Part shown: in pieces, positions 1-64,000 of the stretch
Layout of the letters: every line of letters begins with the position of its first letter
Position numbering within the stretch: position 1 is the first letter of the stretch
Made by a program: the position numbers and the translations under genes
Notes under the pieces: generated by a model
Seen by the model: only the letters and a program-made list of their open reading frames with translations
Told to the model about the DNA's origin: nothing
Database searches by the model: none
NCBI RefSeq assembly: GCF_009498275.1
Contig: NZ_CP045643.1
Location: forward strand, 5,208,001-5,272,000
Source of the DNA: Streptomyces fagopyri
GTDB taxonomy: Bacteria > Actinomycetota > Actinomycetes > Streptomycetales > Streptomycetaceae
Direction of reading: 5' to 3'
Length of the DNA: 64,000 nt

Positions 1-2
1 CC

Positions 3-2927
3 ACCGGCACCGGTGTCGTCCTCGACTTCACCCGGCACATGAACCGCGTCGTCGCGCTGGACCCCGGGGCGGGCACCGCCGTCGTGGAGCCCGGCGTCGT
101 CCTGGACCGCCTCCAGGAGGCCGCCGCCCCGCACGGCCTGCGCTTCGGCCCCGACCCCTCCACCCACAGCCGCTGCACCCTGGGCGGAATGATCGGGAAC
201 AACGCGTGCGGGTCGCACTCGGTGGCCTGGGGCACGACCGCGGACAGCGTGCGCGAGCTGTCGGTGCTCACCGCCCGGGGGGAGGTCCGCACGCTCGGCC
301 GGGACTGGCGCGGCGCCCCGCCCGGCCTCCGCGCCCTGGTGGAAGCCGAGTTGGCCCGGCTGCGCATCGGCTTCCCGGATCTGCCCCGCCGTATCTCCGG
401 CTACGCGCTGGACGCCCTGCTCCCCGAGAGGGGCGCGGACGTCGCCCGCTCCTTCTGCGGATCCGAGGGCACGCTGGGCATCCTGACCGAAGCGGTCGTT
501 GGACTGGTCGAGGCGCCGCGGGCGACGGCGCTGGCCGTCCTCGGGTACGCGGACGAGGGCGCGGCGGCGGAGGCCGCCGCCGGGCTGCTGCCGCTCGGGC
601 CGCTCACCGTGGAGGGGATGGCCGCGGACCTCGTACCGCCCGGCGCGGGACTGCCGCGGGGCGGGGCCTGGCTGTTCGTCGAGACGGGAGGCGCCGACGC
701 CGGGGAGGCCCGCGCGCGCGGCGAAGCGATCGTGCGCGCCGCCGACGCCCTCGACGCCGCCGTGGTCACCGACCCGGCCGGACAGCGCGCCCTGTGGCGA
801 CTGCGCGAGGACGCGAGCGGCACGGCGACCCGGATGCCCGGCGACGGGGGAGAGGCGTGGCCCGGCTGGGAGGACTGCGCGGTGCCGCCGGCCCGGCTCG
901 GGGCCTATCTGCGCGACTTCCGGGGCCTGTTGGCGGCCCACGGGCTGCGCGGGACACCGTACGGACACTTCGGGGACGGCTGCGTCCACGTCCGCATCGA
1001 CTTCGACCTGCTGACGAGTGAGGGGATCGGGCGCTTCCGCGACTTCTCGCGGGAACTGGCCGAACTGGTGGTCTCGCACGGGGGTTCACTGTCCGGCGAG
1101 CACGGCGACGGGCAGGCCCGTGCCGAGCTGCTGCCCCTCATGTACGGCCCCGAACTGGTGGGCCTCTTCGAGCGGGCGAAGGACCTCTGGGACCCGGACG
1201 GCCTGCTCAACCCCGGAATGCTGGTGCGGCCGCACCGGCTGGACGAAAACCTGCGGTTCGCGGTGCTGCCGCGCGAGCCGGTGGACGTGACGTTCGGATA
1301 TCCGGCGGACGGCGGGGACTTCTCCGCGGCGGTGCGCCGGTGCGTGGGGGTCGCCAAGTGCCGTACGACGACGCCCGCGGACACGGGTGTCATGTGCCCG
1401 TCGTTCCGGGTGACGGGCGAGGAGGAGCACTCCACCCGGGGACGGGCCCGGCTGCTGCACGAGATGCTCGCGGGCGAGGTGGTCACCGGCGGATGGCGGT
1501 CGACGGAGGTCCGTGACGCGCTGGACCTGTGCCTGTCCTGCAAGGGCTGCCGCTCGGACTGCCCGGTCGGCGTCGACATGGCCACGTACAAGGCGGAGTT
1601 CCTGCACCACCACTACGCGGGGCGGCGCCGCCCCGCGGTGCACTACGCCCTGGGACGGCTGCCCGTGTGGCTCGGACTGGTCGCCCGGACCAGGACCGCC
1701 GGGCTCCTCAACGCCCTGTCCTCGCTGCGGCCGCTCGCCGCGGTGGCCAAGCGGCTGGCCGGGATCGCCCCCGAGCGGAAGATCCCGCGCCTGGCGCCCG
1801 AGACGTTCAGCCGGTGGTGGCAGCGGCGGTTCAAGGACCGGGTGCGGCGGATGTTGCGCGAGGGGGTGCACGGGGGCGGTGGGACCGGCGTCGAGGGGTA
1901 CGGCGTCGGTGGGAACGGCGTCGACGGGAACGGTGCCGCCCCGGCCGAGGTGGCCTTCCTGTGGCCGGACACCTTCACGGAGCACCTCTCGCCCTCGGTG
2001 GGGCGGGCGGCCGTACGGGTGCTGGAGGCGGCCGGTGTGGAGGTGATGCTCACGCCGACGGTGGCGATGCGGAAGCTGGGGAGTCCGGCGAGGAGCGCCG
2101 GGAAGGGGAGGGGCGGCGGGAAAGGTCAGGCCGGCGGGACGGAGGGGACGGGCGGCAGGAGGGCCGGGAGGGACGGCAGGAAAGGGGTGCCCGGGACGGT
2201 GGCCGGGGTGCCGGGCGTGGGCGGCGCGCCGGACGGACCGGCGCCGTGGGCGGTGGGCCGCGCGGGCCGCGTCTGCTGCGGTCTGACCTATGTCTCCACG
2301 GGCCAGCTCGACCTCGCCCGCGCGGTGATGCGCCGCACCCTCGACCTGATGGGGGTCTTCCTGGATCCGGACGTCCACCCGCGGCCCCCCGCCGTCGTCG
2401 TCCTCGAACCGAGCTGTGCCGCCGCGCTGCGCACGGACCTCCCGGAGCTCCTCCACGACGACCCGCGCGCGGCGCGCCTGGCCTCGGCGGTGCTGACGTT
2501 CGCCGAGGCACTGGAACGGCTGGCACCGGACTGGTCGCCGCCCGCGCTGGACCGCCCCGTCGTCGGCCAGACCCACTGCCACCAGCACGCCGTCCTCGGC
2601 GACGCGGCCGACCGCCGGCTGCGCGCCGCGGCGGGACTGACCGGCTCCCTCGTGGGCGGCTGCTGCGGCCTCGCGGGCGATTTCGGCTTCGAGAAGGGCC
2701 ACTACGGCGTGTCCGTGTCCTGTGCGGAGGAACAGCTCCTCCCGGCGGTGGCGGCGGCGGGCGACGACACGGTGCTCCTCGCGGACGGCTACTCCTGCCG
2801 CACCCAGCTGGAGCAGCTGACGGGCCGCGGGGGAAGGCACCTGGCGGAGGTGCTGGCGGAGGCGCTCGACGGCCCCGGCCGAGGGGCGGACCGCGGCCAC
2901 GGGCACGAGAATGGCGAAATGTCCTGA
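3..2927 (+). CDS. FAD-linked oxidase fused to Fe-S/CCG domain (D-lactate or glycolate dehydrogenase type), 5' partial
   Basis: The reading frame is open from the window edge and reads GTGVVLDFTRHMNR before the first ATG at 39, so the gene starts upstream. The N-terminal half is a GlcD-like FAD-binding oxidase (GNNACGSHS flavin loop, FCGSEGTLGI, SGEHGDGQ and the closing LNPGML). It is followed by a ferredoxin-type region with CLSCKGCRSDCP near 1530-1565 and a C-terminal CCG-type half with CCG motifs near 2274 and 2660. The likely role is oxidation of a 2-hydroxy acid such as D-lactate, with electrons passed through 4Fe-4S clusters to the membrane chain. Two glycine-rich insertions (about 1864-1940 and 2086-2250) interrupt the Fe-S half and are unusual for the family. 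The exact substrate cannot be read from the sequence. Confidence 0.88.
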   Translation, partial: TGTGVVLDFTRHMNRVVALDPGAGTAVVEPGVVLDRLQEAAAPHGLRFGPDPSTHSRCTLGGMIGNNACGSHSVAWGTTADSVRELSVLTARGEVRTLGRDWRGAPPGLRALVEAELARLRIGFPDLPRRISGYALDALLPERGADVARSFCGSEGTLGILTEAVVGLVEAPRATALAVLGYADEGAAAEAAAGLLPLGPLTVEGMAADLVPPGAGLPRGGAWLFVETGGADAGEARARGEAIVRAADALDAAVVTDPAGQRALWRLREDASGTATRMPGDGGEAWPGWEDCAVPPARLGAYLRDFRGLLAAHGLRGTPYGHFGDGCVHVRIDFDLLTSEGIGRFRDFSRELAELVVSHGGSLSGEHGDGQARAELLPLMYGPELVGLFERAKDLWDPDGLLNPGMLVRPHRLDENLRFAVLPREPVDVTFGYPADGGDFSAAVRRCVGVAKCRTTTPADTGVMCPSFRVTGEEEHSTRGRARLLHEMLAGEVVTGGWRSTEVRDALDLCLSCKGCRSDCPVGVDMATYKAEFLHHHYAGRRRPAVHYALGRLPVWLGLVARTRTAGLLNALSSLRPLAAVAKRLAGIAPERKIPRLAPETFSRWWQRRFKDRVRRMLREGVHGGGGTGVEGYGVGGNGVDGNGAAPAEVAFLWPDTFTEHLSPSVGRAAVRVLEAAGVEVMLTPTVAMRKLGSPARSAGKGRGGGKGQAGGTEGTGGRRAGRDGRKGVPGTVAGVPGVGGAPDGPAPWAVGRAGRVCCGLTYVSTGQLDLARAVMRRTLDLMGVFLDPDVHPRPPAVVVLEPSCAAALRTDLPELLHDDPRAARLASAVLTFAEALERLAPDWSPPALDRPVVGQTHCHQHAVLGDAADRRLRAAAGLTGSLVGGCCGLAGDFGFEKGHYGVSVSCAEEQLLPAVAAAGDDTVLLADGYSCRTQLEQLTGRGGRHLAEVLAEALDGPGRGADRGHGHENGEMS

Positions 2928-2973
2928 GTGTGCTGACGATCCCAGCCACCTCCCTCACCGAGGAGTGCCGCGC

Positions 2974-4095
2974 ATGAGGCTCCGCCTGCAGGTCATCACC
3001 CGTGAAGAGCATCTGGCGTTCGTCGCGACGCGGGCCTCGGTCAGCCATATGCAGGTGCCGTCCTGGGGCGAGGTGAAGCCGGACTGGCGGGCGGAGAGCC
3101 TCGGGTGGTTCGACGGGGAGCGGCTCGTCGGGGTGGGGCTGGTGCTGCTGCGGCCGCTGCCGAAGGTGCGGCGGTACCTCGCCTACCTCCCGGAGGGACC
3201 GGTCGTCGACTGGTACGCGGCCGATCTCGTGGAGCGCTGGCTCGACCCGATGCTCGCGTATCTGAAGGGGCGGGGCGCGTTCTCGGTGAAGATGGGGCCG
3301 CCCGTGGTCGTACGCCGGTGGAGCGCCGACGCCGTCAAGGCGGCGATCGCCGACCCGGCGGCGCGCCGGCTCGGGGACGTGGCGCCGACGGCGTACGAGC
3401 CGGCCGCCGCCGGGGTCGCCGAGCGGCTGCGGAAAGGGGGCTGGCGGCAGGCCGAGGCGGGCGCGGAGGACGGGTTCGCGGCCGGTCAGCCGCGCTACGT
3501 CTGCCAGGTCCCTTTCGGCGGAAGGCCGCTGGAGGACATCCACAGCGGCCTCAACCAGCAGTGGCGACGCAACATCAAGAAGGCCGACAGGGCCGGTGTG
3601 AAGGTCGTGCGCGGCGGTTACGAGGACCTGCCCGTCTTCTACGGGCTCTACGCCGAGACCGCCGCGCGCGACCGCTTCGTCCCCCGCCCGCTGCCGTACT
3701 TCCAGCGCATGTGGACCGCTCTGACCGCCGAGGACCCGGACCGCATGCGGCTCTATCTCGCGCACCACGACGGCGACGTCCTCGCCGCGGCCACGATGCT
3801 GACGGTCGGCACCCACGTCTGGTACTCCTACGGCGCCTCCACCAGCCGCAGGCGCGAGGTCCAGCCCAACAACGCCATCCAGTGGCGCATGATGTCCGAC
3901 GCCCACGAACTGGGCGCCGCCGTCTATGACTTCCGCGGCATCACCGACACCCTGGAGGAGTCCGACCATCTCCTCGGCCTGCTCCGCTTCAAGGCCGGCG
4001 CGGGCGGCGAGGCCGTCGAGTACCTCGGCGAGTGGGACTTCCCGCTCAACCGTGTGCTCCACCGCGCCCTCAACCTGTACATGTCCCGCCGCTGA
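2974..4095 (+). CDS. FemAB/FemX-type lipid II aminoacyltransferase
   Basis: This 373-residue protein belongs to the FemABX peptidoglycan-bridge family, which uses aminoacyl-tRNA to add bridge residues to lipid II at the inner face of the membrane. Supporting features are the family size, the opening ITREEHLAFVATR followed by SHMQVPSWGE, the central QWRRNIKKADRAGV segment and the late YDFRGI block typical of the second GNAT-like lobe. The start at 2974 is chosen because AGGAG lies at 2961-2965; an in-frame ATG at 2911 has no such site and would overlap the upstream gene. The gene follows the oxidase by 46 bases. The amino acid transferred (glycine in Streptomyces) is inferred from the genus. 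Confidence 0.85.
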   Translation: MRLRLQVITREEHLAFVATRASVSHMQVPSWGEVKPDWRAESLGWFDGERLVGVGLVLLRPLPKVRRYLAYLPEGPVVDWYAADLVERWLDPMLAYLKGRGAFSVKMGPPVVVRRWSADAVKAAIADPAARRLGDVAPTAYEPAAAGVAERLRKGGWRQAEAGAEDGFAAGQPRYVCQVPFGGRPLEDIHSGLNQQWRRNIKKADRAGVKVVRGGYEDLPVFYGLYAETAARDRFVPRPLPYFQRMWTALTAEDPDRMRLYLAHHDGDVLAAATMLTVGTHVWYSYGASTSRRREVQPNNAIQWRMMSDAHELGAAVYDFRGITDTLEESDHLLGLLRFKAGAGGEAVEYLGEWDFPLNRVLHRALNLYMSRR

Positions 4096-4157
4096 GGGCC
4101 GGGGGTCCGCGAGGGCGGGGACGGCCGCTGTGAGGAACGAGACAGGGCCGTCAAGGG

Positions 4158-4186
4158 TTCACGCGCCTGACCGGGTCCATTACTCT
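4158..4186 (+). promoter_or_regulatory. Candidate vegetative promoter of the EamA gene
   Basis: TTCACG (4158-4163) and TACTCT (4181-4186) are separated by 17 bases, a good match to a HrdB-type promoter. The position suits the GTG at 4243 with a 5' leader of about 50 bases. Confidence 0.45.
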
Positions 4187-4242
4187 GGACCCGCAAGTGC
4201 AGCGTGATGCACGCATCCCGAGTCGAGCCCCTGGAAGGCACC

Positions 4243-5202
4243 GTGAACACCCCCAGCGCCGTCCCGTCCTCCCCGGCGTCCGTGACCCCGGTCGCCCCGG
4301 TGATGGCACCCCTGCCCGGAACGGGCGGCGGCTCCCCGGCCCGGCGCGGCGGCCTCGGGCCCGTCGGCCTGGTCCTCGCCGGGGGTGTCTCCGTGCAGTT
4401 CGGCGGAGCGCTGGCGGTGACCCTGATGCCGCGCACCGGGGCGCTCGGAGTGGTGACCCTGCGGCTGCTGGTGGCCGCGATCGTGCTGATGGTGATCTGC
4501 CGGCCGAAGGTGCGCGGGCACTCCCGGGCCGACTGGCTCACGGTCGTCCTCTTCGGGCTGACGATGGCCGCGATGAACGGCCTCTTCTACCAGTCGGTGG
4601 CCCGCATCCCGCTGGGCCCCGCCGTCACGCTCGAGGTGCTCGGCCCGCTGGTGCTCTCGGTGGTCGCCTCCCGCCGCGCCCTGAACCTCCTCTGGGCGGG
4701 CCTCGCCCTCGGCGGGGTCTTCCTGCTCGGCGGCGGAGGCTTCGGCAGCCTCGACGGGGCGGGCGTCGCCTTCGCCCTGTCGGCCGGCGCGATGTGGGCC
4801 GCGTACATCGTCTTCAGCGCCCGCACGGGCCGGCGCTTCCCGCAGGCCGACGGGCTCGCGCTCGCCATGGTGGTCGCGGCGGTGGCGTTCCTGCCGCTGG
4901 GGATCGCCGAGTCCGGGACCCGGCTGCTCGACCCGACGACCGCGGCGCTCGGGGCCGCGGTCGCCGTCCTGTCCTCCGTCCTCCCCTACACCCTCGAACT
5001 CCTCGCCCTGCGCCGCCTTCCCGCCTCCACCTTCGCCATCCTGATGAGCCTGGAGCCGGCCGTCGCCGCGACCGCCGGCTTCCTCGTCCTGCACCAGGCG
5101 CTCTCCGCCACCGAGGCCCTCGCGATCGCCCTCGTCATCGCGGCGAGCATGGGCGCGGTACGGACCCAGGTGGGGCGCGGACGGGCGAAGGACGCCGGGT
5201 AG
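4243..5202 (+). CDS. EamA-family (DMT) transporter, RhtA-like exporter
   Basis: This is an inner-membrane protein with about ten hydrophobic segments in two EamA repeats, such as GLVLAGGVSVQFGGAL and LVLHQALSATEALAIALVI. It belongs to the drug/metabolite transporter superfamily, whose members usually export amino acids or small metabolites. The GTG at 4243 is preferred because GGAAGG lies at 4233-4238; a GTG-ATG pair at 4204/4207 would add 13 residues but has no ribosome site. A candidate promoter lies immediately upstream. The cargo is unknown. Confidence 0.82.
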   Translation: MNTPSAVPSSPASVTPVAPVMAPLPGTGGGSPARRGGLGPVGLVLAGGVSVQFGGALAVTLMPRTGALGVVTLRLLVAAIVLMVICRPKVRGHSRADWLTVVLFGLTMAAMNGLFYQSVARIPLGPAVTLEVLGPLVLSVVASRRALNLLWAGLALGGVFLLGGGGFGSLDGAGVAFALSAGAMWAAYIVFSARTGRRFPQADGLALAMVVAAVAFLPLGIAESGTRLLDPTTAALGAAVAVLSSVLPYTLELLALRRLPASTFAILMSLEPAVAATAGFLVLHQALSATEALAIALVIAASMGAVRTQVGRGRAKDAG

Positions 5203-5230
5203 GGCGCCGCCGGCCGGGGACCCGTGGCCC

Positions 5231-5926
5231 TCAGGTCGCCGCGGCGGCAGGCACGGGGCCGCCCTTCGGATCCGTACGGCGGTCCAGCGCCTCCTGCGAC
5301 AGCCTGGTCAGGTAGCCGAAGAGCGTGTCCTTCCCGGTGTGGCCCTTGAGCCGCAGATAGACGAGGAGGTCCAGCAGGACCGTGTCGTAGTGGACGTTCG
5401 GGGTGGCGAGGCCGTATTCGATCCGCCGGTCGACGTGAGCGCGCAGCGCGGCGTCCACCTTGGGGTCCGCGGTGGCGCGGGCGGCGATCTTCTCCAGGTT
5501 GGCGCACACGGTCGTGGTCTGCCGGGCGAATGCGGCGGCGGGCGCGGTGGAGTGGTGGAAGTTGACCGACCGCCAGTACACCGCCTCGGTCGGGTCGTCC
5601 GGCTTGCGGTAGAGCAGGTCCACGCTGACGTGCATGATCTCGTGCAGGATGCTGGCGGTGCGGAACGGCGCGTCGTCCGTGGTGGGCCGCTGGGACGAGT
5701 GCGCCGGATCGTAGGTGACCAGCGGATGGGCGCCGAACGTCGCCTGCGCCACCGCTCCGTCGGTCTTCTTCGTGAAGGTGATCGCGTTCAGCAGCCCGGC
5801 GCATTCGTCGAGCAGCTCGGAGAAGTGCGGCTCGTCGGGCACGTCGTCGGGCAGCGCGCTGCCCCCGGCGTCCTTGACGAGCCGGTCCAGGGCCAGGCGG
5901 CGCAGGGGAATCGGGTGAGTGGTCAT
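5231..5926 (-). CDS. Hypothetical protein with an HEXXH-type metalloprotease motif
   Basis: I do not recognise the family of this 231-residue soluble protein. It contains ILHEIMHVS, a match to the zinc-metallopeptidase motif HEXXH, placed mid-protein after a conserved-looking AFRTASI stretch (seen as APFRTASI). The rest is helical and without a signal peptide, so a cytoplasmic or self-contained metal-binding protein is likely. The ATG at 5926 is preceded by AGAGAGGG (complement of 5931-5938). The longer frame to 6040 has arginine- and glycine-rich, non-conserved-looking sequence. It is transcribed towards the EamA gene and divergently from the operon at 6302. A protease function is inference from the motif alone. 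Confidence 0.7.
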   Translation of the reverse strand: MTTHPIPLRRLALDRLVKDAGGSALPDDVPDEPHFSELLDECAGLLNAITFTKKTDGAVAQATFGAHPLVTYDPAHSSQRPTTDDAPFRTASILHEIMHVSVDLLYRKPDDPTEAVYWRSVNFHHSTAPAAAFARQTTTVCANLEKIAARATADPKVDAALRAHVDRRIEYGLATPNVHYDTVLLDLLVYLRLKGHTGKDTLFGYLTRLSQEALDRRTDPKGGPVPAAAAT

Positions 5927-6301
5927 GAAGCCCTCTCTGTCGTCCCGTCGAGTGCCGGGGCGGGGTGACCCGCGACGTGCGGCCCCGCCGTACGCCGCAT
6001 GCTGCCCTCCGGCCGAAGTGCCCGGCAATGCCTGGAACACTCCTCAATCGGCTCTTCTGTGACGTCCTGTCCGTCGCGACCCGGCGGTCCCCACGGGGCA
6101 CGGCGGCGCGCCGCCCGCCGGGCGTCCCCGCCGCCCGGATCCGGGCGGCCCCCGCCCCTGCCCCGCCGCCCCGCCGACATCGGGGCGCTCGATCAATGCA
6201 AGCACGCTTGCTTGTTTCTCCGGCCGCTGCCATGCTCCAGATCGCACCGCGCAGGACCCCGTACCGCCCCGCACACCGTCGTGCCCCGAGGGAGCGCCAT
6301 C
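5927..6301. promoter_or_regulatory. Divergent promoter region with a TetR-type dyad at 6198-6211
   Basis: This 375-base gap lies between the metalloprotease-like gene and the 6302-16895 operon. It holds GCAAGC-AC-GCTTGC (6198-6211), a perfect 6-bp dyad that extends partly with flanking AT bases. Its location in front of an operon that ends in a TetR gene suggests an autoregulatory operator. Nothing else structured was seen apart from the ribosome site at about 6288-6294. Confidence 0.5.
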
Positions 6302-7111
6302 GTGTCCGACCCGTCCTCCGTGATCGACGATCTCCATCAGGAGAGCGAGGAACTCGACCTGCTGGTAGGCGGGTTGGATGAGGAGGGCTGGCGGCTCGCC
6401 ACCCCGGCCCCGGGCTGGACCGTCGCCCATCAGATCGCCCACCTGGCCTGGACGGACCGCTCCGCGCTGCTCGCCGTCACGGACGCCGAGGCCTTCGCGA
6501 AGGAGGTCGAGAAGGCGATCGCCTCACCCGGCGGATTCGTGGACGAGGGCGCCGAGGAGGGTGCGGCCCGGCCGGCCGCCGCGCTGCTCGCCGACTGGCG
6601 CGCGGGGCGCGGGGCCCTGGAGGACTCCCTCCGCGCGGCCCCCGCCGGAACCCGCTTCCCCTGGTACGGGCCGCCCATGTCGGTCGCCTCCGTGGCCACC
6701 GGCCGGCTGATGGAGACCTGGGCCCACGGTCAGGACGTGGCGGACGCGCTGGGAGTGACCCGCACCCCCACGGACCGCCTCCGGCACGTGGTGCGGATCG
6801 GCGTCCGGGCACGGGACTTCGCCTTCGGGGTGCGCGGACTCACCCCGCCGGACGGCGAGTTCCGCGTCGAACTGGAGAGTCCCACCGGGGAGTCGTGGAC
6901 GTACGGACCCGAGGACGCTGCCCAGCGGGTCACCGGCCCCGCCCTCGACTTCTGTCTCCTGGTCACCCAGCGCGCGCACCGCGCCGACCTCGCCGTACGC
7001 GCGCAGGGCCCCGACGCCGACCACTGGCTCGACATCGCCCAGGCCTTCGCGGGGCCACCGGGAGACGGACGGCGGCCCGGGGCGGCGCGGCCCGCGGAGC
7101 CGGGCCGGTGA
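6302..7111 (+). CDS. TIGR03084 family (mycothiol maleylpyruvate-isomerase-like) metal-binding protein
   Basis: This 269-residue protein has the DinB/MDMPI-type fold. It opens with VIDDLHQESEELDLLVGGLDE, has the metal-site histidine in GWTVAHQIAHLAW, a second in TWAHGQDVADAL and the C-terminal SCP2-like lobe. These match the actinobacterial family TIGR03084, which I recall travelling with AtuA and acyl-CoA carboxylase genes. The start is the GTG at 6302 behind GAGGGAG. The last codon overlaps the start of the AtuA gene by 4 bases (GTGA), so the two are translationally coupled. Its reaction is unknown; a thiol-dependent or hydratase-like step in the operon pathway is conjecture. Confidence 0.8.
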   Translation: MSDPSSVIDDLHQESEELDLLVGGLDEEGWRLATPAPGWTVAHQIAHLAWTDRSALLAVTDAEAFAKEVEKAIASPGGFVDEGAEEGAARPAAALLADWRAGRGALEDSLRAAPAGTRFPWYGPPMSVASVATGRLMETWAHGQDVADALGVTRTPTDRLRHVVRIGVRARDFAFGVRGLTPPDGEFRVELESPTGESWTYGPEDAAQRVTGPALDFCLLVTQRAHRADLAVRAQGPDADHWLDIAQAFAGPPGDGRRPGAARPAEPGR

Positions 7112-8820
7112 GCGGCTCCCTCCCCTCCCCGGGTCCCCTGCGCATAGGCAACGCCTCCGGTTTCTACGGCGACCGCTTCGACGCGATGCGCGAGATGCTC
7201 ACCGGCGGCCCCCTGGACGTCCTCACCGGTGACTACCTCGCCGAACTGACGATGCTCATCCTCGGCCGGGACCGTCTGAAGAACCCGGCGGGCGGCTACG
7301 CGCGCACCTTCCTGCGGCAACTGGAGGAGTGCCTCGGCCTCGCGCACGAGCGGGGCGTCCGGGTCGTGGCGAACGCCGGCGGCCTCAACCCCGCCGGACT
7401 CGCCGACGCCGTAAGGGAACTGGCCGGGCGACTGGGCATCCCCGTACGCGTCGCCCACGTCGAGGGCGACGACCTCACCCGCGGCCACCCCGGCACGCTC
7501 GCCGCGCACGCCTACCTCGGCGGCGCCGGGATCGCCGCCTGTCTGCGCGAGGGCGCGGACATCGTCGTGACCGGCCGGGTCACGGACGCCGCACTGGTCA
7601 CCGGTCCTGCCGTCGCCCACTTCGGGTGGGCCCCGGACGCGTACGACCGTCTCGCGGGCGCCGTCGTCGCCGGGCACGTCCTGGAGTGCGGCACGCAGGC
7701 GACCGGCGGCAACTACGCGTTCTTCGGCGACCGTCCCGCGCGGCTGCTGCGCCGTCCCGGCTTCCCGCTCGCCGAACTCCACGAGGACGGCACGAGCGTC
7801 ATCACCAAGCACGACGGCACGGGCGGCGTCGTGGACATCGGTACGGTCACCGCGCAGCTCCTGTACGAGACGTCCGGCGCCCGGTACGCGGGCCCCGACG
7901 TCACCGCCCGCCTCGACTCGGTGACGCTCACCCGGGAGGGCCCCGACCGGGTCCGGATCACGGGCGTCCGGGGCGAGGCGCCCCCGCCCACCCTCAAGGT
8001 CGGCCTCAACCGCCTCGGCGGCTTCCGCAACGAGGTCGTCTTCGTCCTGACCGGGCTCGACATCGAGGCGAAGGCCGACCTCGTACGGGACCAGATGGAG
8101 ACCGCGCTCGACGCCGCCAAGTCCCGTCCGGCCGAGGTCCGCTGGGAGCTGGCCCGGACCGACCGGCCGGACGCCCCCACCGAGGAGACCGCGAGCGCCC
8201 TGCTCCGTCTCGTCGTACGGGACCCCGACCAGGACACGGTCGGCCGGACGCTCGGCGGGGCGGCCGTCGAACTGGCCCTGGCGAGCTATCCGGGCTTCCA
8301 CGTCCTGGCGCCGCCGGGAAAGGGCTCGCCGTACGGGGTGTTCGAGGACTCCCGCGTCCCCCAGGACGCCGTGGAGCAGGTGGCGGTCCTCCCGGACGGC
8401 CGCCGGATCCCGGTGGCCGCGCCCCGCGACACCCTCGTCCTGGAACCGGCGCCGCGGCCCGCCCTGCCCGAGCCGCCGCCCGCCGGGCCGACGCGGCGCG
8501 CCCCCCTCGGCCTGGTGGCGGGCGCCCGCAGCGGGGACAAGGGCGGCGACGCCAACGTCGGCGTCTGGGCCCGCACGGACGACGCCTGGCGCTGGCTCGC
8601 CCACGAGCTGACGGCCGAACGGTTCCGGAGCCTGATCCCGGAGAGCCGGCATCTCGACGTCACCCGCCATCCGCTGCCCAACCTCCGCGCCCTCAACTTC
8701 GTCGTCGCGGGAATCCTCGGCGAGGGGGTCGCCGCCCAGCACCGCTTCGACCCCCAGGCCAAGGGCCTCGGCGAATGGCTCCGCTCCCGCCACCTGGACA
8801 TACCGGAGGCACTCCTGTGA
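7108..8820 (+). CDS. Acyclic terpene utilisation AtuA family protein (DUF1446)
   Basis: This 570-residue protein belongs to the AtuA/DUF1446 family. It opens with RIGNASGFYGDR, has LTGDYLAELTM and CGTQATGGNY, and the late GARSGDKGGDANVG motif of the family. In Pseudomonas, AtuA is needed for growth on citronellol and geraniol through geranyl-CoA, though its reaction is not settled. Here it sits directly before both subunits of a biotin-dependent carboxylase, the same company as in atu clusters. The start GTG at 7108 overlaps the upstream stop, and the stop overlaps the next start (GTGA at 8817). The substrate class, terpenoid or other branched acyl-CoA, is inferred. Confidence 0.85.
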   Translation: MSGSLPSPGPLRIGNASGFYGDRFDAMREMLTGGPLDVLTGDYLAELTMLILGRDRLKNPAGGYARTFLRQLEECLGLAHERGVRVVANAGGLNPAGLADAVRELAGRLGIPVRVAHVEGDDLTRGHPGTLAAHAYLGGAGIAACLREGADIVVTGRVTDAALVTGPAVAHFGWAPDAYDRLAGAVVAGHVLECGTQATGGNYAFFGDRPARLLRRPGFPLAELHEDGTSVITKHDGTGGVVDIGTVTAQLLYETSGARYAGPDVTARLDSVTLTREGPDRVRITGVRGEAPPPTLKVGLNRLGGFRNEVVFVLTGLDIEAKADLVRDQMETALDAAKSRPAEVRWELARTDRPDAPTEETASALLRLVVRDPDQDTVGRTLGGAAVELALASYPGFHVLAPPGKGSPYGVFEDSRVPQDAVEQVAVLPDGRRIPVAAPRDTLVLEPAPRPALPEPPPAGPTRRAPLGLVAGARSGDKGGDANVGVWARTDDAWRWLAHELTAERFRSLIPESRHLDVTRHPLPNLRALNFVVAGILGEGVAAQHRFDPQAKGLGEWLRSRHLDIPEALL

Positions 8821-10424
8821 CCGTCCTCGCGTCCGCCCTGGACGCCCACAGCCCCGAACACACCGCCAATCGCGACGTCATGCTCGCCAGACTCGCCGTG
8901 CTGGACGCCGAGCACGCCAAGGCGCTCGCGGGCGGCGGCGAGAAGTACGTCGCCCGGCACCGGGCGCGCGGCAAACTGCTCGCCCGCGAACGCATCGAGC
9001 TGCTGCTCGACCCCGACACCCCCTTCCTGGAGCTGTCGCCGCTGGCGGCCTGGGGGAGTGACGCGCCCGCGTACGCGGTGGGGGCCTCGCTCGTCACCGG
9101 GATCGGGGTGGTCGAGGGCGTGGAGTGCCTGATCACCGCCAACGACCCGACGGTGCGCGGCGGTGCCAGCAACCCGTGGAGCCTGAAGAAGGCGCTGCGG
9201 GCCAACGACATCGCCCTCGCCAACCGGCTGCCCTGCATCAGCCTCGTCGAGTCGGGCGGCGCCGACCTGCCGTCCCAGAAGGAGATCTTCATCCCCGGGG
9301 GCGCGATCTTCCGCGACCTGACCCGGCTGTCGGCGGCGGGCATCCCGACCGTGGCCGTCGTCTTCGGGAACTCCACCGCGGGGGGCGCGTACGTCCCCGG
9401 CATGTCCGACCACGTGATCATGGTCAAGGAGCGGGCGAAGGTCTTCCTGGGCGGTCCGCCGCTGGTGAAGATGGCCACCGGCGAGGAGAGCGACGACGAG
9501 TCCCTGGGCGGCGCCGAGATGCACGCCCGGGTGTCGGGTCTCGCGGACCACTTCGCCGTCGACGAACGGGACGCCCTGAGGCAGGCCCGGCGCGTCGTCG
9601 CCCGGCTCAACCACCGCAAGGCGTACCCGGACCCGGGACCGGCGGCCCCGCCCGAGTACGACGAGGACGAACTGCTGGGGATCGTGCCCGGTGACCTCAA
9701 GCACCCCTTCGACCCGCGCGAGGTCATCGCCCGGATCGTCGACGGCTCGGACTTCGACGAGTTCAAGCCCCTCTACGGGACCAGCCTCACGACGGGCTGG
9801 GCGACGCTGCACGGCTACCCGGTCGGGGTGCTGGCCAACGCCCAGGGGGTGCTGTTCAGCGCCGAGTCGCAGAAGGCCGCCCAGTTCATCCAGCTCGCCA
9901 ACCAGCGCGACATCCCCCTCCTCTTCCTGCACAACACCACCGGCTACATGGTCGGCAGGGAGTACGAGCAGGGCGGCATCATCAAGCACGGCGCGATGAT
10001 GATCAACGCGGTGAGCAACAGCCGTGTCCCGCACCTGTCCGTCCTGATGGGCGCCTCCTACGGGGCCGGCCACTACGGCATGTGCGGACGCGCCTACGAC
10101 CCGCGCTTCCTGTTCGCCTGGCCCAGCGCCAAGTCCGCCGTGATGGGCCCCCAGCAGCTCGCGGGCGTCCTGTCCATCGTGGCCCGGCAGTCGGCGGCGG
10201 CCAGGGGCCGTCCCTACGACGACGAGTCCGACGCGGCCCTGCGCGCCATGGTGGAGCAGCAGATCGAGTCGGAGTCCCTGCCGATGTTCCTGTCCGGGCG
10301 GCTGTACGACGACGGGGTGATCGACCCCCGTGACACCCGCACCGTCCTCGGCCTGTGCCTGTCCGCGATCCACACCGCGCCCTTCGAGGGCGCGCGCGGC
10401 GGCTTCGGCGTCTTCCGGATGTGA
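8817..10424 (+). CDS. Acyl-CoA carboxylase carboxyltransferase (beta) subunit
   Basis: This 535-residue protein has the two-lobed carboxyltransferase fold of methylcrotonyl- and geranyl-CoA carboxylase beta chains. Recognisable parts are HRARGKLLARERIELLLD, VEGVECLITANDPTVRGG, LPCISLVESGGADLP, IAVFGNSTAGGAYVPG-like sequence, FLHNTTGYMVG and GASYGAGHYGMCGR. The length fits the MCC/GCC beta group rather than the single-lobe AccD. It transfers the carboxyl group from carboxybiotin on the next gene's product to an acyl-CoA. The GTG at 8817 is preceded by GGAGG at 8805-8809. The context with AtuA favours a geranyl-CoA-like or branched enoyl-CoA substrate. Confidence 0.9.
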   Translation: MTVLASALDAHSPEHTANRDVMLARLAVLDAEHAKALAGGGEKYVARHRARGKLLARERIELLLDPDTPFLELSPLAAWGSDAPAYAVGASLVTGIGVVEGVECLITANDPTVRGGASNPWSLKKALRANDIALANRLPCISLVESGGADLPSQKEIFIPGGAIFRDLTRLSAAGIPTVAVVFGNSTAGGAYVPGMSDHVIMVKERAKVFLGGPPLVKMATGEESDDESLGGAEMHARVSGLADHFAVDERDALRQARRVVARLNHRKAYPDPGPAAPPEYDEDELLGIVPGDLKHPFDPREVIARIVDGSDFDEFKPLYGTSLTTGWATLHGYPVGVLANAQGVLFSAESQKAAQFIQLANQRDIPLLFLHNTTGYMVGREYEQGGIIKHGAMMINAVSNSRVPHLSVLMGASYGAGHYGMCGRAYDPRFLFAWPSAKSAVMGPQQLAGVLSIVARQSAAARGRPYDDESDAALRAMVEQQIESESLPMFLSGRLYDDGVIDPRDTRTVLGLCLSAIHTAPFEGARGGFGVFRM

Positions 10425-10435
10425 GGTCCCACACC

Positions 10436-12286
10436 ATGATCAGTTCGATACTCGTGGCCAACCGCGGCGAGATCGCCTGCCGTGTCTTCCGCACCTGCCG
10501 GGAGGCCGGGATCCGGACCGTCGCCGTGCACTCGGACGCCGACGAGGACGCCCTGCACGTGCGGGAGGCCGACGCGGCGGTGCGGCTGCCGGGCTCGACA
10601 CCCGCCCAGACGTACCTCCGCGGCGACCTGGTCGTGAAGGCGGCCCTGAACGCCGGAGCGGACGCCGTGCACCCCGGGTACGGCTTCCTCTCCGAGAACG
10701 CGGACTTCGCGCGGGCCGTCCTCGACGCGGGTCTGGTCTGGATCGGGCCGCCGCCCGAGGCGATCGAGGCGATGGCGTCCAAGACCCGCGCCAAGAAGCT
10801 GATGGGCCTCGCCCCCCTGGTGGAGGTCACCGCGGACGACCTGCCGGTGCTGGTCAAGGCGGCGGCGGGCGGCGGCGGGCGCGGTATGCGCATCGTGCGC
10901 GAACTGGCCTGTCTGGAAGCGGAGCTGGAGGGGGCGCGGGCCGAGGCCCTCAGCGCCTTCGGCGACGGCGAGGTCTTCGTCGAGCCGTACGTGGAGGGCG
11001 GCCGGCACGTCGAGGTGCAGATCCTCGCCGACACGCACGGCACGGTCTGGGCGCTCGGCACGCGCGACTGCTCGCTCCAGCGGCGCCATCAGAAGGTGAT
11101 CGAGGAGGCCCCGGCCCCCGGTCTCGGGCAGTCGCTCACCGACACGCTGTACGACCTGTCCGTACGCGCCGCACGGGCCGTCGACTACGTGGGCGCCGGG
11201 ACGGTCGAGTTCCTGATCGCGGACGGCACCGCCCACTTCCTGGAGATGAACACCCGTCTCCAGGTCGAACACCCCGTCACCGAGGCGGTCTTCGGGATCG
11301 ACCTCGTCGCGCTGCAGATCCAGGTCGCCGAGGGCGCCGCGCTCGACGACGCTCCGCCCCCCGCGCGCGGGCACGCGGTCGAGGCCCGTCTGTACGCCGA
11401 GGACCCGGCCGGCGGCTGGGCCCCGCAGACCGGGACCCTGCACCGCCTCGCCGTGCCGGACGAGGTCCGCCTGGACACCGGCTACGCAGACGGCGACCGG
11501 ATCGGCGTGCACTACGACCCGATGCTCGCCAAGGCCGTCGCCCACGCCCCCACGCGCGCGCAGGCACTGCGCACGCTGTCGGGCGCCCTGGAGCGGGCGG
11601 ACATCCACGGCCCGGTCACCAACCGGGATCTGCTCGTACGGTCCCTGCGGCACCCGGAGTTCGCCGAGGGCCGCATGGACACCGGGTTCTACGACCGCCA
11701 CCTCGCCGTGCTCACGGCGTCCGCCGCCGACCCGTACGCGCCGCTGGCCGCGGCACTCGCCGACGCGCACGGCCGTTCCCGGTTCGGCGGCTGGCGCAAC
11801 CTGCCCTCCCAGCCGCAGGTCAGGCACTACCTCGTGGCGGGGGAGGAGCACGAGGTCCGCTACCGGCACACCCGGGAGGGTCTGACCGCCGACGGCGTCC
11901 ACGTGGTGCGCGCCGACGCCGGTCTCGTCGTCCTCGAAGTGGACGGTGTGCGCGAGCGGTTCCGGGTGGCACGCCACGGCGACCAGGTGTACGTGAACTC
12001 CACCGCCCTCACCGCGCTGCCCCGCTTCCCCGACCCCACCGCCGAGCACGTCCCCGGCTCCCTGCTCGCGCCGATGCCCGGCACGGTCGTCCGGGTGGCC
12101 GAGGGCCTCGCCGAAGGAGTCCGGGTGGAGGCCGGCCGGCCCCTGCTGTGGCTGGAGGCGATGAAGATGGAGCACAGGATCTCCGCCCCGGCCGACGGCA
12201 CCCTCACCGCCCTGCACGTGGTCCCGGGCCAGCAGGTGGAGATGGGGGCCCTGCTGGCGGTCGTCGAGGACGACGTGCCCGGATAG
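10436..12286 (+). CDS. Acyl-CoA carboxylase alpha subunit (biotin carboxylase + biotin carrier)
   Basis: This 616-residue protein contains a biotin carboxylase domain (ILVANRGEIACRVF, HPGYGFLSENADFA, AAAGGGGRGMR, EMNTRLQVEHPVTE) and a C-terminal biotinyl domain with EAMKMEHRI, the lysine being the biotin site. It carboxylates biotin with ATP and bicarbonate for the beta subunit 11 bases upstream. One oddity is a linker shorter than usual between SKTRAKKLM and DDLPVLVKAAAGG: the usual AGVPV-type segment before the ATP-grasp lobe is missing, so the protein is about 8-16 residues short there. Active-site motifs on both sides are intact. Confidence 0.9.
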   Translation: MISSILVANRGEIACRVFRTCREAGIRTVAVHSDADEDALHVREADAAVRLPGSTPAQTYLRGDLVVKAALNAGADAVHPGYGFLSENADFARAVLDAGLVWIGPPPEAIEAMASKTRAKKLMGLAPLVEVTADDLPVLVKAAAGGGGRGMRIVRELACLEAELEGARAEALSAFGDGEVFVEPYVEGGRHVEVQILADTHGTVWALGTRDCSLQRRHQKVIEEAPAPGLGQSLTDTLYDLSVRAARAVDYVGAGTVEFLIADGTAHFLEMNTRLQVEHPVTEAVFGIDLVALQIQVAEGAALDDAPPPARGHAVEARLYAEDPAGGWAPQTGTLHRLAVPDEVRLDTGYADGDRIGVHYDPMLAKAVAHAPTRAQALRTLSGALERADIHGPVTNRDLLVRSLRHPEFAEGRMDTGFYDRHLAVLTASAADPYAPLAAALADAHGRSRFGGWRNLPSQPQVRHYLVAGEEHEVRYRHTREGLTADGVHVVRADAGLVVLEVDGVRERFRVARHGDQVYVNSTALTALPRFPDPTAEHVPGSLLAPMPGTVVRVAEGLAEGVRVEAGRPLLWLEAMKMEHRISAPADGTLTALHVVPGQQVEMGALLAVVEDDVPG

Positions 12287-12349
12287 GGGCCGCGGGCGAC
12301 CGCGCGCTCCGCCATGACCGACCCGCACCTTCCGTACTCAGGAGGCCCG

Positions 12350-13510
12350 ATGAGCCCCGCAACAGAGACCGAAGAGCACCAAGCCCTCCGCGCCGCCGTC
12401 GCCGCCCTCGGCAGGCGTTACGGCCGCGACTACCTCACCAGCGCCCTCCGGGAGGACCGCCACCCCACCGAACTGTGGTCGGAGGCGGGCAAGCTCGGCT
12501 ACCTGGGCGTGAACCTGCCGGAGGAGTACGGCGGCGGGGGCGGTGGCATAGCCGAACTGTCCATAGTCCTTGAGGAGTTGGGCGCGGCCGGCTGTCCGCT
12601 GCTGATGATGGTCGTGTCGCCCGCGATCTGCGGCACCGTCATCGCCCGCTTCGGCACGGAGGAGCAGAAGCGGGCGTGGCTGCCCGGCCTCGCCGACGGC
12701 ACCCGCACCATGGCCTTCGGCATCACCGAACCCGACGCCGGCTCCAATTCGCACCGGATCACCACCACGGCCCGCCGGGACGGCGCGGACTGGGTGCTGA
12801 GCGGCCGCAAGGTGTTCATCTCCGGCGTCGACATCGCCGACGCCACCCTCGTCGTGGGCCGTACCGAGGACGCCCGCACCGGCAGCCTCAAGCCCTGCCT
12901 CTTCATCGTCCCGCGCGACGCGGACGGCTTCGGCCGACGGCAGATCGACATGGAACTCCAGAGCGCGGAGAAGCAGTTCGAGCTGGCCCTCGACGACGTC
13001 AGGCTGCCCGCCGAGGCGCTCGTCGGAGACGAGGACGCGGGCCTGCTCCAGCTCTTCGCCGGGCTCAACCCCGAGCGGGTGATGACGGCCGCGTTCGCGA
13101 TCGGCATGGGCCGCTTCGCCCTCTCCCGGGCCGTCGAGTACGCCCGTGAGCGCACCGTCTGGAAGGCCCCCATCGGCGCCCACCAGGCCATCGCCCACCC
13201 GCTCGCACAGGCCCACATAGAACTCGAACTCGCCCGCCTGATGATGCAGAAGGCGGCCCACCTGTACGACTCCGGGGACGACGTCGCCGCCGGTGAGGCC
13301 GCCAACATGGCCAAGTACGCGGCCGGTGAGGCCTGTGTGAGAGCGGTCGACCAGGCCGTGCACACCCTGGGCGGCAACGGACTCACCCGCGAGTTCGGCC
13401 TCGCCTCGTTGATCACGGCGTCACGGGTGGCCCGTATCGCCCCGGTCAGCCGGGAGATGATCCTCAACTACGTCTCCCACCAGACCCTGGGCCTGCCCAA
13501 GTCGTACTGA
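12350..13510 (+). CDS. Acyl-CoA dehydrogenase
   Basis: This 386-residue flavoenzyme has the acyl-CoA dehydrogenase pattern: LGVNLPEEYGGGG, GITEPDAGSNS for FAD and substrate contact, SGRKVFISGVD, ERTVWKAPIGAHQAIAHP and VHTLGGNGLTREF near the C-terminus. It introduces the alpha,beta double bond in an acyl-CoA and passes electrons to ETF. The ATG at 12350 is preceded by GGAGG (12341-12345); the ATG at 12314 lacks such a site. Within the operon it probably acts before the carboxylase. Confidence 0.9.
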   Translation: MSPATETEEHQALRAAVAALGRRYGRDYLTSALREDRHPTELWSEAGKLGYLGVNLPEEYGGGGGGIAELSIVLEELGAAGCPLLMMVVSPAICGTVIARFGTEEQKRAWLPGLADGTRTMAFGITEPDAGSNSHRITTTARRDGADWVLSGRKVFISGVDIADATLVVGRTEDARTGSLKPCLFIVPRDADGFGRRQIDMELQSAEKQFELALDDVRLPAEALVGDEDAGLLQLFAGLNPERVMTAAFAIGMGRFALSRAVEYARERTVWKAPIGAHQAIAHPLAQAHIELELARLMMQKAAHLYDSGDDVAAGEAANMAKYAAGEACVRAVDQAVHTLGGNGLTREFGLASLITASRVARIAPVSREMILNYVSHQTLGLPKSY

Positions 13511-13696
13511 GAGAGCGCGCCGAAGGGCCCCACCGAGGAGGCCCGACGGTCCGCCCCGCCGTCCGAGAAGCCCACCGGCAGGCCCTGCCGGTGAAGTGGC
13601 CCACCGGCCGGCCGCACCACCCGGGCGCCACCGGTGGGTCCTCCCACCGGGGAACCCACCGGCCAGTCCTACCCGCGAGCCGCTCAAGGAGGACCC
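13511..13696. repeat. Operon-internal gap with five CCACCGG copies and a tight hairpin
   Basis: This 186-base gap inside an otherwise tightly packed operon has five copies of (C/G)CCACCGG, beginning near 13571, 13600, 13627, 13643 and 13655. It also has the dyad ACCGGCAGG (13574-13582) / CCTGCCGGT (13584-13592). Such structure could weaken read-through or stabilise the mRNA. No convincing promoter is seen, and the next gene has its own AAGGAGG at 13686-13692. Confidence 0.45.
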
Positions 13697-15262
13697 GTGT
13701 TCCGCAGCGAGTACGCCGATGTCCCGGCCGTCGAGGAACCCATCCACGAGGCCGTCCTCGGCCGGGCCGCCGAACGCGCGGACACACCCGCGCTGGTCGA
13801 CGGCGTCGACGGCACCACGCTCACCTACGGCCAACTCGACCGGTTCCACCGCCGGCTGGCCGCCGCGTTCGCCGACGCGGGCGTCCGCAAGGGCGACGTG
13901 CTCGCCCTGCACAGCCCGAACACCATCGCGTTCCCGACGGTGTTCTACGGCGCCACGCGCGCGGGGGCGTCGGTCACGACCGTGCACCCGCTCGCCACCG
14001 CGGGGGAGTTCGCCAAGCAGCTGCGGGACAGCGCCACGAGCTGGATCGTGACCGTCTCACCGCTTCTGGAGACGGCACGAGAGGCCGCGCGACTGGCGGG
14101 CGGGATACGGGAGATATTCGTCTGCGACACCGCTCCGGGGCACCGGTCGCTGATCGACCTGCTCGGCTCGACGGCACCCGAGCCACGGATCGACATCGAC
14201 CCCGTGACGGACGTCGCGGCCCTCCCGTACTCCTCCGGGACCACCGGCACGCCCAAGGGCGTGATGCTCACCCACCGGTCCATCGCCACCAACCTGGCGC
14301 AGCTGGCACGCTCGGTTCCGATGGACGAGGGGGAGCGCATCCTCGCGGTGCTGCCCTTCTTCCACATCTACGGGCTGACGGCCTTGATGAACGCGCCCCT
14401 GCGGCAGGGCGCCACCGTCGTCGTGCTGCCCCGCTTCGACCTCGACACGTTCCTCACGGCCATCGAGCGGCACCGCATCACGGGCCTGTTCGTGGCGCCG
14501 CCGATCGTGCTCGCGCTCGCCAAGCACCCGGCCGTCGCGGGCTACGACCTGTCGTCCCTGAAGTACGTCATCTCCTCCGCCGCGCCCCTGGACGCGCAGC
14601 TCGCGGTGGCCTGCGCCGAGCGGCTCGGCCTCCCGCCCATCGGCCAGGGCTACGGCATGACGGAGCTGTCCCCGTGCACCCACCTGGTACCGCTGGACGC
14701 GGCCGACGCGCCCCCGGGGACGGTGGGCAGGCTCGTCGCGGGCACCGAGATGCGGATCCTCTCGCTCGACGACCCGGGCAAGGAACTCGGTGTCGGCGAG
14801 GCCGGTGAGATCGTCATCCGCGGCCCCCAGGTGATGAAGGGTTACCTGGGGCGTCCCGACGCCACCGCAGAGATGATCGAACCGGACGGCTGGCTGCACA
14901 CCGGGGACGTCGGATACGTGGACGCGGACGGCTGGCTGTTCGTCGTCGACCGGGTCAAGGAACTCATCAAGTACAAGGGCTTCCAGGTCGCCCCCGCCGA
15001 ACTGGAGGCACTCCTGCTGACCCACCCGGGCATCGCGGACGCCGCCGTCGTCGGGGTCTACAACGAGGACAACAACGAGGTCCCGCACGCCCACGTGGTG
15101 CGCCAGCGGTCCGCCACCGAACTGTCCGAGGGCGAGGTCATGATGTACGTCGCCGAGCGCGTCGCCCCGTACAAACGGGTCCGGGGCGTCACCTTCGTCG
15201 ACGAGGTGCCCCGGGCGGCCTCCGGGAAGATCCTGCGGCGGGAACTGCGGGGCCGGTCGTGA
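13697..15262 (+). CDS. AMP-dependent acyl-CoA ligase (4-coumarate:CoA ligase-like)
   Basis: This 521-residue enzyme is of the ANL superfamily. The P-loop YSSGTTGTPKGVM, the GYGMTELSP adenylate motif, GWLHTGDVGY, DRVKELIKYKGFQVAPAE and the C-terminal lysine in RAASGKILRREL are all present. It activates a carboxylic acid to its CoA thioester and so probably feeds the operon's pathway. The GTG at 13697 follows a strong AAGGAGG. The gene overlaps the hydratase gene by 4 bases. Similarity to 4-coumarate ligases is structural; the substrate is more likely an isoprenoid or branched fatty acid given the neighbours. Confidence 0.9.
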   Translation: MFRSEYADVPAVEEPIHEAVLGRAAERADTPALVDGVDGTTLTYGQLDRFHRRLAAAFADAGVRKGDVLALHSPNTIAFPTVFYGATRAGASVTTVHPLATAGEFAKQLRDSATSWIVTVSPLLETAREAARLAGGIREIFVCDTAPGHRSLIDLLGSTAPEPRIDIDPVTDVAALPYSSGTTGTPKGVMLTHRSIATNLAQLARSVPMDEGERILAVLPFFHIYGLTALMNAPLRQGATVVVLPRFDLDTFLTAIERHRITGLFVAPPIVLALAKHPAVAGYDLSSLKYVISSAAPLDAQLAVACAERLGLPPIGQGYGMTELSPCTHLVPLDAADAPPGTVGRLVAGTEMRILSLDDPGKELGVGEAGEIVIRGPQVMKGYLGRPDATAEMIEPDGWLHTGDVGYVDADGWLFVVDRVKELIKYKGFQVAPAELEALLLTHPGIADAAVVGVYNEDNNEVPHAHVVRQRSATELSEGEVMMYVAERVAPYKRVRGVTFVDEVPRAASGKILRRELRGRS

Positions 15263-15993
15263 CCCTCGTCCACGCGGACCTCGACCGCGCCGTCGCCACC
15301 CTCACCCTCGACTCGCCCGCCAACCGCAACGCCCTGTCGTCCGCGCTCGTGGGCGAACTGGCCCAGGAGCTCACGCGGTGCGGCGGGGACGACGACGTCC
15401 GCGCGGTCGTCCTCACCCACACCGGCAACACGTTCTGCGCCGGCGCGGACCTGCGTGACCCGCCGGACCCGGACGCGCTCGTCGGTCTGCTGCGGCGGAT
15501 CGTCGAGCTGCCCAAACCGGTGGTGGCCCGGGTGAGCGGGCACGTCCGGGCGGGCGGCCTGGGGCTGCTGGGCGCCTGCGACATCGCGGTCTCCTCCGGC
15601 GCGGCCACGTTCGCCTTCACGGAGGTCCGCATCGGTGTCGCGCCCGCTGTCATCTCCCTCCCGCTGCTGTCCCGCACGGACCCCCGCGCCCTCGCCCGCC
15701 ACTACCTCACCGGCGAACGCTTCGACGCGGCGGAGGCGGTACGGACGGGACTGCTGACCGCTGCGGGCGAGGACGTCGACGTGGTCCTCGCCCCCGTCCT
15801 GGACGGCCTGCGCCGGGCCTCCCCGCAGGGCCTCGCCGAGACGAAACGGCTGCTCACGGCTAAGGTGCTGGAGGCCTTCGACCGGGACGCGGTCGCCCTG
15901 ACGGCGCTCTCGGCCGAGCTGTTCTCCTCCGTACAGGCCCGTGAGGGGATGACGGCCTTCCTCGAACGACGGGATCCCGCATGGGTGGTGTGA
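15259..15993 (+). CDS. Enoyl-CoA hydratase/isomerase family protein
   Basis: This 244-residue crotonase-fold protein has SPANRNALSS at the substrate-binding start, FCAGADLRDP for the first oxyanion-hole loop, VRAGGLGLLGACDIAVSS for the second, and FAFTEVRIGVAPAV. It probably hydrates the enoyl-CoA formed by the dehydrogenase or the unsaturated dicarboxylic product of the carboxylase. The start GTG overlaps the ligase stop (GTGA), and its own end overlaps the TetR gene by 13 bases. Confidence 0.88.
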   Translation: MTLVHADLDRAVATLTLDSPANRNALSSALVGELAQELTRCGGDDDVRAVVLTHTGNTFCAGADLRDPPDPDALVGLLRRIVELPKPVVARVSGHVRAGGLGLLGACDIAVSSGAATFAFTEVRIGVAPAVISLPLLSRTDPRALARHYLTGERFDAAEAVRTGLLTAAGEDVDVVLAPVLDGLRRASPQGLAETKRLLTAKVLEAFDRDAVALTALSAELFSSVQAREGMTAFLERRDPAWVV

Positions 15994-16895
15994 GCACGGC
16001 GGAAGCCTCGGACGACACGACACGCGCGGCAGCCGCGGCAGCCCCGGAACACACGGCCGCCACGGCGACTCCGGCAGCCACGACGGATGTGTCCACCGCG
16101 GCGGACACGGTGGATGCCGGGAGGACGGTCGCGGGCACTGCGGGCACTGCGGGCCCCGCGGACCCCACCGGGTCTGCGGGCCCCGCGGAGCCCGCCGGGC
16201 CCCCGGGCCATGCCGACTCCCCGGGCCGCGCCGACTCCCCGGGCCACGCCGACTCCGCCGGCCACGCGCGCCATGCCGGGCGTGGCGTCGCCCAGGGCTC
16301 GCGCGGCTCCCGCCCCGTGCACGTCCCGAAGCAGGACCGCAGCCGGGCCACCCGGCAGCGACTCCTGGCGGCCGCCGTGGCCTGTCTAGCCGAACACGGC
16401 TGGGCGGGCTCCACGGTCGCCGTCGTCGCGGAACGCGCCGGTGTCTCCCGGGGCGCCGCCCAGCACCACTTCCCGACCCGCGAGGACCTGTTCACGGCGG
16501 CGGTGGAGTACGTCGCCGAGGAGCGCTCCACGGCCCTGCGCGCCCTCTTCCCGGAGGGTGCCGCCGACCGGCGCGCCGTCGTCGCGGCCCTCGTCGACCT
16601 CTTCACCGGCCCGCTCTTCCGCGCCGCCCTCCACCTGTGGGTCGCCGCGTCCGACGAGGAGCAGCTCCGTCTCAGGGTCACCGAACTGGAGGCCCGTGTC
16701 GGCCGCGAGACCCACCGGATCGCCGTGGACCTGCTGGCCGCCGACGAGTCCCGCCCGGGGGTACGTGAGACCGTCCAGGGTTTCCTCGACATGTCCCGCG
16801 GTCTGGGCCTCGCCAATCTCCTCACGGACGACGCGGCGCGCCGGCAGCGGGTGGTCGCGCAGTGGGGCGAGATCCTGAACGGCGTGCTGGACTGA
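15981..16895 (+). CDS. TetR/AcrR-family transcriptional regulator with a long low-complexity N-terminus
   Basis: The last gene of the operon encodes a TetR-type repressor. The helix-turn-helix lies near residues 118-170 (TRQRLLAAAVACLAEHGW, VAERAGVSRGAAQHHFPTRE), followed by an all-helical ligand domain. The first 110 or so residues are Ala/Gly/Pro-rich with imperfect repeats of GHADSPGRADSP, which is unusual for TetR proteins. A later start (GTG at 16317, shortly before the HTH) would give a normal-sized regulator but shows no ribosome site. Its place at the operon end and the dyad at 6198-6211 suggest autoregulation with an acyl-CoA as inducer, by analogy to AtuR/LiuR-type systems. Confidence 0.85.
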   Translation: MGGVSTAEASDDTTRAAAAAAPEHTAATATPAATTDVSTAADTVDAGRTVAGTAGTAGPADPTGSAGPAEPAGPPGHADSPGRADSPGHADSAGHARHAGRGVAQGSRGSRPVHVPKQDRSRATRQRLLAAAVACLAEHGWAGSTVAVVAERAGVSRGAAQHHFPTREDLFTAAVEYVAEERSTALRALFPEGAADRRAVVAALVDLFTGPLFRAALHLWVAASDEEQLRLRVTELEARVGRETHRIAVDLLAADESRPGVRETVQGFLDMSRGLGLANLLTDDAARRQRVVAQWGEILNGVLD

Positions 16896-16907
16896 GCCGG
16901 GCCGGCG

Positions 16908-17666
16908 TCACGGGCTGAGCCGCTCCACCTTCCAGCCGCCGTCCGGTTGTGCCGTGTACCGCAGCCGGTCGTGGAGGCGGTTCTCGCGGCCCTGCCAGAA
17001 CTCGACCGTCCGCGGGGCGACGCGGAAGCCGCCCCAGTTCGGGGGGACCGGGACCTGCTCGCCCTCGGGGTAGCGGGCGCTCAGTTCCGCGTAGGAGGAG
17101 TCGAGCGTGGTGCGGGAGGGGACGACCGAGGACTGGGCGCTGGCCCAGGCGCCGAGCTGGGAGCCGTGCGGGCGGGTACGGAAGTACGCGGCCGTCTCGT
17201 CGCGGCCGGTGCGGCGGGCCGTCCCGGTGACGATGACCTGGCGGGCCATCGGGTGCCAGGGGAAGAGCAGCGACACGTACGGGTTGGCGGCCAGCTCCCG
17301 GGCCTTGCGCGAGTCGTAGTTGGTGTAGAAGACGAAGCCCTGACCGTCGTACTGCTTGAGCAGCACCGTGCGGGAGCTGGGCCGCCCGTCGGGGTCCGCC
17401 GTGCCCACGACCATCGCGTTCGGCTCGTACACCACGCCCTGCACGGCGGCCTGCGCGGCCTGTTTGAACCAGCGGGCGAACTGGTCCATGGGATGCGGGG
17501 CGAGATCGGACTCCACGAGGCCCTCGGCGCGGTAGTGGGCGCGCATCGCGGCGGGGTCGGTGCCGGGTTCCGCGGCGACTCCTTCCGCGGCCTGTTCTTT
17601 CGCGGCGGCCTCGGCCGCGCGCTGGACGAGGGGCTCGGCGGATTCATCCGGGTAACGGTCGTTCAC
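16908..17666 (-). CDS. pdxH: Pyridoxamine 5'-phosphate oxidase
   Basis: This 252-residue FMN enzyme oxidises pyridoxamine/pyridoxine 5'-phosphate to pyridoxal phosphate. Family signatures are [70 protein letters not shown] and the C-terminal [22 protein letters not shown]. The GTG at 17666 (reading VNDRYPDE) is chosen because sequence further upstream is non-conserved-looking. About 30 Ala/Glu-rich residues precede the catalytic fold. It is transcribed divergently from the citrate synthase gene. Confidence 0.92.
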
Positions 17667-17967
17667 GCGGTCATCTTGCCGTACTTCGACCCCCACTCGG
17701 CGGGAGTGGGGTTCATCACTGCGTGGCACTGAGTGCCGTGCGCTCTCCCCAAAGGTGGCACCCGGGGATATCGTGCTGCTGCCGTTCCGGTGGGTGACCG
17801 TCGGCCGCACGGGGCATCACCGGGATGACGTACCGGACCACGAGTCCACGAGCCGACCGTGGAACCGGACGTCGACCACCCGTCACTGGCGCATGGTTTC
17901 CCACGGCACGGTCCATCGCACCACCCGCCCGCAGACCCCCGTCGCCCACATCATGAGGAGCCGCCTG
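17667..17967. promoter_or_regulatory. Divergent pdxH / citrate synthase promoter region with two dyads
   Basis: The gap holds CCCCACTC (17691-17698) / GAGTGGGG (17704-17711) and GGCACT-G-AGTGCC (17725-17737), both just upstream of pdxH. The second resembles a small-repressor operator. The citrate synthase ribosome site GAGGAG is at 17955-17960. Confidence 0.4.
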
Positions 17968-19068
17968 ATGTCCGACTTCGTACCCGGACTCGAAGGAGTC
18001 GTCGCGTTCGAGACGGAGATCGCCGAACCGGACAAGGAGGGCGGCGCACTCCGGTACCGGGGCGTCGACATCGAGGATCTGGTCGGTCACGTCTCCTTCG
18101 GAAACGTCTGGGGACTCCTCGTCGACGGCGCGTTCAACCCCGGCCTGCCGCCCGCCGAGCCGTTCCCGATCCCCGTCCACTCGGGTGACATCCGCGTCGA
18201 CGTCCAGTCCGCGCTCGCCATGCTCGCGCCCGTCTGGGGCCTCAAGCCCCTCCTCGACATCGACGAGTCACAGGCCCGTGAGGACCTCGCCCGCGCCGCC
18301 GTCATGGCCCTCTCGTACGTCGCCCAGTCCGCCCGCGGGCAGGGCCGCCCCATGGTCCCGCAGAGCGAGATCGACAAGGCGCACTCGATCGCGGAACGCT
18401 TCATGATCCGCTGGCGCGGCGAGCCGGACCCCAAGCACGTGGCCGCCGTGGACGCCTACTGGACGTCCGCCGCCGAGCACGGCATGAACGCCTCCACCTT
18501 CACCGCCCGCGTCATCGCGTCGACCGGCGCGGACGTCGCGGCGGCGCTCTCCGGAGCCGTGGGCGCGATGTCGGGCCCGCTGCACGGCGGCGCCCCCTCC
18601 CGTGTCCTCGGCATGATCGAGGAGATCGAGCGCACCGGGGACGCCGAGGCGTACGTCAGGCAGGCACTGGACCAGGGTGAACGCCTGATGGGCTTCGGCC
18701 ACCGGGTCTACCGGGCCGAGGACCCGCGCGCGCGGGTCCTGCGCCGCACCGCCCGTGATCTGGGCGCCCCCCGCTTCGAGGTCGCCGAGGCGCTGGAGAA
18801 GGCCGCTCTGGCGGAGCTGCACGCCCGCCGCCCGGACCGGGTCCTGGCGACGAACGTCGAGTTCTGGGCCGCCATCGTCCTCGACTTCGCCGAGGTCCCG
18901 GCGCACATGTTCACCTCGATGTTCAGCTGCGCCCGCACGGCCGGCTGGTCGGCGCACATCCTGGAGCAGAAGCGCACGGGACGGCTCGTCCGGCCGTCCG
19001 CGCAGTACGTGGGTCCCGGGCCGCGCGGTCCGCAGGAGATCAAGGGGTACGAGCGCATCGCCCACTGA
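17968..19068 (+). CDS. Citrate synthase 2 (short actinobacterial type)
   Basis: This 366-residue protein has the citrate synthase core: ALRYRGVDIEDLV, MNASTFTARVIASTGAD, SGPLHGGAPSRVLGMIEEI with the catalytic histidine, MGFGHRVYRAEDPRARVL and the final NVEFWAAIVLDFAEVP. It is of the short citA-like type that lacks the Gram-negative N-terminal domain. It condenses oxaloacetate with acetyl-CoA, or possibly propionyl-CoA, in the cytoplasm. The ATG at 17968 follows GAGGAG. Confidence 0.9.
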   Translation: MSDFVPGLEGVVAFETEIAEPDKEGGALRYRGVDIEDLVGHVSFGNVWGLLVDGAFNPGLPPAEPFPIPVHSGDIRVDVQSALAMLAPVWGLKPLLDIDESQAREDLARAAVMALSYVAQSARGQGRPMVPQSEIDKAHSIAERFMIRWRGEPDPKHVAAVDAYWTSAAEHGMNASTFTARVIASTGADVAAALSGAVGAMSGPLHGGAPSRVLGMIEEIERTGDAEAYVRQALDQGERLMGFGHRVYRAEDPRARVLRRTARDLGAPRFEVAEALEKAALAELHARRPDRVLATNVEFWAAIVLDFAEVPAHMFTSMFSCARTAGWSAHILEQKRTGRLVRPSAQYVGPGPRGPQEIKGYERIAH

Positions 19069-19093
19069 GGCCGCCCGCCGGGGCCGCCGGTCA

Positions 19094-20122
19094 TCACGCG
19101 GGCGTGAGCAGCTCCGCGTGATGGCGGGCGGCGACCAGCGGATGGGCGCGCAGCTTGCCCTTCAGCTCGTTGAACCCGTACTCGGCGAAGAGCGGGTTCG
19201 TCGGGTCGTCGGTGATCCCGGGCGCGGCGGACGCGTGCGGGAAGACCAGCGGTTCGATCCGGGCGTCCAGGCGCGGGTTGTAGAAGAAGGGCACGGAGAA
19301 CCGCTCGGTGGCTCCGGGTGGACTCACGACCCGGTGGTTCGTGGCGAGCAGGTAGCCGTCGGTGGCGACCTCCAGCAGCTCGCCGAGGTTGACGACGAAC
19401 GCCCCCGGCAGCGGTGGCACGTCGTGGAAGAGGCCGTCCGCCCGCTGCACCTGGAGCCCGCCCACGGTGTCCTGGAGCAGCAGCGTCAGGAACCCGTAGT
19501 CCTTGTGCGCCCCCACGCCCTGACCGGCGCCGTCCCCCGCGCTCCCCGGATACCGCACGAGCTTGAGATGCGGGTGGGCCCACTCCCCGAACGCCGGCTC
19601 GTAGAAGTCGGCGGGCGCCCCGATGGCGGTGAGCAGCTCGCGCAGCAGCCGTGCCGCGACCGAGCCGAGGCGGTCGATCCAGGCCAGGGCGGCGGTCCGC
19701 AGCTCCGGCAGCGCGGCGGGCCACTGGTTCGGGCCCTGCAGCCACCAGTAGGCGGGCTCGTCCGCGCCGGGCCTGCGGGCGGGCCGCTCGGCGCCTATGT
19801 CGAGCTGGTCGCGCCAGTCCCGGCTGCCGCCCGTGCGTTCGTCGCCGGTGCGCGTGTAACCGCGGAAGTGCGGCGAGCCGATGTTGTCGAGGGCGAGCCG
19901 GTCGGCCTCGGGCAGTGCGAAGAAGCGGTGCATGGCGTCGAGCAGGGCGCTGGTCTCGGCCGCGCTCACCCCGTGCCCGACGAGCTGGAAGAAGCCCACG
20001 TCGTGGGCGGCGCTGTGCAGCTGCGCGTGCAGCAGGGCACGGGCCTGGGGACCGCGGTCGGCCGCGGAGAGGTCGATGATCGGAAGCTGCTGGAACGGCG
20101 AGGAGGACGGGTACGTCGTCAT
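19094..20122 (-). CDS. 2-oxoglutarate/Fe(II) dioxygenase, isopenicillin N synthase-like
   Basis: This 342-residue protein has the DIOX_N start (LPIIDLSAADRG, GFFQLVGHGVS) and a double-stranded beta-helix with iron ligands His206 and Asp208 (AHKDYG) and His263 (TNHRVVSPP). The oxoglutarate site is Arg274-x-Ser276 (RFSVPFFYNP). The Arg-x-Ser pair argues for an oxoglutarate-dependent oxygenase or a true IPNS-like cyclase. Substrate unknown. The ATG at 20122 is preceded at a distance by a 25-codon Cys-containing leader ORF (20217-20294), so expression may be attenuation-controlled. Confidence 0.87.
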   Translation of the reverse strand: MTTYPSSSPFQQLPIIDLSAADRGPQARALLHAQLHSAAHDVGFFQLVGHGVSAAETSALLDAMHRFFALPEADRLALDNIGSPHFRGYTRTGDERTGGSRDWRDQLDIGAERPARRPGADEPAYWWLQGPNQWPAALPELRTAALAWIDRLGSVAARLLRELLTAIGAPADFYEPAFGEWAHPHLKLVRYPGSAGDGAGQGVGAHKDYGFLTLLLQDTVGGLQVQRADGLFHDVPPLPGAFVVNLGELLEVATDGYLLATNHRVVSPPGATERFSVPFFYNPRLDARIEPLVFPHASAAPGITDDPTNPLFAEYGFNELKGKLRAHPLVAARHHAELLTPA

Positions 20123-20216
20123 GGGGTGCGTCCGCGGGGTGTACGGGGTGCCCGGGCGGGCCGCCGGGGATGGGGCGGGGGCCACGGGTGCCGGAGGAGA
20201 GAGGTGAGGGCCGAGG

Positions 20217-20294
20217 TCAGGCGCTGGGCCGACAGCCCATGCTCGTGACGCGCACGTAGTCCACGTGTCGGCGTCGGACGAGCATCGGAAGCAT
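20217..20294 (-). CDS. Putative Cys-containing leader peptide (uORF)
   Basis: A 25-codon ORF ends 94 bases before the dioxygenase start. Its core RRRHVDYVRVTSMGCRPSA matches the Streptomyces 'putative leader peptide' pattern I recall (RRHVDL-R-sS-lCR), found upstream of sulfur-related and other genes. The single cysteine near the end fits ribosome stalling on low Cys-tRNA. An alternative ATG at 20285 gives 22 codons. Neither start has a clear ribosome site. Confidence 0.6.
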   Translation of the reverse strand: MLPMLVRRRHVDYVRVTSMGCRPSA

Positions 20295-20791
20295 GGCCCA
20301 AGAGTACTGCGGACCCTCACAAACGTATGTGCCCCACCTCACACATGCCGCACAACGCAGGCGACCCGCGAGTTCGGGTCCCTCAGCCTCGCGGCGGAGG
20401 AGCCGGCCGGACGTACCGGCGAACTCGCGGGTCGGGTGACTGCTGGAGATTGGGCCGGCTGCGCGCTGCTTCACGCGCGGGTCCGGCACCGCACTGGATG
20501 TGGTGACGGGCCTCTAGCCCGCAGCCACCTCACGCGTCCGGTTGGGATACATCTGCCGAACCACCTCCTCTCTCGTGTGCACCACACCTTAGGAACGGAT
20601 CGCGAACGGCTCAACTGTTTTTTTTCGAGCGGTCCGTGGTCCGCGGGACGGGTGGGGCGGAATTCCCGCGCGCAACGATTTCGTCCAATCTTCGGGGAAT
20701 CAGGTGTGGGCTGGGTCACGTTCGAGTTGAATGAATGCCAGTGAGTGAACTGTCTCGCCGTACGTGCGGACGCAGCCTGCAGGGGGTCCAG
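20295..20791. other. Intergenic region with a 15-bp inverted repeat and a T8 tract
   Basis: The region lies between the divergent leader/dioxygenase unit and the PAS gene. It has a perfect 15-bp inverted repeat, CGACCCGCGAGTTCG (20362-20376) / CGAACTCGCGGGTCG (20420-20434), with a 43-base spacer. A run of eight T near 20619-20628 is unusual for this genome. The last 60 bases before the PAS gene are relatively AT-rich and may hold its promoter. Confidence 0.5.
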
Positions 20792-22174
20792 GTGAGTGCT
20801 TCCCGGCGTAGTGGGACCACCGATGAGCTGGGGCCGGACGAGCCCGAGCCGGATGGTTCGGATCTGCTTGCCGCGCTGCTGGACGGGATGGACGCCGCCC
20901 TGTGCGCGTTCGACGCGGACGGGGTCGTCACCCATTGGAACCGTGAGGCCGAGCGGATTCTCGGCTGGACCGCGGCCGAGGCCGTGGGGCGGCCCGGATT
21001 CGCCGGGTGGGCCGTGCGGACCGCGGACGCCGAGGAGGTCGAGGGGCGCCTGCTGTCCGCCATGGAGGCCCCGGGCCGGCAGGTGAACGAGTTCGCGCTG
21101 CTGACCAAGGAGGGCGGGCGGGTGCTCGTCCGGACCCAGTCCGCCGCGGTGCGCGGCCCCGACGGCAAGCCGGCGGGGGTGTACTGCGCCTTCAGCGAGG
21201 TGCACGCGCAGATCGACCTGGAGCGGTCCATCGCCCTGAGCGAGGCGCTGTTCGCGGACGCCAGCTGGGGTGTGGTGCTCGTCGACGCGGACCTGCGGCC
21301 CGCCGTGGTCAACGCCCACGCGGCCCGCGCCCTGGGCATGGGCCGCACGGCGGTGCTCGGGCGGCCCCTCGGGGAGTTGCTGTCGCAGGGTGTCGAGGAG
21401 CTGGAGAGCGCGCTCACCCACGTGCTCGCCGAGGGAGCGCCGCCCGCGCCCGCCGAGATGTGGGTGAGCGTGCGCTCGGCGGAGGGCGAGAAGCGGCGGT
21501 GCTGGCGCAGCGGCTTCGTGCGGCTGGCCTCGCCGCTCACGGAGGAACCGGTCCCGCTCGGTGTCGGGTGGCTCTTCCAGGACGTGACGGAGGCCAGGCA
21601 GACCGAGCAGGAGGCGGCGCTGCTGCGGTTCCGGGCCAATCAACTGCACCGGGCGGCCCGGGCCGCGGCCGAGTGCGAGGACCCGGGCGAGGCGGCCACC
21701 GTCCACCTGGACTTCTCGCTCGCCGGATTCGCCGACCATGCGCTGATCGACCGCGTGGCCGGCGGCCCGGTGGCGGACGGTGAGGGGCCCGTGCGGCTCG
21801 TACGGGCCGTCGCCACGCCGGCCGGGGCGCCGGGGCCGAGCCTGCTCACCGGGAAGGCCGGACTGCCCGTGCGGTACGCCGAGGGGCACCCCGCGCTGCA
21901 GTGCGTGGAGCGGGCCGGGTCCGTGCGGGCCGGCTCCGGTGAGAGCACGCCCGAGCGGACGCGCGAGTGGGCCCTGGCCCGTCAGTGGCCGGCGGACTCG
22001 GTGCACGCCCTGTGCGCGGTGCTGCGCAGCCGCGGCCGGACGCTGGGTGTCGTGACGTTTCTGCGCGGGGCGGGGCGCAGCCGGTTCGAGCGCGCGGACG
22101 CCATGTACGCGGAGGACGTGGCCGCGCGGATCGCCATGGCGCTGGACCTGAAGGGGCTGGTGGAGCGGCCGTAG
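20792..22174 (+). CDS. PAS-domain signalling protein
   Basis: This 460-residue soluble protein has an N-terminal PAS domain (LLAALLDGMDAALCAFDADGV, THWNREAERILGW), a second PAS-like domain (LFADASWGVVLVDADLR) and a C-terminal GAF-like lobe (ALCAVLRSRGRTLGVVTFLR, ERADAMYAEDVAARIAMAL). No PP2C phosphatase or histidine kinase core follows, so it may be a truncated relative of the PAS-GAF-SpoIIE proteins or an adaptor. The GTG at 20792 is preferred for the AGGGGGT just upstream; the ATG at 20735 would add 19 residues. Confidence 0.75.
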   Translation: MSASRRSGTTDELGPDEPEPDGSDLLAALLDGMDAALCAFDADGVVTHWNREAERILGWTAAEAVGRPGFAGWAVRTADAEEVEGRLLSAMEAPGRQVNEFALLTKEGGRVLVRTQSAAVRGPDGKPAGVYCAFSEVHAQIDLERSIALSEALFADASWGVVLVDADLRPAVVNAHAARALGMGRTAVLGRPLGELLSQGVEELESALTHVLAEGAPPAPAEMWVSVRSAEGEKRRCWRSGFVRLASPLTEEPVPLGVGWLFQDVTEARQTEQEAALLRFRANQLHRAARAAAECEDPGEAATVHLDFSLAGFADHALIDRVAGGPVADGEGPVRLVRAVATPAGAPGPSLLTGKAGLPVRYAEGHPALQCVERAGSVRAGSGESTPERTREWALARQWPADSVHALCAVLRSRGRTLGVVTFLRGAGRSRFERADAMYAEDVAARIAMALDLKGLVERP

Positions 22175-22214
22175 GCGCGGCGCGACGACCTCGGGGCGCG
22201 CCCCGGGACCGGGC

Positions 22215-22260
22215 GGACGCGTCTGCCGGGACCGGACGCGTCTGCCGGGACCGGACGCGT
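22215..22260. repeat. 19-bp tandem repeat, about 2.4 copies
   Basis: The unit GGACGCGTCTGCCGGGACC starts at 22215, repeats exactly at 22234 and partly at 22253. The rest of the 245-base gap between the convergent PAS and SIS genes also repeats CGCGCCGGTGTCCGGG-like blocks near 22346 and 22395. No function is apparent; these could be replication-slippage products or act as a terminator region. Confidence 0.6.
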
Positions 22261-22419
22261 GCCCGGGCCCCGGCGGTGAGTCCCGGCCCCGGCGGTGCGT
22301 CCCGGGCGGATGTGACTCCGCGTCGGTGTCCGGCCCGGGGTGATGAGCCCGCGCCGGTGTCCGGGGCGGGCGGGGTGTGCCGACCCTGACGGCCCGCGCC
22401 GGTGTCCGGGCCGGGCGGT

Positions 22420-23175
22420 TCAGCGCCGGTAGAAGATCCGGTCGCCGTACTCCGTCATCACACGGCCGTTCCACTCGTGGCCGCCGTCCACGTTGCCCGA
22501 GCGCAGCAGCGGCGGCTCGATGCCACGGCCGGCCAGCGCGCCGGCGGCGGTGGCCATGACGGCCTGGAGCAGGGCCGACGTGACGACCGTGGAGGCGGGG
22601 GCGAAGGGGGCCTCGATGGCGTCCAGGGTCAGTTCCGCGTCTCCGACCGCGATCTTCGAGTCGAGGACGATGTCGCAGTGGTCCTTCAGATACGTCCCCG
22701 AGACGTGCCGGGAGGTCGTCTCCGAGGCGTAGGCGACCGAGGTGACCCCGATGACCTTCACGCCCAGCGCGCGGGCGTTCATGGCCATCTCGACGGGGAG
22801 CGCGTTGCGGCCCGACAGGGAGATGATCACGAGCAGGTCCCCGGAGCGGAGGGGACTGCAGTCCAGCACCGCGCCCGCGAGACCGTCCACCCGCTCCAGG
22901 GCGGAACCCAGCGTCGCCGGCATGACGTCGACGCCGACCACGCCCGGCACGGCGAGCAGGTTCATCAGGGCGAGACCGCCCGCGCGGTAGACGACGTCCT
23001 GCGCGGCGAGCGAGGAGTGCCCGGCGCCGAAGGCGAAGAGCCGGCCGCCTTCCGCGACGGTGTCGGCGATCAGGGCGCCGGCCGCCTCGACGTCCTCGGC
23101 GCACTCGTCCCGCACCCGCTGCAGCAGGCCGATCGCGGCGTCGAAGAACTGCCCGGCCAGCTTGCTGTCGCTCAT
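22420..23175 (-). CDS. SIS-domain phosphosugar-binding protein (UPF0309)
   Basis: This 251-residue protein has a single SIS domain: LFAFGAGHSSLAAQDVVYRAGG, DLLVIISLSGRNALPVEMA and ALGVKVIGVTS are the phosphosugar-binding loops. It resembles the UPF0309 family, whose members occur with amino-sugar metabolism. A DasR-like (GlcNAc-responsive GntR) site lies about 95 bases upstream, at 23269-23284, supporting a role with glucosamine or GlcNAc phosphates. It is convergent with the PAS gene. Confidence 0.85.
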   Translation of the reverse strand: MSDSKLAGQFFDAAIGLLQRVRDECAEDVEAAGALIADTVAEGGRLFAFGAGHSSLAAQDVVYRAGGLALMNLLAVPGVVGVDVMPATLGSALERVDGLAGAVLDCSPLRSGDLLVIISLSGRNALPVEMAMNARALGVKVIGVTSVAYASETTSRHVSGTYLKDHCDIVLDSKIAVGDAELTLDAIEAPFAPASTVVTSALLQAVMATAAGALAGRGIEPPLLRSGNVDGGHEWNGRVMTEYGDRIFYRR

Positions 23176-23675
23176 CGGCGAAGCCCCTTAGAAGTCGCGT
23201 CGGCACAGGGCCGGCGAGCGGACCGGCGGCCCGGCACAGCCGTACTCCCGTCGTGTCGCGGATCACGTTGCGGTCTGGACCAGTGCCCTGTCAATACGGC
23301 CCGCGGGAGCGACACTGGGCGGAGGGCCGCCGGTGCGCGGCCCGGCGGCGGAGCCGCCCGGCCGAGGGCACCAGCCGCCCGCAGGGGCGCCGCACCACCT
23401 GTGGCCGACGTCCGACCCCGGACGTCCGGCCTCCGACGCCGGACGCCGGGCGCCTGCCCGACCTCGGACACGCGCCCGACCTCGGACGGGCGTTCGGGTT
23501 CCGGTCGTATCCGGTCCGGCCGGGGCCGGGCCCGCGTCGCCCCGGAGGCACTCGTCATCGTGTGGTTCCCCCGGCGAGGCACGGTTGTCGGTGGTATGCG
23601 TCAGAATTGAGTTCAGGGCCAGCGCACAAGCCGGTGAGCCACCGAGCCTCCGGCAGAGCTAATCGAGGGGCACGT
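23176..23675. promoter_or_regulatory. Divergent SIS / dmdR1 promoter region
   Basis: The 500-base gap has a DasR-like element at 23269-23284 and a GC-rich stretch of short repeats from about 23400 to 23500, with CCGACCTCGGAC twice. No classical iron box (TTAGGTTAGG type) was seen before dmdR1, so iron autoregulation is not evident from sequence. Confidence 0.4.
23269..23284. promoter_or_regulatory. Candidate DasR operator (dre)
   Basis: TGCGGTCTGGACCAGT agrees at about 12 of 16 positions with the dre consensus I recall (A-C/G-TGGTCTAGACCA-C/G-T), including the dyad core GGTCT-GGACC. Its position upstream of an SIS sugar-phosphate protein gene fits the GlcNAc regulon. Confidence 0.45.
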
Positions 23676-24368
23676 ATGTCCGGACTGATCGACACCACGG
23701 AGATGTATCTCCGCACCATCCTCGAGCTGGAGGAGGAAGGCGTGGTCCCCATGCGCGCCCGGATCGCCGAGCGGCTCGACCAGAGCGGACCGACGGTCAG
23801 CCAGACGGTGGCGCGCATGGAGCGCGACGGCCTGGTGGCGGTCGCCAGCGACCGGCACCTGGAGCTCACCGACGAGGGCCGCCGCCTGGCCACCCGGGTG
23901 ATGCGCAAGCACCGCCTGGCCGAGTGCCTGCTCGTCGACGTGATCGGCCTGGAGTGGGAGCAGGTGCACGCCGAGGCCTGCCGCTGGGAGCACGTGATGA
24001 GCGAGGCCGTCGAGCGGCGCGTTCTGGAACTGCTGCGCCACCCGACCGAGTCGCCGTACGGCAACCCGATCCCCGGCCTGGAGGAGCTCGGCGAGAAGGA
24101 CGGCGCCGACCCGTTCCTGGACGAGGGCATGGTGTCGCTGGCCGAGCTCGACCCGGGTCTGGACGGCAAGACCGTCGTCGTACGCCGGATCGGTGAGCCC
24201 ATCCAGACGGACGCGCAGCTGATGTACACCCTGCGCCGGGCGGGTGTGCAGCCCGGTTCCGTGGTGAGCGTGACGGAGTCGGCGGGCGGCGTGCTCGTCG
24301 GCAGCGGCGGCGAGGCGGCGGAGCTGGAGTCGGACGTCGCGTCCCACGTGTTCGTCGCGAAGCGCTGA
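23676..24368 (+). CDS. dmdR1: DtxR/IdeR-family iron-dependent regulator (DmdR1-like)
   Basis: This 230-residue protein has an N-terminal winged helix (MYLRTILELEEEGVVPMRARIAERLDQSGPTVSQTVARMERDGL, seen in parts), the dimerisation and metal-binding domain (HRLAECLLVDVIGLEW, ACRWEHVMSEAVERRV, HPTESPYGNPIPG) and a C-terminal SH3-like FeoA domain. With Fe(II) it should repress siderophore and iron-uptake genes. The position next to UPF0309 matches S. coelicolor dmdR1 as I remember it. Long open frames on the opposite strand recall the adm gene reported there. Confidence 0.88.
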   Translation: MSGLIDTTEMYLRTILELEEEGVVPMRARIAERLDQSGPTVSQTVARMERDGLVAVASDRHLELTDEGRRLATRVMRKHRLAECLLVDVIGLEWEQVHAEACRWEHVMSEAVERRVLELLRHPTESPYGNPIPGLEELGEKDGADPFLDEGMVSLAELDPGLDGKTVVVRRIGEPIQTDAQLMYTLRRAGVQPGSVVSVTESAGGVLVGSGGEAAELESDVASHVFVAKR

Positions 24369-24868
24369 CGCGCCACGGGCGCCGGTGGCCGCCGGTCGGC
24401 CGGCCGGCACCCGTGGACGGTGCGCGTTCCGGACGGGGCGCCGGCGTCCGGTGCGCGTGGGCGGACGCGGCATCCCGGTGCGCGTCCCCCGGTCCTGAGC
24501 CCGCGAGGGGCAGCCCCCGGGCGCGGGCCGCGGGGCCCGGCTTCGGCCGGACCCCGGGGTCCGCTCCCGGGAGCCCGCCGGACAGGGCCGGAACCGCGGC
24601 CCACGCGCGGCCGGGCGCCCTCGGGACCGTGCGGCGGCCCCCCGTCCGGTCGGTCCGGTCATGTCAACTCCTGGGGCGGGAGAGGTAGTTGCGATGCCTG
24701 CGCCGCCTCGCCGAAACCAAGATTCAGTGTGCCGAATCGCAGCGGCGAGACCATTTGCGTGCGAGGCTGTCGCGTGAGGCATATGACCTGAGGGCTCTTG
24801 ACCGTGTCCGAGAGGGATGTCGCGCGGTCGGGGAGGGGACGGGGATGGTGTGCCGCAGACAGGGGGAT

Positions 24869-24896
24869 GGCCCCGGCGCCAGATGGCGCCGGGGCC
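24869..24896. terminator. Perfect 12-bp GC hairpin, likely terminator
   Basis: GGCCCCGGCGCC and GGCGCCGGGGCC flank the loop AGAT. There is no U-tract, which is usual for Streptomyces terminators. Confidence 0.55.
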
Positions 24897-25062
24897 TGTC
24901 CTCCCCTGTGCTGACCCGGAGCCCCGAGCTCCCAGGGTCATCCCCTTCGGACCGTTGTCCCCGAGCGGTCCGCCTCCCGCTGAAGATCTCCCCTCGGCAG
25001 CGCCGGTCAATCCCCGGTCGTGGTCACTCGAACGAGGGGTGTTGTCGCCGAGCGGGCTATTT

Positions 25063-25082
25063 TCGAATGCCTATTCGATAAT
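25063..25082 (+). promoter_or_regulatory. Dyad overlapping a -10-like box upstream of the hydrolase gene
   Basis: TCGAAT-GCCT-ATTCGA (25063-25078) is a perfect 6-4-6 dyad, and GATAAT (25077-25082) overlaps its right arm, a layout that suits repression. The dyad has the geometry of an actinobacterial LexA box (TCGAAC-N4-GTTCGA) but has T/A in place of the conserved C/G. Confidence 0.4.
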
Positions 25083-25247
25083 CTGGGGGCGTACGGCGGG
25101 CGTACCGGGTACACGTAGAGCGGCACACGGAGCGGCACGCCGGCGGTAGCGGCACAGCGGTGGCAGCAGCGGCGGAGAGCGGTACGAGGGACCGGCGGGC
25201 TCGAGTGGGAGCGAGCGGTCCGAGCGAGCTAGGGGGGTGCCAGACCT

Positions 25248-26114
25248 ATGGTGCGGCGCATCGACGTGACAGGCGCGGGCGGCCTACGCCTGGCCGCGTG
25301 GGAGTTCGCCGGTCATCCCGAGAACGATCCCCCGTCGGGCCCGCAGGCCCCCGGGGTGCTGTTGCTGCACGGCCTCATGGGCCGCGCCTCGCACTGGGCC
25401 TCCACCGCCCGCTGGCTCTCCGAACGGCACCGGGCGGTCGCGCTCGACCAGCGCGGCCACGGGCAGAGCGACAGGGCGCCGCAGGAGGGCTACACCCGCG
25501 AGGCGTACGTCGAGGACGCCGAGGCCGCCCTCGAACAGCTTGGTCTCGGGCCGGCCGTCGTCGTCGGTCACGCCATGGGCGCGCTGACCGCCTGGCAGCT
25601 CGCCGCCAAACGCCCCGACCTGGTCCGCGGGCTGGTCGTCTGCGACATGAGGGCCTCGGCGTTAGGGGCCGCGTCGCAGCGGGAGTGGGAGCACTGGTTC
25701 AAGGCCTGGCCGATGCCGTTCGCCTCGCTCGCCGACGTACGGAAGTGGTTCGGCGAGGACGACCCCTGGGTGGAGCGCCCCAATCCGTCCCGCGGCGAGT
25801 TCTACGCCGAGGTGATGCACGAGACGTCCGACGGCTGGCGTCCCGTCTTCGAACCCGAGCAGATGCTGAAGTCCCGCGAGACCTGGGTGTATGACGCCCA
25901 CTGGGAGGAGCTCGCCCAGGTCAGGTGCCCCGCCCTGGTCGTCAGGGGCCTGGACGGCGAGCTCGGCCGGGCCGAGTCCCAGGAGATGGTCCGGGTCCTG
26001 CCGCACGGCCGGTACGCGGAGGTGGCCGACGCCGGCCACCTCGTCCACTACGACCGGCCGCAGGCCTGGCGCACCGCGATCGAGCCGTTCCTCGACGGCG
26101 TCCTCACCGGCTGA
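25248..26114 (+). CDS. Alpha/beta-hydrolase fold protein lacking the nucleophile serine
   Basis: This 288-residue protein has the fold markers LLLHGLMGRASHW (oxyanion loop), DQRGHGQSDRAP and the catalytic-type histidine in DAGHLVHYDRP. The nucleophile elbow reads VGHAMGA, with Ala109 where G-x-S-x-G demands serine. So it is either catalytically inactive, uses another chemistry (as cofactor-free dioxygenases or binding proteins of this fold do), or has acquired a mutation. Upstream is a dyad-overlapped promoter and a leader of about 160 bases. The ATG at 25248 is preceded by AGGGGGG. Confidence 0.85.
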   Translation: MVRRIDVTGAGGLRLAAWEFAGHPENDPPSGPQAPGVLLLHGLMGRASHWASTARWLSERHRAVALDQRGHGQSDRAPQEGYTREAYVEDAEAALEQLGLGPAVVVGHAMGALTAWQLAAKRPDLVRGLVVCDMRASALGAASQREWEHWFKAWPMPFASLADVRKWFGEDDPWVERPNPSRGEFYAEVMHETSDGWRPVFEPEQMLKSRETWVYDAHWEELAQVRCPALVVRGLDGELGRAESQEMVRVLPHGRYAEVADAGHLVHYDRPQAWRTAIEPFLDGVLTG

Positions 26115-26381
26115 CCGGGAACCCCGGAGACCCGGCCCGCGCGCCCCTGGACCCGTCGTCCGGATCATGTCGTCCGGATCAGGCGGCGGGACGCGGGGCA
26201 GGGCACGCGCGTCCGCCGTGTCGTCGCCGCTCGCCGACCCCTCCCACGCTCGCGTGGGAGGCCCGTCCCGTCGGCGCCCCCTCCGTCCCGCGACCGCACG
26301 CACCTCGCCCCCGCTCGCCCCGCCCCGACCGACGAGAAACCGCGTACCGGCGCCACCCGACCGCACGACGGGGGCCCTGGC

Positions 26382-28040
26382 TCAGCCCTTGCTCACCGCC
26401 GCCAGGATCTCCGGGAGCCGCCGGGCCGTGCGGGGCGCGGCCATCCGCAGCCCCAGCAGCGCGATCAGCGCCCCGTATCCCGCCCCGAGCGGCAGCAGCA
26501 GCCAGCTCCACCGGTCTCCGTCCGCCGCCACGTTCACCCAGATCGTGAGGACGATCACGGGGGCGCTCAGCAGGGCCGCCGAGACCATGCCGCCGAAGAT
26601 GGAGATCCAGGCGAGCCCCGCCTGCCCGGGGGCCACGTTCTTGTACCCCTCCTGCGGGATCGAGTACGGGAAGCGGGCCGACGACCAGGCTCCGGTGGCC
26701 AGCATCGCGCCGAGCAGCGCGAAGGACAGCCCCAGCACCTCGGGCAGCCGCCCCCAGTCGCCGAGCAGGGCGGTCGTCAGGGCGGTCACGAGCGTCGCGT
26801 ACGGCAGGGTGATGACCAGCAGGGCCAGCGCCCGTCCGCGCAGTTCGACATACGCGTCCCGCGGGGACGAGATCGTCATCGCGACCGTCCAGAACGCGGA
26901 CGTGTCCTGCCCGAACTGGTTGTACATCTGGATCCCGAGCATCCCGGCCGCGAAGCACGCGAAATAGACCGAGCCGGTGCCCTGCAGCGCGTTGAACACC
27001 GGCACGATCAGCCCGATGGCCAGCGAGGTCACCCACGCGGCCTTCGTCTTCGGGTCCCGCCACACGTACCGCAGACTGCGCTCCATGACCGTCCCGGTGC
27101 GTCCCGGCGGCAGCAGCCGGCCGAGCCCCGAAGGGCCCCGCTCCCGGGTGGGCTCCGCGGTCCGCAGGGTCGAGCCGTCCGGTGAGGTCATCAGGCGGGT
27201 CAGATGCCGCGACCACAGCGCCAGCAGCCCCGCCAGCGCGGCCACGCCCAACGCCAGTTGCACGGCCCCGGCCCCGTACGAGCCCTCGCTCACCGAGTCC
27301 ACGGCACCGATCGCCGACCCCGGCGGCACCCACCGCAGCACGTCGGCCACCGGGTCGAGTTCCGCGAGGCCGCCCGCCGAACCCAGGCGCTGCACACCGA
27401 AGTTGACCAGCTGCGCGCCGACCGCGATCACCAGCCCGCTGAGCACCGCGAGATCGCGGCCCTTGCGGCTGGACAGCAGCCGGATGTTGGCGGCGGCGAC
27501 GGCACGCGCGAGGGCCACGCAGACGAGCAGGGCCACGACCACGGCGACGACGGCGGTGACGTACGCCGCCGTGCCGCGCGCCACCGAGACGACGGACCCG
27601 ACGAGCAGACAGAGCGTGAACAGCGGTCCGATGCCGACCAGCGAGGCCGCCAGCAGCGCCCTGACGAGCGGGCGCGGCCGCAGCGGCAGCATGACCAGCC
27701 GCGTCGGGTCGAGCGTCTCGTCGCCGCTGGGGAAGAACAGCGGCATCACGGCCCAGCCGAGCGCCAGCACCACCACCAGCGGCACGGTGACGGAGACGGC
27801 GTGCGGGTTGCCGCGCAGCGCGATCAGGCCCAGCAGCTGGAGGGCGGCGACGAGGAGGACGAGGACGACCGAGGTGAGGTACGCGGCCCGTCGCCCGCCC
27901 GACCGGCGCAGCCCGTTGCGCAGGAGCGACAGCTTCAGCCGTACGACGACGGGAGTGAGGGACGCGGTGGAGCCGGGTGGGGAAGGGGCCGCCGGGGTGC
28001 CCGGGGCGGTGCTCGCGGGGACGCTCGCCGGCGTGCTCAC
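26382..28040 (-). CDS. ABC transporter permease, about 12 membrane segments
   Basis: This 552-residue integral membrane protein follows the ATPase gene with a 4-base GTGA overlap. Many hydrophobic segments can be seen, such as YLTSVVLVLLVAALQLLGLIAL, VPLVVVLALGWAVMPLFF and WISIFGGMVSAALLSAPVIVLTIW (each in part). The N-terminal 30 residues are Ala/Pro/Ser-rich and cytoplasmic. With a single ATPase and no binding protein it is probably an exporter. Cargo is unknown. Confidence 0.85.
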   Translation of the reverse strand: MSTPASVPASTAPGTPAAPSPPGSTASLTPVVVRLKLSLLRNGLRRSGGRRAAYLTSVVLVLLVAALQLLGLIALRGNPHAVSVTVPLVVVLALGWAVMPLFFPSGDETLDPTRLVMLPLRPRPLVRALLAASLVGIGPLFTLCLLVGSVVSVARGTAAYVTAVVAVVVALLVCVALARAVAAANIRLLSSRKGRDLAVLSGLVIAVGAQLVNFGVQRLGSAGGLAELDPVADVLRWVPPGSAIGAVDSVSEGSYGAGAVQLALGVAALAGLLALWSRHLTRLMTSPDGSTLRTAEPTRERGPSGLGRLLPPGRTGTVMERSLRYVWRDPKTKAAWVTSLAIGLIVPVFNALQGTGSVYFACFAAGMLGIQMYNQFGQDTSAFWTVAMTISSPRDAYVELRGRALALLVITLPYATLVTALTTALLGDWGRLPEVLGLSFALLGAMLATGAWSSARFPYSIPQEGYKNVAPGQAGLAWISIFGGMVSAALLSAPVIVLTIWVNVAADGDRWSWLLLPLGAGYGALIALLGLRMAAPRTARRLPEILAAVSKG

Positions 28041-28813
28041 CGGGCGCCGCCGCCCAGCCAGTCCAGGTCGGCCCCGGGCGTGCGGCCGCGCGCGCCGACG
28101 AGTTCGAGGAACGCCTGCTGGAGCGAGGGAGCGTCGCCGCGGACCTCCGCGAGCGGGCCGTGGGCGCGGATGCGCCCCGCGACCATGACGGCCACCCAGT
28201 CGCACAGCGACTCGACGAGTTCCATCACGTGCGAGGAGAAGACGACCGTGGCGCCCGACCCCGTGTACCGCTCCAGGACGCCGCGGATGGTCTGCGCGGA
28301 TACGGGGTCGACGCCCTCGAACGGCTCGTCGAGGAAGAGGACTTCGGGGTTGTGGAGGAGGGCGGCGGCGAGCCCGATCTTCTTGCGCATGCCCGTCGAG
28401 TAGTCGACGACGAGCTTGTGCTGGGCGCCCGCGAGGTCGAGGACGTCGAGGAGCTGAGTGGCGCGCTTGTCCACCTCGGGCCCGGGCAGGCCGCGCAACC
28501 GGCCGGTGTAGGCGAGGAGTTCACGCCCGGAGAGCCGCTCGAACAGCCGCAGGCCCTCGGGCAGGACGCCGATCCGGGCCTTCACCGCCGCCGGGTCGCG
28601 CCACACGTCACGGCCCACGATCTCGACGGTGCCCTGGTCGGGCCTGAGCAGCCCGGTCACCATCGAGAGGGTGGTGGTCTTCCCGGCCCCGTTCGGGCCG
28701 ACGAGCCCGATGAACCGGCCCGCGGGCAGTTCCAGGTCGATCCCGCCGACGGCGACCTGCTCCCCGAACCGTTTCCAGAGCCCTTGCACGTGTACGGCTG
28801 CTCCCTGGGTCAT
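28037..28813 (-). CDS. ABC transporter ATP-binding protein
   Basis: This 258-residue ATPase has Walker A GPNGAGKTTT, signature YSTGMRKKIG, Walker B EVLFLDEPFEGVD and the switch histidine in FSSHVMELVE. It is of the DrrA/CcmA-like class typical of export systems. The start ATG at 28813 is the only good candidate in this frame. Confidence 0.92.
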   Translation of the reverse strand: MTQGAAVHVQGLWKRFGEQVAVGGIDLELPAGRFIGLVGPNGAGKTTTLSMVTGLLRPDQGTVEIVGRDVWRDPAAVKARIGVLPEGLRLFERLSGRELLAYTGRLRGLPGPEVDKRATQLLDVLDLAGAQHKLVVDYSTGMRKKIGLAAALLHNPEVLFLDEPFEGVDPVSAQTIRGVLERYTGSGATVVFSSHVMELVESLCDWVAVMVAGRIRAHGPLAEVRGDAPSLQQAFLELVGARGRTPGADLDWLGGGAR

Positions 28814-28929
28814 GTAGGCACCCTACGGGTGAGCGGCCTTGTTCCGAGGGGGCGGGGAAGCGCGCGACCGGCCGCGACGGAACCGAGCCGGACCGGACCC
28901 GCCGTCCTGCGGCGCCCCGGCCCCGCCGG

Positions 28930-29583
28930 CTACCGGTCGCGTCCGCACGCGTAGGCGAGCGGTGAGATCAGCTCCTCCACGTCCGGCAGCCAGCGGTTGG
29001 CGGGCGTGGGGCGGCGGGCCCACTGCACGGACCCCCGGGACCCGAACCGGGTCGGCGGGGCGGCGACGTACGAACCCTCGCCGAGCGCGACGAGGTCGAG
29101 CGAGGCCGGCGTCCAGCCGAGCTTCCGTACGAGGTCGGGGACCTTCGCGGCGGCGCCGGGGAGCACGAAGAAGTGCATGCGCCGGTCCGGGGTGCAGGTC
29201 ACCGGGCCGAGCGTCAGCTCCATCCGCTCCATACGGGCGAGCGCGAGGAAGCCGGCCGACTCGGGCACGTCGATCGCGTCGAACGTACGCCCGGTGGGCA
29301 GCAGGATCGACGCAGTGGGCTGCTTCGACCACATGCGGCGGGCGACGGTCACGCTGCCGGTCACCTGGGCCGCCCAGTCCTCGCGCGCCGGATGCGCGCC
29401 GGGCGCGGAGCACCGGCCGTCGCCGCAGGAGCAACGCTGTGTGCCGTCGACGGCTTCCAGCCAGGTACCCGGGAACACGTCCCAGTGGCGTTCCTCGGCA
29501 TATCGCACGGCGGTGTCCAGCAGCGATTCGCCGCGCTGCTTCGGGATCTGGGCGGCCTCGGGCCCCGCGATGGTCTCTTCCAC
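28930..29583 (-). CDS. Bifunctional DNA primase/polymerase-like protein
   Basis: This 217-residue protein resembles the prim-pol N-terminal domain carried by many Streptomyces outside plasmids: LDTAVRYAEERHWDVFPGTWLE, CSCGDGRCSAPGAHP, SILLPTGRTFDAIDVPE and the closing WLPDVEELISPLAYACGR. The acidic catalytic residues of prim-pol are represented at most by DAIDVPE, so activity is doubtful. The GTG at 29583 (reading EETIAGPEAAQ) is chosen because GGAG lies 11 bases upstream and because it matches my memory of homologues. Confidence 0.75.
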   Translation of the reverse strand: MEETIAGPEAAQIPKQRGESLLDTAVRYAEERHWDVFPGTWLEAVDGTQRCSCGDGRCSAPGAHPAREDWAAQVTGSVTVARRMWSKQPTASILLPTGRTFDAIDVPESAGFLALARMERMELTLGPVTCTPDRRMHFFVLPGAAAKVPDLVRKLGWTPASLDLVALGEGSYVAAPPTRFGSRGSVQWARRPTPANRWLPDVEELISPLAYACGRDR

Positions 29584-29889
29584 GATGAACACAACTCCGG
29601 TGACCACGGGGGGTTACGGGCGTGCCGTGCGCGGGGGAGGGGCATCGTTCCCGCACGTGGGGCGCATGGATGCACGGGTGGGGGCGCGCGTGGGGAACGG
29701 CAGCGGGGGGTGGGTAACCAGGGGAGGGGTCGGGCAACCGCCCTTACCCCGGCAATCCTCACATGTCCCGCATCTTCGGTATGTCTGCGGGGCATTGATC
29801 TTCATGGCCGGCCTCGCTCCATGTCGTCGGCCGATGAGGACACGTCACATCGGTGCGTGGGCAGGCACCACAGCCACAGGGGGTACGCC
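29584..29889. promoter_or_regulatory. Divergent promoter region with an imperfect dyad
   Basis: ATGTCCCGCA (29763-29772) and TGCGGGGCAT (29786-29795) form a 9-of-10 dyad with a 13-base spacer, possibly an operator for the adjacent regulator. The remaining sequence is G-rich (about 29620-29730) without obvious structure. Confidence 0.35.
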
Positions 29890-31275
29890 ATGGCCGCAAG
29901 GCCGCTCGTCGCGCGGCAGCCGAACGAACGACTGCAGGCGCTCATCCAGGAAGCGGGCTGTTCCAACGCCGGGCTGGCCCGCCGGGTCAACATGTGCGGC
30001 GCGGAGCACGGCCTCGACCTGCGCTACGACAAGACGTCCGTGGCCCGCTGGCTGCGTGGCCAGCAGCCGCGGGGACGGGCGCCCGCGATCATCGCGGAGG
30101 CGCTGGGCCGCAAGCTCGGCCGTACGGTCACGATCGACGAGATCGGCATGGCCAACGGCAAGAACCTCGCGTCCGGCGTCGGCCTGCAGTTCTCGCCGAC
30201 CGTCCTGGGCGCCATCGAGCAGGTGTGTGAGCTGTGGCGGAGCGACGTCGGACGCAGGGACTTCCTGTCCGGCTCGTCCGTCGCCGCCTCCGCGCTCGTC
30301 GAGCCCAGCCGTGACTGGCTGATCTCCGCGCCGGACTCCCAGGTGGCGCGCGCGGCGGGCCCGCGGGTCGGGGTCTCCGACGTGGCGGCGGTGCGCGCGA
30401 TGACCCAGGCGCTGGTGGACCTCGACCACCAGTACGGCAGTGGCCATGTGCGCCCGGTCGTCGTGCACTACCTCAACAGCGTGGTCTCCGGCCTGCTCGC
30501 GGGCTCCTACCGGGAGGCGGTCGGGCGTGAACTCTTCGCAGCCGTCTCCCGGTTGACGGAGCTCGCCGGCTACATGGCCATCGACACCGGTCAACCGGGG
30601 CTCGCCCAGCGCTACTACATCCAGGCGCTGAGACTCGCCCAGGCGGCCGGTGACCGGGGGTACGGCGGCTACGTGCTCGCCGCGTCCATGAGCCACTTGG
30701 CGGCGCAGCTCGGGAACCCGCGCGAGATCGCGCAGTTGGCGCGTGCCGCCCAGGAGGGCGCACGGGGACGGGTGACACCGCGCGCGGAGTCGATGTTCCA
30801 CGCCGCCGAGGCGCGCGGGCACGCGCTGATGGGCGACGCGCGCGCCGCCCAGGTTGCGTCGGGGCGCGCGGTCACTGCCCTGGAGTCCGCCGACGGGGCC
30901 TCGGGCGACGACCCGGCGTGGATCGCGCACTTCGACGAGGCGTATCTCGCCGACGAGTTGGCGCACTGCCACCGGGACCTGGGGCAGGCCGAGGCGGCCG
31001 CGCGGTGCGCGGAGGAGTCGCTCGCCGGGCATCCGGAGTCGCGGGCCCGCCGCCGGGCCATCGGCTATGTGCTGCTCGCCACCGCGCAGGTCCAGCAGCG
31101 CGAGGTGGAGCAGGCGTGTCATACGGGCCTGCGCGCGGTCGAGTTGCTGGGCACGCTGCGCTCCAACCGGGGGGCCGAGTACCTGGAGGACCTGCAACAG
31201 CGCCTCGATCCGTACCGGGAGGAGCCGGTGGTGAGGGAGTTCGGGGCGAGGCTGGAGCTCCAGGCGGCGGCGTGA
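29890..31275 (+). CDS. TPR-containing helix-turn-helix regulator (NsdA-like)
   Basis: This 461-residue protein has an N-terminal HTH-like segment (LQALIQEAGCSNAGLARRVN, VARWLRGQQPRGRAP) followed by helical repeats of the TPR type (YYIQALRLAQAAGDRGYGGYVLAA, AEARGHALMGDARAAQVASG). The layout is that of Streptomyces NsdA-type proteins, which repress development and antibiotic production. The ATG at 29890 follows AGGGGG. Effector and target genes are unknown. Confidence 0.8.
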   Translation: MAARPLVARQPNERLQALIQEAGCSNAGLARRVNMCGAEHGLDLRYDKTSVARWLRGQQPRGRAPAIIAEALGRKLGRTVTIDEIGMANGKNLASGVGLQFSPTVLGAIEQVCELWRSDVGRRDFLSGSSVAASALVEPSRDWLISAPDSQVARAAGPRVGVSDVAAVRAMTQALVDLDHQYGSGHVRPVVVHYLNSVVSGLLAGSYREAVGRELFAAVSRLTELAGYMAIDTGQPGLAQRYYIQALRLAQAAGDRGYGGYVLAASMSHLAAQLGNPREIAQLARAAQEGARGRVTPRAESMFHAAEARGHALMGDARAAQVASGRAVTALESADGASGDDPAWIAHFDEAYLADELAHCHRDLGQAEAAARCAEESLAGHPESRARRRAIGYVLLATAQVQQREVEQACHTGLRAVELLGTLRSNRGAEYLEDLQQRLDPYREEPVVREFGARLELQAAA

Positions 31276-31477
31276 ACGTTTTGCGGACGGGGGTGTGAAC
31301 GGCGGGAAAACGACGGCGCTCCGCGGGACAGGGGGGAGATACAGCGCACGGCGGGGCGTATTCGTTACCCCGGTCACCGCGGGCAGGGGTGATGACCTGT
31401 GCTGCGTGGCACGGGCTCATGGGGACCCGGTAGCGTGAGTCGACGATTCCGAAGGTCCCCCATAAGTAGGAGTCCCG

Positions 31478-33259
31478 GTGACGCAGAGTGGACAGGGCGA
31501 GCAGCCCTCGGCGCGACCCGCGCGTGAAGGCATCGTGCTGCCCTCCGACGGTGGCGAGCCGCTGCTGCCGGGCATGACGGGCGACCAGGCCGTTCCGGCC
31601 GGAGGCCGGTCCTGGGACCGGCCGTGGGGTCCCGACCCCGCGGCCGCGCCCGCCCCGCAGCCCGGTGAGGGCTGGGGGCAGCCGGTGAACGGCACCCAGA
31701 CCTGGGGCGAACCCGGTGCGGGACAGCCCGCCGCCGCGGGCCCGGACTGGGGCGCCCACGACGGGCCGTCCCAGGGTTCCGCCGGCTGGTCCGCGGGGCC
31801 GGACCAGGCCCCGGACGCGCACTGGGGCGCCTCCGCCCAGCAGGGCGCACAGGCGCCGCAGCAGGCGCCGGGCGCCGGGCCGCTCCCGGCCGAGGGCGCG
31901 CAGGCGCAGCAGTTCGGCGGGCAGCAGTCACCGTCGTACGGCGGCCACGGGACGTCCTCGTACGAGAACGGCTCCTACGGGAGCGGCCCGTACGAGAACG
32001 GCTCGTACGGGGACGGACAGGCCCAGGCGTACGGTGCCCAGGGCGGCCAGGCCGCGCCGCTGCCGCACGCCGTCGCCCCCGGTGCCCTGCCTCCCGTCGC
32101 CGACGAGGGCGCCACGCAGTACATCCCGCCCGTCCCGGCCGCCGACGAGGGCGCGACCCAGTTCCTGCCGCCGATCGGTCCCGGCGCCCTTCCGCCCGAG
32201 GTGAGCGGGGGCGGAGCCCGGTTCCCGGGGCACGCGCCCCAGGGCATGCCCGGCGCCGGATCGCCGTCCGCGGCCGCGAACCCGGACGCCGAGCCCACGC
32301 AGTTCATCGCCCCGGTGCCCGCGGACCCGTCCGGGGGGACGTACGGGATACGCCCGGGCGGCCCGGAGGACCGGCAGCCGCCCGCGGAGTTCGACAACCT
32401 CTTCCGCTCCGAGTCGAGCGCACCGGAGGGGCCCGCGTCCACGCAGCAGCTTCCGCGCTTCGAAGCGGAGGCCCCGCACACCCCACAGGCCCCGCACACC
32501 CCACAGGCCCCGTACGCCCCTCAGGCCCCCTATGGCGCGCAGGCCCCGGGGATGCCCGGTGGACCGGGCGGACGGGCCGCCACCCGGCGTGGCGCGGCCC
32601 CCGAGGGCGGTGGCGGGCGCAGCCGCTCACGTGTCCCGCTGATCGCCGCCGTCGGTATCGGCATCGTCGTGCTCGGTGTCGGCGCCGGTGCCCTGCTCAG
32701 CGGCGGCGGCGGCGGTGGTGGGGGCGGCGGCGCGGACGGCGGCAGCAAGAACGTATCGGCGACGGCCGGGGCCACCGACGGCTCGGCGTCCGCGGGTGCC
32801 GACCCCGCCAAGGCCCAGGCCGTCGAGCTCGACAAGCTCCTCGCGGACAGCAACAACAGCCGTGACTCGGTCGTCAAGGCCGTCGAGAACGTGAAGGCCT
32901 GCAACAACCTGGGCCAGGCGGCCGGCGATCTGCGGGGCGCGGCCAAGCAGCGCGCCGGGCTCGTCACCCGGCTCTCCGCCCTCTCGGTCGACAAGCTCCC
33001 GAACCACGCCGCGCTGACCGCCGCGCTGAACAACGCGTGGCAGGCCTCCGCGTCGGCCGACAACCACTACGCGGCCTGGGCCGAGCAGGTGGGCGGCAAG
33101 AAGGGCTGCAAGGGCGGCCACGCCCGCACCACCGGCCAGACCCAGGCGGCCAACGCGGCCAGTGGCACCGCGAGTGCGCAGAAGGCGAAGGCCGCCGGGC
33201 TGTGGAACGCGATCGCGGCGAAGTACGGGCTGACGAAGCGGACCCCGATCCAGCTGTGA
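31478..33259 (+). CDS. Proline/glutamine-rich single-pass membrane protein
   Basis: This 593-residue protein has a long disordered N-terminal half rich in Pro, Gln, Gly and Ala, with repeats such as GATQYIPPV, GATQFLPPI and PTQFIAPV, and YENGSYGSGPYENGSYG. One transmembrane helix lies near residues 387-405 (VPLIAAVGIGIVVLGVGAG), then a run of ten or more glycines, then an extracytoplasmic helical domain of about 170 residues with three cysteines. The TQ-x-I/L-PP repeats recall FHA-binding or phosphorylation targets of Ser/Thr kinases, but this is only inference. The GTG at 31478 follows AGGAG. Confidence 0.72.
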   Translation: MTQSGQGEQPSARPAREGIVLPSDGGEPLLPGMTGDQAVPAGGRSWDRPWGPDPAAAPAPQPGEGWGQPVNGTQTWGEPGAGQPAAAGPDWGAHDGPSQGSAGWSAGPDQAPDAHWGASAQQGAQAPQQAPGAGPLPAEGAQAQQFGGQQSPSYGGHGTSSYENGSYGSGPYENGSYGDGQAQAYGAQGGQAAPLPHAVAPGALPPVADEGATQYIPPVPAADEGATQFLPPIGPGALPPEVSGGGARFPGHAPQGMPGAGSPSAAANPDAEPTQFIAPVPADPSGGTYGIRPGGPEDRQPPAEFDNLFRSESSAPEGPASTQQLPRFEAEAPHTPQAPHTPQAPYAPQAPYGAQAPGMPGGPGGRAATRRGAAPEGGGGRSRSRVPLIAAVGIGIVVLGVGAGALLSGGGGGGGGGGADGGSKNVSATAGATDGSASAGADPAKAQAVELDKLLADSNNSRDSVVKAVENVKACNNLGQAAGDLRGAAKQRAGLVTRLSALSVDKLPNHAALTAALNNAWQASASADNHYAAWAEQVGGKKGCKGGHARTTGQTQAANAASGTASAQKAKAAGLWNAIAAKYGLTKRTPIQL

Positions 33260-33267
33260 ACACCCAG

Positions 33268-33306
33268 AAGGCCCGCCCCGCCGGATCATCCGGTGGGGCG
33301 GGCCTT
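33268..33306. terminator. Bidirectional terminator between convergent genes
   Basis: AAGGCCCGCCCC (33268-33279) pairs perfectly with GGGGCGGGCCTT (33295-33306), and CCGGA/TCCGG continues the stem inside, giving about 18 paired bases. It lies between the stops of the membrane-protein gene and the binding-protein gene. The outer A/T pairs allow function on both strands. Confidence 0.85.
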
Positions 33307-33313
33307 CGGTGGT

Positions 33314-34621
33314 TCAGTGCTGGTCCGCGCTCTCCAGGGTCTTCGACTCGTCCTGGAAGCCGTCGAGTGCCGAGACGAGCTGGCCGCCGCGCACCACCTG
33401 GAACGTGACATTGGCGTTGACCAGGCGCGGGAAGTCGACGGCCGCGATCAGGTCCTCGAAGCGCCAGCTGAGCGGCGGCGTGAGCCCGTCCGTGGTCACC
33501 TTGAGGCCGTTGTCGAGGGTCTGCCGGATCGCGTTCGAGGTCACATCGCCCCCGAGCGCCTCCACGACCTTCTTGAACACGTTGTAGGCGATCCAGGTGG
33601 TCTGCACCCCGGCGTCCGCGGGATCGATCCGGTTGTCGCCGAAGGCCTGCTCCTTGATGACCTTGCGCATCGGGTCCCAGAGGGGGTCACTGGCCACCGG
33701 GTACCAGCCGGTGACGTAGGCGCCCTCGTACGGGCCCGACTTCCCGCCGCTGGCGTCGATCCGTGACTGGTCGATGCTGCCGAGCACCGTTCCGGTCCCC
33801 ACCTTCCGGTAGTCCGTGCGGCTGCGCCGGAAGGAGTCCATGAAGGTGTCCGTGCGGTCCCCGAGCGCGGTCACCACGCACCCGGTGCTCTGCGGGTTCG
33901 CGGTCGCGCGGTCGAGAGCCTGCTTGGCCTGCCCGGCGTACTCGGTCGCGTCCTCGGCGGCCCGCTGGTCGGCGGCGGCCGGGTGGTGCTCCCTCTTCAG
34001 ACCCGCGTCGAGCAGCACCGGGAGCTGGTCGCCCGCGACGGTGTCGGGACGGATCAGCGACACCGGGCCGCACTTCTTGCCGAGCTGTTCCCCGAGACCG
34101 GCCAGCAGCGCGGGCGCGCCGCCGTTGACCGGGTAGGAGAGGGGGCTCGTGAACTCGTCGTCGGTGACGCCGTAGCCGCCGATGTACGGGATGCCGGCGG
34201 CCTCCAGCGGAGCCAGGAACGAGCGGCCGTGCTGGCTGTACGAGCCGACGACGGCGACCACGTTCTCCTTGGCCGCGCGCCGTGCGCACTGCGCGGCACC
34301 CACGGTGTCGTTGTGGTCGTTGCAGGTCAGGACGTCGAGCTTGTGGCCCTTGATGCCGCCGTGGGCGTTCACCCAGCGGGCGTAGGCCTGGGCCATGGCG
34401 GGCATGCCGGGCTTGTTGGTCGCGGCGGTGTCCTGGGGGGCCCAGGTCATCACCTTGATGGTGTCGTCCCCGGAACCCCCCATGACACCGGGCACGACAC
34501 CGCAGCCGACGGCGACCGACGCGCACGCGGCCAGCGCGGCGGCGGACAGCAGTCTGGTCCTGGCGGGTCGGGGGTGAACGGGTGAGGTGGTGCGGGTACG
34601 TCGCCTGCCGGTCATGGACAC
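33314..34621 (-). CDS. Substrate-binding lipoprotein, branched-chain amino acid ABC type (Peripla_BP_6)
   Basis: This 435-residue protein has a Sec signal with lipobox VAVGCG, so it is anchored by the cysteine outside the membrane. The body is a LivJ-like periplasmic-binding fold (IKVMTWAPQD, ENVVAVVGSYSQHG, EAAGIPYIGGYGVTDDEF, AYVTGWYPVAS, AYNVFKKVVEALGG). The GTG at 34621 is six bases after GGGGGAA; the ATG at 34615 is an alternative. No permease or ATPase for it lies nearby, so it may serve another transporter or act as a sensor. Confidence 0.85.
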   Translation of the reverse strand: MSMTGRRRTRTTSPVHPRPARTRLLSAAALAACASVAVGCGVVPGVMGGSGDDTIKVMTWAPQDTAATNKPGMPAMAQAYARWVNAHGGIKGHKLDVLTCNDHNDTVGAAQCARRAAKENVVAVVGSYSQHGRSFLAPLEAAGIPYIGGYGVTDDEFTSPLSYPVNGGAPALLAGLGEQLGKKCGPVSLIRPDTVAGDQLPVLLDAGLKREHHPAAADQRAAEDATEYAGQAKQALDRATANPQSTGCVVTALGDRTDTFMDSFRRSRTDYRKVGTGTVLGSIDQSRIDASGGKSGPYEGAYVTGWYPVASDPLWDPMRKVIKEQAFGDNRIDPADAGVQTTWIAYNVFKKVVEALGGDVTSNAIRQTLDNGLKVTTDGLTPPLSWRFEDLIAAVDFPRLVNANVTFQVVRGGQLVSALDGFQDESKTLESADQH

Positions 34622-34724
34622 GCACGATTCCCCCACATCACAAACCCATGTGTGACCCGTGGTCAACAGGGGGTGACATAGAGGTGAATTAGAGGGGTGG
34701 ATGATCTGCTTTTCGCGGGGAACG

Positions 34725-34730
34725 TACGAT
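34725..34730 (+). promoter_or_regulatory. Candidate -10 box giving a leaderless transcript
   Basis: TACGAT ends 8 bases before the in-frame GTG at 34739, the usual distance to a transcription start. No ribosome site precedes that GTG. No good -35 hexamer is visible. Confidence 0.35.
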
Positions 34731-34738
34731 CGGTGACC

Positions 34739-35233
34739 GTGCAAGGTTCGGAGAACTCTTCCCGTCGCGGCCGTCGCTCCCCCACCATGGGCGGCATGCC
34801 ACTGAACGACATGCCCTGGTGGCGCTGGCGCAGCAATGTGCGCTCCGCGCTGCACATGCTCTCCGACCCCGCCTTCCAGCGTGACGTCTGGCTCGCCGGC
34901 GTCGACGGATACGGGGACGTCACCGACGCCGTGTACCGGCTGGTGGAGGACACCTGGCTGGACAACTGGTCCGCCGAGAAGTACGTCGGCACGATCTTCC
35001 GGGACTCCCAGGAGGCGGCCCTCGTCGACACCGCGGTGCTCCGCGTCCTGCGGATCGTGCACCAGGTCGGACCGGACGCTCCCGTCTCCGCGTACGTCGA
35101 CCACGCCGCCTGGCCGGAGGCGGTGCGGGCGGCGCGTGACGCGCATGTGCGGCTGGCCGCGAGCGACGGCGAGGACCCCGACGTCCCGCCGCGTACGCTG
35201 GAGCTGCTGCGGATCATGACGCGCTCGGCGTAG
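34739..35233 (+). CDS. SCO4402-family protein of unknown function
   Basis: This protein of about 164 residues is hydrophilic and acidic, with MPWWRWRSNVRSALHMLSDP, GYGDVTDAVYRLVEDTWLDNWSAEKYV (in part) and SAYVDHAAWPEAVRAARDAH. It resembles the family named after S. coelicolor SCO4402, with no known function. Start choice is uncertain: the GTG at 34739 suits a leaderless transcript, the GTG at 34697 adds 14 residues, and the ATG at 34787 is also in frame. It lies divergently from the binding-protein gene and 70 bases before purU. Confidence 0.7.
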   Translation: MQGSENSSRRGRRSPTMGGMPLNDMPWWRWRSNVRSALHMLSDPAFQRDVWLAGVDGYGDVTDAVYRLVEDTWLDNWSAEKYVGTIFRDSQEAALVDTAVLRVLRIVHQVGPDAPVSAYVDHAAWPEAVRAARDAHVRLAASDGEDPDVPPRTLELLRIMTRSA

Positions 35234-35303
35234 CCCCGGCGCGGGCGTCCGGGTGGCGGGACGGTCGTCCGTCGCGGAGGCCCCGTATGGGACCCTGTGC
35301 CGC

Positions 35304-36197
35304 ATGAACGAGCAGTCCGTGCGCGCCGCCGAACCCGCCGCCGAGCCCGCCGAGCAGTACGTCCTGACCCTCTTCTGCCCGGACAAGAAGGGGATCGTGC
35401 ACGCCGTGTCGAGCTACCTCTTCATGACCGGCTGCAACATCGAGGACAGTCAGCAGTTCGGCGACCACGACACGGGCCTGTTCTTCATGCGCGTCCACTT
35501 CTCGGCGGAGTCGCCGGTGACCGTGGACAAGCTGCGGGCGACCTTCGCGGCCATCGGCGACTCCTTCCACATGGACTGGCAGATCAACCGGGCCGAGGAC
35601 AAGATGCGCATCGTCCTCATGGTCAGCAGGTTCGGCCACTGCCTGAACGACCTGCTGTTCCGGGCGCGGACCGGGGCGCTGCCCGTCGAGATCGCGGCTG
35701 TGGTGTCCAACCACACGGACTTTGCCGAGCTTGTGGACTCGTACAACATCCCGTTCCGTCATATTCCGGTGACCAGGGACACCAAGGCGCAGGCCGAGGC
35801 GGAGCTGTTGGAACTGGTCAGGGCCGAGGACGTCGAACTGGTCGTCCTGGCCCGCTACATGCAGGTGCTCTCCGACGACCTGTGCAAGCAGCTGAGCGGC
35901 CGGATCATCAACATCCACCACTCCTTCCTGCCGAGCTTCAAGGGCGCCAAGCCGTACCACCAGGCGCACGCCAGGGGCGTCAAGCTCATCGGGGCCACCG
36001 CGCACTACGTCACCGCGGACCTCGACGAGGGCCCGATCATCGAGCAGGAGGTCGAGCGGGTCGCCCACGGCGTGACGCCCGACCAGCTCGTCGCTCTGGG
36101 CCGGGACGTGGAGTGCCGGGCGCTGGCGCGTGCGGTGAAGTGGCACGCGGAACGCCGCATCCTCCTGAACGGCCGCCGCACGGTCATCTTCGCGTAG
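35304..36197 (+). CDS. purU: Formyltetrahydrofolate deformylase
   Basis: This 297-residue enzyme has an N-terminal ACT domain (YVLTLFCPDKKGIVHAVSSYL) and a formyltransferase-like domain (MVSRFGHCLNDLLFRA, NIHHSFLPSFKGAKPYHQA with the catalytic HH, and LIGATAHYVTADLDEGPIIEQ). It hydrolyses 10-formyl-THF to THF and formate, balancing one-carbon pools and supplying formate for purines. The ATG at 35304 begins the conserved protein; the longer frame to 35253 is not needed. Confidence 0.93.
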   Translation: MNEQSVRAAEPAAEPAEQYVLTLFCPDKKGIVHAVSSYLFMTGCNIEDSQQFGDHDTGLFFMRVHFSAESPVTVDKLRATFAAIGDSFHMDWQINRAEDKMRIVLMVSRFGHCLNDLLFRARTGALPVEIAAVVSNHTDFAELVDSYNIPFRHIPVTRDTKAQAEAELLELVRAEDVELVVLARYMQVLSDDLCKQLSGRIINIHHSFLPSFKGAKPYHQAHARGVKLIGATAHYVTADLDEGPIIEQEVERVAHGVTPDQLVALGRDVECRALARAVKWHAERRILLNGRRTVIFA

Positions 36198-36252
36198 CCC
36201 GGCTCGCCCGTGCCCGGGGGTGCGGGCGTGCGCCGGGAGGCCGGCGCCGGGG

Positions 36253-36353
36253 TCATGTCCTCCAGCCCGTCCGGCGTGTGAGGACGGGCCCTTCGGGCAA
36301 CGGCGGGGGTCCAGGGGGGCGGCAGCCTTTTGGCGGAGCCCCCGGGCGGCGGA
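36253..36353. repeat. Streptomyces intergenic repeat (REP-like)
   Basis: The block begins with GCCCGTCC (36265-36272) / GGACGGGC (36282-36289) and continues with a GGGGTCC-rich arm and GGGGGC ... GCCCCC (36315-36343). I recall this CCAGCCCGTCCGGCG-TTGAGGACG type of sequence as a dispersed intergenic element in many Streptomyces genomes. It sits between the convergent purU and anti-sigma genes and may terminate both transcripts. Confidence 0.6.
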
Positions 36354-36397
36354 CGGGCCGCAGGGGCGGCGGGGGACGGGAGACGCCCCCCGCCCAC

Positions 36398-37993
36398 CTA
36401 CATACGGCTCAACGCCGCCGCGGCGAACAGCACATCCCTGATCGCCTCCCGGTCGCCGACCTGCCCCGCCGCGGCCTCCTCCGGCGACACGTGCCCGGCG
36501 GCCAGCCGGCAGAACTCCACTCCGTCCAGGGCGACATGGGCGACCTCGCGTTCGGCGGACGCCACCGCGGCCGGTGAGTCGAGCGGAATCAGCCACTCCC
36601 CGCCCCCGGCCCCTTCGATCTCCAGCCGGAGACTGCGGCCGGGTGCCCCCGCCGCGACCAGATGACGCCCCGCCGGAGCCGCCCGTCCCGCCCGTCGCCG
36701 CTCGTCCAGCGACACCGGCAGCATCCGCGCCGCGAGATCGATCATCCGGTGCAGATGGCGCGGCGCCGGCGGCTCGTACGGATAGTCCACCGCGTCCGCG
36801 ATGTCCCCGGCGTGCACCCAGCACTCGAAGGCCCGGTCCAGCATCGAGTCCCGGAGCGGCAGCGCGAAGCCGCCGTAGGACACGGCGAGCCGCCCTGAGC
36901 CGCCGCCCGCGAACGCCACCGTCCGCACGAGATGGTGGCTCTGCTCCCGCCAGGGCGCGCGCACGGCCCGGGTGGGCGGGAAGTGCGAGGCACGCCAGTA
37001 GGCCTCGGTGCGCCCGGTGGGCGTCGTGGCCTCCGGCGCGGGTTGCTCCGTCCCCGGCGGGACCCCGGTCGCGGCGGCCGCGTCGGCCTCGGCCCGTACC
37101 CGCTCGGCGGCCCCGCCGAGCGGGTCGTCCAGGCCCAGCGCGACCCCGACCAGACCGTCCACGCTGAGCAGGTGCGCGATCACCCCGGCGACCGTCGTCC
37201 GGCGGCTCACGGGCCCGTCGTCCTCGAACCAGCGCAGACGGACCGGCGCATGCCACTCCGCGTCCGCTATGTCCTGCAGCAACGCGTCGAGCCGCGCGGT
37301 CTCCGCGTCGTAGGGCGCCGCCCACTCGGGTACCGGGATGCGCGGCGGACGCCGGTCGAGACAGCTCTCCAGGACCCGGGTGCGCAGCGCCGGGTCGAGG
37401 TCGAGGCTCTCCGGCCGGTGCAGCAGCCCGACCGCCCCGCGCAGCCGCAGCGCCTCGTCGGCGCAGGCACCGCATTCCCCGAGGTGCTCCTCGACCGCGG
37501 CGGTCTCCTCCCCCGAGCACGCGGCCAGTGCCCACGCGCCGAGCAGTGACTTCAGCACCCGGTGCTCCAGGGCGAGCGTCGCGGGCACGGGCACGGGCAC
37601 GGGTACGGGTACGGGCAGCGGCAGTCCGCCGTCCTCGACGGACGTACGCGGCGGCGGTACGCGCGAGGGCCGGCCGATGGCCACGGAACCGTCCGGGCCG
37701 CCGCGGTCCCCGTCACTCCCGGCACCCCCGCCACCGGCGCCGAGGCCTTCGCCGACATCGCCGACATCGCTGTCACCGCCTTCGGAACCAGCGGGACCAC
37801 GGCCCTTCCCCTCGTACGACGTCTCGCGTTCCGCTTCCCGCTCCCCGGGCTCCTTGTCCTCGCGCTCCACGTGCTCCTGGGACTCCACGTGCTCCACGTG
37901 CTCCTCGGGCTCCACGTGATCCACGTGCTCCTGGGTCCCTTCGCCGCCCCCGTGCTCGTCGAAGACGCCGGGCCGGTCCGCTCCTTCCGTCAC
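36398..37993 (-). CDS. Zinc anti-sigma domain fused to a maleylpyruvate-isomerase-like domain
   Basis: This 531-residue protein overlaps the upstream ECF sigma gene by 4 bases (GTGA), the typical sigma/anti-sigma coupling. After an acidic N-terminal region with HVE repeats and a PVPVPVPVPVP run (about residues 126-137) comes a ZAS motif, EEHLGECGACADEALRLRG (H-x3-C-x2-C), then LARDTVL-like helices and a C-terminal MDMPI-type domain (TVAGVIAHLLSVDGLVG, AFECWVHAGDIADAVDYPY). It should bind the neighbouring sigma factor in a zinc- or thiol-dependent way. The mycothiol-enzyme-like domain suggests a thiol or metabolite sensor. That role is inference. Confidence 0.82.
   Translation of the reverse strand: MTEGADRPGVFDEHGGGEGTQEHVDHVEPEEHVEHVESQEHVEREDKEPGEREAERETSYEGKGRGPAGSEGGDSDVGDVGEGLGAGGGGAGSDGDRGGPDGSVAIGRPSRVPPPRTSVEDGGLPLPVPVPVPVPVPATLALEHRVLKSLLGAWALAACSGEETAAVEEHLGECGACADEALRLRGAVGLLHRPESLDLDPALRTRVLESCLDRRPPRIPVPEWAAPYDAETARLDALLQDIADAEWHAPVRLRWFEDDGPVSRRTTVAGVIAHLLSVDGLVGVALGLDDPLGGAAERVRAEADAAAATGVPPGTEQPAPEATTPTGRTEAYWRASHFPPTRAVRAPWREQSHHLVRTVAFAGGGSGRLAVSYGGFALPLRDSMLDRAFECWVHAGDIADAVDYPYEPPAPRHLHRMIDLAARMLPVSLDERRRAGRAAPAGRHLVAAGAPGRSLRLEIEGAGGGEWLIPLDSPAAVASAEREVAHVALDGVEFCRLAAGHVSPEEAAAGQVGDREAIRDVLFAAAALSRM
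37582..37618. repeat. 6-bp microsatellite (GGGCAC/GGGTAC) encoding a Pro-Val run
   Basis: About six units of GGGCAC or GGGTAC on the plus strand encode PVPVPVPVPV in the anti-sigma protein. Copy number could vary by slippage in steps of two residues without a frameshift. Confidence 0.75.
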
Positions 37994-38571
37994 CGCGCAC
38001 CCCCGAACCCGGGCGGCGCGCCGGAGGGACCGGCGTCGTGGGCGGTGGACAGCAGCTGGAGGCCGAGCCGGAGCCGGCGCCGGGCCTCGTCCTCGGTGAC
38101 GCCGAGGTCGGCGGCGGCCTGGCGGTAGTCGCGGCGCTGGAAGTACGCCAGCTCCAGCGCGGCCCGCAGCGGGGTGGGCATGGACGTGACGATGTAGTCA
38201 GCGCGGGCGGCGACGGACGCACTGCGCACCTTGCTCTCCAGCTCCTCGGTGGTGCCCCCGCCCGCCAGGGCGAGCGCGGCGGTCTCGGTCGCGCGCAGTC
38301 GCTGCACGGCGAGCCGATGGGTCAGTGTGGCGACCCAGGTGCGCAGCGGACCCTGCTTCGGGTCGTACGACTCGGGGTTCTCCCAGACGTGGACGAACAC
38401 CTCGCGGGTGATCCCGTCGGCGGCCCGCTCGTCGCCGAGCACGCGGTGCGCGAGGCCGTGCACCAGCGAGGCGAACCGGTCGTAGAGCTCACCGAGCGCC
38501 GCCGCCTCCCCGCGCGCGAGCCGCTGCTGCATCTTGCGGTCCCAGCGGGGCGGTGCGTCCTTCGCCGCCAT
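37990..38571 (-). CDS. ECF-type RNA polymerase sigma factor
   Basis: This 193-residue sigma factor has region 2 (LGELYDRFASLVHGLAHRVLGDERAADGITREVFVHVWENPESYDP, in part) and region 4 (RAALELAYFQRRDYRQAAADLGVTEDEARRRLRLGLQLL). It is paired with the overlapping zinc anti-sigma gene. It resembles SigK-like actinobacterial factors, and the counterpart in S. coelicolor as I recall is SCO4409. The trigger signal is unknown. Confidence 0.9.
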   Translation of the reverse strand: MAAKDAPPRWDRKMQQRLARGEAAALGELYDRFASLVHGLAHRVLGDERAADGITREVFVHVWENPESYDPKQGPLRTWVATLTHRLAVQRLRATETAALALAGGGTTEELESKVRSASVAARADYIVTSMPTPLRAALELAYFQRRDYRQAAADLGVTEDEARRRLRLGLQLLSTAHDAGPSGAPPGFGGAR

Positions 38572-38931
38572 ACGGCCCCCTCACCCCTGCTCGTGCCCGG
38601 TCGGTCTGTCCGTGTCCAGCCTGTGCGCATCGCTGTCTCGAATGTAGTCGGCACGTAGGACAGCGCACGCCCCTTTACGCCAACGTGCGCCCCTGGGCGG
38701 GCCGGGAATGGTAAAAGCCCCTCACTCGCCCCGCACATCCGATCGAATGGGACCGTACGTGACCGACATGCGACCGAAACAGTTCGCTCGTCCAGCAATT
38801 TCGACCGTAGACCGACGTTTCATCGATCGCGGTCCGGTGTTTCATGGAACGACGGTTGGGCAGCCGCGCTGAAAGGAAGCGTAGGAACTGCTTCCGTTTC
38901 CTGGTGGGCGAGGCGAGCGAGAGGCGACGCG
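38572..38931. promoter_or_regulatory. Divergent sigma / STAS promoter region
   Basis: This 360-base region is less GC-rich in its right half. It contains GGAAGC (38875-38880) / GCTTCC (38890-38895), flanked by AAA and TTT, 37 bases before the STAS start, and two copies of GTTTCAT near 38816 and 38839. No consensus promoter can be assigned with confidence. Confidence 0.35.
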
Positions 38932-39306
38932 GTGACGCTCAAGGTGACCGACGGCGAACTGGGCGGATGGGCCGTGCTCCGGGTGTCGGGCGAGATGGAT
39001 CTCGCGACGTCACCGGTGCTGCGCCAGCGGGTGCACGACGCGGTGGCGGAAGGCCGCCGCAGCCTGGTCCTCGACCTCTCCGAAGTGCTCTTCTGCGACT
39101 CCAGCGGTGTCGGCGTCCTGATCGCCACCCGCCGGCTGGTCCGCTCCTGCCAGGGCCGGCTGCGGCTGATCCTGCCGGCCCAGGGCGCCGCCGACGGTTC
39201 GCACGTCAACCGGGTCCTCGCGGCCCTCGGCGTCCGCCGTCTCTTCGACGTCTACCCGGACGCCCTCACGGCCGTCGACGAGGAGTCGAGCCCGCTCTCG
39301 GCGTGA
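38932..39306 (+). CDS. STAS-domain anti-sigma factor antagonist
   Basis: This 124-residue single-domain STAS protein (RsbV/SpoIIAA type) has VLRVSGEMDLATSPVLRQRV, LDLSEVLFCDSSGVGVLIA with the phosphorylatable DSSG serine and ALGVRRLFDVYPDALTAV. In its unphosphorylated state it should bind an RsbW-like kinase and release a sigma factor. A kinase-like HATPase gene is encoded at 45490. The start GTG at 38932 fits the domain edge. Confidence 0.9.
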   Translation: MTLKVTDGELGGWAVLRVSGEMDLATSPVLRQRVHDAVAEGRRSLVLDLSEVLFCDSSGVGVLIATRRLVRSCQGRLRLILPAQGAADGSHVNRVLAALGVRRLFDVYPDALTAVDEESSPLSA

Positions 39307-39498
39307 GGTGCCACCGGCCGCGCCCCCTGTCCGATCGGCTCCGCGGTGCGCCGCGGAGTTGTCCAAGAATTCCTGCGGTCTTGGTACAAGCGTCGTTTTC
39401 CGGCTCCCTTCGCCGCCGGGTCGTCGTACGCTCCCTGCCAGATGAACCCGCAGTCCGGCACAGAGTCCGGCTGAGTTGTAAGGCGGTCCGAGAAGGCC

Positions 39499-40011
39499 AT
39501 GGTCAGTACCGAGTACGAACGCAGGATTGCCGCCCGTTTCGCGGGCTTCGACCAGGACGGCAACGGCTACATCGACCGGGAGGACTTCAACGCGGCGGCG
39601 AAGTCCGTCCTTGCCGAGTTCGGTACGGCGGCCCGGTCCGACAAGGGCCAGGCCCTGTACGTGGGCGCGGAGGCGTTCTGGCAGGGCATGGCGGGCATAG
39701 CGGACCGCGACGGGGACCAGCGCATCAACCGGGACGAGTTCGTGAACGGCGCCGTGAAGCGGCTGCGGGACAACCCCGACCGGTTCGGGGAGATCGCCCG
39801 CCCCTTCCTGCACGCGGCCCTCGCCGTCGCGGACACCGACGGGGACGGAGCGGCCACGGTCGAGGACGCCGAGCGCGTGCTCAGGGCCCTGGGCGTGAGC
39901 GACGAGATCGCCGCCCTGGCGGCCGGGGCCCTCGACACGGACGCCGACGGCCGGATCGGCGAGTCGGAGGTCGTGACCGCGTTCGCCCGCTACTTCACGG
40001 TGCCGGAGTAG
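39499..40011 (+). CDS. EF-hand calcium-binding protein (calerythrin-like)
   Basis: This 170-residue protein has four EF-hand loops in order: DQDGNGYIDREDF, DRDGDQRINRDEF, DTDGDGAATVEDA and DTDADGRIGESEV. The first two and the fourth keep acidic residues at positions 1, 3, 5 and 12; the third ends in DA rather than E and may bind weakly. It is probably a cytoplasmic Ca2+ sensor or buffer. CCAAGA (39363-39368) / TCTTGG (39379-39384) lies in the 192-base gap upstream. The stop overlaps the stop region of the convergent ligase gene by 17 bases. Confidence 0.9.
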   Translation: MVSTEYERRIAARFAGFDQDGNGYIDREDFNAAAKSVLAEFGTAARSDKGQALYVGAEAFWQGMAGIADRDGDQRINRDEFVNGAVKRLRDNPDRFGEIARPFLHAALAVADTDGDGAATVEDAERVLRALGVSDEIAALAAGALDTDADGRIGESEVVTAFARYFTVPE

Positions 40012-41527
40012 CCTCCGCGGACCCGGCCGGCCCCGAGAACCGCTCCCGGAGCCGGTACTTCAGTACCTTGCGCAGCGTCTCGTTGCGCGGAAGGGCCTCC
40101 ACCACCTCCAGCTGCTCCGGCAGTTTGTGCACGGAGAGCCCTTCCGCGCGCAGGTACGCGACCGCGGCCGCGAGCGTCAGCGCAGCCGCCCCGGCCGGCT
40201 GTTCGACCACCGCGCAGACCCGTTCCCCGCGGTCGGCGTCCGGCAGCCCGATCACCGCGACGTCACCGACGGCCGGGTGCCGGTGCAGCAGATCCTCGAT
40301 CTCCTTCGCCGAGATGTTCTCGCCCTTGCGGATGATGACGTCCTTCAGGCGCCCGGTCAGGACGAGGTGCCCGCTGTCCGTCAGGTGTCCCACGTCACCC
40401 GTGATCAGGAACCCGTCCGCGTCGAAGGCCTCGGCGGTCTGCGCCGGATCGAGGTATCCCTGGCAGACGGCCTCCCCGCGCAGCCGTACCTCCCCGTCCA
40501 CGATTTTTATCTCCATGCCCTCCGGAGGCCGGCCCTCCGTCGTCGCCAGGTTCTCGGCGGTGTCGTCCGGCGCCCCCATGGTGATCATCGGGACCTCGGT
40601 CATCCCGTACCCGTGGGTGAGCTGCACGCCCATCTCCCGCACGACACGGTGGTAGACCTCGGGCGGCTTGGGCGCTCCGCCGCCCGCGAGCAGCCGCAGC
40701 GTGGGGATCACCGGCCGTCCCGGCCGCTTGCGCTGCTCGGCGAGGAACATCGAGTAGAAGGCCGTCGAACCGCCCGCCACCGTCACCCCGTGCGCGCGGT
40801 AGTCCTCCAGCGCGGCGGGCAGCGCGAAGTGCTCGAACATCACCGCGGGGAATCCGTACAGGAGCAGCATCACGGTGTAGTCGGGCCCGGCGATGTGCGC
40901 GTACGGGAAGGCCATCGAACCCACGTCGCCGGCCGACAGCCGCAGCGCGTGCGCCAGGCAGGAGCCGCCCGCGATCAGTGAGCGGTCCGTGTGCAGGACG
41001 CCCTTGGGGTCGGAGGTCGTGCCCGAGGTCCAGTAGATCCAGCGCACGGAGGTGCCGTCGGCCGGCGGGGGCGGGAGGACGCCGGGGTCACCGTCCGGCA
41101 GTACGCCGTACGCCTCGAAGACGCCCTTCGCGCCGAGCCGCCGTGCCATCGCCGTGTGGTCGAAGTCCCGCCACTCGCCCGGTACGGCGAAGTACTCGGC
41201 CCTGGACTCCCGCAGCGCGAAACCGACCTCGCGGTCGCGGTAGAAGGGGATCACGGGGGACTGGACGGCGCCCAGCCGCGCCAGCGCGAAGGACAGCACG
41301 GCGGTCTCGATGCGAGTGGGCAGCTGCCAGGCGACCACCGTGCCGGGGCGTACGCCCCTGTCGTACAGGCCCGCCGCCACCCGCTCGGCCCGCTCCCGCA
41401 GGGCGCCGAAGCTCAGGGAGCGGTCGCCCTGGAGGAGGACGGGCCGGTCGGGGGTGAGGTCGGCGCGGCGGTCGACCAGTTCCCAGAGGGTGCGCGAGGC
41501 GCCCAGAGCGTGTGCGGTGTCGTTCAC
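39995..41527 (-). CDS. Acyl-CoA ligase (cyclohexanecarboxylate-CoA ligase-like, ANL family)
   Basis: This 510-residue enzyme has YWTSGTTSDPKGVLHTD (P-loop), GYGMTEVPM, GFLITGDVGHLTDSGHLVLTGRLKDVIIRKGENISAKE (in part) and the C-terminal RNETLRKVLKYRL with the catalytic lysine. It most resembles cyclohexanecarboxylate- and fatty-acyl-CoA ligases and would start degradation of a cyclic or branched acid. The GTG at 41527 follows AGGGGG. The dyad at 41543-41557 lies in its promoter region, so it belongs to the CTGAC-N5-GTCAG regulon. Confidence 0.88.
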   Translation of the reverse strand: MNDTAHALGASRTLWELVDRRADLTPDRPVLLQGDRSLSFGALRERAERVAAGLYDRGVRPGTVVAWQLPTRIETAVLSFALARLGAVQSPVIPFYRDREVGFALRESRAEYFAVPGEWRDFDHTAMARRLGAKGVFEAYGVLPDGDPGVLPPPPADGTSVRWIYWTSGTTSDPKGVLHTDRSLIAGGSCLAHALRLSAGDVGSMAFPYAHIAGPDYTVMLLLYGFPAVMFEHFALPAALEDYRAHGVTVAGGSTAFYSMFLAEQRKRPGRPVIPTLRLLAGGGAPKPPEVYHRVVREMGVQLTHGYGMTEVPMITMGAPDDTAENLATTEGRPPEGMEIKIVDGEVRLRGEAVCQGYLDPAQTAEAFDADGFLITGDVGHLTDSGHLVLTGRLKDVIIRKGENISAKEIEDLLHRHPAVGDVAVIGLPDADRGERVCAVVEQPAGAAALTLAAAVAYLRAEGLSVHKLPEQLEVVEALPRNETLRKVLKYRLRERFSGPAGSAEATPAP

Positions 41528-41542
41528 GACGGCCCCCTGTAG

Positions 41543-41557
41543 CTGACGGATTGTCAG
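41543..41557. promoter_or_regulatory. Operator CTGAC-N5-GTCAG, ligase promoter
   Basis: CTGAC-GGATT-GTCAG is a perfect dyad, extended by GATT on one side, 16 bases upstream of the ligase GTG. Confidence 0.65.
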
Positions 41558-41616
41558 ATTCAAGCGGGAGCGTAGGCCGCACCGCCTTGTCGGTCCATAG
41601 GCGCGGAGCTAGCCTG

Positions 41617-41639
41617 CTATCTGACGGGTCATCAGATAG
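41617..41639. promoter_or_regulatory. Operator of the same family, amidohydrolase promoter
   Basis: CTATCTGA (41617-41624) and TCAGATAG (41632-41639) are perfect 8-bp arms with a 7-base spacer. In register with the other sites the core reads CTGAC-GGGTC-ATCAG. Confidence 0.65.
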
Positions 41640-41661
41640 GTATGCCAGGCGGAGGCCACTC

Positions 41662-42855
41662 ATGACGGAACTGCCGCGGATCGTCAGCGTCGACGACCAC
41701 GTGATCGAGCCCGCGCACCTCTTCGAGACCTGGCTGCCCGCGAAGTACCGCGACCGCGGGCCCAAGCCCCTCACGGCCGGCATCGGCGAGCTCGCCTACG
41801 TCGGCGGCAAGTACCGCATCACGATGGACCCGGACGGCCCGCCCACCGACTGGTGGATCTACGAGGACCTCAAGTTCCCGTACAAGCGCAACATCGCCGC
41901 CGTCGGCTTCGACCGCGACGAGATGACCCTGGAGGGCATCACCCGCGCGGAGATGCGGCCCGGCTGCTGGGACCCCGCCGAGCGCCTCAAGGACATGGAC
42001 CTCAACCACGTCGAGGCCAGCCTCTGCTTCCCGACCTTCCCGCGCTTCTGCGGCCAGACCTTCGCCGAGGCGCACGACAAGGAGGTGGCCCTGGCCTGCG
42101 TACGCGCCTACAACGACTGGATGGTCGAGGAGTGGTGCGGTGACAGCGGCGGCCGGCTGATCCCGCTCTGCCTCATCCCGCTGTGGGACATCGACCTGGC
42201 CGTCGTGGAGATCCGGCGCAACGCGGCCCGCGGCGTGCGCGCGGTGACCTTCTCCGAGATCCCCACCCACCTGGGCCTGCCCTCCATCCACTCCGGCCAC
42301 TGGGACCCGTTCTTCGCGATCTGCCAGGAGACCGGCACGGTCGTGAACATGCACATCGGGAGCAGCAGCCAGATGCCCGCGGCCTCCCCGGACGCGCCTC
42401 CCGCCGTCCAGGCGTCGCTGTCCTTCAACAACGCGATGGCCTCGATGATGGACTTCCTCTTCAGCGGCGTCCTGGTGAAGTTCCCGCGCCTCAAACTCGC
42501 CTACTCCGAGGGACAGATGGGCTGGATCCCGTACGCCCTGGAGCGCGCCGACGACGTCTGGGAGGAACACCGCGCCTGGGGCGGCGTCAAGGACCTCGTC
42601 CCCGAGCCCCCGTCGACGTACTACTACCGCCAGATCTTCTGCTGCTTCTTCCGCGACAAGCACGGCGTCGCGTCCCTGGACGTCGTGGGCCGCGACAACG
42701 CCACCTTCGAGACCGACTACCCGCACGTCGACTCGACCTTCCCGCACACCAAGGAGGTCGCCCTCGACCATGTGAAGGGCCTCGACGACGAGACGGTCCA
42801 CAAGCTGATGCGCGGCAACGCGATCCGCATGCTGGACCTGGACCTCGACAGGTAG
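41662..42855 (+). CDS. Amidohydrolase family 2 protein
   Basis: This 397-residue TIM-barrel protein has the N-terminal metal site DDHVIEPAHLF, the mid segment NMHIGSSSQMP and the terminal ETDYPHVDSTFPHT. The family includes metal-dependent decarboxylases and hydrolases such as those acting on ring-cleavage or hydroxy-aromatic acids. The ATG at 41662 follows GGAGG at 41651-41655. It begins a run of three genes (spacings 7 and 9 bases) with two acyl-CoA dehydrogenases. Which bond it cuts is not evident. Confidence 0.87.
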   Translation: MTELPRIVSVDDHVIEPAHLFETWLPAKYRDRGPKPLTAGIGELAYVGGKYRITMDPDGPPTDWWIYEDLKFPYKRNIAAVGFDRDEMTLEGITRAEMRPGCWDPAERLKDMDLNHVEASLCFPTFPRFCGQTFAEAHDKEVALACVRAYNDWMVEEWCGDSGGRLIPLCLIPLWDIDLAVVEIRRNAARGVRAVTFSEIPTHLGLPSIHSGHWDPFFAICQETGTVVNMHIGSSSQMPAASPDAPPAVQASLSFNNAMASMMDFLFSGVLVKFPRLKLAYSEGQMGWIPYALERADDVWEEHRAWGGVKDLVPEPPSTYYYRQIFCCFFRDKHGVASLDVVGRDNATFETDYPHVDSTFPHTKEVALDHVKGLDDETVHKLMRGNAIRMLDLDLDR

Positions 42856-42862
42856 CCGGCCC

Positions 42863-44017
42863 GTGGACCTCACGTACACGGCCGAGGAGGAGGAGTTCCG
42901 GGCCGGGCTGCGCGAGTGGCTCGCCAAGGCGCTCCCGGCGCTGCCCCCGAAACCCTCCCCGGACGACTGGCCAGGCCGCCGCGCCTACGACCTCGGGTGG
43001 CAGCGGACCCTGTACGACGCCGGGTACGCCGGACTGCACTGGCCCCTCGACGCCGGAGGCCGGGGCGCGACGCCGGTCCAGCACCTCATCTACCTGGAGG
43101 AGACCGAGAAGGCGGGCGCCCCCTACGTGGGGGCCAATTTCGTCGGGCTGCTGCACGCCGGACCGACGATCGCCGCCGAAGGGACCGCCGGGCAGCGGGC
43201 GCGCTGGCTGCCGCCGGTGCTGCGCGGCGAGGAGGTCTGGTGCCAGGGGTTCAGCGAACCGGACGCGGGCTCGGACCTCGCGGCGCTGCGCACGCGCGCG
43301 TGGCGGGACGGCGACGACTACGTGGTGAGCGGGTCCAAGATCTGGACGTCCCACGCCGAGGTCGCCGACTGGTGCGAGCTGCTGGTGCGCACCGACCCGG
43401 CCGCGCCGAAACACCGCGGCATCTCCTGGCTCGCGATGCCCATGGACGCTCCCGGGATCACCGTCCGTCCGCTGCGCACGCTCGCCGGGCCGGCCGAGTT
43501 CGCCGAGGTCTTCCTCGACGAGGTGCGGATACCGGTCGCCCACCGCGTCGGCGCCGAGAACGACGGCTGGCGCGTGACGATGGTGACGTTGTCGTACGAA
43601 CGCGGGACCGCCTTCGTCGGCGAGGTCGTGGCGTGCCGGCGGGTCCTGGGCGAACTCGCCCACGCGGCGCGCGGCAACGGGCGCTGGGACGATCCCGTGC
43701 TGCGACGGTGGCTGGGCAGGCTCAACGCCGAGTTCCGCGCGCTGTGGCGGCTCACCCAGTGGAACGTGAGCGAGGCCGGGCGGACGGGCGGAGTGCCGGG
43801 CGTCGGCGGCTCGGTCTTCAAGCTGCGGTACTCGCACGCGCGCCAGGAGCTGTACGACGCCGCCGCCGAGGTCCTCGGCCCCGAGGCGCTGGACCTGGAC
43901 CGGGAGTGGACCCGCGACCGCCTGATGTCCCTCTCGTACACCATCGCGGCCGGCACCTCGCAGATCCAGCGCAACATCGTCGCCGAACGCATCCTGGGTC
44001 TGCCGAAAGGGCGGTGA
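42863..44017 (+). CDS. Acyl-CoA dehydrogenase (FadE), first of an adjacent pair
   Basis: This 384-residue protein has EEEEFRAGLREWLAK at the start, WCQGFSEPDAGSDLAAL, SGSKIWTSHAEVADWCELLVR and the C-terminal AAGTSQIQRNIVAERILGLP. The family oxidises acyl-CoA to enoyl-CoA. The pairing with a shorter, less conserved dehydrogenase next door is the layout of heterotetrameric FadE pairs of steroid and bile-acid degradation. This subunit keeps the typical FAD and substrate motifs. Confidence 0.9.
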   Translation: MDLTYTAEEEEFRAGLREWLAKALPALPPKPSPDDWPGRRAYDLGWQRTLYDAGYAGLHWPLDAGGRGATPVQHLIYLEETEKAGAPYVGANFVGLLHAGPTIAAEGTAGQRARWLPPVLRGEEVWCQGFSEPDAGSDLAALRTRAWRDGDDYVVSGSKIWTSHAEVADWCELLVRTDPAAPKHRGISWLAMPMDAPGITVRPLRTLAGPAEFAEVFLDEVRIPVAHRVGAENDGWRVTMVTLSYERGTAFVGEVVACRRVLGELAHAARGNGRWDDPVLRRWLGRLNAEFRALWRLTQWNVSEAGRTGGVPGVGGSVFKLRYSHARQELYDAAAEVLGPEALDLDREWTRDRLMSLSYTIAAGTSQIQRNIVAERILGLPKGR

Positions 44018-44026
44018 GCTCACCCC

Positions 44027-45013
44027 GTGGACTTCCAACTCACCGAGGACCAACGCGCCTTGCGGGACGGCGTACGGGCGCTGCTGGCGGGCCGTTTCGG
44101 GCCGGAGCCACTGCGGGCGGCGGTGGCCCGCGGCGGCCGGGGTCTCGACCGGGCGCTGTGGCGCGAGCTGGGCGAGGCGGGCTTCTTCTCGCTGCGGCTG
44201 CCGGAGGCGGACGGCGGCGCCGGACTCGGACTGCCCGAGGCGGTACTGGCGTTCGAGGAGGCGGGCCGCGTGCTGCTCCCGGGCCCCCTGGTCGCGACGC
44301 ATCTCGCGGCCGGTGAGGTGCCCGGGGCGGCGACCGGCGAGACCGTGGTCACCGCCGTGTACGGCGGGCTGGTGGAATGGCTGGACGAGTCCGACGCCGT
44401 ACGGGACGGCGCCTGGGGCCCTGCCGCGGGCGGCGCGGCGGATGCCGTACCGCTCACCTCCGTGGACCCGCTGACACCGCTGCACCGAGTGCCCGGGAAC
44501 CTCCCCACCGGCCCCACCGGCCGAGCAGGTCCCGCCGGCCGAGCAGGTCCCGTCGGTTCCCCCGCCCCCACCGGCCCTCCCCGCCCCCCGGATCCCCTCG
44601 TCACGCTCCTCACCGCCGCCGAGCAGCTCGGCAACGCCGCCCGGACCTGTGAGACGGCGGTGCAACACGCCCGGACCCGTGAGCAGTTCGGGCAGCCGAT
44701 CGGGGCCTTCCAGGCGGTCAAACACCTGTGCGCGCAGATGCTGGTGCGGGTGGAGCTGGCCCGGGCCGCGGTCTACGCGGCCGCCGTGACCGCGGACCCC
44801 ATGGACATCGCGGCGGCCCGGCTGCTCGCCGACGACGCCGCCGTGCGCGGCGCCCGTGACTGCCTCCAGGTGCACGGCGGTATGGGCTTCACCTGGGAGT
44901 CCGACGTCCATCTGTATCTCAAGCGGGCATGGGTGCGGACCCGGCGAGGCGGGACTGTCACGGAGAGTGAGGAGCTGTTGGCGGCCGATCTGCTGGCCGG
45001 AGCGGGCCGGTGA
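44027..45013 (+). CDS. Acyl-CoA dehydrogenase-like protein, short partner subunit
   Basis: This 328-residue protein has the fold start DFQLTEDQRALRDGVRALL, TREQFGQPIGAFQAVKHL and VHGGMGFTWESDVHLYLKRA. It lacks most of the middle beta-domain (no SEPDAGSD motif). In its place is a Gly/Pro/Thr-rich stretch near residues 160-190 (TGPTGRAGPAGRAGPVG). It is likely the non-catalytic or half-site partner of the upstream dehydrogenase. The collagen-like linker is unusual. Confidence 0.85.
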   Translation: MDFQLTEDQRALRDGVRALLAGRFGPEPLRAAVARGGRGLDRALWRELGEAGFFSLRLPEADGGAGLGLPEAVLAFEEAGRVLLPGPLVATHLAAGEVPGAATGETVVTAVYGGLVEWLDESDAVRDGAWGPAAGGAADAVPLTSVDPLTPLHRVPGNLPTGPTGRAGPAGRAGPVGSPAPTGPPRPPDPLVTLLTAAEQLGNAARTCETAVQHARTREQFGQPIGAFQAVKHLCAQMLVRVELARAAVYAAAVTADPMDIAAARLLADDAAVRGARDCLQVHGGMGFTWESDVHLYLKRAWVRTRRGGTVTESEELLAADLLAGAGR

Positions 45014-45489
45014 GGCCCTGTCCAGGCAGGCTCCGGGACGGGCCGCGCCGAATGTCACGGATCGTGGCATTTCGGCATCACGGAGCGTCGATATCGGGTT
45101 GTGTCCTTTGCGTGACTTGTCACGGCCTGGAGTCGGCGTCGGGCTCGGGTACCTTGTGTGGGATGCGAGTGGTTCCGAGACTGAGCCATCCCGGTGTTGC
45201 CCCTGAGGCCGCGCCGGATCCGGCGATGCTCGCCGTTCGTGAGGCGGTCCGGGACCCCGTGACCGTCTGTTCGACTCCCCGTGGCGAGCGTCGCACAGTA
45301 TCCCGCAGGCGTACTCCTTCGCGCTGGAATATGCCCGAAGCGCTTGTTGGGGTGACTGTACGTCAACCATGCTGTCTCTCAAGGGAATCACGTTCTGTGA
45401 TTCTGGTTCTGGTCATGCGGGTCATGGCCACGATCGTGGCCCTCGTGAGGCGCGAGGCGATGTGTCCGCCGGTTCGGATGGTGTGAGCG
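45014..45489. other. Intergenic region with a possible small ORF (45163-45486)
   Basis: The 476-base gap before the HATPase gene is less biased in codon use than the real genes. It contains TACCTT at 45150-45155, seven bases before an ATG at 45163, so a leaderless transcript is possible. The rest shows no strong hairpins apart from short dyads. Confidence 0.4.
45163..45486 (+). CDS. Possible 107-residue protein of unknown function
   Basis: The ORF begins MRVVPRLSHPGVAPEAAPDPAM and ends 3 bases before the HATPase GTG, which would allow translational coupling. Its third-position GC is weaker than that of the neighbours, especially in the second half, and no family is recognised. It could be a real small gene or a transcribed leader that happens to stay open. 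Confidence 0.3.
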   Translation: MRVVPRLSHPGVAPEAAPDPAMLAVREAVRDPVTVCSTPRGERRTVSRRRTPSRWNMPEALVGVTVRQPCCLSRESRSVILVLVMRVMATIVALVRREAMCPPVRMV

Positions 45490-45966
45490 GTGCAGGTGCT
45501 TCAAGTGCAGCTGGAGATCCGGCCCGACCCCGCGGAGGTGGGGCGAGCCCGGAGATGGGCCCGGTCGCGGCTCGCCGGATCAGGCATAGAGACCGACGAG
45601 CCGCTCGCCGAGACACTGATCCTGCTCGTCTCCGAGCTCGTCACCAACGCCGTGGTGCACACCGGGTGTCCGGCCGTCCTGCGGCTGTCCCTGCCGGGTG
45701 TCCCCGGTGAGTCGCTGGGCACGGTCCGCCTGGAGGTGGCCGACTCCAGCGACTGCCCCCCGCGGCCCCGGCACGCCGAGGGCGACGAGACCAACGGCCG
45801 CGGCCTGGAACTGGTCGACGGACTCGCGGACCGCTGGGGCTGGAACCCCGAGGGTGTCGGCAAGAGCATCTGGTGCGAGGTGGACCGCTGTACGTCCGCC
45901 GCGAAGGCCCCGGCGGCGTACGTGACCTATCAGGGCTTCGCCTACGAGGCGTACGAGGCCGTCTGA
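45490..45966 (+). CDS. RsbW-like ATP-binding protein (HATPase_c_2)
   Basis: This 158-residue single-domain GHKL ATPase has LILLVSELVTNAVVHTG (N-box), VRLEVADSSDCPPRPR (G1-like) and TNGRGLELVDGLADRWGW (G2). Such proteins in Streptomyces act as anti-sigma kinases or accessory regulators. The STAS gene at 38932 could encode a partner, but there is no direct evidence for this. The C-terminus ends in an aromatic-rich tail (YQGFAYEAYEAV). Confidence 0.87.
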   Translation: MQVLQVQLEIRPDPAEVGRARRWARSRLAGSGIETDEPLAETLILLVSELVTNAVVHTGCPAVLRLSLPGVPGESLGTVRLEVADSSDCPPRPRHAEGDETNGRGLELVDGLADRWGWNPEGVGKSIWCEVDRCTSAAKAPAAYVTYQGFAYEAYEAV

Positions 45967-46391
45967 CGCGTACGCGATTCGTGCATGTATGCACGGATCG
46001 CGGCTCTCCGGCGGTGGGCCGGGCCGAATGCGCCGGGTCGTGCTTCTCTGCGCGCCGTCACAAAGGGCCCATAAGTGATAATCCCCCGAACGGGTGTTGA
46101 CGTGACGTGTCCGTTTGATCACGCTTATGGACAGCGATGCGCCGCGAGGGGACGGCGAGGGTTCCGGTGACGGGAACCCTCGGCGAGTGCGGATCGTGAT
46201 TCGGCGTCGGCTCCTTCGGGGTCCCAAGGGGCAGGGCGGCTGCGCCGGAGCCGGATGGCGGCGCGCGTTGCCGTGCTCGGGGCGAGCAGTGACGCGCCGC
46301 CAGTCGACTCCTTCCGTCGCCTTCCGCTGATTTCCTCCGGTTCCTTCTGTGCGTCCCCGTGCCCCTGCGCCTCCAGGTGTCCCTGTGGTGC
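45967..46391. other. Intergenic region with a 13-bp dyad after the HATPase gene
   Basis: GCGATTCGTGCAT (45974-45986) and ATGCACGGATCGC (45989-46001) form a nearly perfect dyad (12 of 13) eight bases after the stop. A second dyad, GGTTCC-N7-GGAACC, lies near 46160-46178. The region also has a weak ORF at 46115-46330 without support. The dyads probably terminate the two convergent transcripts. Confidence 0.4.
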
Positions 46392-47327
46392 CTACAGCAG
46401 GGCGACGGGGGCGACCGGTGTGCCCGTACCGCCCACGAAGGGTTCGGGCATCGCCGACAGCAGGAAGGAGTAGCGGCCTTCTTCTCCACAGGCTGTGGAC
46501 AACTCTTCGAGATTCCAGTTCTGGCCCTGCAGCATCCCCATCTCGACCAGGTCGAGCGCGTGCACGGGCAGCCAGAGGTCCTCGATCTCGGGAGGGAAGA
46601 TCTCGAAGGTGAGGGTGTCGTTCGCGACGGCCGCGACCTCACGCGCGTGGAACCACTCCGGCGTGTGGACGGACAGTCCCGGCGACGGATATCCGTACCC
46701 GTGCTTGTCGCCCGCCAGATAGACCTGGATCTGACCGGTGCGTACGAGCACGATGTCCCCCGCCCGCACCCGGGTGCCGGCCAGCTCCTCGGCGGCGTCC
46801 AGGTCCTCGGGGGTCACCGCGTGCCCGCCGTCGAGGCGGCCGACGCCCCGGGCGCGGGCGACGTCCAGCAGTACGCCCCGCGAGACGATGTGCCGGGGCT
46901 TGTCGATGCCGCCGAACGCTGCGCCGCCGTGCGGGGTGATCGTGCCGGCCGGGCGGCCGTTGTAGAGCATCCCCGAGTGCGAGACGTGCGTCAGCGCGTC
47001 CCAGTGGGTCGCCGCCTGCAGTCCCAGGGTCACGGCGTCGTCGCTGCACGCGACGGTGCCGGGGCCGAAGATCTCCTGGTTGATCTGCACCATGACGTGC
47101 AGCGGATTGACCCGCCCGGGGATCATGCCGGTCTGCACCCCGTCCTGCTCGAGGGGGAGTGCGAGGGGGACGCGGCGGCCCGAGCGGACGCCCGCCGCGG
47201 CCCGGCGCACCACCTCGTCGGTGATGAGGTTCAGGGTCCCGATCTCGTCGTCGGCACCCCAACGGCCCCAGTTGTTCACGCGCTTGGCGATCTCGTGGAA
47301 GGCCGGGTGGAGCGTCGGCAGTGACAT
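46392..47327 (-). CDS. Cyclase family protein (metal-dependent hydrolase, kynurenine formamidase-like)
   Basis: This 311-residue protein has ATHWDALTHVSHSGMLYNGRP, the metal-binding H-x-D-x3-H motif of the cyclase family (PF04199), followed by GRRVPLALPLEQDG-type strands and VRTGQIQVYL. The family hydrolyses amide or cyclic diketone bonds, for example formylkynurenine or isatin. Its promoter shares the 47359-47400 operators with the divergent SDR gene, so it is part of the regulon and might open a ring. Confidence 0.87.
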   Translation of the reverse strand: MSLPTLHPAFHEIAKRVNNWGRWGADDEIGTLNLITDEVVRRAAAGVRSGRRVPLALPLEQDGVQTGMIPGRVNPLHVMVQINQEIFGPGTVACSDDAVTLGLQAATHWDALTHVSHSGMLYNGRPAGTITPHGGAAFGGIDKPRHIVSRGVLLDVARARGVGRLDGGHAVTPEDLDAAEELAGTRVRAGDIVLVRTGQIQVYLAGDKHGYGYPSPGLSVHTPEWFHAREVAAVANDTLTFEIFPPEIEDLWLPVHALDLVEMGMLQGQNWNLEELSTACGEEGRYSFLLSAMPEPFVGGTGTPVAPVALL

Positions 47328-47358
47328 GAGTCCTCCCCGAGGGCTTGTCTCCGGGTAT

Positions 47359-47373
47359 CTGACGGGTCGTAGA
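47359..47373. promoter_or_regulatory. Degenerate operator copy, cyclase/SDR promoter
   Basis: TATCTGAC-GGGTC-GTAGA keeps the left half (with the TAT extension) but has only part of the right half. Confidence 0.4.
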
Positions 47374-47385
47374 ATCCAGTTGAAT

Positions 47386-47400
47386 CTAACGGACCGTCAG
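47386..47400. promoter_or_regulatory. Operator CTAAC-N5-GTCAG, SDR promoter
   Basis: CTAAC-GGACC-GTCAG has one mismatch in the left half, lies 23 bases before the SDR start and is 12 bases downstream of the degenerate copy. Confidence 0.6.
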
Positions 47401-47422
47401 AAACTGCGGGAAGGGGCCGGAC

Positions 47423-48334
47423 GTGGGGAACTTCTTGGCGGGCCAGGTCGTCGCCGTGACGGGGGCGGGCCGGGGCATCGGCCGCGCCGTCGCGCTCGCC
47501 GCGGCCGGGGAAGGGGCGCGCGTCGTCGTCAACGACTACGGGGTGTCTGTCGAGGGCGCCGAGCCCACGAGTTCGGTCGCCGACGCCGTGGTCAAGGAGA
47601 TCGAGGCGGCAGGCGGGGAAGCCGTCGCGGTGGCCGACGACATCTCCACGATGGCGGGCGGACAGCACGTCGTCGACACGGCGCTGACGGCGTACGGGCG
47701 GATCGACGGAGTCGTGTGCGTGGCCGGCATCCTGCGCGAGCGGATGCTGTTCAACATGTCCGAGCAGGAGTGGGACTCGGTCGTGGCCACCCATCTGAAG
47801 GGCACGTTCACGGTCTTCCGGGCGGCCTCGGCCGTCATGCGCGCACAGGGCTCGGGAACGCTCATCGGTTTCACCAGCGGCAATCACCAGGGTTCCGTGG
47901 CGCAGGCCAACTACAGCGCGGCCAAGGGCGGGATCATCTCGCTGGTCCGCAGCGCGGCACTCGGCCTGCACAAGTACGGGGTGACGGCGAACGCGGTCGC
48001 TCCGGTCGCCCGTACCCGCATGTCCGCGGGCGTCCCCATGGAACTGGCGGAGATCGGCGAACCGGAGGACGTCGCCGCGCTGGTGGTCTACCTGCTGTCG
48101 GACCGCGCCCGGCGGGAACGGATCACCGGGCAGGTGTACACGATCGCCGGGCCGAAGATCGCGGTGTGGGCGCAGCCGCGGGAACTGCGGGCCGGGTACG
48201 CGGAGGGCGCCTGGACCCCGGAGCGGATCGCGGACTTCCTGCCGGGCACGGTGGGGGTGGATCCGATGCCACTGCTGGAGCGGGTGGAGGCGATGGCGCG
48301 GGCGGCGGCGGAGAAGGCGCGGCCGAACGCGTGA
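47423..48334 (+). CDS. SDR-family dehydrogenase (3-hydroxyacyl-CoA dehydrogenase/HSD17B4-like)
   Basis: This 303-residue oxidoreductase has the cofactor motif TGAGRGIG (residues 13-20), the catalytic Tyr164-x3-Lys168 (YSAAK) and an upstream Ser152. The stretch VCVAGILRERMLFNMSEQEWD is typical of the 17-beta-HSD type 4 group that oxidises (3R)-hydroxyacyl-CoA. It probably carries out the third step of the beta-oxidation cycle in this regulon. The GTG at 47423 follows GGGAAGGGG. Confidence 0.88.
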   Translation: MGNFLAGQVVAVTGAGRGIGRAVALAAAGEGARVVVNDYGVSVEGAEPTSSVADAVVKEIEAAGGEAVAVADDISTMAGGQHVVDTALTAYGRIDGVVCVAGILRERMLFNMSEQEWDSVVATHLKGTFTVFRAASAVMRAQGSGTLIGFTSGNHQGSVAQANYSAAKGGIISLVRSAALGLHKYGVTANAVAPVARTRMSAGVPMELAEIGEPEDVAALVVYLLSDRARRERITGQVYTIAGPKIAVWAQPRELRAGYAEGAWTPERIADFLPGTVGVDPMPLLERVEAMARAAAEKARPNA

Positions 48335-48370
48335 GGGTGCCGTGGTGCCGGCCGAGTGGGAGGACGACAC

Positions 48371-49528
48371 ATGGAGTTCGGATTCGACGCCGAGGACGAG
48401 GTCTTCCGGCGTACGGCACGGGACTGGCTTGCGGCGCACCATACGGGAGACCCGGGCCGCCGGGACTGGGAACGGGAGCTCGGACGGGACGGCTGGATCG
48501 GCCTCGGATGGCCGGAGGACGGGTACGGGAACCGGCGCGCGACCCTGACCCAGCAGGTCGTCTGGGCCGAGGAGTACGCCCGTTCGGGGGCCCCCGCGCG
48601 CTCGGGTCACATCGGCGAGAAACTCCTCGCCCCCACCCTCATCGGCCATGGCACGGCTGAGCAGAAGGCCCGCTTCCTGCCCCCGATCGCCCGCGGCGAG
48701 GAACTCTGGTGCCAGGGCTACAGCGAGCCCGGTGCGGGCTCCGACCTCGCGGGCATCACGACGACCGCCGTACCGGAGGAGGGTTCCGCGGCCGCCCGGA
48801 CGTACCGCGTCAGCGGCCAGAAGATCTGGACCTCGCTCGCCCACGAGGCGGACTGGTGCTTCGTCCTGGCCCGCACCCGGCCGGACGCGCAGCGCCACCA
48901 CGGCCTGTCCCTGCTCCTCGTCCCGATGGACCAGCCGGGCCGCGTCGAGGTCCGGCCGATCCGCCAGCTCACCGGCACCAGCGAGTTCAACGAGGTCTTC
49001 TTCGACGGGGCGCGGGCGCGGGCCGAGCATGTCGTCGGCGGCGAGGGCAACGGCTGGCGGGTGGCCATGAGCCTGCTCGGACACGAGCGCGGCGTCTCGA
49101 CACTCGCCCAGCAGGTCGGCTTCGCCGCGGAGCTGCGACGTGTCGTCGAGACGGCCGTCTCGACGGGCGCGGCCGACGATCCGGTCGTCCGCGACGGTCT
49201 GGTGCGGCTGTGGGCGGAACTGCGCACCATGCGCTGGAACGCCCTGCGGACACTGGGCGGTTCGGGCGACGTGGGCGCGCCGAGCGTCGCCAAGCTGCTG
49301 TGGGGAGGCTGGCACCAGCGGCTCGGTGACCTCGCGGTGCGGGTACGGGGAGCTGAGGCGTCGACCGGCCCACTGGACTGGTCGGCCGCGGCGCCGTACG
49401 AACTCGACCCACTCCAGCACCTGTTCCTGTTCAGCCGGGCCGACACCATCTACGGCGGCTCGGACGAGATCCAGCGCACGATCATCGCCGAGCGCGTGCT
49501 CGGTCTGCCGAAGGAACCCAGGGGATAG
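48371..49528 (+). CDS. Acyl-CoA dehydrogenase
   Basis: This 385-residue flavoenzyme has WCQGYSEPGAGSDLAGI, SGQKIWTSLAHEADWCFVLAR, FDGARARAEHVVGGEGNGW and the C-terminal GGSDEIQRTIIAERVLGLPK. It follows the SDR gene by 36 bases and is probably co-transcribed. Similarity in layout to the 42863 protein suggests related substrates at a different step of the pathway. Confidence 0.9.
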   Translation: MEFGFDAEDEVFRRTARDWLAAHHTGDPGRRDWERELGRDGWIGLGWPEDGYGNRRATLTQQVVWAEEYARSGAPARSGHIGEKLLAPTLIGHGTAEQKARFLPPIARGEELWCQGYSEPGAGSDLAGITTTAVPEEGSAAARTYRVSGQKIWTSLAHEADWCFVLARTRPDAQRHHGLSLLLVPMDQPGRVEVRPIRQLTGTSEFNEVFFDGARARAEHVVGGEGNGWRVAMSLLGHERGVSTLAQQVGFAAELRRVVETAVSTGAADDPVVRDGLVRLWAELRTMRWNALRTLGGSGDVGAPSVAKLLWGGWHQRLGDLAVRVRGAEASTGPLDWSAAAPYELDPLQHLFLFSRADTIYGGSDEIQRTIIAERVLGLPKEPRG

Positions 49529-49556
49529 CCCCGGGGACGAGAGGGGAGCCGGTGCG

Positions 49557-50606
49557 ATGCGAGGCGTGATCTTCGACGGCAAGCAGACCCAGGTCGTGGA
49601 CGACCTGGAGGTACGCGATCCGGGACCCGGCGAGGTGCGGGTCGCCGTCGCCGCGGCCGGACTCTGCCACAGCGACCTCTCGGTGGTGGACGGGACCATA
49701 CCGTTCCCCGTTCCGGTGGTGCTGGGCCACGAGGGTGCCGGGGTCGTCGAGTCGGTGGGCGCGGGCGTCACCCACGTCCGGCCCGGAGACCATGTCGCGC
49801 TGTCGACACTCGCCAACTGCGGCGCGTGCGCGGAGTGCGACCGGGGACGGCCGACGATGTGCCGCAAGGCGATCGGCATGCCCGGACAGCCGTTCGAGCG
49901 GGGCGGGCGACCGCTGTACCAGTTCGCCTCCAACTCGGCCTTCGCGGAACGGACGGTGGTGAAGGCCGTCCAGGCCGTCCGGATCCCGGGGGACATCCCG
50001 CTGCCGTCCGCCGCGCTGATCGGCTGCGGGGTGCTGACGGGCGTGGGCGCCGTACTGAACCGCGCGCGGGTGGACCACGGCGAGAGCGTCCTCGTGATCG
50101 GCACGGGCGGCATCGGGCTCAACGTGATCCAGGGGGCGCGGATCGCGGGCGCCCTGAAGATCGTCGCGGTCGACTCCAACCCGGCCAAGGAGACGGTGGC
50201 CCGCCGGTTCGGCGCCACCCACTTCCTCACCTCCACCGAGGCCGTCCGGGAGATCCTCCCCACGGGCGCGGACCACGCCTTCGAGTGCGTCGGCCGGGTC
50301 GAACTCATCCGCCAGGCGATCGACCTGCTGGACCGCCACGGCCAGGCGGTGCTCCTCGGCGTACCGCCCGCCACCGCCGAGGCGTCCTTCCTCGTCTCCG
50401 CGATGTACCTGGACAAGTCGATCCTCGGCTGCCGCTACGGTTCGTCGCGACCGCAGCGCGACATCGCCCGCTACGCGGACCTCTACCGCGAGGGCCGCCT
50501 GCTGCTCGACGAACTGGTCACCAGGACCTACCCGGTGGAGGAGTTCGACAAGGCGGCGCACGACGCGCACGAGGGGAGGGTGGCTCGGGCGGTACTGACG
50601 TTCTAG
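49557..50606 (+). CDS. Zinc-dependent alcohol dehydrogenase (MDR family)
   Basis: This 349-residue protein has the catalytic zinc ligands in AGLCHSDLSVVDG and VVLGHEGAGVVESVG, the structural zinc loop CGACAECDRGRPTMC, and the NAD motif IGTGGIGLNVIQGARIAG. It resembles class III/Rv3086-type long-chain alcohol or mycothiol-dependent dehydrogenases. The ATG at 49557 follows AGGGGAG. It likely oxidises an alcohol intermediate of the same regulon, being last in the SDR transcript. Confidence 0.9.
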   Translation: MRGVIFDGKQTQVVDDLEVRDPGPGEVRVAVAAAGLCHSDLSVVDGTIPFPVPVVLGHEGAGVVESVGAGVTHVRPGDHVALSTLANCGACAECDRGRPTMCRKAIGMPGQPFERGGRPLYQFASNSAFAERTVVKAVQAVRIPGDIPLPSAALIGCGVLTGVGAVLNRARVDHGESVLVIGTGGIGLNVIQGARIAGALKIVAVDSNPAKETVARRFGATHFLTSTEAVREILPTGADHAFECVGRVELIRQAIDLLDRHGQAVLLGVPPATAEASFLVSAMYLDKSILGCRYGSSRPQRDIARYADLYREGRLLLDELVTRTYPVEEFDKAAHDAHEGRVARAVLTF

Positions 50607-50614
50607 GGAGCGCT

Positions 50615-50674
50615 GAGGCGGTTGCCGAGGCGACTGCCGGTGCGGTTGCCGGTGCGGTTGTCGGGGCGGTTGTC
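50615..50674. repeat. Five 12-bp imperfect tandem repeats
   Basis: The units are GAGGCGGTTGCC, GAGGCGACTGCC, GGTGCGGTTGCC, GGTGCGGTTGTC and GGGGCGGTTGTC, between the alcohol dehydrogenase and the MFS gene. No function is apparent. Confidence 0.7.
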
Positions 50675-50718
50675 CACAGGCCGGGGAAATCCGCTGGGGC
50701 GGTGTCGGTGCGGTCCCC

Positions 50719-50724
50719 TAACGT
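50719..50724 (+). promoter_or_regulatory. Candidate -10 box giving a leaderless MFS transcript
   Basis: TAACGT ends six bases before the ATG at 50731, and no ribosome site precedes that ATG. Confidence 0.4.
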
Positions 50725-50730
50725 CGTCGC

Positions 50731-52158
50731 ATGAGCTACCGAGACCTCGCCTCCCGACAGGCCCTGGCCTGGGCCGTCGTGGCCGTCGGCGCCCGGATGC
50801 CGGTCGCCATGGCGCCGCTGGCCCTGGTCTTCCTGGTCCGTGAGCGCCCCGGTGGCTACACCCTCGGCGCGGCCCTGGCCGCGGCGTACGTGATCGGTGA
50901 GATCGTCGCCGCTCCCGTCCTCGGCACCCGCATGCGTCCGCACCGCGCCCGCCGCCAACTGGCCCTGGGCCTCTCGGCCGGCGCCCTCGGTTTCACGGGC
51001 CTGGGCGCGTTCCCGCACGCGCACCCGGCGGTCCTCGCCGCCTGCGCCGCTCTGGCCGGCGCCGCCCCCGCCGCGGCCCCCGGCGGCCTCCGCGCCCTGC
51101 TGACCGGCCTCGTCCCGAAGCGGGCCGTAGCCCAGGCACTGTCCGCGGAGTCGATGCTGACCTTCGGCATATGGTCGCTGACCCCGGCGGTGGTCACCGG
51201 CCTCGCGCTGGAAGCCGCCCCCAGGGTCCCGCTGCTGCTCGCCGCCGCCCTGATGGCCTCGTCCGTCCCGGGCCTGTGGACGCTGCCCGCGGGCTGGGAC
51301 GCGGACGAGACGGACCGCGCGGGAGAGTCGATGCCCCGCATCCTGGCCAGGGCCTGGCCCGCGTACGTCATGGGCGCCGCCGGCCTCTCCCTGCTCGCCC
51401 TGGCCGAGCTCGTGCTGCCCGCCCTTCTGGAGCAGCGCGGCGCGGGCGTCGGGTGGGCGGGCCCGCTGCTCACAGGGCTGTCGCTGGGCGCGGCGGTGGG
51501 CGCTTTCCTGTACGGGCTGCGCTCCTGGCCGGGCCGGCTGAGCACCCGGAGCACGGTGCTGACCTGCGGTATGGCGGCGTGCCTCGCGCTGGTCGCGCTG
51601 ATACCCGACCTCGCCTGGATGGCCTGCGCCCTGGTGTTCGCGGGTGTCCTGCAGGCGGGCGCGATGCTCACCCGCAATCTGTCGCTGCGCGAGATGCTCC
51701 CGCCGAGCGCGCTGGCGGCGGGATACTCGGTGATGTACGCGGCGGTGGGCGCGGGGTACGCGGCGACGGGCTCACTGGCGGGCGCCCTGCTCCCCTTCGT
51801 CGCCCCCTCGACCGCGATCCTCGCCGGCGTCGGCCTCACCCTGCTGCTCACGCTCGTGGGCGCGTGGGGCGAACGCGACCGCACGGCGAGCGCCGGGGAC
51901 CGCTCAGCCGGCGCCGACCCGGGAGCCGCCGGACCGGGTGCCACCGACTCGGGTGCCACGGGGCGGGGTGCCGGCGGGCGGGGTGGCTCGGGGCGGGAGG
52001 TCCGCGAGGGGGCTGTCCGCGACGGTGCCGTCCGCGGGCCGGAGGTCCGTGAGGGGGTGGCCGGCATCCCCGTCCAGCCCGCCGCCCGTGACCTCCCGGT
52101 TGGAGGAACGGAAGGTACGGCGGTACGTGGTGGGGGTGACCCCGAGCACCGCCTGTAG
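50731..52158 (+). CDS. MFS transporter
   Basis: This 475-residue protein has about 12 hydrophobic segments, for example VVAVGARMPVAMAPLALVFLV and ALVFAGVLQAGAMLTRNLSL. The C-terminal 100 residues are hydrophilic, Gly/Arg/Ala-rich and likely disordered, and overlap the convergent GlxA-type gene by 255 bases. It resembles sugar-efflux-like MFS proteins of Streptomyces. The substrate is unknown. The true stop may be correct, but the low-complexity tail suggests an elongated end. Confidence 0.8.
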   Translation: MSYRDLASRQALAWAVVAVGARMPVAMAPLALVFLVRERPGGYTLGAALAAAYVIGEIVAAPVLGTRMRPHRARRQLALGLSAGALGFTGLGAFPHAHPAVLAACAALAGAAPAAAPGGLRALLTGLVPKRAVAQALSAESMLTFGIWSLTPAVVTGLALEAAPRVPLLLAAALMASSVPGLWTLPAGWDADETDRAGESMPRILARAWPAYVMGAAGLSLLALAELVLPALLEQRGAGVGWAGPLLTGLSLGAAVGAFLYGLRSWPGRLSTRSTVLTCGMAACLALVALIPDLAWMACALVFAGVLQAGAMLTRNLSLREMLPPSALAAGYSVMYAAVGAGYAATGSLAGALLPFVAPSTAILAGVGLTLLLTLVGAWGERDRTASAGDRSAGADPGAAGPGATDSGATGRGAGGRGGSGREVREGAVRDGAVRGPEVREGVAGIPVQPAARDLPVGGTEGTAVRGGGDPEHRL

Positions 52159-53085
52159 GTGCTGCCGCATCGACTGGGCCGTGCCGAAGCCGGCGTCCCG
52201 CGCCACCTGGTCGACGGACAGATCGCTGGACTCCAGCAGCTGCCGGGCCCGTTCGACGCGTTGCAGGGTGAGCCACTGTCCGGGGCTGACGCCGACCTCC
52301 TCGCGGAAACGGCGCGTGAAGGTGCGCACGGACATGGACTCCTGCCCGGCCATGTCGCGCAGCTGGATCGGCTCACCGAGGCGGTCGAGCGCCCAGGCAC
52401 GGGCCGCGGTCGTGGTGGCCGCCTGCGGTTCGGGGACGGGCCTTTGGACGTACTGCGCCTGACCGCCGTCGCGGTGCGGCGGTACGACGGTCCGGCGGGC
52501 CACGTCGTTGGCGACGGCCGTCCCGTGGTCCCGGCGGACGATATGGAGGCACAGGTCGATTCCGGCGGCGACGCCCGCGGAGGTGAGGACGTCCCCGTCG
52601 TCGACGAAGAGCACGTCGGCGTCGACCCTGACCTTGGGGAAGAGCCGCTGGAAGTGCTCGGCGTGGGACCAGTGGGTGGTGGCGGGGCGGCCGTCGAGGT
52701 ACCCGGCGGCGGCGAGGACGTATCCACCGGTGCAGATGGAGACGAGCCGGGTGCCGGGGCGGATGTGGGCGAGGGCGGCGGCCAGTTCGGGGGTCAGGGC
52801 GCCCTCCTCGTGGACCGGGCCGAGTTCGTAGGAGGCGGGGACGACGACGGTGTCGGCGGTGGCGAGTGCCTCCGGCCCGTTGGCGACGAGGACGGCGAAG
52901 TCGGCGTCGGTGGCGACGGGGCCCGGCGCCCGGACCGAGCAGGTGACGACCTCGTACAGGGAGCGTCCCCCGGCGTCCCGTGACTTGCCGAAGATCCGCT
53001 GGGGGATGCCGAGTTCGAAGGGCAGCAGCCCGTCGAGAGCGAGCACGACGACGCGGTGGCGGCGGAACGTACTCCGAGTACCCAT
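51904..53085 (-). CDS. GlxA-family regulator (DJ-1/PfpI domain + AraC helix-turn-helix)
   Basis: This 393-residue protein has a DJ-1/PfpI-like domain (VVLALDGLLPFELGIPQRIFG, RLVSICTGGYVLAAAGYLDGR with the Cys, THWSHAEHFQRLFPKVRV) followed by an AraC-type DNA-binding domain (MSVRTFTRRFREEVGVSPGQWLTLQRVERARQLL, in part, and VARDAGFGTAQSMRQHL). The last 50 residues are low complexity and overlap the convergent MFS gene. It is transcribed divergently from the frameshifted MFS gene at 53157 and may regulate it. Confidence 0.88.
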   Translation of the reverse strand: MGTRSTFRRHRVVVLALDGLLPFELGIPQRIFGKSRDAGGRSLYEVVTCSVRAPGPVATDADFAVLVANGPEALATADTVVVPASYELGPVHEEGALTPELAAALAHIRPGTRLVSICTGGYVLAAAGYLDGRPATTHWSHAEHFQRLFPKVRVDADVLFVDDGDVLTSAGVAAGIDLCLHIVRRDHGTAVANDVARRTVVPPHRDGGQAQYVQRPVPEPQAATTTAARAWALDRLGEPIQLRDMAGQESMSVRTFTRRFREEVGVSPGQWLTLQRVERARQLLESSDLSVDQVARDAGFGTAQSMRQHLQAVLGVTPTTYRRTFRSSNREVTGGGLDGDAGHPLTDLRPADGTVADSPLADLPPRATPPAGTPPRGTRVGGTRSGGSRVGAG

Positions 53086-53156
53086 GGCCCGATCCTAGCG
53101 AATGATGTCCTTCGGGCCACTCGTTCGGGAAGGCCGAAAGCCCGAAGCTCTATGTC
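53086..53156. promoter_or_regulatory. Divergent promoter region with an 8-bp dyad
   Basis: CTTCGGGC (53110-53117) / GCCCGAAG (53140-53147) is a perfect dyad between the GlxA-type gene and the second MFS gene, a plausible binding site for that regulator. Confidence 0.45.
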
Positions 53157-54474
53157 GTGACCCAGACAACCGACGCCGTGGACGCCGCCCAGATGTCCTC
53201 CGCCCCCGGGCGGACCCGAATCCACCGTGCCTGGTTCGTCGCCGCCGTCACCTTTGTGACGATCATCGGCGCCGCGGCCTTCCGTTCGCTGCCGGGCCTG
53301 CTGATCGACCCCCTGCACCAGGAGTTCCACTGGTCGCGCGGCACGATCGGCGCGGCGGTGTCGATCAACCTCGCGCTGTACGGGCTGACGGCGCCCTTCG
53401 CGGCCGCGCTGATGGACCGTTTCGGCATCCGGCGCGTGGTCGCGGTCGCCCTGATGGTGATCGCGCTCGGCTCCGGGCTGACCGTGTGGATGACGGCGGC
53501 CTGGCAACTGCTGCTCTGCTGGGGCCTGCTGGTGGGGCTGGGCTCCGGCTCGATGGCCCTGGCCTTCGCGGCGACGGTCACCAACCGCTGGTTCACGACG
53601 CGCAAGGGCCTGGTGACCGGCATCCTGACGGCGGCCTCGGCCTCCGGTCAGCTGATCTTCCTGCCGGTGCTCTCCTGGATCGTCACGGAGCACGACTGGC
53701 GCCCGGCCGCGGTGACGGTCGCCCTCGCGGCGCTCGCGGTCGTCCCCTTCGTCTGGCTGCTGCTGCGCGACCATCCGGCGGACGTCGGTCTGAAGGCCTA
53801 CGGCGCGGCCGAGTTCGTGCCGAAGCCCGCGCCGGTGCAGGGCGCGGCCCGGCGTGCCGTGACCGTCCTCCTCTCCGCGGTCCGCACCGGCCCCTTCTGG
53901 CTGCTGGCCGGCACCTTCGCGATCTGCGGCGCCTCGACCAACGGCCTGATCCAGACGCACTTCGTACCCGCCGCCCACGACCACGGGATGCCGATCACGG
54001 CGGCGGCCTCGCTGCTCGCGGTCATCGGGGTCTTCGACGTGGCCGGAACGATCGCCTCCGGCTGGTTCACCGACCGCTTCGAACCGCGCCGGCTGCTCGC
54101 GGTCTACTACGCGCTGCGCGGTGTCTCGCTCCTCTTCCTCCCCATGCTCATGTCCTCGACCGTGCACCCCCCCGATGATCTTCTTCATCGTCTTCTACGG
54201 TCTCGACTGGGTGGCCACGGTCCCGCCCACCCTGGCCCTGTGCCGTGAGCAGTACGGCGAGGACAGCGCCATCGTCTTCGGCTGGGTACTGGCCTCCCAC
54301 CAGATCGGCGCCGCCCTCGTCGCCTTCCTCGGCGGTGTCGCGCGGGACGCGTTCGGTTCGTACGACATGGTGTGGGTGGCCTCGGGCGCGCTGTGCGCGG
54401 TGGCGGCGATGATGGCGCTGGTCATCAGGCGGCGACCGGCCGTCCCCGTGCTGGCCGTGCGGACGGCCGTCTGA
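53157..54474 (+). pseudogene. MFS transporter interrupted by a +1 frameshift in a C7 run
   Basis: The frame from the GTG at 53157 encodes an MFS protein (about nine segments, beginning RAWFVAAVTFVTIIGAAAFRSLPGLL, in part) until STVHPP near 54173, after which it reads through an unrelated arginine-rich end to 54248. The expected continuation MIFFIVFYGLDWVATVPPTLALCREQYG lies in the next frame and runs to the stop at 54474. Removing one C from the seven at 54167-54173 restores one continuous protein of about 438 residues. It is either a sequencing error in the homopolymer, a recent mutation or a phase-variable tract. Related proteins are oxalate/formate-type MFS carriers. Confidence 0.85.
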
Positions 54475-54476
54475 GG

Positions 54477-55340
54477 TCAGCGCGCCGGAAGCCGGTCGTA
54501 CGTCTTGAAGGTGTACCGCGCGGACAGGGTGATCGCGTTCCCGGCCGTTCGCGGCAGACCGAGCCGGTCGTCGACGAGCCGGCCCAGCGGGCCGCAGCCC
54601 ACGGGGGCCGGGGCGGTGAAGGTGTCGTCGTACGCGTCGAACCTGATGACCGGCGGGTCCTGGGACTCCCACTCGGAGTCGCCCGCGCGCTGAAGACGGA
54701 GCTCGATGGGGGCGTCGCCGCCTATGACGCAGCCGTGCGGCAGGAGGGGGCTCAGGGCGCGGAAGCGCAGGGTGAACAGGCCCAGGCTGTTCCCGGTGGA
54801 GTAGAAGTCGGACCTGCCGCCGTACTCGGGACGCAGGGCCAGGGGCAGCAGGGGGCCGTGACCGGCGGTGCCGGTGCCGAGCAGGCCGCCGGGGACGGGG
54901 GTCGAGGCGCTGCGCAGCGCGCCCCAGACCTGCCCGTCGCTGCCGTCCGGCAACGGGCCCTCGGCATGGGTGAGGGTCATCGGCGCCAGCTCGGGAACGG
55001 TCCGGCTGCCGAGGGTCAACGAACCGGTGGCCATGAGGACTTCGCACTTCCAGCGGGCCGCGTCGACACCGGCCGGGATGGCGGGGCAGTCACCGAAGTC
55101 GTACGGGCCGGCGGGCGGAGCGGCGGTCGCGGCGGCGGAGGTGGGGGCGACGGTGGTGGCGACGGTGGCGGTGGTCGAGGTGTTCGTGGCGACGACGGGG
55201 GTGGTGTCCACGGCGACGGTGGCGGCGACGGCGGAGGAGCCGGCCGTGGCGGTGATCGTGGTGGCGAGGACGACGGCGACGGCGAGCCCGGCGGCCCCGC
55301 GGCGAACGGCCGGGTGGCGCTTCTCAGCGGTGATCTCCAT
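54477..55340 (-). CDS. Secreted protein of unknown function
   Basis: This 287-residue protein has a Sec signal sequence (RRGAAGLAVAVVLATTITATAGSSAVA), a Thr/Ala/Val-rich linker of about 40 residues (such as TSTTATVATTVAPTSAAATAAPP) and a beta-rich domain with Cys in FGDCPAIP, RWKCEVL, PHGCVIGG and PVGCGPLG. The four cysteines probably form two disulfides outside the cell. I do not recognise the family. A dyad CTGAC-CTCAC-GTCAG lies 70 bases upstream. Confidence 0.7.
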   Translation of the reverse strand: MEITAEKRHPAVRRGAAGLAVAVVLATTITATAGSSAVAATVAVDTTPVVATNTSTTATVATTVAPTSAAATAAPPAGPYDFGDCPAIPAGVDAARWKCEVLMATGSLTLGSRTVPELAPMTLTHAEGPLPDGSDGQVWGALRSASTPVPGGLLGTGTAGHGPLLPLALRPEYGGRSDFYSTGNSLGLFTLRFRALSPLLPHGCVIGGDAPIELRLQRAGDSEWESQDPPVIRFDAYDDTFTAPAPVGCGPLGRLVDDRLGLPRTAGNAITLSARYTFKTYDRLPAR

Positions 55341-55409
55341 GCCTTCAGCCTGCCGCCGGGCACCCCTGGGCAGCCACCGGGAAGCCCCTCGCCCTACCCT
55401 GAACCGTCC

Positions 55410-55424
55410 CTGACCTCACGTCAG
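55410..55424. promoter_or_regulatory. Possible additional CTGAC-N5-GTCAG site
   Basis: CCCTGAC-CTCAC-GTCAGGG has the same half-sites but a different extension (CC/GG instead of TAT/ATA), so it might belong to another regulator. It lies upstream of the secreted-protein gene. Confidence 0.35.
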
Positions 55425-55460
55425 GGTTCGTCCCCGAGTTTCAGGGACCGGACTCCCCGA

Positions 55461-56117
55461 TCACCTGGACGAACCGGCCTGGACGAAGCGCCCCCGGTGG
55501 AACAGCAACGGCGCGACGCCCTCGCCACCGCCACCGTCTCCCGTCCCGAGCGCGTCCACCCGTCCGACCACGATGAGATGGTCCCCGCCCGTGTGCACCG
55601 CGTGGATCGTGCAGTCGATCCAGGCCGCGGCCCCCGCGAGACGGGGGGAGCCGGAGACGGGCGCCGCGTCGTACCCGACCCCCGCGAACTTGTCCGCCCC
55701 GCTCACCGCGAACCCACGGCACAGGTCGCCCTGATGCGCGCCCAGCACGTTCACGCAGAAGACGCCGGCGCGGGCGATCCGTGGCCAGGTCGCCGACGTG
55801 CGGCCGACCATGAAACAGACCAGCGGTGGGTCCAGGGAGAGGGAGGAGAACGACTGGCAGGCGAAACCGGCGGGCCCCGCCCCCGCCGCCTCCGCGGGTC
55901 CCTCCGGCGCGGTGACGACGGTCACACCGGTCGCGAAGTTCCCCAGTACCCGCCGGAACTCGCCCGGATCGACCGGCGCCCGCTCGTCCTCGCCGACCGC
56001 GCGCAGTTCGGGCCGCGGCAGCATCTCGACCGGCCCCGCGACGGTGGGGGCCCCGGCCGACCGGAGATAGCGCACGGCGGCCGCCGCCATTCCTGCGTGT
56101 CCCATCACGCCAGCCAT
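55461..56117 (-). CDS. Flavin reductase family protein
   Basis: This 218-residue protein has FRRVLGNFATGVTVVTA, GFACQSFSSLSLDPPLVCFMVGRTSATWPRI (in part), FCVNVLGAHQGDL and DHLIVVGRVDALG, typical of the FMN-dependent reductases (HpaC/HsaB type) that supply FMNH2 to a monooxygenase. The partner could be the FAD protein at 60094 or a monooxygenase elsewhere. Start candidates are ATG 56117 and ATG 56105; neither has a ribosome site. The operator at 56123-56137 almost touches the upstream start. Confidence 0.85.
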   Translation of the reverse strand: MAGVMGHAGMAAAAVRYLRSAGAPTVAGPVEMLPRPELRAVGEDERAPVDPGEFRRVLGNFATGVTVVTAPEGPAEAAGAGPAGFACQSFSSLSLDPPLVCFMVGRTSATWPRIARAGVFCVNVLGAHQGDLCRGFAVSGADKFAGVGYDAAPVSGSPRLAGAAAWIDCTIHAVHTGGDHLIVVGRVDALGTGDGGGGEGVAPLLFHRGRFVQAGSSR

Positions 56118-56122
56118 TGAAC

Positions 56123-56137
56123 CTGACGTGCCGTCAG
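56123..56137. promoter_or_regulatory. Operator CTGAC-N5-GTCAG, flavin reductase promoter
   Basis: CTGAC-GTGCC-GTCAGATA, a perfect dyad with the ATA extension, 5 bases upstream of the ATG at 56117. Confidence 0.65.
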
Positions 56138-56266
56138 ATAGGAAGGGGGCGGGGAGCGCGGAGCGCGGAGCGAGGGGAGGAGGGCGGCGAGGACTCCACC
56201 GGACGCGCCGGACGCGTCGGACGGCCCGCGGATCGCGAGGCGGAGCCGACCGGCTGTCACGGTCTC

Positions 56267-57160
56267 TCACCGGCCCCGGTACTCGGCCGCCCGCCGCTCC
56301 ACGAAGCTCGCCACCCCTTCCTTCGCGTCCGCCGTCGTCATGTTGATCTCCTGGGCGGCCGCCTCCGCGGCGAACGCGGCGGTGCGGTCGGTGTCGAGGG
56401 AGGCGTTGACCAGCTGTTTGGTGAGGGCCAGGGCGCGCGTCGGCCCCGTGGCCAGGCGTTCGGCCCACTCGCGTGCGGTCTTCTCCAGGTCCTCGGGCGG
56501 GACGACGCGGTTGACGAGACCGAGGCGTTCGGCGTCTCTGGCCGTGAGCGCGTCGCCGAAGAACATCAGCTCCTTCGCGCGCTGCGGCCCGATGAGACGC
56601 GGCAGCAGATACGCTCCTCCGCCGTCGGGGACCAGTCCGCGACGCACGAACACCTCGATGAACCGGGCCGGTTCGGCGGCGAGTACGAGGTCGCAGGCGA
56701 GGGCGAGATGGGCGCCGAGACCGGCCGCGGTGCCGTTGACCGCCGCGATCACCGGCTTCTCGCAGTCGAGGACCGCCGCGACGAGCCGCTGGGCGCCGAG
56801 CCGGAGCGTGCGGGCGACGTCGCCGGTGATCCGCTCGCCCGCCGCGGGCGCCCCCCTCAGGTCCGCGCCCGCGCAGAAACCGCGGCCCGTCGCGGTGATC
56901 ACCACGGCCCGGACGTCCGGATCCGCGGACGCCGACGCGAGCAGCGCGATCACGCGTTCGCGCTGGTCCCAGGTGAGGGCGTTCATCGTCTGGGGGCGGT
57001 CGAGGGTGATCCACGAGACGGCGTTGTCAGTGGCGTGACGTATCAATGAGTCGAGAGGGGCGGGCTTGTCAGGAGATCGAATGGATTCATCTGTTTTCCG
57101 TGATTCGGCGGATTCATCGGATTCACCGGATTCGGCCGACGGGCGGGGGGAGGCGGGCAT
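56267..57160 (-). CDS. Enoyl-CoA hydratase/isomerase
   Basis: This 297-residue crotonase has NAVSWITLDRPQTMNALTW, GFCAGADLRGAP, PVIAAVNGTAAGLGAHLALACDLVLA (in part) and VRRGLVPDGGGAYLLPRLIG, with both oxyanion loops and the EVFVRRGLVPD glutamate-side segment present. The first 35 residues are Ser/Glu/Asp-rich (SGESDESAESRKTDES), encoded by imperfect GGATTC repeats near 57090-57135. They could be dispensable, with a real start further in. It is probably the hydration step of the second regulon. Confidence 0.88.
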   Translation of the reverse strand: MPASPRPSAESGESDESAESRKTDESIRSPDKPAPLDSLIRHATDNAVSWITLDRPQTMNALTWDQRERVIALLASASADPDVRAVVITATGRGFCAGADLRGAPAAGERITGDVARTLRLGAQRLVAAVLDCEKPVIAAVNGTAAGLGAHLALACDLVLAAEPARFIEVFVRRGLVPDGGGAYLLPRLIGPQRAKELMFFGDALTARDAERLGLVNRVVPPEDLEKTAREWAERLATGPTRALALTKQLVNASLDTDRTAAFAAEAAAQEINMTTADAKEGVASFVERRAAEYRGR

Positions 57161-57212
57161 GAGGGTGCTCCAGTTCGTACGGGACGTGGTCGGCGGTCGG
57201 TGGCGCGGCCGG

Positions 57213-59438
57213 TCAGCGGCACACCACCAGGGCGTCCAGCGCCACCGCGCCCTGCCCTCTGGGCAGCACCATCAGCGGGTTGATGTCGAGCTCGGCGATG
57301 TCGTCACCGAGCTCCAGGGCCATCCGCTGGACACGCAGGACGACCTCGACGAGCGCGTCCACATCCACCGGCGGCGCCCCCCGCACGCCGTCCAGGAGCG
57401 CCCGGCCGCGCAGCTCGCGGAGCATCCCCCGGGCCTGGTCCTCACCGAAGGGCGGCACACGGACGGCCGTGTCCCGCAGCACCTCGACGAGGACGCCACC
57501 GAGCCCGACGGCCACGGTCGGCCCGAACAGCCGGTCGTGCGTGACCCCCACGACCATCTCGACGCCCCGCTCGACCATCTGGCACACCAGCACCCCGTCC
57601 AGCGAGATCCCCTCGTAGCGCGCGATGTCGGTCAGTTCGCGGTAGGCGTCCCTGACCTGGCTCGCGGAGGTCAGCCCGATCTTCACCAGGCCGAGTTCGG
57701 TCTTGTGGGCGATCTGCGCGCCGGAGGCCTTCATGACCACGGGGTAGCCCACCAGGCCGGCCGCGCGCACGGCAGCCGCCGCGCTGGTCACCAACTGCTC
57801 GCGCGGCACCCGGATCCCGTACGCGCGCAGCAGCTGTTTCGCCGCGTGCTCGCTCAGTTGCCGGCCCGGCCGCATCAGTGCCTGGGCCTTGCGGAAGGAG
57901 GGCGAGGGGGTGCGGGGAGCCTCGTCGAAGGGCGAGCGGTACGCGCCGACGAACCGGTGGTGCTCCAGATGGGCCCGCACGGCGGTGATGCAGTTGGCGA
58001 ACGTACGGAAGGTGGCGACCCGCGACGACCCGAGCAGCGTCTCGCGGTAGGCGGCCTCGGTGCCGACCGGCGACCCCCACACCACGCACACCAGCTTGTC
58101 CGTCCCCTCCGCCGCGTCCACCAGGTCCTGCGCGAGCCTGTCGCTCATCGGCGGGAAGGGGCCGGTGATCGGACAGATCAGCACCCCGATCTCCGGATCG
58201 GCGAGGAGGGCGTCGATGATCTTGCGACCGCGCCGGTCGCCGACCGGGTGTCCCCCGTTGTCGACGGGGTTGGCCACGTTCAGGTACTCGGGTATCCACT
58301 GGTGCAGCTCGGCCTGCTTGGCCGCCGAGAGGTCCGGCAGGCGCAGCCCCGCCGCCGTCGCCAGGTCGGCGAAGTGCGCGCCCGTGCCGCCGGAGATCGA
58401 ACAGACGGCGACCCCGTCGGCCAGCGGGGGGCGCGCGCGGGCCAGCAGCGCGGCGGTGTCCTGGAGTTCGTCGAGCCCGTCGACGCGGATCACGCCGTAC
58501 TGCCGCATCGCGGCGTCCACCACCGTGTCGGCGCCGGTCAGCTTGCCGGTGTGGGAGGCGGCGGTGCGGGCGCCGGTCTCGGTGCGGCCGACCTTGACGG
58601 CGACGACGGGCACCCCGCGCCGGGCGGCGCGGTCGGCGGCGAGCAGGAAGGAACGGCCGTCCTTGAGCCCCTCGACGTAGCAGGCGATGGCGCCGACCTC
58701 GGGCCGCTCGGAGAAGTAGGAGATGAAGTCGGCGGTCTCCAGGTCGGCCTCGTTGCCGGTGGGCGCCCAGTGGGAGAGGCGTACGCCCAGTTCCTGCATC
58801 GCGAAGACCGGACGCCCCTGGTGGCCGGACTGGGTGATGAGGGCGACGGCGGGACCGTCGAGGTCGTCGCGGAACCGTTCGAAGGCGTTGAGGTTGGTGT
58901 TGGGGCCCAGCAGTCGCAGGCCGGAGCGGCGGACGGCGGCGGCGAGCCGGGTCTGCGCGGCCGCGCCCTCGGCGCCGGTCTCGGCGAACCCGGAGGCGAA
59001 GGCGACCGCGAACTTCACCTTGGCCTCGCCCAGTTCGCCGATCACGCCGAGCGGGTCGCCGACCAGCAGCGCGGCCAGATCGACCTGCTCGGGCAGGTCC
59101 GCGACGGACGGGAAGCAGGGCAGACCGAAGACGGTCCGGCGGGTGGGGTGCACCGGGTGCAGCCGGGCCCCGACCCGCTCGGCCCAGGAGATCAGCTGCC
59201 GGGTGATGCCGGTGTTCGGCCGTCCCTCGGTGTCCGAGGCGCCGACGACGGCCACCGACTCGGGACGGAAGAAGCGGTCCAGATCGGGCACGTCGGCGTA
59301 CAGCGGGCGCCCGCTGACGTCGAAGTCGTCGACATCGGCCGGCCGGCCGTGCACGACGGGTGAGGGCTGCTCGCCGCAGGCGATGACCCGGGCCCGGCGG
59401 GAGTCGGTGGTGAGGGTGCCGTGGGTTGATCCAAGCAT
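57213..59438 (-). CDS. NDP-forming acyl-CoA synthetase (acetate-CoA ligase ACD type)
   Basis: This 741-residue protein has the domain order CoA-binding (SVAVVGASDTEGRPN), ligase-CoA domains with the phosphohistidine segment AASHTGKLTGAD, and a C-terminal ATP-grasp (AAKQLLRAYGIRVPRE, VVMKASGAQIAHKTELGLVKIG). It makes an acyl-CoA from acid, CoA and ATP with release of ADP. Together with the ATP/AMP ligase it gives the regulon two activation enzymes. The ATG at 59438 is preceded by AGGAG. Two operator copies lie 34-72 bases upstream. Confidence 0.88.
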   Translation of the reverse strand: MLGSTHGTLTTDSRRARVIACGEQPSPVVHGRPADVDDFDVSGRPLYADVPDLDRFFRPESVAVVGASDTEGRPNTGITRQLISWAERVGARLHPVHPTRRTVFGLPCFPSVADLPEQVDLAALLVGDPLGVIGELGEAKVKFAVAFASGFAETGAEGAAAQTRLAAAVRRSGLRLLGPNTNLNAFERFRDDLDGPAVALITQSGHQGRPVFAMQELGVRLSHWAPTGNEADLETADFISYFSERPEVGAIACYVEGLKDGRSFLLAADRAARRGVPVVAVKVGRTETGARTAASHTGKLTGADTVVDAAMRQYGVIRVDGLDELQDTAALLARARPPLADGVAVCSISGGTGAHFADLATAAGLRLPDLSAAKQAELHQWIPEYLNVANPVDNGGHPVGDRRGRKIIDALLADPEIGVLICPITGPFPPMSDRLAQDLVDAAEGTDKLVCVVWGSPVGTEAAYRETLLGSSRVATFRTFANCITAVRAHLEHHRFVGAYRSPFDEAPRTPSPSFRKAQALMRPGRQLSEHAAKQLLRAYGIRVPREQLVTSAAAAVRAAGLVGYPVVMKASGAQIAHKTELGLVKIGLTSASQVRDAYRELTDIARYEGISLDGVLVCQMVERGVEMVVGVTHDRLFGPTVAVGLGGVLVEVLRDTAVRVPPFGEDQARGMLRELRGRALLDGVRGAPPVDVDALVEVVLRVQRMALELGDDIAELDINPLMVLPRGQGAVALDALVVCR

Positions 59439-59471
59439 CGGTCCGCCCGCTCCTGTGTGACAGCCAATTAA

Positions 59472-59486
59472 CTGACGCTCTGTCAG
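59472..59486. promoter_or_regulatory. Operator CTGAC-N5-GTCAG, first of tandem pair
   Basis: CTGAC-GCTCT-GTCAGATTA, a perfect dyad in the promoter region of the NDP-forming synthetase gene. Confidence 0.65.
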
Positions 59487-59495
59487 ATTACTTAA

Positions 59496-59510
59496 CTGAC
59501 GGCCTGTCAG
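59496..59510. promoter_or_regulatory. Operator CTGAC-N5-GTCAG, second of tandem pair
   Basis: CTGAC-GGCCT-GTCAG, a perfect dyad centred 24 bases from the first copy, so slightly more than two helical turns away. Confidence 0.65.
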
Positions 59511-60093
59511 GAACAGTCGTGCAGGCAAAGCCGCGTACGTGCGGTGAGGGCCGTGCGCCGCCGTGGGCAACACGGGCGACAGCTCGTGCGGTGCGTGGCA
59601 GGCGTGTGGCGGTTGTGCGGCAGACGGGCGGCGGTTGCGTGGACGGGCGCGACGGGCACCTGGTTCGTACCCCGCGGTACGGGGCCCGGAACCCGTCGTC
59701 GGGTTCCGGTGTCACGGCCCGAACCCGACGACGGGTTCCGGTGTCCCGGGGCTGGTCCTCGCGCGCCCTCGGCCGTGTACGGCGTCCCGACGGACCTCGC
59801 CCGCCCGTACAGTTCGTCGGGCCCGATCAGCGGTACGTCACCTCGGGCCGCCCCGGCGCCCGGCGCGTCACCGAAGCCCGCGGCGCCGAAGCGGCCGGGC
59901 GAGGGACGGACAGCCGGCCCGGAGTGACGCGCCGACAAGTCCCCAGCTCAATCGCGCACTTCGACGACCACGCGGGTTCCAAGTGACCTACGCCACCATC
60001 CGCACGCACCACTCCTACAGTCGTGATCAGTTCGCAACCGATTCCGGGCTTGACCGAGACCTATCAATTGATGACGTGATTACGCTCGCGCTC

Positions 60094-61287
60094 ATGGCCG
60101 ACTCGACTGCTTCCTCCACACTCCACCCGGTACCGTCACACGAGGACCGCCCCGTGTACGTGATCGGCGGCGGCCCCGGCGGCCTCGCGACGGCGTACGC
60201 GTTGCGCGCCCAGGGCGTACGGGCCGTCGTACTGGAGAAGTCCGACCGGGTCGGGGCCTCCTGGCGGCGTCACTACGACCGGCTGCACCTGCACACGACG
60301 CGGCGGCTGTCCGCCCTCCCGGGACTCGCGATGCCCCGTGCGTTCGGGCGCTGGGTCTCGCGCGACAACGTGGTGCGCTATCTGGAGAAGTACGCCGAGC
60401 ACCACCAGCTGGAGATCGTCACGGGGGTCGAGGTCTCCCGCGTCGAACGCGCCGGCGACTCCTGGCTGCTGCTCGCCACCGGGGGCCGCGAACTGACCGG
60501 CAGCGCGGTCGTCGTCGCCACCGGCCACAACCACACGCCCCGCGTGCCGGACTGGCCCGGCCGCGACGCGTACAGCGGCGAACTCCTGCACGCCGGCGAG
60601 TACCGCAACCCGGCCCCCTACGCCGGACGGGACGTCCTGGTCGTCGGCGTCGGCAACACGGGCGCCGAGATCGCCGTGGACCTGGTCGAGGGCGGCGCCG
60701 GGCGGGTGCGGCTCGCGGTGCGCACCGCCCCGCACATCGTGCGGCGCTCCACGGCCGGCTGGGCGGCCCAGTTCACCGGCATCCTCGTCCGCCGGCTGCC
60801 GGTGCGTCTTGTCGACGCCCTCGCCGGGCCGATGGCCAGGGTGAGCGTCCCCGACCTGTCGGCGCAGGGGCTGCCGCGCCCCGCCACCGGCCTCTACTCG
60901 CGGGTCAAGGAGGGCTCGATCCCCGTCCAGGACGTCGGCCTGATCGACGCCGTGCGCAAGGGGCGGGTCGAGATCGTGGCCGCGGTGGAGGGCTTCGAGG
61001 AGGGCAAGGTCGTCCTCGCCGACGGCACCCGGATCGGCCCCGACGCTGTGATCGCCGCGACCGGGTACGAGCGCGCCCTGGAGGGCATGGTCGGACACCT
61101 CGGCGTGCTGGACGCGCGCGGCCGCCCGGTCGTGCACGGCGGACGCACCCCGAAGAACGCGCCCGGTCTGTACTTCACCGGTTTCACCAACCCCATCAGC
61201 GGCATGTTCCGCGAACTCGCCCTGGACGCGCGGAAGACGGCGAAGGCCGTGGCACGCGCCGCGGGACGGGCCGGCACCGCGAACTGA
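60094..61287 (+). CDS. Flavin-containing monooxygenase-like oxidoreductase (CzcO/YUCCA type)
   Basis: This 397-residue protein has the FAD motif VIGGGPGGLATAYALRA, VLEKSDRVGASWRRHYDRLHLHT, the NADPH motif LVVGVGNTGAEIAVDL and the terminal ATGYERALEGM and GLYFTGFTNPISGMFREL. It belongs to the group-B flavin monooxygenases that do N-, S- or Baeyer-Villiger-type oxidations. The ATG at 60094 has no ribosome site; the palindrome ATCAATTGAT lies 22 bases upstream. No CTGAC operator stands directly in front of it, so its membership in the regulon is only by position. Confidence 0.85.
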   Translation: MADSTASSTLHPVPSHEDRPVYVIGGGPGGLATAYALRAQGVRAVVLEKSDRVGASWRRHYDRLHLHTTRRLSALPGLAMPRAFGRWVSRDNVVRYLEKYAEHHQLEIVTGVEVSRVERAGDSWLLLATGGRELTGSAVVVATGHNHTPRVPDWPGRDAYSGELLHAGEYRNPAPYAGRDVLVVGVGNTGAEIAVDLVEGGAGRVRLAVRTAPHIVRRSTAGWAAQFTGILVRRLPVRLVDALAGPMARVSVPDLSAQGLPRPATGLYSRVKEGSIPVQDVGLIDAVRKGRVEIVAAVEGFEEGKVVLADGTRIGPDAVIAATGYERALEGMVGHLGVLDARGRPVVHGGRTPKNAPGLYFTGFTNPISGMFRELALDARKTAKAVARAAGRAGTAN

Positions 61288-61689
61288 GCCGGTCCCGCGG
61301 GGCGCGCCGGATCCGCAGGCCCTAGTCCGCTCGGCGCGAACCGGGCCCAAGCCGGGCGGCACGAGATCAGCACCGGACACGGGCGGGACAGGACACGGGC
61401 GGGACCAATCACGGGCGGGGCGGGTCCCCACGCTGGACCGCTCACGCGCAGGACCGCTCACGCGCTCACGCGGACACCGGCACGACCGCAGACAAGCAGG
61501 GCCCGACCCGCGCGTGACCCCGAGTCCCGCGGTGGAACCGCCGGCGGCGGTGTTCTCCCGGCAGGCCGGTCCCGTGGCGCCGGGGGTGCTCGACGGGTGG
61601 GTTCGTGTCCCCGCGTCCCTTGCGCGAGGGTGCCTTCGTCCGCTGAACTGACGTACCGTCAGATGGCGGCGACGGCAGGAGGTTCGGCC
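61288..61689. other. Intergenic region with short tandem repeats and one operator
   Basis: The 402-base gap has three copies of ACACGGGCGGGAC-like sequence (61376-61421) and two of GGACCGCTCACGCGC (about 61437-61466). The operator at 61648-61662 is the only likely regulatory element seen. Confidence 0.45.
61648..61662. promoter_or_regulatory. Operator CTGAC-N5-GTCAG, DoxX promoter
   Basis: CTGAC-GTACC-GTCAGAT, a perfect dyad, 27 bases before the DoxX ATG. Confidence 0.65.
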
Positions 61690-62142
61690 ATGGACACGAT
61701 CTGGCTCGACGGGGCGCAATGGCTGGCCGTGCTGCGGATCGGGCTCGGTCTGTGGTGGCTGGAGAGCTGGCGGCACAAGGACAAGGCGGGCTGGTTCGAG
61801 CGGGGGACCGGGATCGCGTGGGCCGCGGACGTGGCGGCCAAACACCGGTGGAGCGCCGTGCGTTCCGGCTTCGAGACGATTGTGGCGCCGCGTCCGAAGG
61901 CGATGGCCTACGTCGTCGTCCACGCGGAACTCGCCCTCGGGCTGGGCCTGGTGGCCGGACTGCTGACCCCGGTCGCCCTGGCCGGGGGGCTGCTGCTCAA
62001 CGTCCTGTACTTCACGCTCATGATCCACGACTGGGCCGAGCAGGGACAGAACGCGATGATGGCGCTGATCTCGGCCGTCGCCCTGTTCGGGATGTCCTGG
62101 CAGACGTGGTCGCTGGACGACGCGATCGGGCTCTTCCGGTGA
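61690..62142 (+). CDS. DoxX-family membrane protein
   Basis: This 150-residue protein has about four membrane segments, with ARLAIGLGLWW-like QWLAVLRIGLGLWWLESW, VVVHAELALGLGLVAGLLTPVALAGGLLLNVLY (in part) and NAMMALISAVALFGMSW. DoxX proteins are small membrane components of oxidoreductase or thiosulfate-quinone systems and often accompany oxidative pathways. The ATG at 61690 follows AGGAGG at 61678-61683. It overlaps the next gene by 4 bases. Confidence 0.82.
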   Translation: MDTIWLDGAQWLAVLRIGLGLWWLESWRHKDKAGWFERGTGIAWAADVAAKHRWSAVRSGFETIVAPRPKAMAYVVVHAELALGLGLVAGLLTPVALAGGLLLNVLYFTLMIHDWAEQGQNAMMALISAVALFGMSWQTWSLDDAIGLFR

Positions 62143-62588
62143 GCGCCCGGTTCGACGTGCCCGAGACCGACGCCTTCACCCGGCCGTACTGGGACGCGGC
62201 CGCGGCGGGCCGGCTGCTGCTGCGCCACTGCGACGCCTGCGGGCGGCCGCATCACTACCCCCGCGAGTTCTGTCCGCACTGCTGGAGCGAGGACGTGCGC
62301 TGGCGGCCCGCGAGCGGCCGCGCGACGCTCTACACGTGGTCCGTCGTGCACCGCAACGACCTCCCGCCGTTCGGCGGCCGTGTGCCGTACGTCGCGGCCG
62401 TCGTCGATCTCGCCGAGGGGCCGCGGATGATGACCGAGGTGGTGGAGTGCGCGCCGGCCGCCCTGCGGATCGGCATGGAACTCCGGGTGACCTTCCGCGA
62501 CGGCACGCCCGTCTTCCGCCCCCGACCCGCCGCCGCCGCGCCCGCGCACCCCCACGGTCCCCCGGCGCCTCGGGCGCCCCGGGTGTGA
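62139..62588 (+). CDS. Zn-ribbon/OB-fold protein (DUF35), thiolase or aldolase partner
   Basis: This 149-residue protein has the rubredoxin-like zinc ribbon CDACGRPHHYPREFCPHC near residues 31-48 followed by an OB-fold (ATLYTWSVVHRNDLPPFGGRVPYVAAVVDL). DUF35 proteins bind acyl-CoA and work as a complex with a thiolase or SCP2-type aldolase, as ChsH2/Ltp2 do in steroid side-chain removal. No such partner gene is in the window. The C-terminal 25 residues are Pro/Ala/His-rich. The start GTG overlaps the DoxX stop. Confidence 0.85.
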   Translation: MSARFDVPETDAFTRPYWDAAAAGRLLLRHCDACGRPHHYPREFCPHCWSEDVRWRPASGRATLYTWSVVHRNDLPPFGGRVPYVAAVVDLAEGPRMMTEVVECAPAALRIGMELRVTFRDGTPVFRPRPAAAAPAHPHGPPAPRAPRV

Positions 62589-62619
62589 GTTCGGGCCGCC
62601 GACGCGTTTCAATGGCTGG

Positions 62620-63249
62620 ATGTCCGGTTTCCACGTGAAGTCCTCCGCCGAGCCCTTTCCCGAGCTGCACGGCCACGGTCTGTTGCTGCGGCCCTGGGAC
62701 GCGGATTCCGACGTCGACGTCGCGGCCTGGCTGCGCGGCGTGTCCGATCCGGAGTTCCAGCGCTGGAACACCCCGCTCCGGCCCGTCCGGGACATCGACA
62801 GCGCCCGCGAGTCGCTCCGCTCGCGCACCGAGAGCGCCGCCGACGGCACAGGCGTCTCCTTCTGCGTCATGGCCGAGTCGGGCGGTACGGCACTGGGGCA
62901 CATCGGCATCAACGAGATCGACCACGTCATGCGCGTCGCCCGCGTCGGGTACTGGGTCCTGCCGGAGGCCCGCGGCCACCAGGTCGCCACCCGGGCCCTC
63001 GCCCTGGCCTCCCGCTTCGCCTTCGGAGCGATTCGTCTGCACCGGCTGGAACTGGGACACGCCCTCGGCCACGAGGCCTCCTGCCGGGTCGCCGAGCGCT
63101 GCGGGTTCCGTTACGAGGGGACGCTCAGAGGCGCGATGTTCCAAGCCGGACGGCACGACGCGTTCCGGGACGTCCATCTGCACGCGCGGGTCGCGACCGA
63201 CCCGATGCCGGTGCTGCCGGACCCGGACCCGGACCCGGACCCGGCCTAG
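62620..63249 (+). CDS. GNAT-family N-acetyltransferase (RimJ-like)
   Basis: This 209-residue protein has LLLRPWDADSDVDVAAWLRG, GHIGINEIDHVMRVARVGYWVLPEARGHQVATRALALASRFAFG (in part), and RLELGHALGHEASCRVAERCGFRYEGTLR, the standard RimJ/RimL layout. It would acetylate an N-terminus or small amine with acetyl-CoA. The C-terminus DPDPDPDPA is encoded by a GACCCG microsatellite near 63216-63246. The ATG at 62620 is the natural start. Confidence 0.87.
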   Translation: MSGFHVKSSAEPFPELHGHGLLLRPWDADSDVDVAAWLRGVSDPEFQRWNTPLRPVRDIDSARESLRSRTESAADGTGVSFCVMAESGGTALGHIGINEIDHVMRVARVGYWVLPEARGHQVATRALALASRFAFGAIRLHRLELGHALGHEASCRVAERCGFRYEGTLRGAMFQAGRHDAFRDVHLHARVATDPMPVLPDPDPDPDPA

Positions 63250-63401
63250 CCGTCTCACGCCCTGTGAGGTCCCGTCGTCGGGTCCGTCCCGCTTCCCGGC
63301 CTGTCGCCGTGCCGGATGGGCCGTGCCCGAGGAGCCGTACCGGAAGAGCCCCGCCGGAAATCCGGAGGCGGCGGACGGGCGGCAGGCGGGATCATGACGG
63401 C

Positions 63402-64000
63402 ATGCCTCGTGAGTCTTATGCCTGGGCGGTCACCCACGACGTGGACGCCTTCCTCGCGCGTGCGGGGGACTTCCTCCGTTCGCGGCCCGCTCTGCACACC
63501 GTGCCGCTGACGGTGACCCACGCGCTGCGCACCCGGGGTCCGAACACGTTCGGGGCGCAGGCGCCGGTGTTCGGCCTGCTGGAGCGGGACGGGGACGTGC
63601 GCGCGGCCTTCTTCCGCACGCCACCCCACCGGCTGAACGTCACCTCCCTGTCCGAGGAGGACGCCGACTCCCTCGCCGCGCGCCTGGCGGGCCTCGGGCA
63701 CGACCTGCCGGGCGTCACCGCCGACCGGACCACCGCCGCGGCCTTCGCCGAGGCCTGGCAGCGGCTCCGCACCGGGACGAGTGCCCCGCTGCACCGCCAC
63801 GACCGGCTGTACCGGCTGGACACCCCGGCCGTGCCCGGGCCCGTCCCGCCCGGCCGGCCGCAGGCCGCCGGGGAGGGCGACCGGGCGCTGCTCGCCCGGT
63901 GGTACGGCGAGTTCGCCGAAGCGGTCGGTGAGCGGACCTCGCGTGACGCCGGCGACTGGGCCGCCGCGCGGATCGCCTACGGCGGCATCACCCTCTGGGA
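63402..64000 (+). CDS. GNAT-like acetyltransferase, 3' partial
   Basis: The frame stays open from the ATG at 63402 to the window edge. It reads PRESYAWAVTHDVDAFLARAG, LLERDGDVRAAFFRTPPHRLNV and LLARWYGEFAEAVGERT, which fits the two-lobed GNAT proteins of Streptomyces where the acetyl-CoA motif lies in the second lobe. That second lobe only begins here (ARIAYGGITLWE). About 200 residues are visible, so the enzyme family is likely but the acetyl-CoA site cannot be checked. Confidence 0.78.
   Translation, partial: MPRESYAWAVTHDVDAFLARAGDFLRSRPALHTVPLTVTHALRTRGPNTFGAQAPVFGLLERDGDVRAAFFRTPPHRLNVTSLSEEDADSLAARLAGLGHDLPGVTADRTTAAAFAEAWQRLRTGTSAPLHRHDRLYRLDTPAVPGPVPPGRPQAAGEGDRALLARWYGEFAEAVGERTSRDAGDWAAARIAYGGITLW

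Follow-up and report, generated by a model that had tools for sequence, protein, structure and literature searches.

Conserved CTGAC-N5-GTCAG dyads as probable operators of the TetR-family protein TetR-B in an acyl-CoA catabolic island of Streptomyces fagopyri

The dyad CTGAC-N5-GTCAG recurs in promoters of an acyl-CoA catabolic island of Streptomyces fagopyri, where its copies very probably act as operators of one TetR-family repressor, named here TetR-B. The regulator and the sites are paired in genomes, and the sites are over-represented and conserved; we infer that TetR-B binds them directly, represses rather than activates, and responds to a ligand. A preliminary description of the window, meaning the whole stretch of 64,000 nucleotides that was analysed, had proposed that a shared operator joins two separated catabolic gene blocks into one regulon, and the sites, their over-representation and their conservation support this proposal. 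Both blocks are included, but the regulon is larger than was thought, as the island continues past the window with sites reaching about 5.32 Mb, and six satellite promoters outside the island carry the site in both this genome and a relative. The shared operator has no previous description in the open-licence literature searched, in which the motif letters, PF19352 and TetR_C_38 led to no paper, an absence that is not proof.

Re-scanning of the window returned exact copies starting at 41543, 56123, 59472, 59496 and 61648 and copies with one mismatch each at 47386 and 41621, so that all the dyad coordinates given earlier are correct, but one exact copy, at 55410, had been overlooked. Sites with at most one mismatch numbered 10 in the window, compared to 2.99 ± 1.68 in 100 shuffles (largest value 8). 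The 164-kb region held 12 exact copies, against a mean of 0.42 (maximum 4) for 59 rearranged dyads of the same letters, and alternative spacers of 0 to 14 gave 0 or 1 copy each; four GC-rich dyads of other composition equalled or exceeded the motif in the same 164 kb (12 to 17 copies). All 12 exact copies are intergenic there, the intergenic share of positions being 17%. The genome-wide search that had been suggested yielded 47 exact copies versus 3 for the reversed pattern, with 12 of the 47 falling within 71 kb, and a simple in-house gene caller placed 20 of the remaining 35 in intergenic regions. Regarding the concern that hits might lie within coding sequence or be as frequent as shuffled versions, the motif stands far above shuffled dyads and its island copies are intergenic, but 15 of the 47 genome copies lie inside called genes, where they are unlikely to serve as operators. 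The predicted operator consensus is AtCTGACGsnsCGTCAGaT.

The overlooked copy (55410..55424) is an exact match within a longer inverted repeat located 3' of the flavin reductase gene. The repeat folds into a predicted hairpin (-12.7 kcal/mol) and none of the listed sites lies 3' of any flavin reductase orthologue; on these grounds the copy is read as a gene-end hairpin, and it was rejected as an operator, which it probably is not. It is highly improbable that the dyads in general serve as terminators of transcription or form hairpins at gene ends in some other capacity, as the look of this copy might suggest, because the other island copies sit ahead of gene starts, many of them between divergent genes, and keep their arms although the five bases in between vary. 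Placement of the gene-end kind was seen in G051, a genome of family f15, where 200 kb held 13 copies, six between convergent genes, one in another gap and six in called genes. Family f15 carries 232-473 motif copies of a different kind, so a high motif count alone proves nothing, and the high f15 counts were rejected as support once the placement in G051 was seen.

Within the window, an exact putative operator (41543..41557) lies between the genes of an AMP-binding acyl-CoA ligase (39995..41527, minus strand) and an amidohydrolase (Amidohydro_2; 41662..42855, plus strand), together with a second putative operator with extended arms (41617..41639; core 41621-41635, one mismatch), and a site precedes the orthologue in 3/3 relatives for the ligase and 1/1 for the amidohydrolase. 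Two acyl-CoA dehydrogenase genes occupy 42863..45013 on the plus strand (42863-44017 and 44027-45013), the first having chains of 4x28 and 6wy9 as top PDB matches. Between a putative cyclase gene (PF04199; 46392..47327, minus strand) and the SDR, acyl-CoA dehydrogenase and zinc alcohol dehydrogenase genes (47423..50606, plus strand) there is a putative operator with one mismatch (47386..47400), and sites are found before the cyclase orthologue in 4/4 relatives and the SDR orthologue in 3/4; a degenerate copy (47359..47373), with the left half only and three mismatches, is in the same state in G007 but not in G016. The flavin reductase gene (55461..56090, minus strand) is preceded by an exact putative operator (56123..56137), and its orthologue by a site in 4/5 relatives, while an enoyl-CoA hydratase is encoded at 56267..56986 (minus strand). 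Two exact putative operators 24 bp apart (59472..59510) stand before the gene of an NDP-forming acyl-CoA synthetase (57213..59438, minus strand), a position kept in 5/5 relatives, and another (61648..61662) before the genes of a DoxX-like membrane protein (below the Pfam cut-off) and a DUF35/ChsH2-like protein (61690..62588, plus strand), with a site in 4/4 relatives. The gene of an FMO-like monooxygenase (60154..61287, plus strand) has no site within 300 bases here and has one in 1/4 relatives, so its membership in the regulon is doubtful.

Across five relatives, a site was present upstream of 68 of 74 orthologues of site-bearing genes, compared to 9 of 134 orthologues of genes without a site, confirming that the sites are kept in related species. 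Orthologues with less than 38% identity or non-reciprocal matches were left out, and the stretch available for G016 begins inside the island, whose left end therefore falls outside that comparison. Most conserved sites adjoin acyl-CoA or redox genes. Outside the island, the 35 sites of this genome and 37 of G013 formed 13 locus pairs, of which six are operator-like, five have both sites in called genes and two are at non-matching promoters.

The preliminary description favoured a TetR-type repressor but saw none with an obvious link; the type is supported, and a candidate is encoded 4.9 kb beyond the right end of the window. TetR-B (215 aa; L017:4943-5590, genome 5276943-5277590, minus strand) combines an N-terminal TetR HTH (PF00440, 26.7 bits, cut-off 24) with a C-terminal PF19352 domain (TetR_C_38, 248 bits, cut-off 23.9), and a 99% identical protein has a model that is helical nearly throughout, its structural neighbours being of the TetR family. 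A putative CTGAC-type operator with one mismatch covers its start codon (genome 5277584-5277598), and a one-mismatch site occupies this position in 74/74 loci assessed, six of the 80 loci surveyed having been left out as lacking the anchor. The gene is conserved in the islands of the five relatives and present in 25/25 same-genus genomes examined, and most homologues with 48-53% identity in other families neighbour acyl-CoA or redox genes that carry such sites. TetR-B is most likely an autoregulated repressor of acyl-CoA catabolism. Its dimer would occupy the dyads near the starts of acyl-CoA catabolic genes and also the one over its own start codon, which would limit its own expression too; the helical pocket would take up a metabolite of the pathway, probably either the parent acid itself or an acyl-CoA, and the ligand-bound protein would leave the DNA, allowing the island and the scattered satellite operons to be switched on together.

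Some genomes weaken the association. TetR-B occurs at 59-60% identity in G028, G032, G033 and G035 (genera g4 and g5), and the stretches examined there contain neither island genes nor a site at its start; a 43% homologue in G060 (family f24) has no site near it, and two of the three f15 homologues examined (39-42% identity) have a one-mismatch site just upstream, the third having none. The PF19352 survey included 35 genomes with a match, 33 of them above the cut-off, and five genomes whose matches are weak (G067, G068, G104, G118 and G143, with 5, 2, 9, 8 and 1 sites, respectively) went into the group lacking the domain, three of them despite scores above the Pfam cut-off. The reversed control was also somewhat higher in PF19352 genomes (mean 2.2 versus 1.3, with counts unscaled for genome size), and p values overstate independence since the compared genomes are kin.

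Control of these sites by a different TetR regulator appears decidedly unlikely. TetR-A (5307059-5307841), encoded within the island in the run of genes that follows sites 5300744/5300806, was rejected because it is not conserved alongside the sites: the islands of the five relatives keep the sites but contain no match to it. A KstR-like protein (6456478-6457017) is disfavoured, considering that a different dyad, AACNNGTT, of a type which we take to be the motif of KstR, lies upstream of its gene in 4/4 genomes examined, that the interval to the divergent gene holds no CTGAC site with at most one mismatch in 3/4 genomes and one in G013, and that the putative CTGAC operator at the start was seen for TetR-B. 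It nevertheless is strong in 34/41 genomes of the order, where strict-motif counts follow it no less closely than they follow TetR-B; G010, G028, G032, G033 and G035, which are without it, have 0 or 1 strict matches, and CTGAC sites occur near its gene. The TetR inventory scored 150 of 314 candidates.

It is also unlikely, though somewhat less so, that TetR-B binds the dyads to activate transcription, or that its principal function lies elsewhere, for instance in sporulation, and catabolism comes second. Its likely orthologue in S. coelicolor, matched by gene order, is SCO4421, which the portion of PMC3878966 consulted describes as a developmentally regulated TetR gene of no known function close to afsK (SCO4423), expressed in spore chains, lower in a whiA mutant and without a detected phenotype upon deletion. 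The likeness to TetR-B consists of a TetR gene near afsK in a shared gene order, namely TetR, glyoxalase, AfsK-like kinase and AfsR-like in G003 and G010, and the same with insertions here. The examined stretches of G003 and G010 retain TetR-B and its start site but lack most genes of the island, which would suit a role beyond catabolism; against this, the conserved sites lie mostly by acyl-CoA or redox genes. Neither a regulon nor an operator of SCO4421 was found in the literature searched.

KstR and KstR2 belong to the TetR family and repress steroid catabolism in mycobacteria and rhodococci. TetR-B would resemble them as a TetR repressor with a large acyl-CoA regulon, dispersed palindromic operators and overlapping enzyme types (ACADs, Ltp2/ChsH2, FadD3), but it is not listed against the KstR equivalog of NCBIfam, NF033703 (cut-off 280 bits), for which TetR-A scored 31.5 bits and the separate KstR-like protein of this genome 197 bits, its start site is of the CTGAC type and not the AACNNGTT type, and no KshA was found in this genome. 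TetR acyl-CoA sensors of the FasR, DesT and FadR type share the TetR fold and a plausible acyl-CoA ligand, but their gene sets differ from that of TetR-B and they are structurally less similar to it than EthR of Mycobacterium tuberculosis. EthR has the same fold but 18% identity to TetR-B in the structure alignment, and a phmmer score of about 28 bits restricted to the HTH region falls short of sequence-level orthology. Moreover, TetR-B would act through numerous simple dyads on a large regulon, whereas the motif of EthR exceeds a simple palindrome in size and complexity according to the part of PMC4482099 consulted.

The island encodes acyl-CoA catabolic enzymes, some of which resemble those acting on steroid side chains; these include an Ltp2-ChsH2-type side-chain aldolase pair at L017:11014-12174 and 10552-11004, matching chains A (E 5e-100) and B (E 1e-18) of 6ok1, respectively. 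The earlier suggestion that all the genes make up a single pathway, acting on a cyclic or branched acid, goes beyond what this content shows. Classical steroid degradation is unsupported, as the single marker tested, the ring-opening oxygenase KshA (PF19298), had no match in this genome; among 41 genomes, nine had any match and two a full-length one (about 300 bits). A tentative reading, to which we give a rather low probability as a whole, is that the Streptomyces regulon, in strains without steroid-ring enzymes, serves a conserved pathway that resembles steroid side-chain degradation and takes a polycyclic or terpenoid acid as substrate, and that it is located at the afsK-afsR antibiotic-control locus and governed by a widespread actinobacterial PF19352 repressor family with a near-invariant operator. 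Under the same reading, the cell could couple its sensing of the substrate to development and to the onset of antibiotic production.

Overall, our results provide a testable function, an operator and a target list for a TetR gene found in every same-genus genome examined, for whose likely S. coelicolor orthologue one paper was found, reporting no phenotype in the portion consulted (PMC3878966). Besides, a large catabolic programme is marked out, and where a genome encodes a PF19352 regulator, the motif can help to locate more genes of the pathway.

Each CTGAC-N5-GTCAG dyad named in the preliminary description was found at its position, and the genome-wide motif search that it proposed returned 47 exact copies in the single 8.88 Mb contig of Streptomyces fagopyri, against three of the reversed pattern. 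When one mismatch is allowed, the window (genome positions 5208001-5272000) holds 10 sites, compared with 2.99 ± 1.68 in shuffled sequence, and the 164 kb around it contain 12 exact sites, against a mean of 0.42 and a maximum of 4 for 59 dyads of the same letters. Spacers other than 5 gave 0 or 1 copies in this region, where four GC-rich dyads were as frequent as CTGAC-N5-GTCAG or more so. All 12 exact sites of the island, as we call the site-bearing region of acyl-CoA catabolic genes, are intergenic, as are 20 of the 35 exact sites elsewhere in the genome. An additional exact dyad at 55410, which forms part of a longer inverted repeat downstream of the flavin reductase gene, was rejected as an operator, considering that the repeat folds into a hairpin and that the corresponding place in relatives has no listed site. 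When 65 exact sites from six genomes were tallied in both orientations, information was also found at positions that the pattern leaves free (A at -2 and G at +5, each in 78%, with the mirror positions behaving likewise), which extends the predicted operator to 19 bases, AtCTGACGsnsCGTCAGaT.

The island extends beyond the window, with exact sites at window-equivalent positions 76205, 76232, 89611, 92744, 92806, and 112686 and one-mismatch sites at 66904, 66977, and 69584. Genes on this side encode a thiolase, an ACAD with F420H2 quinone reductase, ECH, DUF35, a lipid-transfer thiolase, a FadD3-family ligase, amidohydrolases, luciferase-like monooxygenases, an aldehyde dehydrogenase, and SDRs. 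Between FadD3 and an AfsR-like gene, window-equivalent 79989-85564 carries genes, one of 1633 aa, that are matchless in the islands of five relatives.

Conservation of the sites in related species had been set beforehand as a test able to refute the regulon. Using reciprocal-best orthologues in five relatives (G013, G009, G007, G016, and G026) and counting a gene as site-bearing when the 300 bases before it held an exact or one-mismatch site (18 such genes in S. fagopyri), we found that 68 of 74 orthologues of site-bearing genes also had a site, against 9 of 134 for genes without, although the 74 are not independent because divergent neighbours share sites. The identical test on 59 control dyads gave 34 of 155 pooled, with at most six for one dyad. 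Paired sites (57213, 75014/76279, and 92878) are still paired in the four Streptomyces relatives, less so in G026, and their spacers vary. Of 41 genomes, 37 contain a stricter 17-mer, and all 41 lack its reversed control. Outside the island, S. fagopyri and G013 have six promoters with a site in common, preceding two luciferase-like genes, a MaoC hydratase, a DUF35-thiolase pair, a divergent CoA ligase/ECH pair, and an acyl-CoA dehydrogenase operon, in which the G013 site lies before the operon's next gene.

At least two TetR genes occur in the island. TetR-A (5307059) was set aside as the regulator, as it is without match in the five relatives' islands. SDR3, SDR4, and TetR-A (L018:13321-15841, right of the window) end a run of luciferase and aldehyde dehydrogenase genes; none of the three has an orthologue in those islands, where SDR3 and SDR4 find matches of only 30-34%, and the trio looks like a later insertion. 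The candidate repressor, TetR-B (5276943-5277590, minus strand), shares 92-94% identity with its counterparts in the islands of the four Streptomyces relatives and 64% with that of G026, with strong matches in 39 of 41 genomes. A one-mismatch predicted operator, CTGACGGCATGACAG, covers its start codon in six of six genomes, G026 differing by one spacer base, and a start-codon site with variable spacer occurs at all 74 loci assessed out of 80 named, all from Streptomyces. The second codon of TetR-B is ACA, a triplet that makes up 2.1% of the region's Thr codons; its use here suggests selection at the level of the DNA, although codons directly behind a start can deviate for other reasons as well. 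Genomes G003 and G010 keep TetR-B and its start-codon site, with most island genes missing from the stretches read. Counting against TetR-B, four genomes with a 59-60% homologue (G028, G032, G033, and G035) showed neither island genes nor the start site in the stretches read.

Beyond the order, a clear protein of the TetR-B family (PF19352) was found in 30 of 148 genomes of the class, and 24 of these 30 had at least 15 sites, against 0 of 118 others. The reversed control was likewise slightly higher in the PF19352 genomes (mean 2.2 versus 1.3). Five of the 24 belong to family f15 (G051, G073, G091, G107, and G123; L258-L267), with 232-473 copies per genome. Of the 13 copies in 200 kb of G051, six separate convergent genes, one is in another gap, and six are in called genes. 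Several copies overlap stop codons, which resembles a short element that combines a stop codon with a hairpin working in both directions. Given this placement, the f15 counts were dropped as a different kind of element, leaving 19 of 25 PF19352 genomes. Within f16, genomes with PF19352 had 10-24 sites and those without 3 and 6 (one-sided p 0.026); in f20 the figures were 16-24 and 7-14 (one-sided p 0.0065). Seven TetR-B homologue loci (43-53% identity; f14, f16, f20, and f24) were read, three f15 loci being set aside; most adjoin acyl-CoA, SDR, or luciferase-like genes, and in six the TetR gene, or the operon that contains it, is preceded by an exact or one-mismatch site, the exception being G060 (f24).

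A less likely reading is that the CTGAC sites answer to a KstR-like TetR protein (6456478-6457017; L278; 197 bits, cut-off 280), which gives strong matches in 34 of 41 genomes and, within the order, tracks strict-motif counts no less closely than TetR-B does. This protein is encoded elsewhere in the genome with its own AACNNGTT dyad upstream (four of four genomes read), and the CTGAC regulon was therefore taken as separate. As for the substrate, the lipid-transfer thiolase corresponds to the lipid-transfer protein chain of 6ok1 (E 5e-100) and its DUF35 partner to the ChsH2 chain (1e-18), and the first ACAD of the window matches 4x28 and 6wy9, all of which we take to be steroid side-chain enzymes; enzymes of the types found in the island act in the breakdown of steroid side chains or terpenoid acids. 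However, no KshA_C was found in the S. fagopyri genome despite its KstR-like gene, and only 9 of 41 genomes had any match (two full-length, about 300 bits), making classical steroid growth unlikely.

TetR-B lies in a row with a glyoxalase gene and the gene of an AfsK-like kinase that carries PQQ repeats (L017:6719-9043), and an AfsR-like regulator lies further on in the island (L018:2468-5404), 13 kb from the kinase; both names derive from domain make-up and order. In G003 and G010, by contrast, the four genes are close together. In Streptomyces coelicolor, the TetR gene SCO4421 is close to afsK (SCO4423), is up-regulated in development and lower in a whiA mutant, and gave no detected phenotype on deletion (PMC3878966). 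Gene order, rather than sequence comparison, suggests that TetR-B is likely the SCO4421 orthologue.

No description of a CTGAC-N5-GTCAG operator or regulon was found in the papers searched, judged by title or abstract. The core proposal, that a so far undescribed regulon shares a TetR-type operator, stands, strengthened by a named candidate regulator and by wide conservation. TetR repressors of acyl-CoA catabolism are a known class, to which the putative CTGAC regulon adds a new case.
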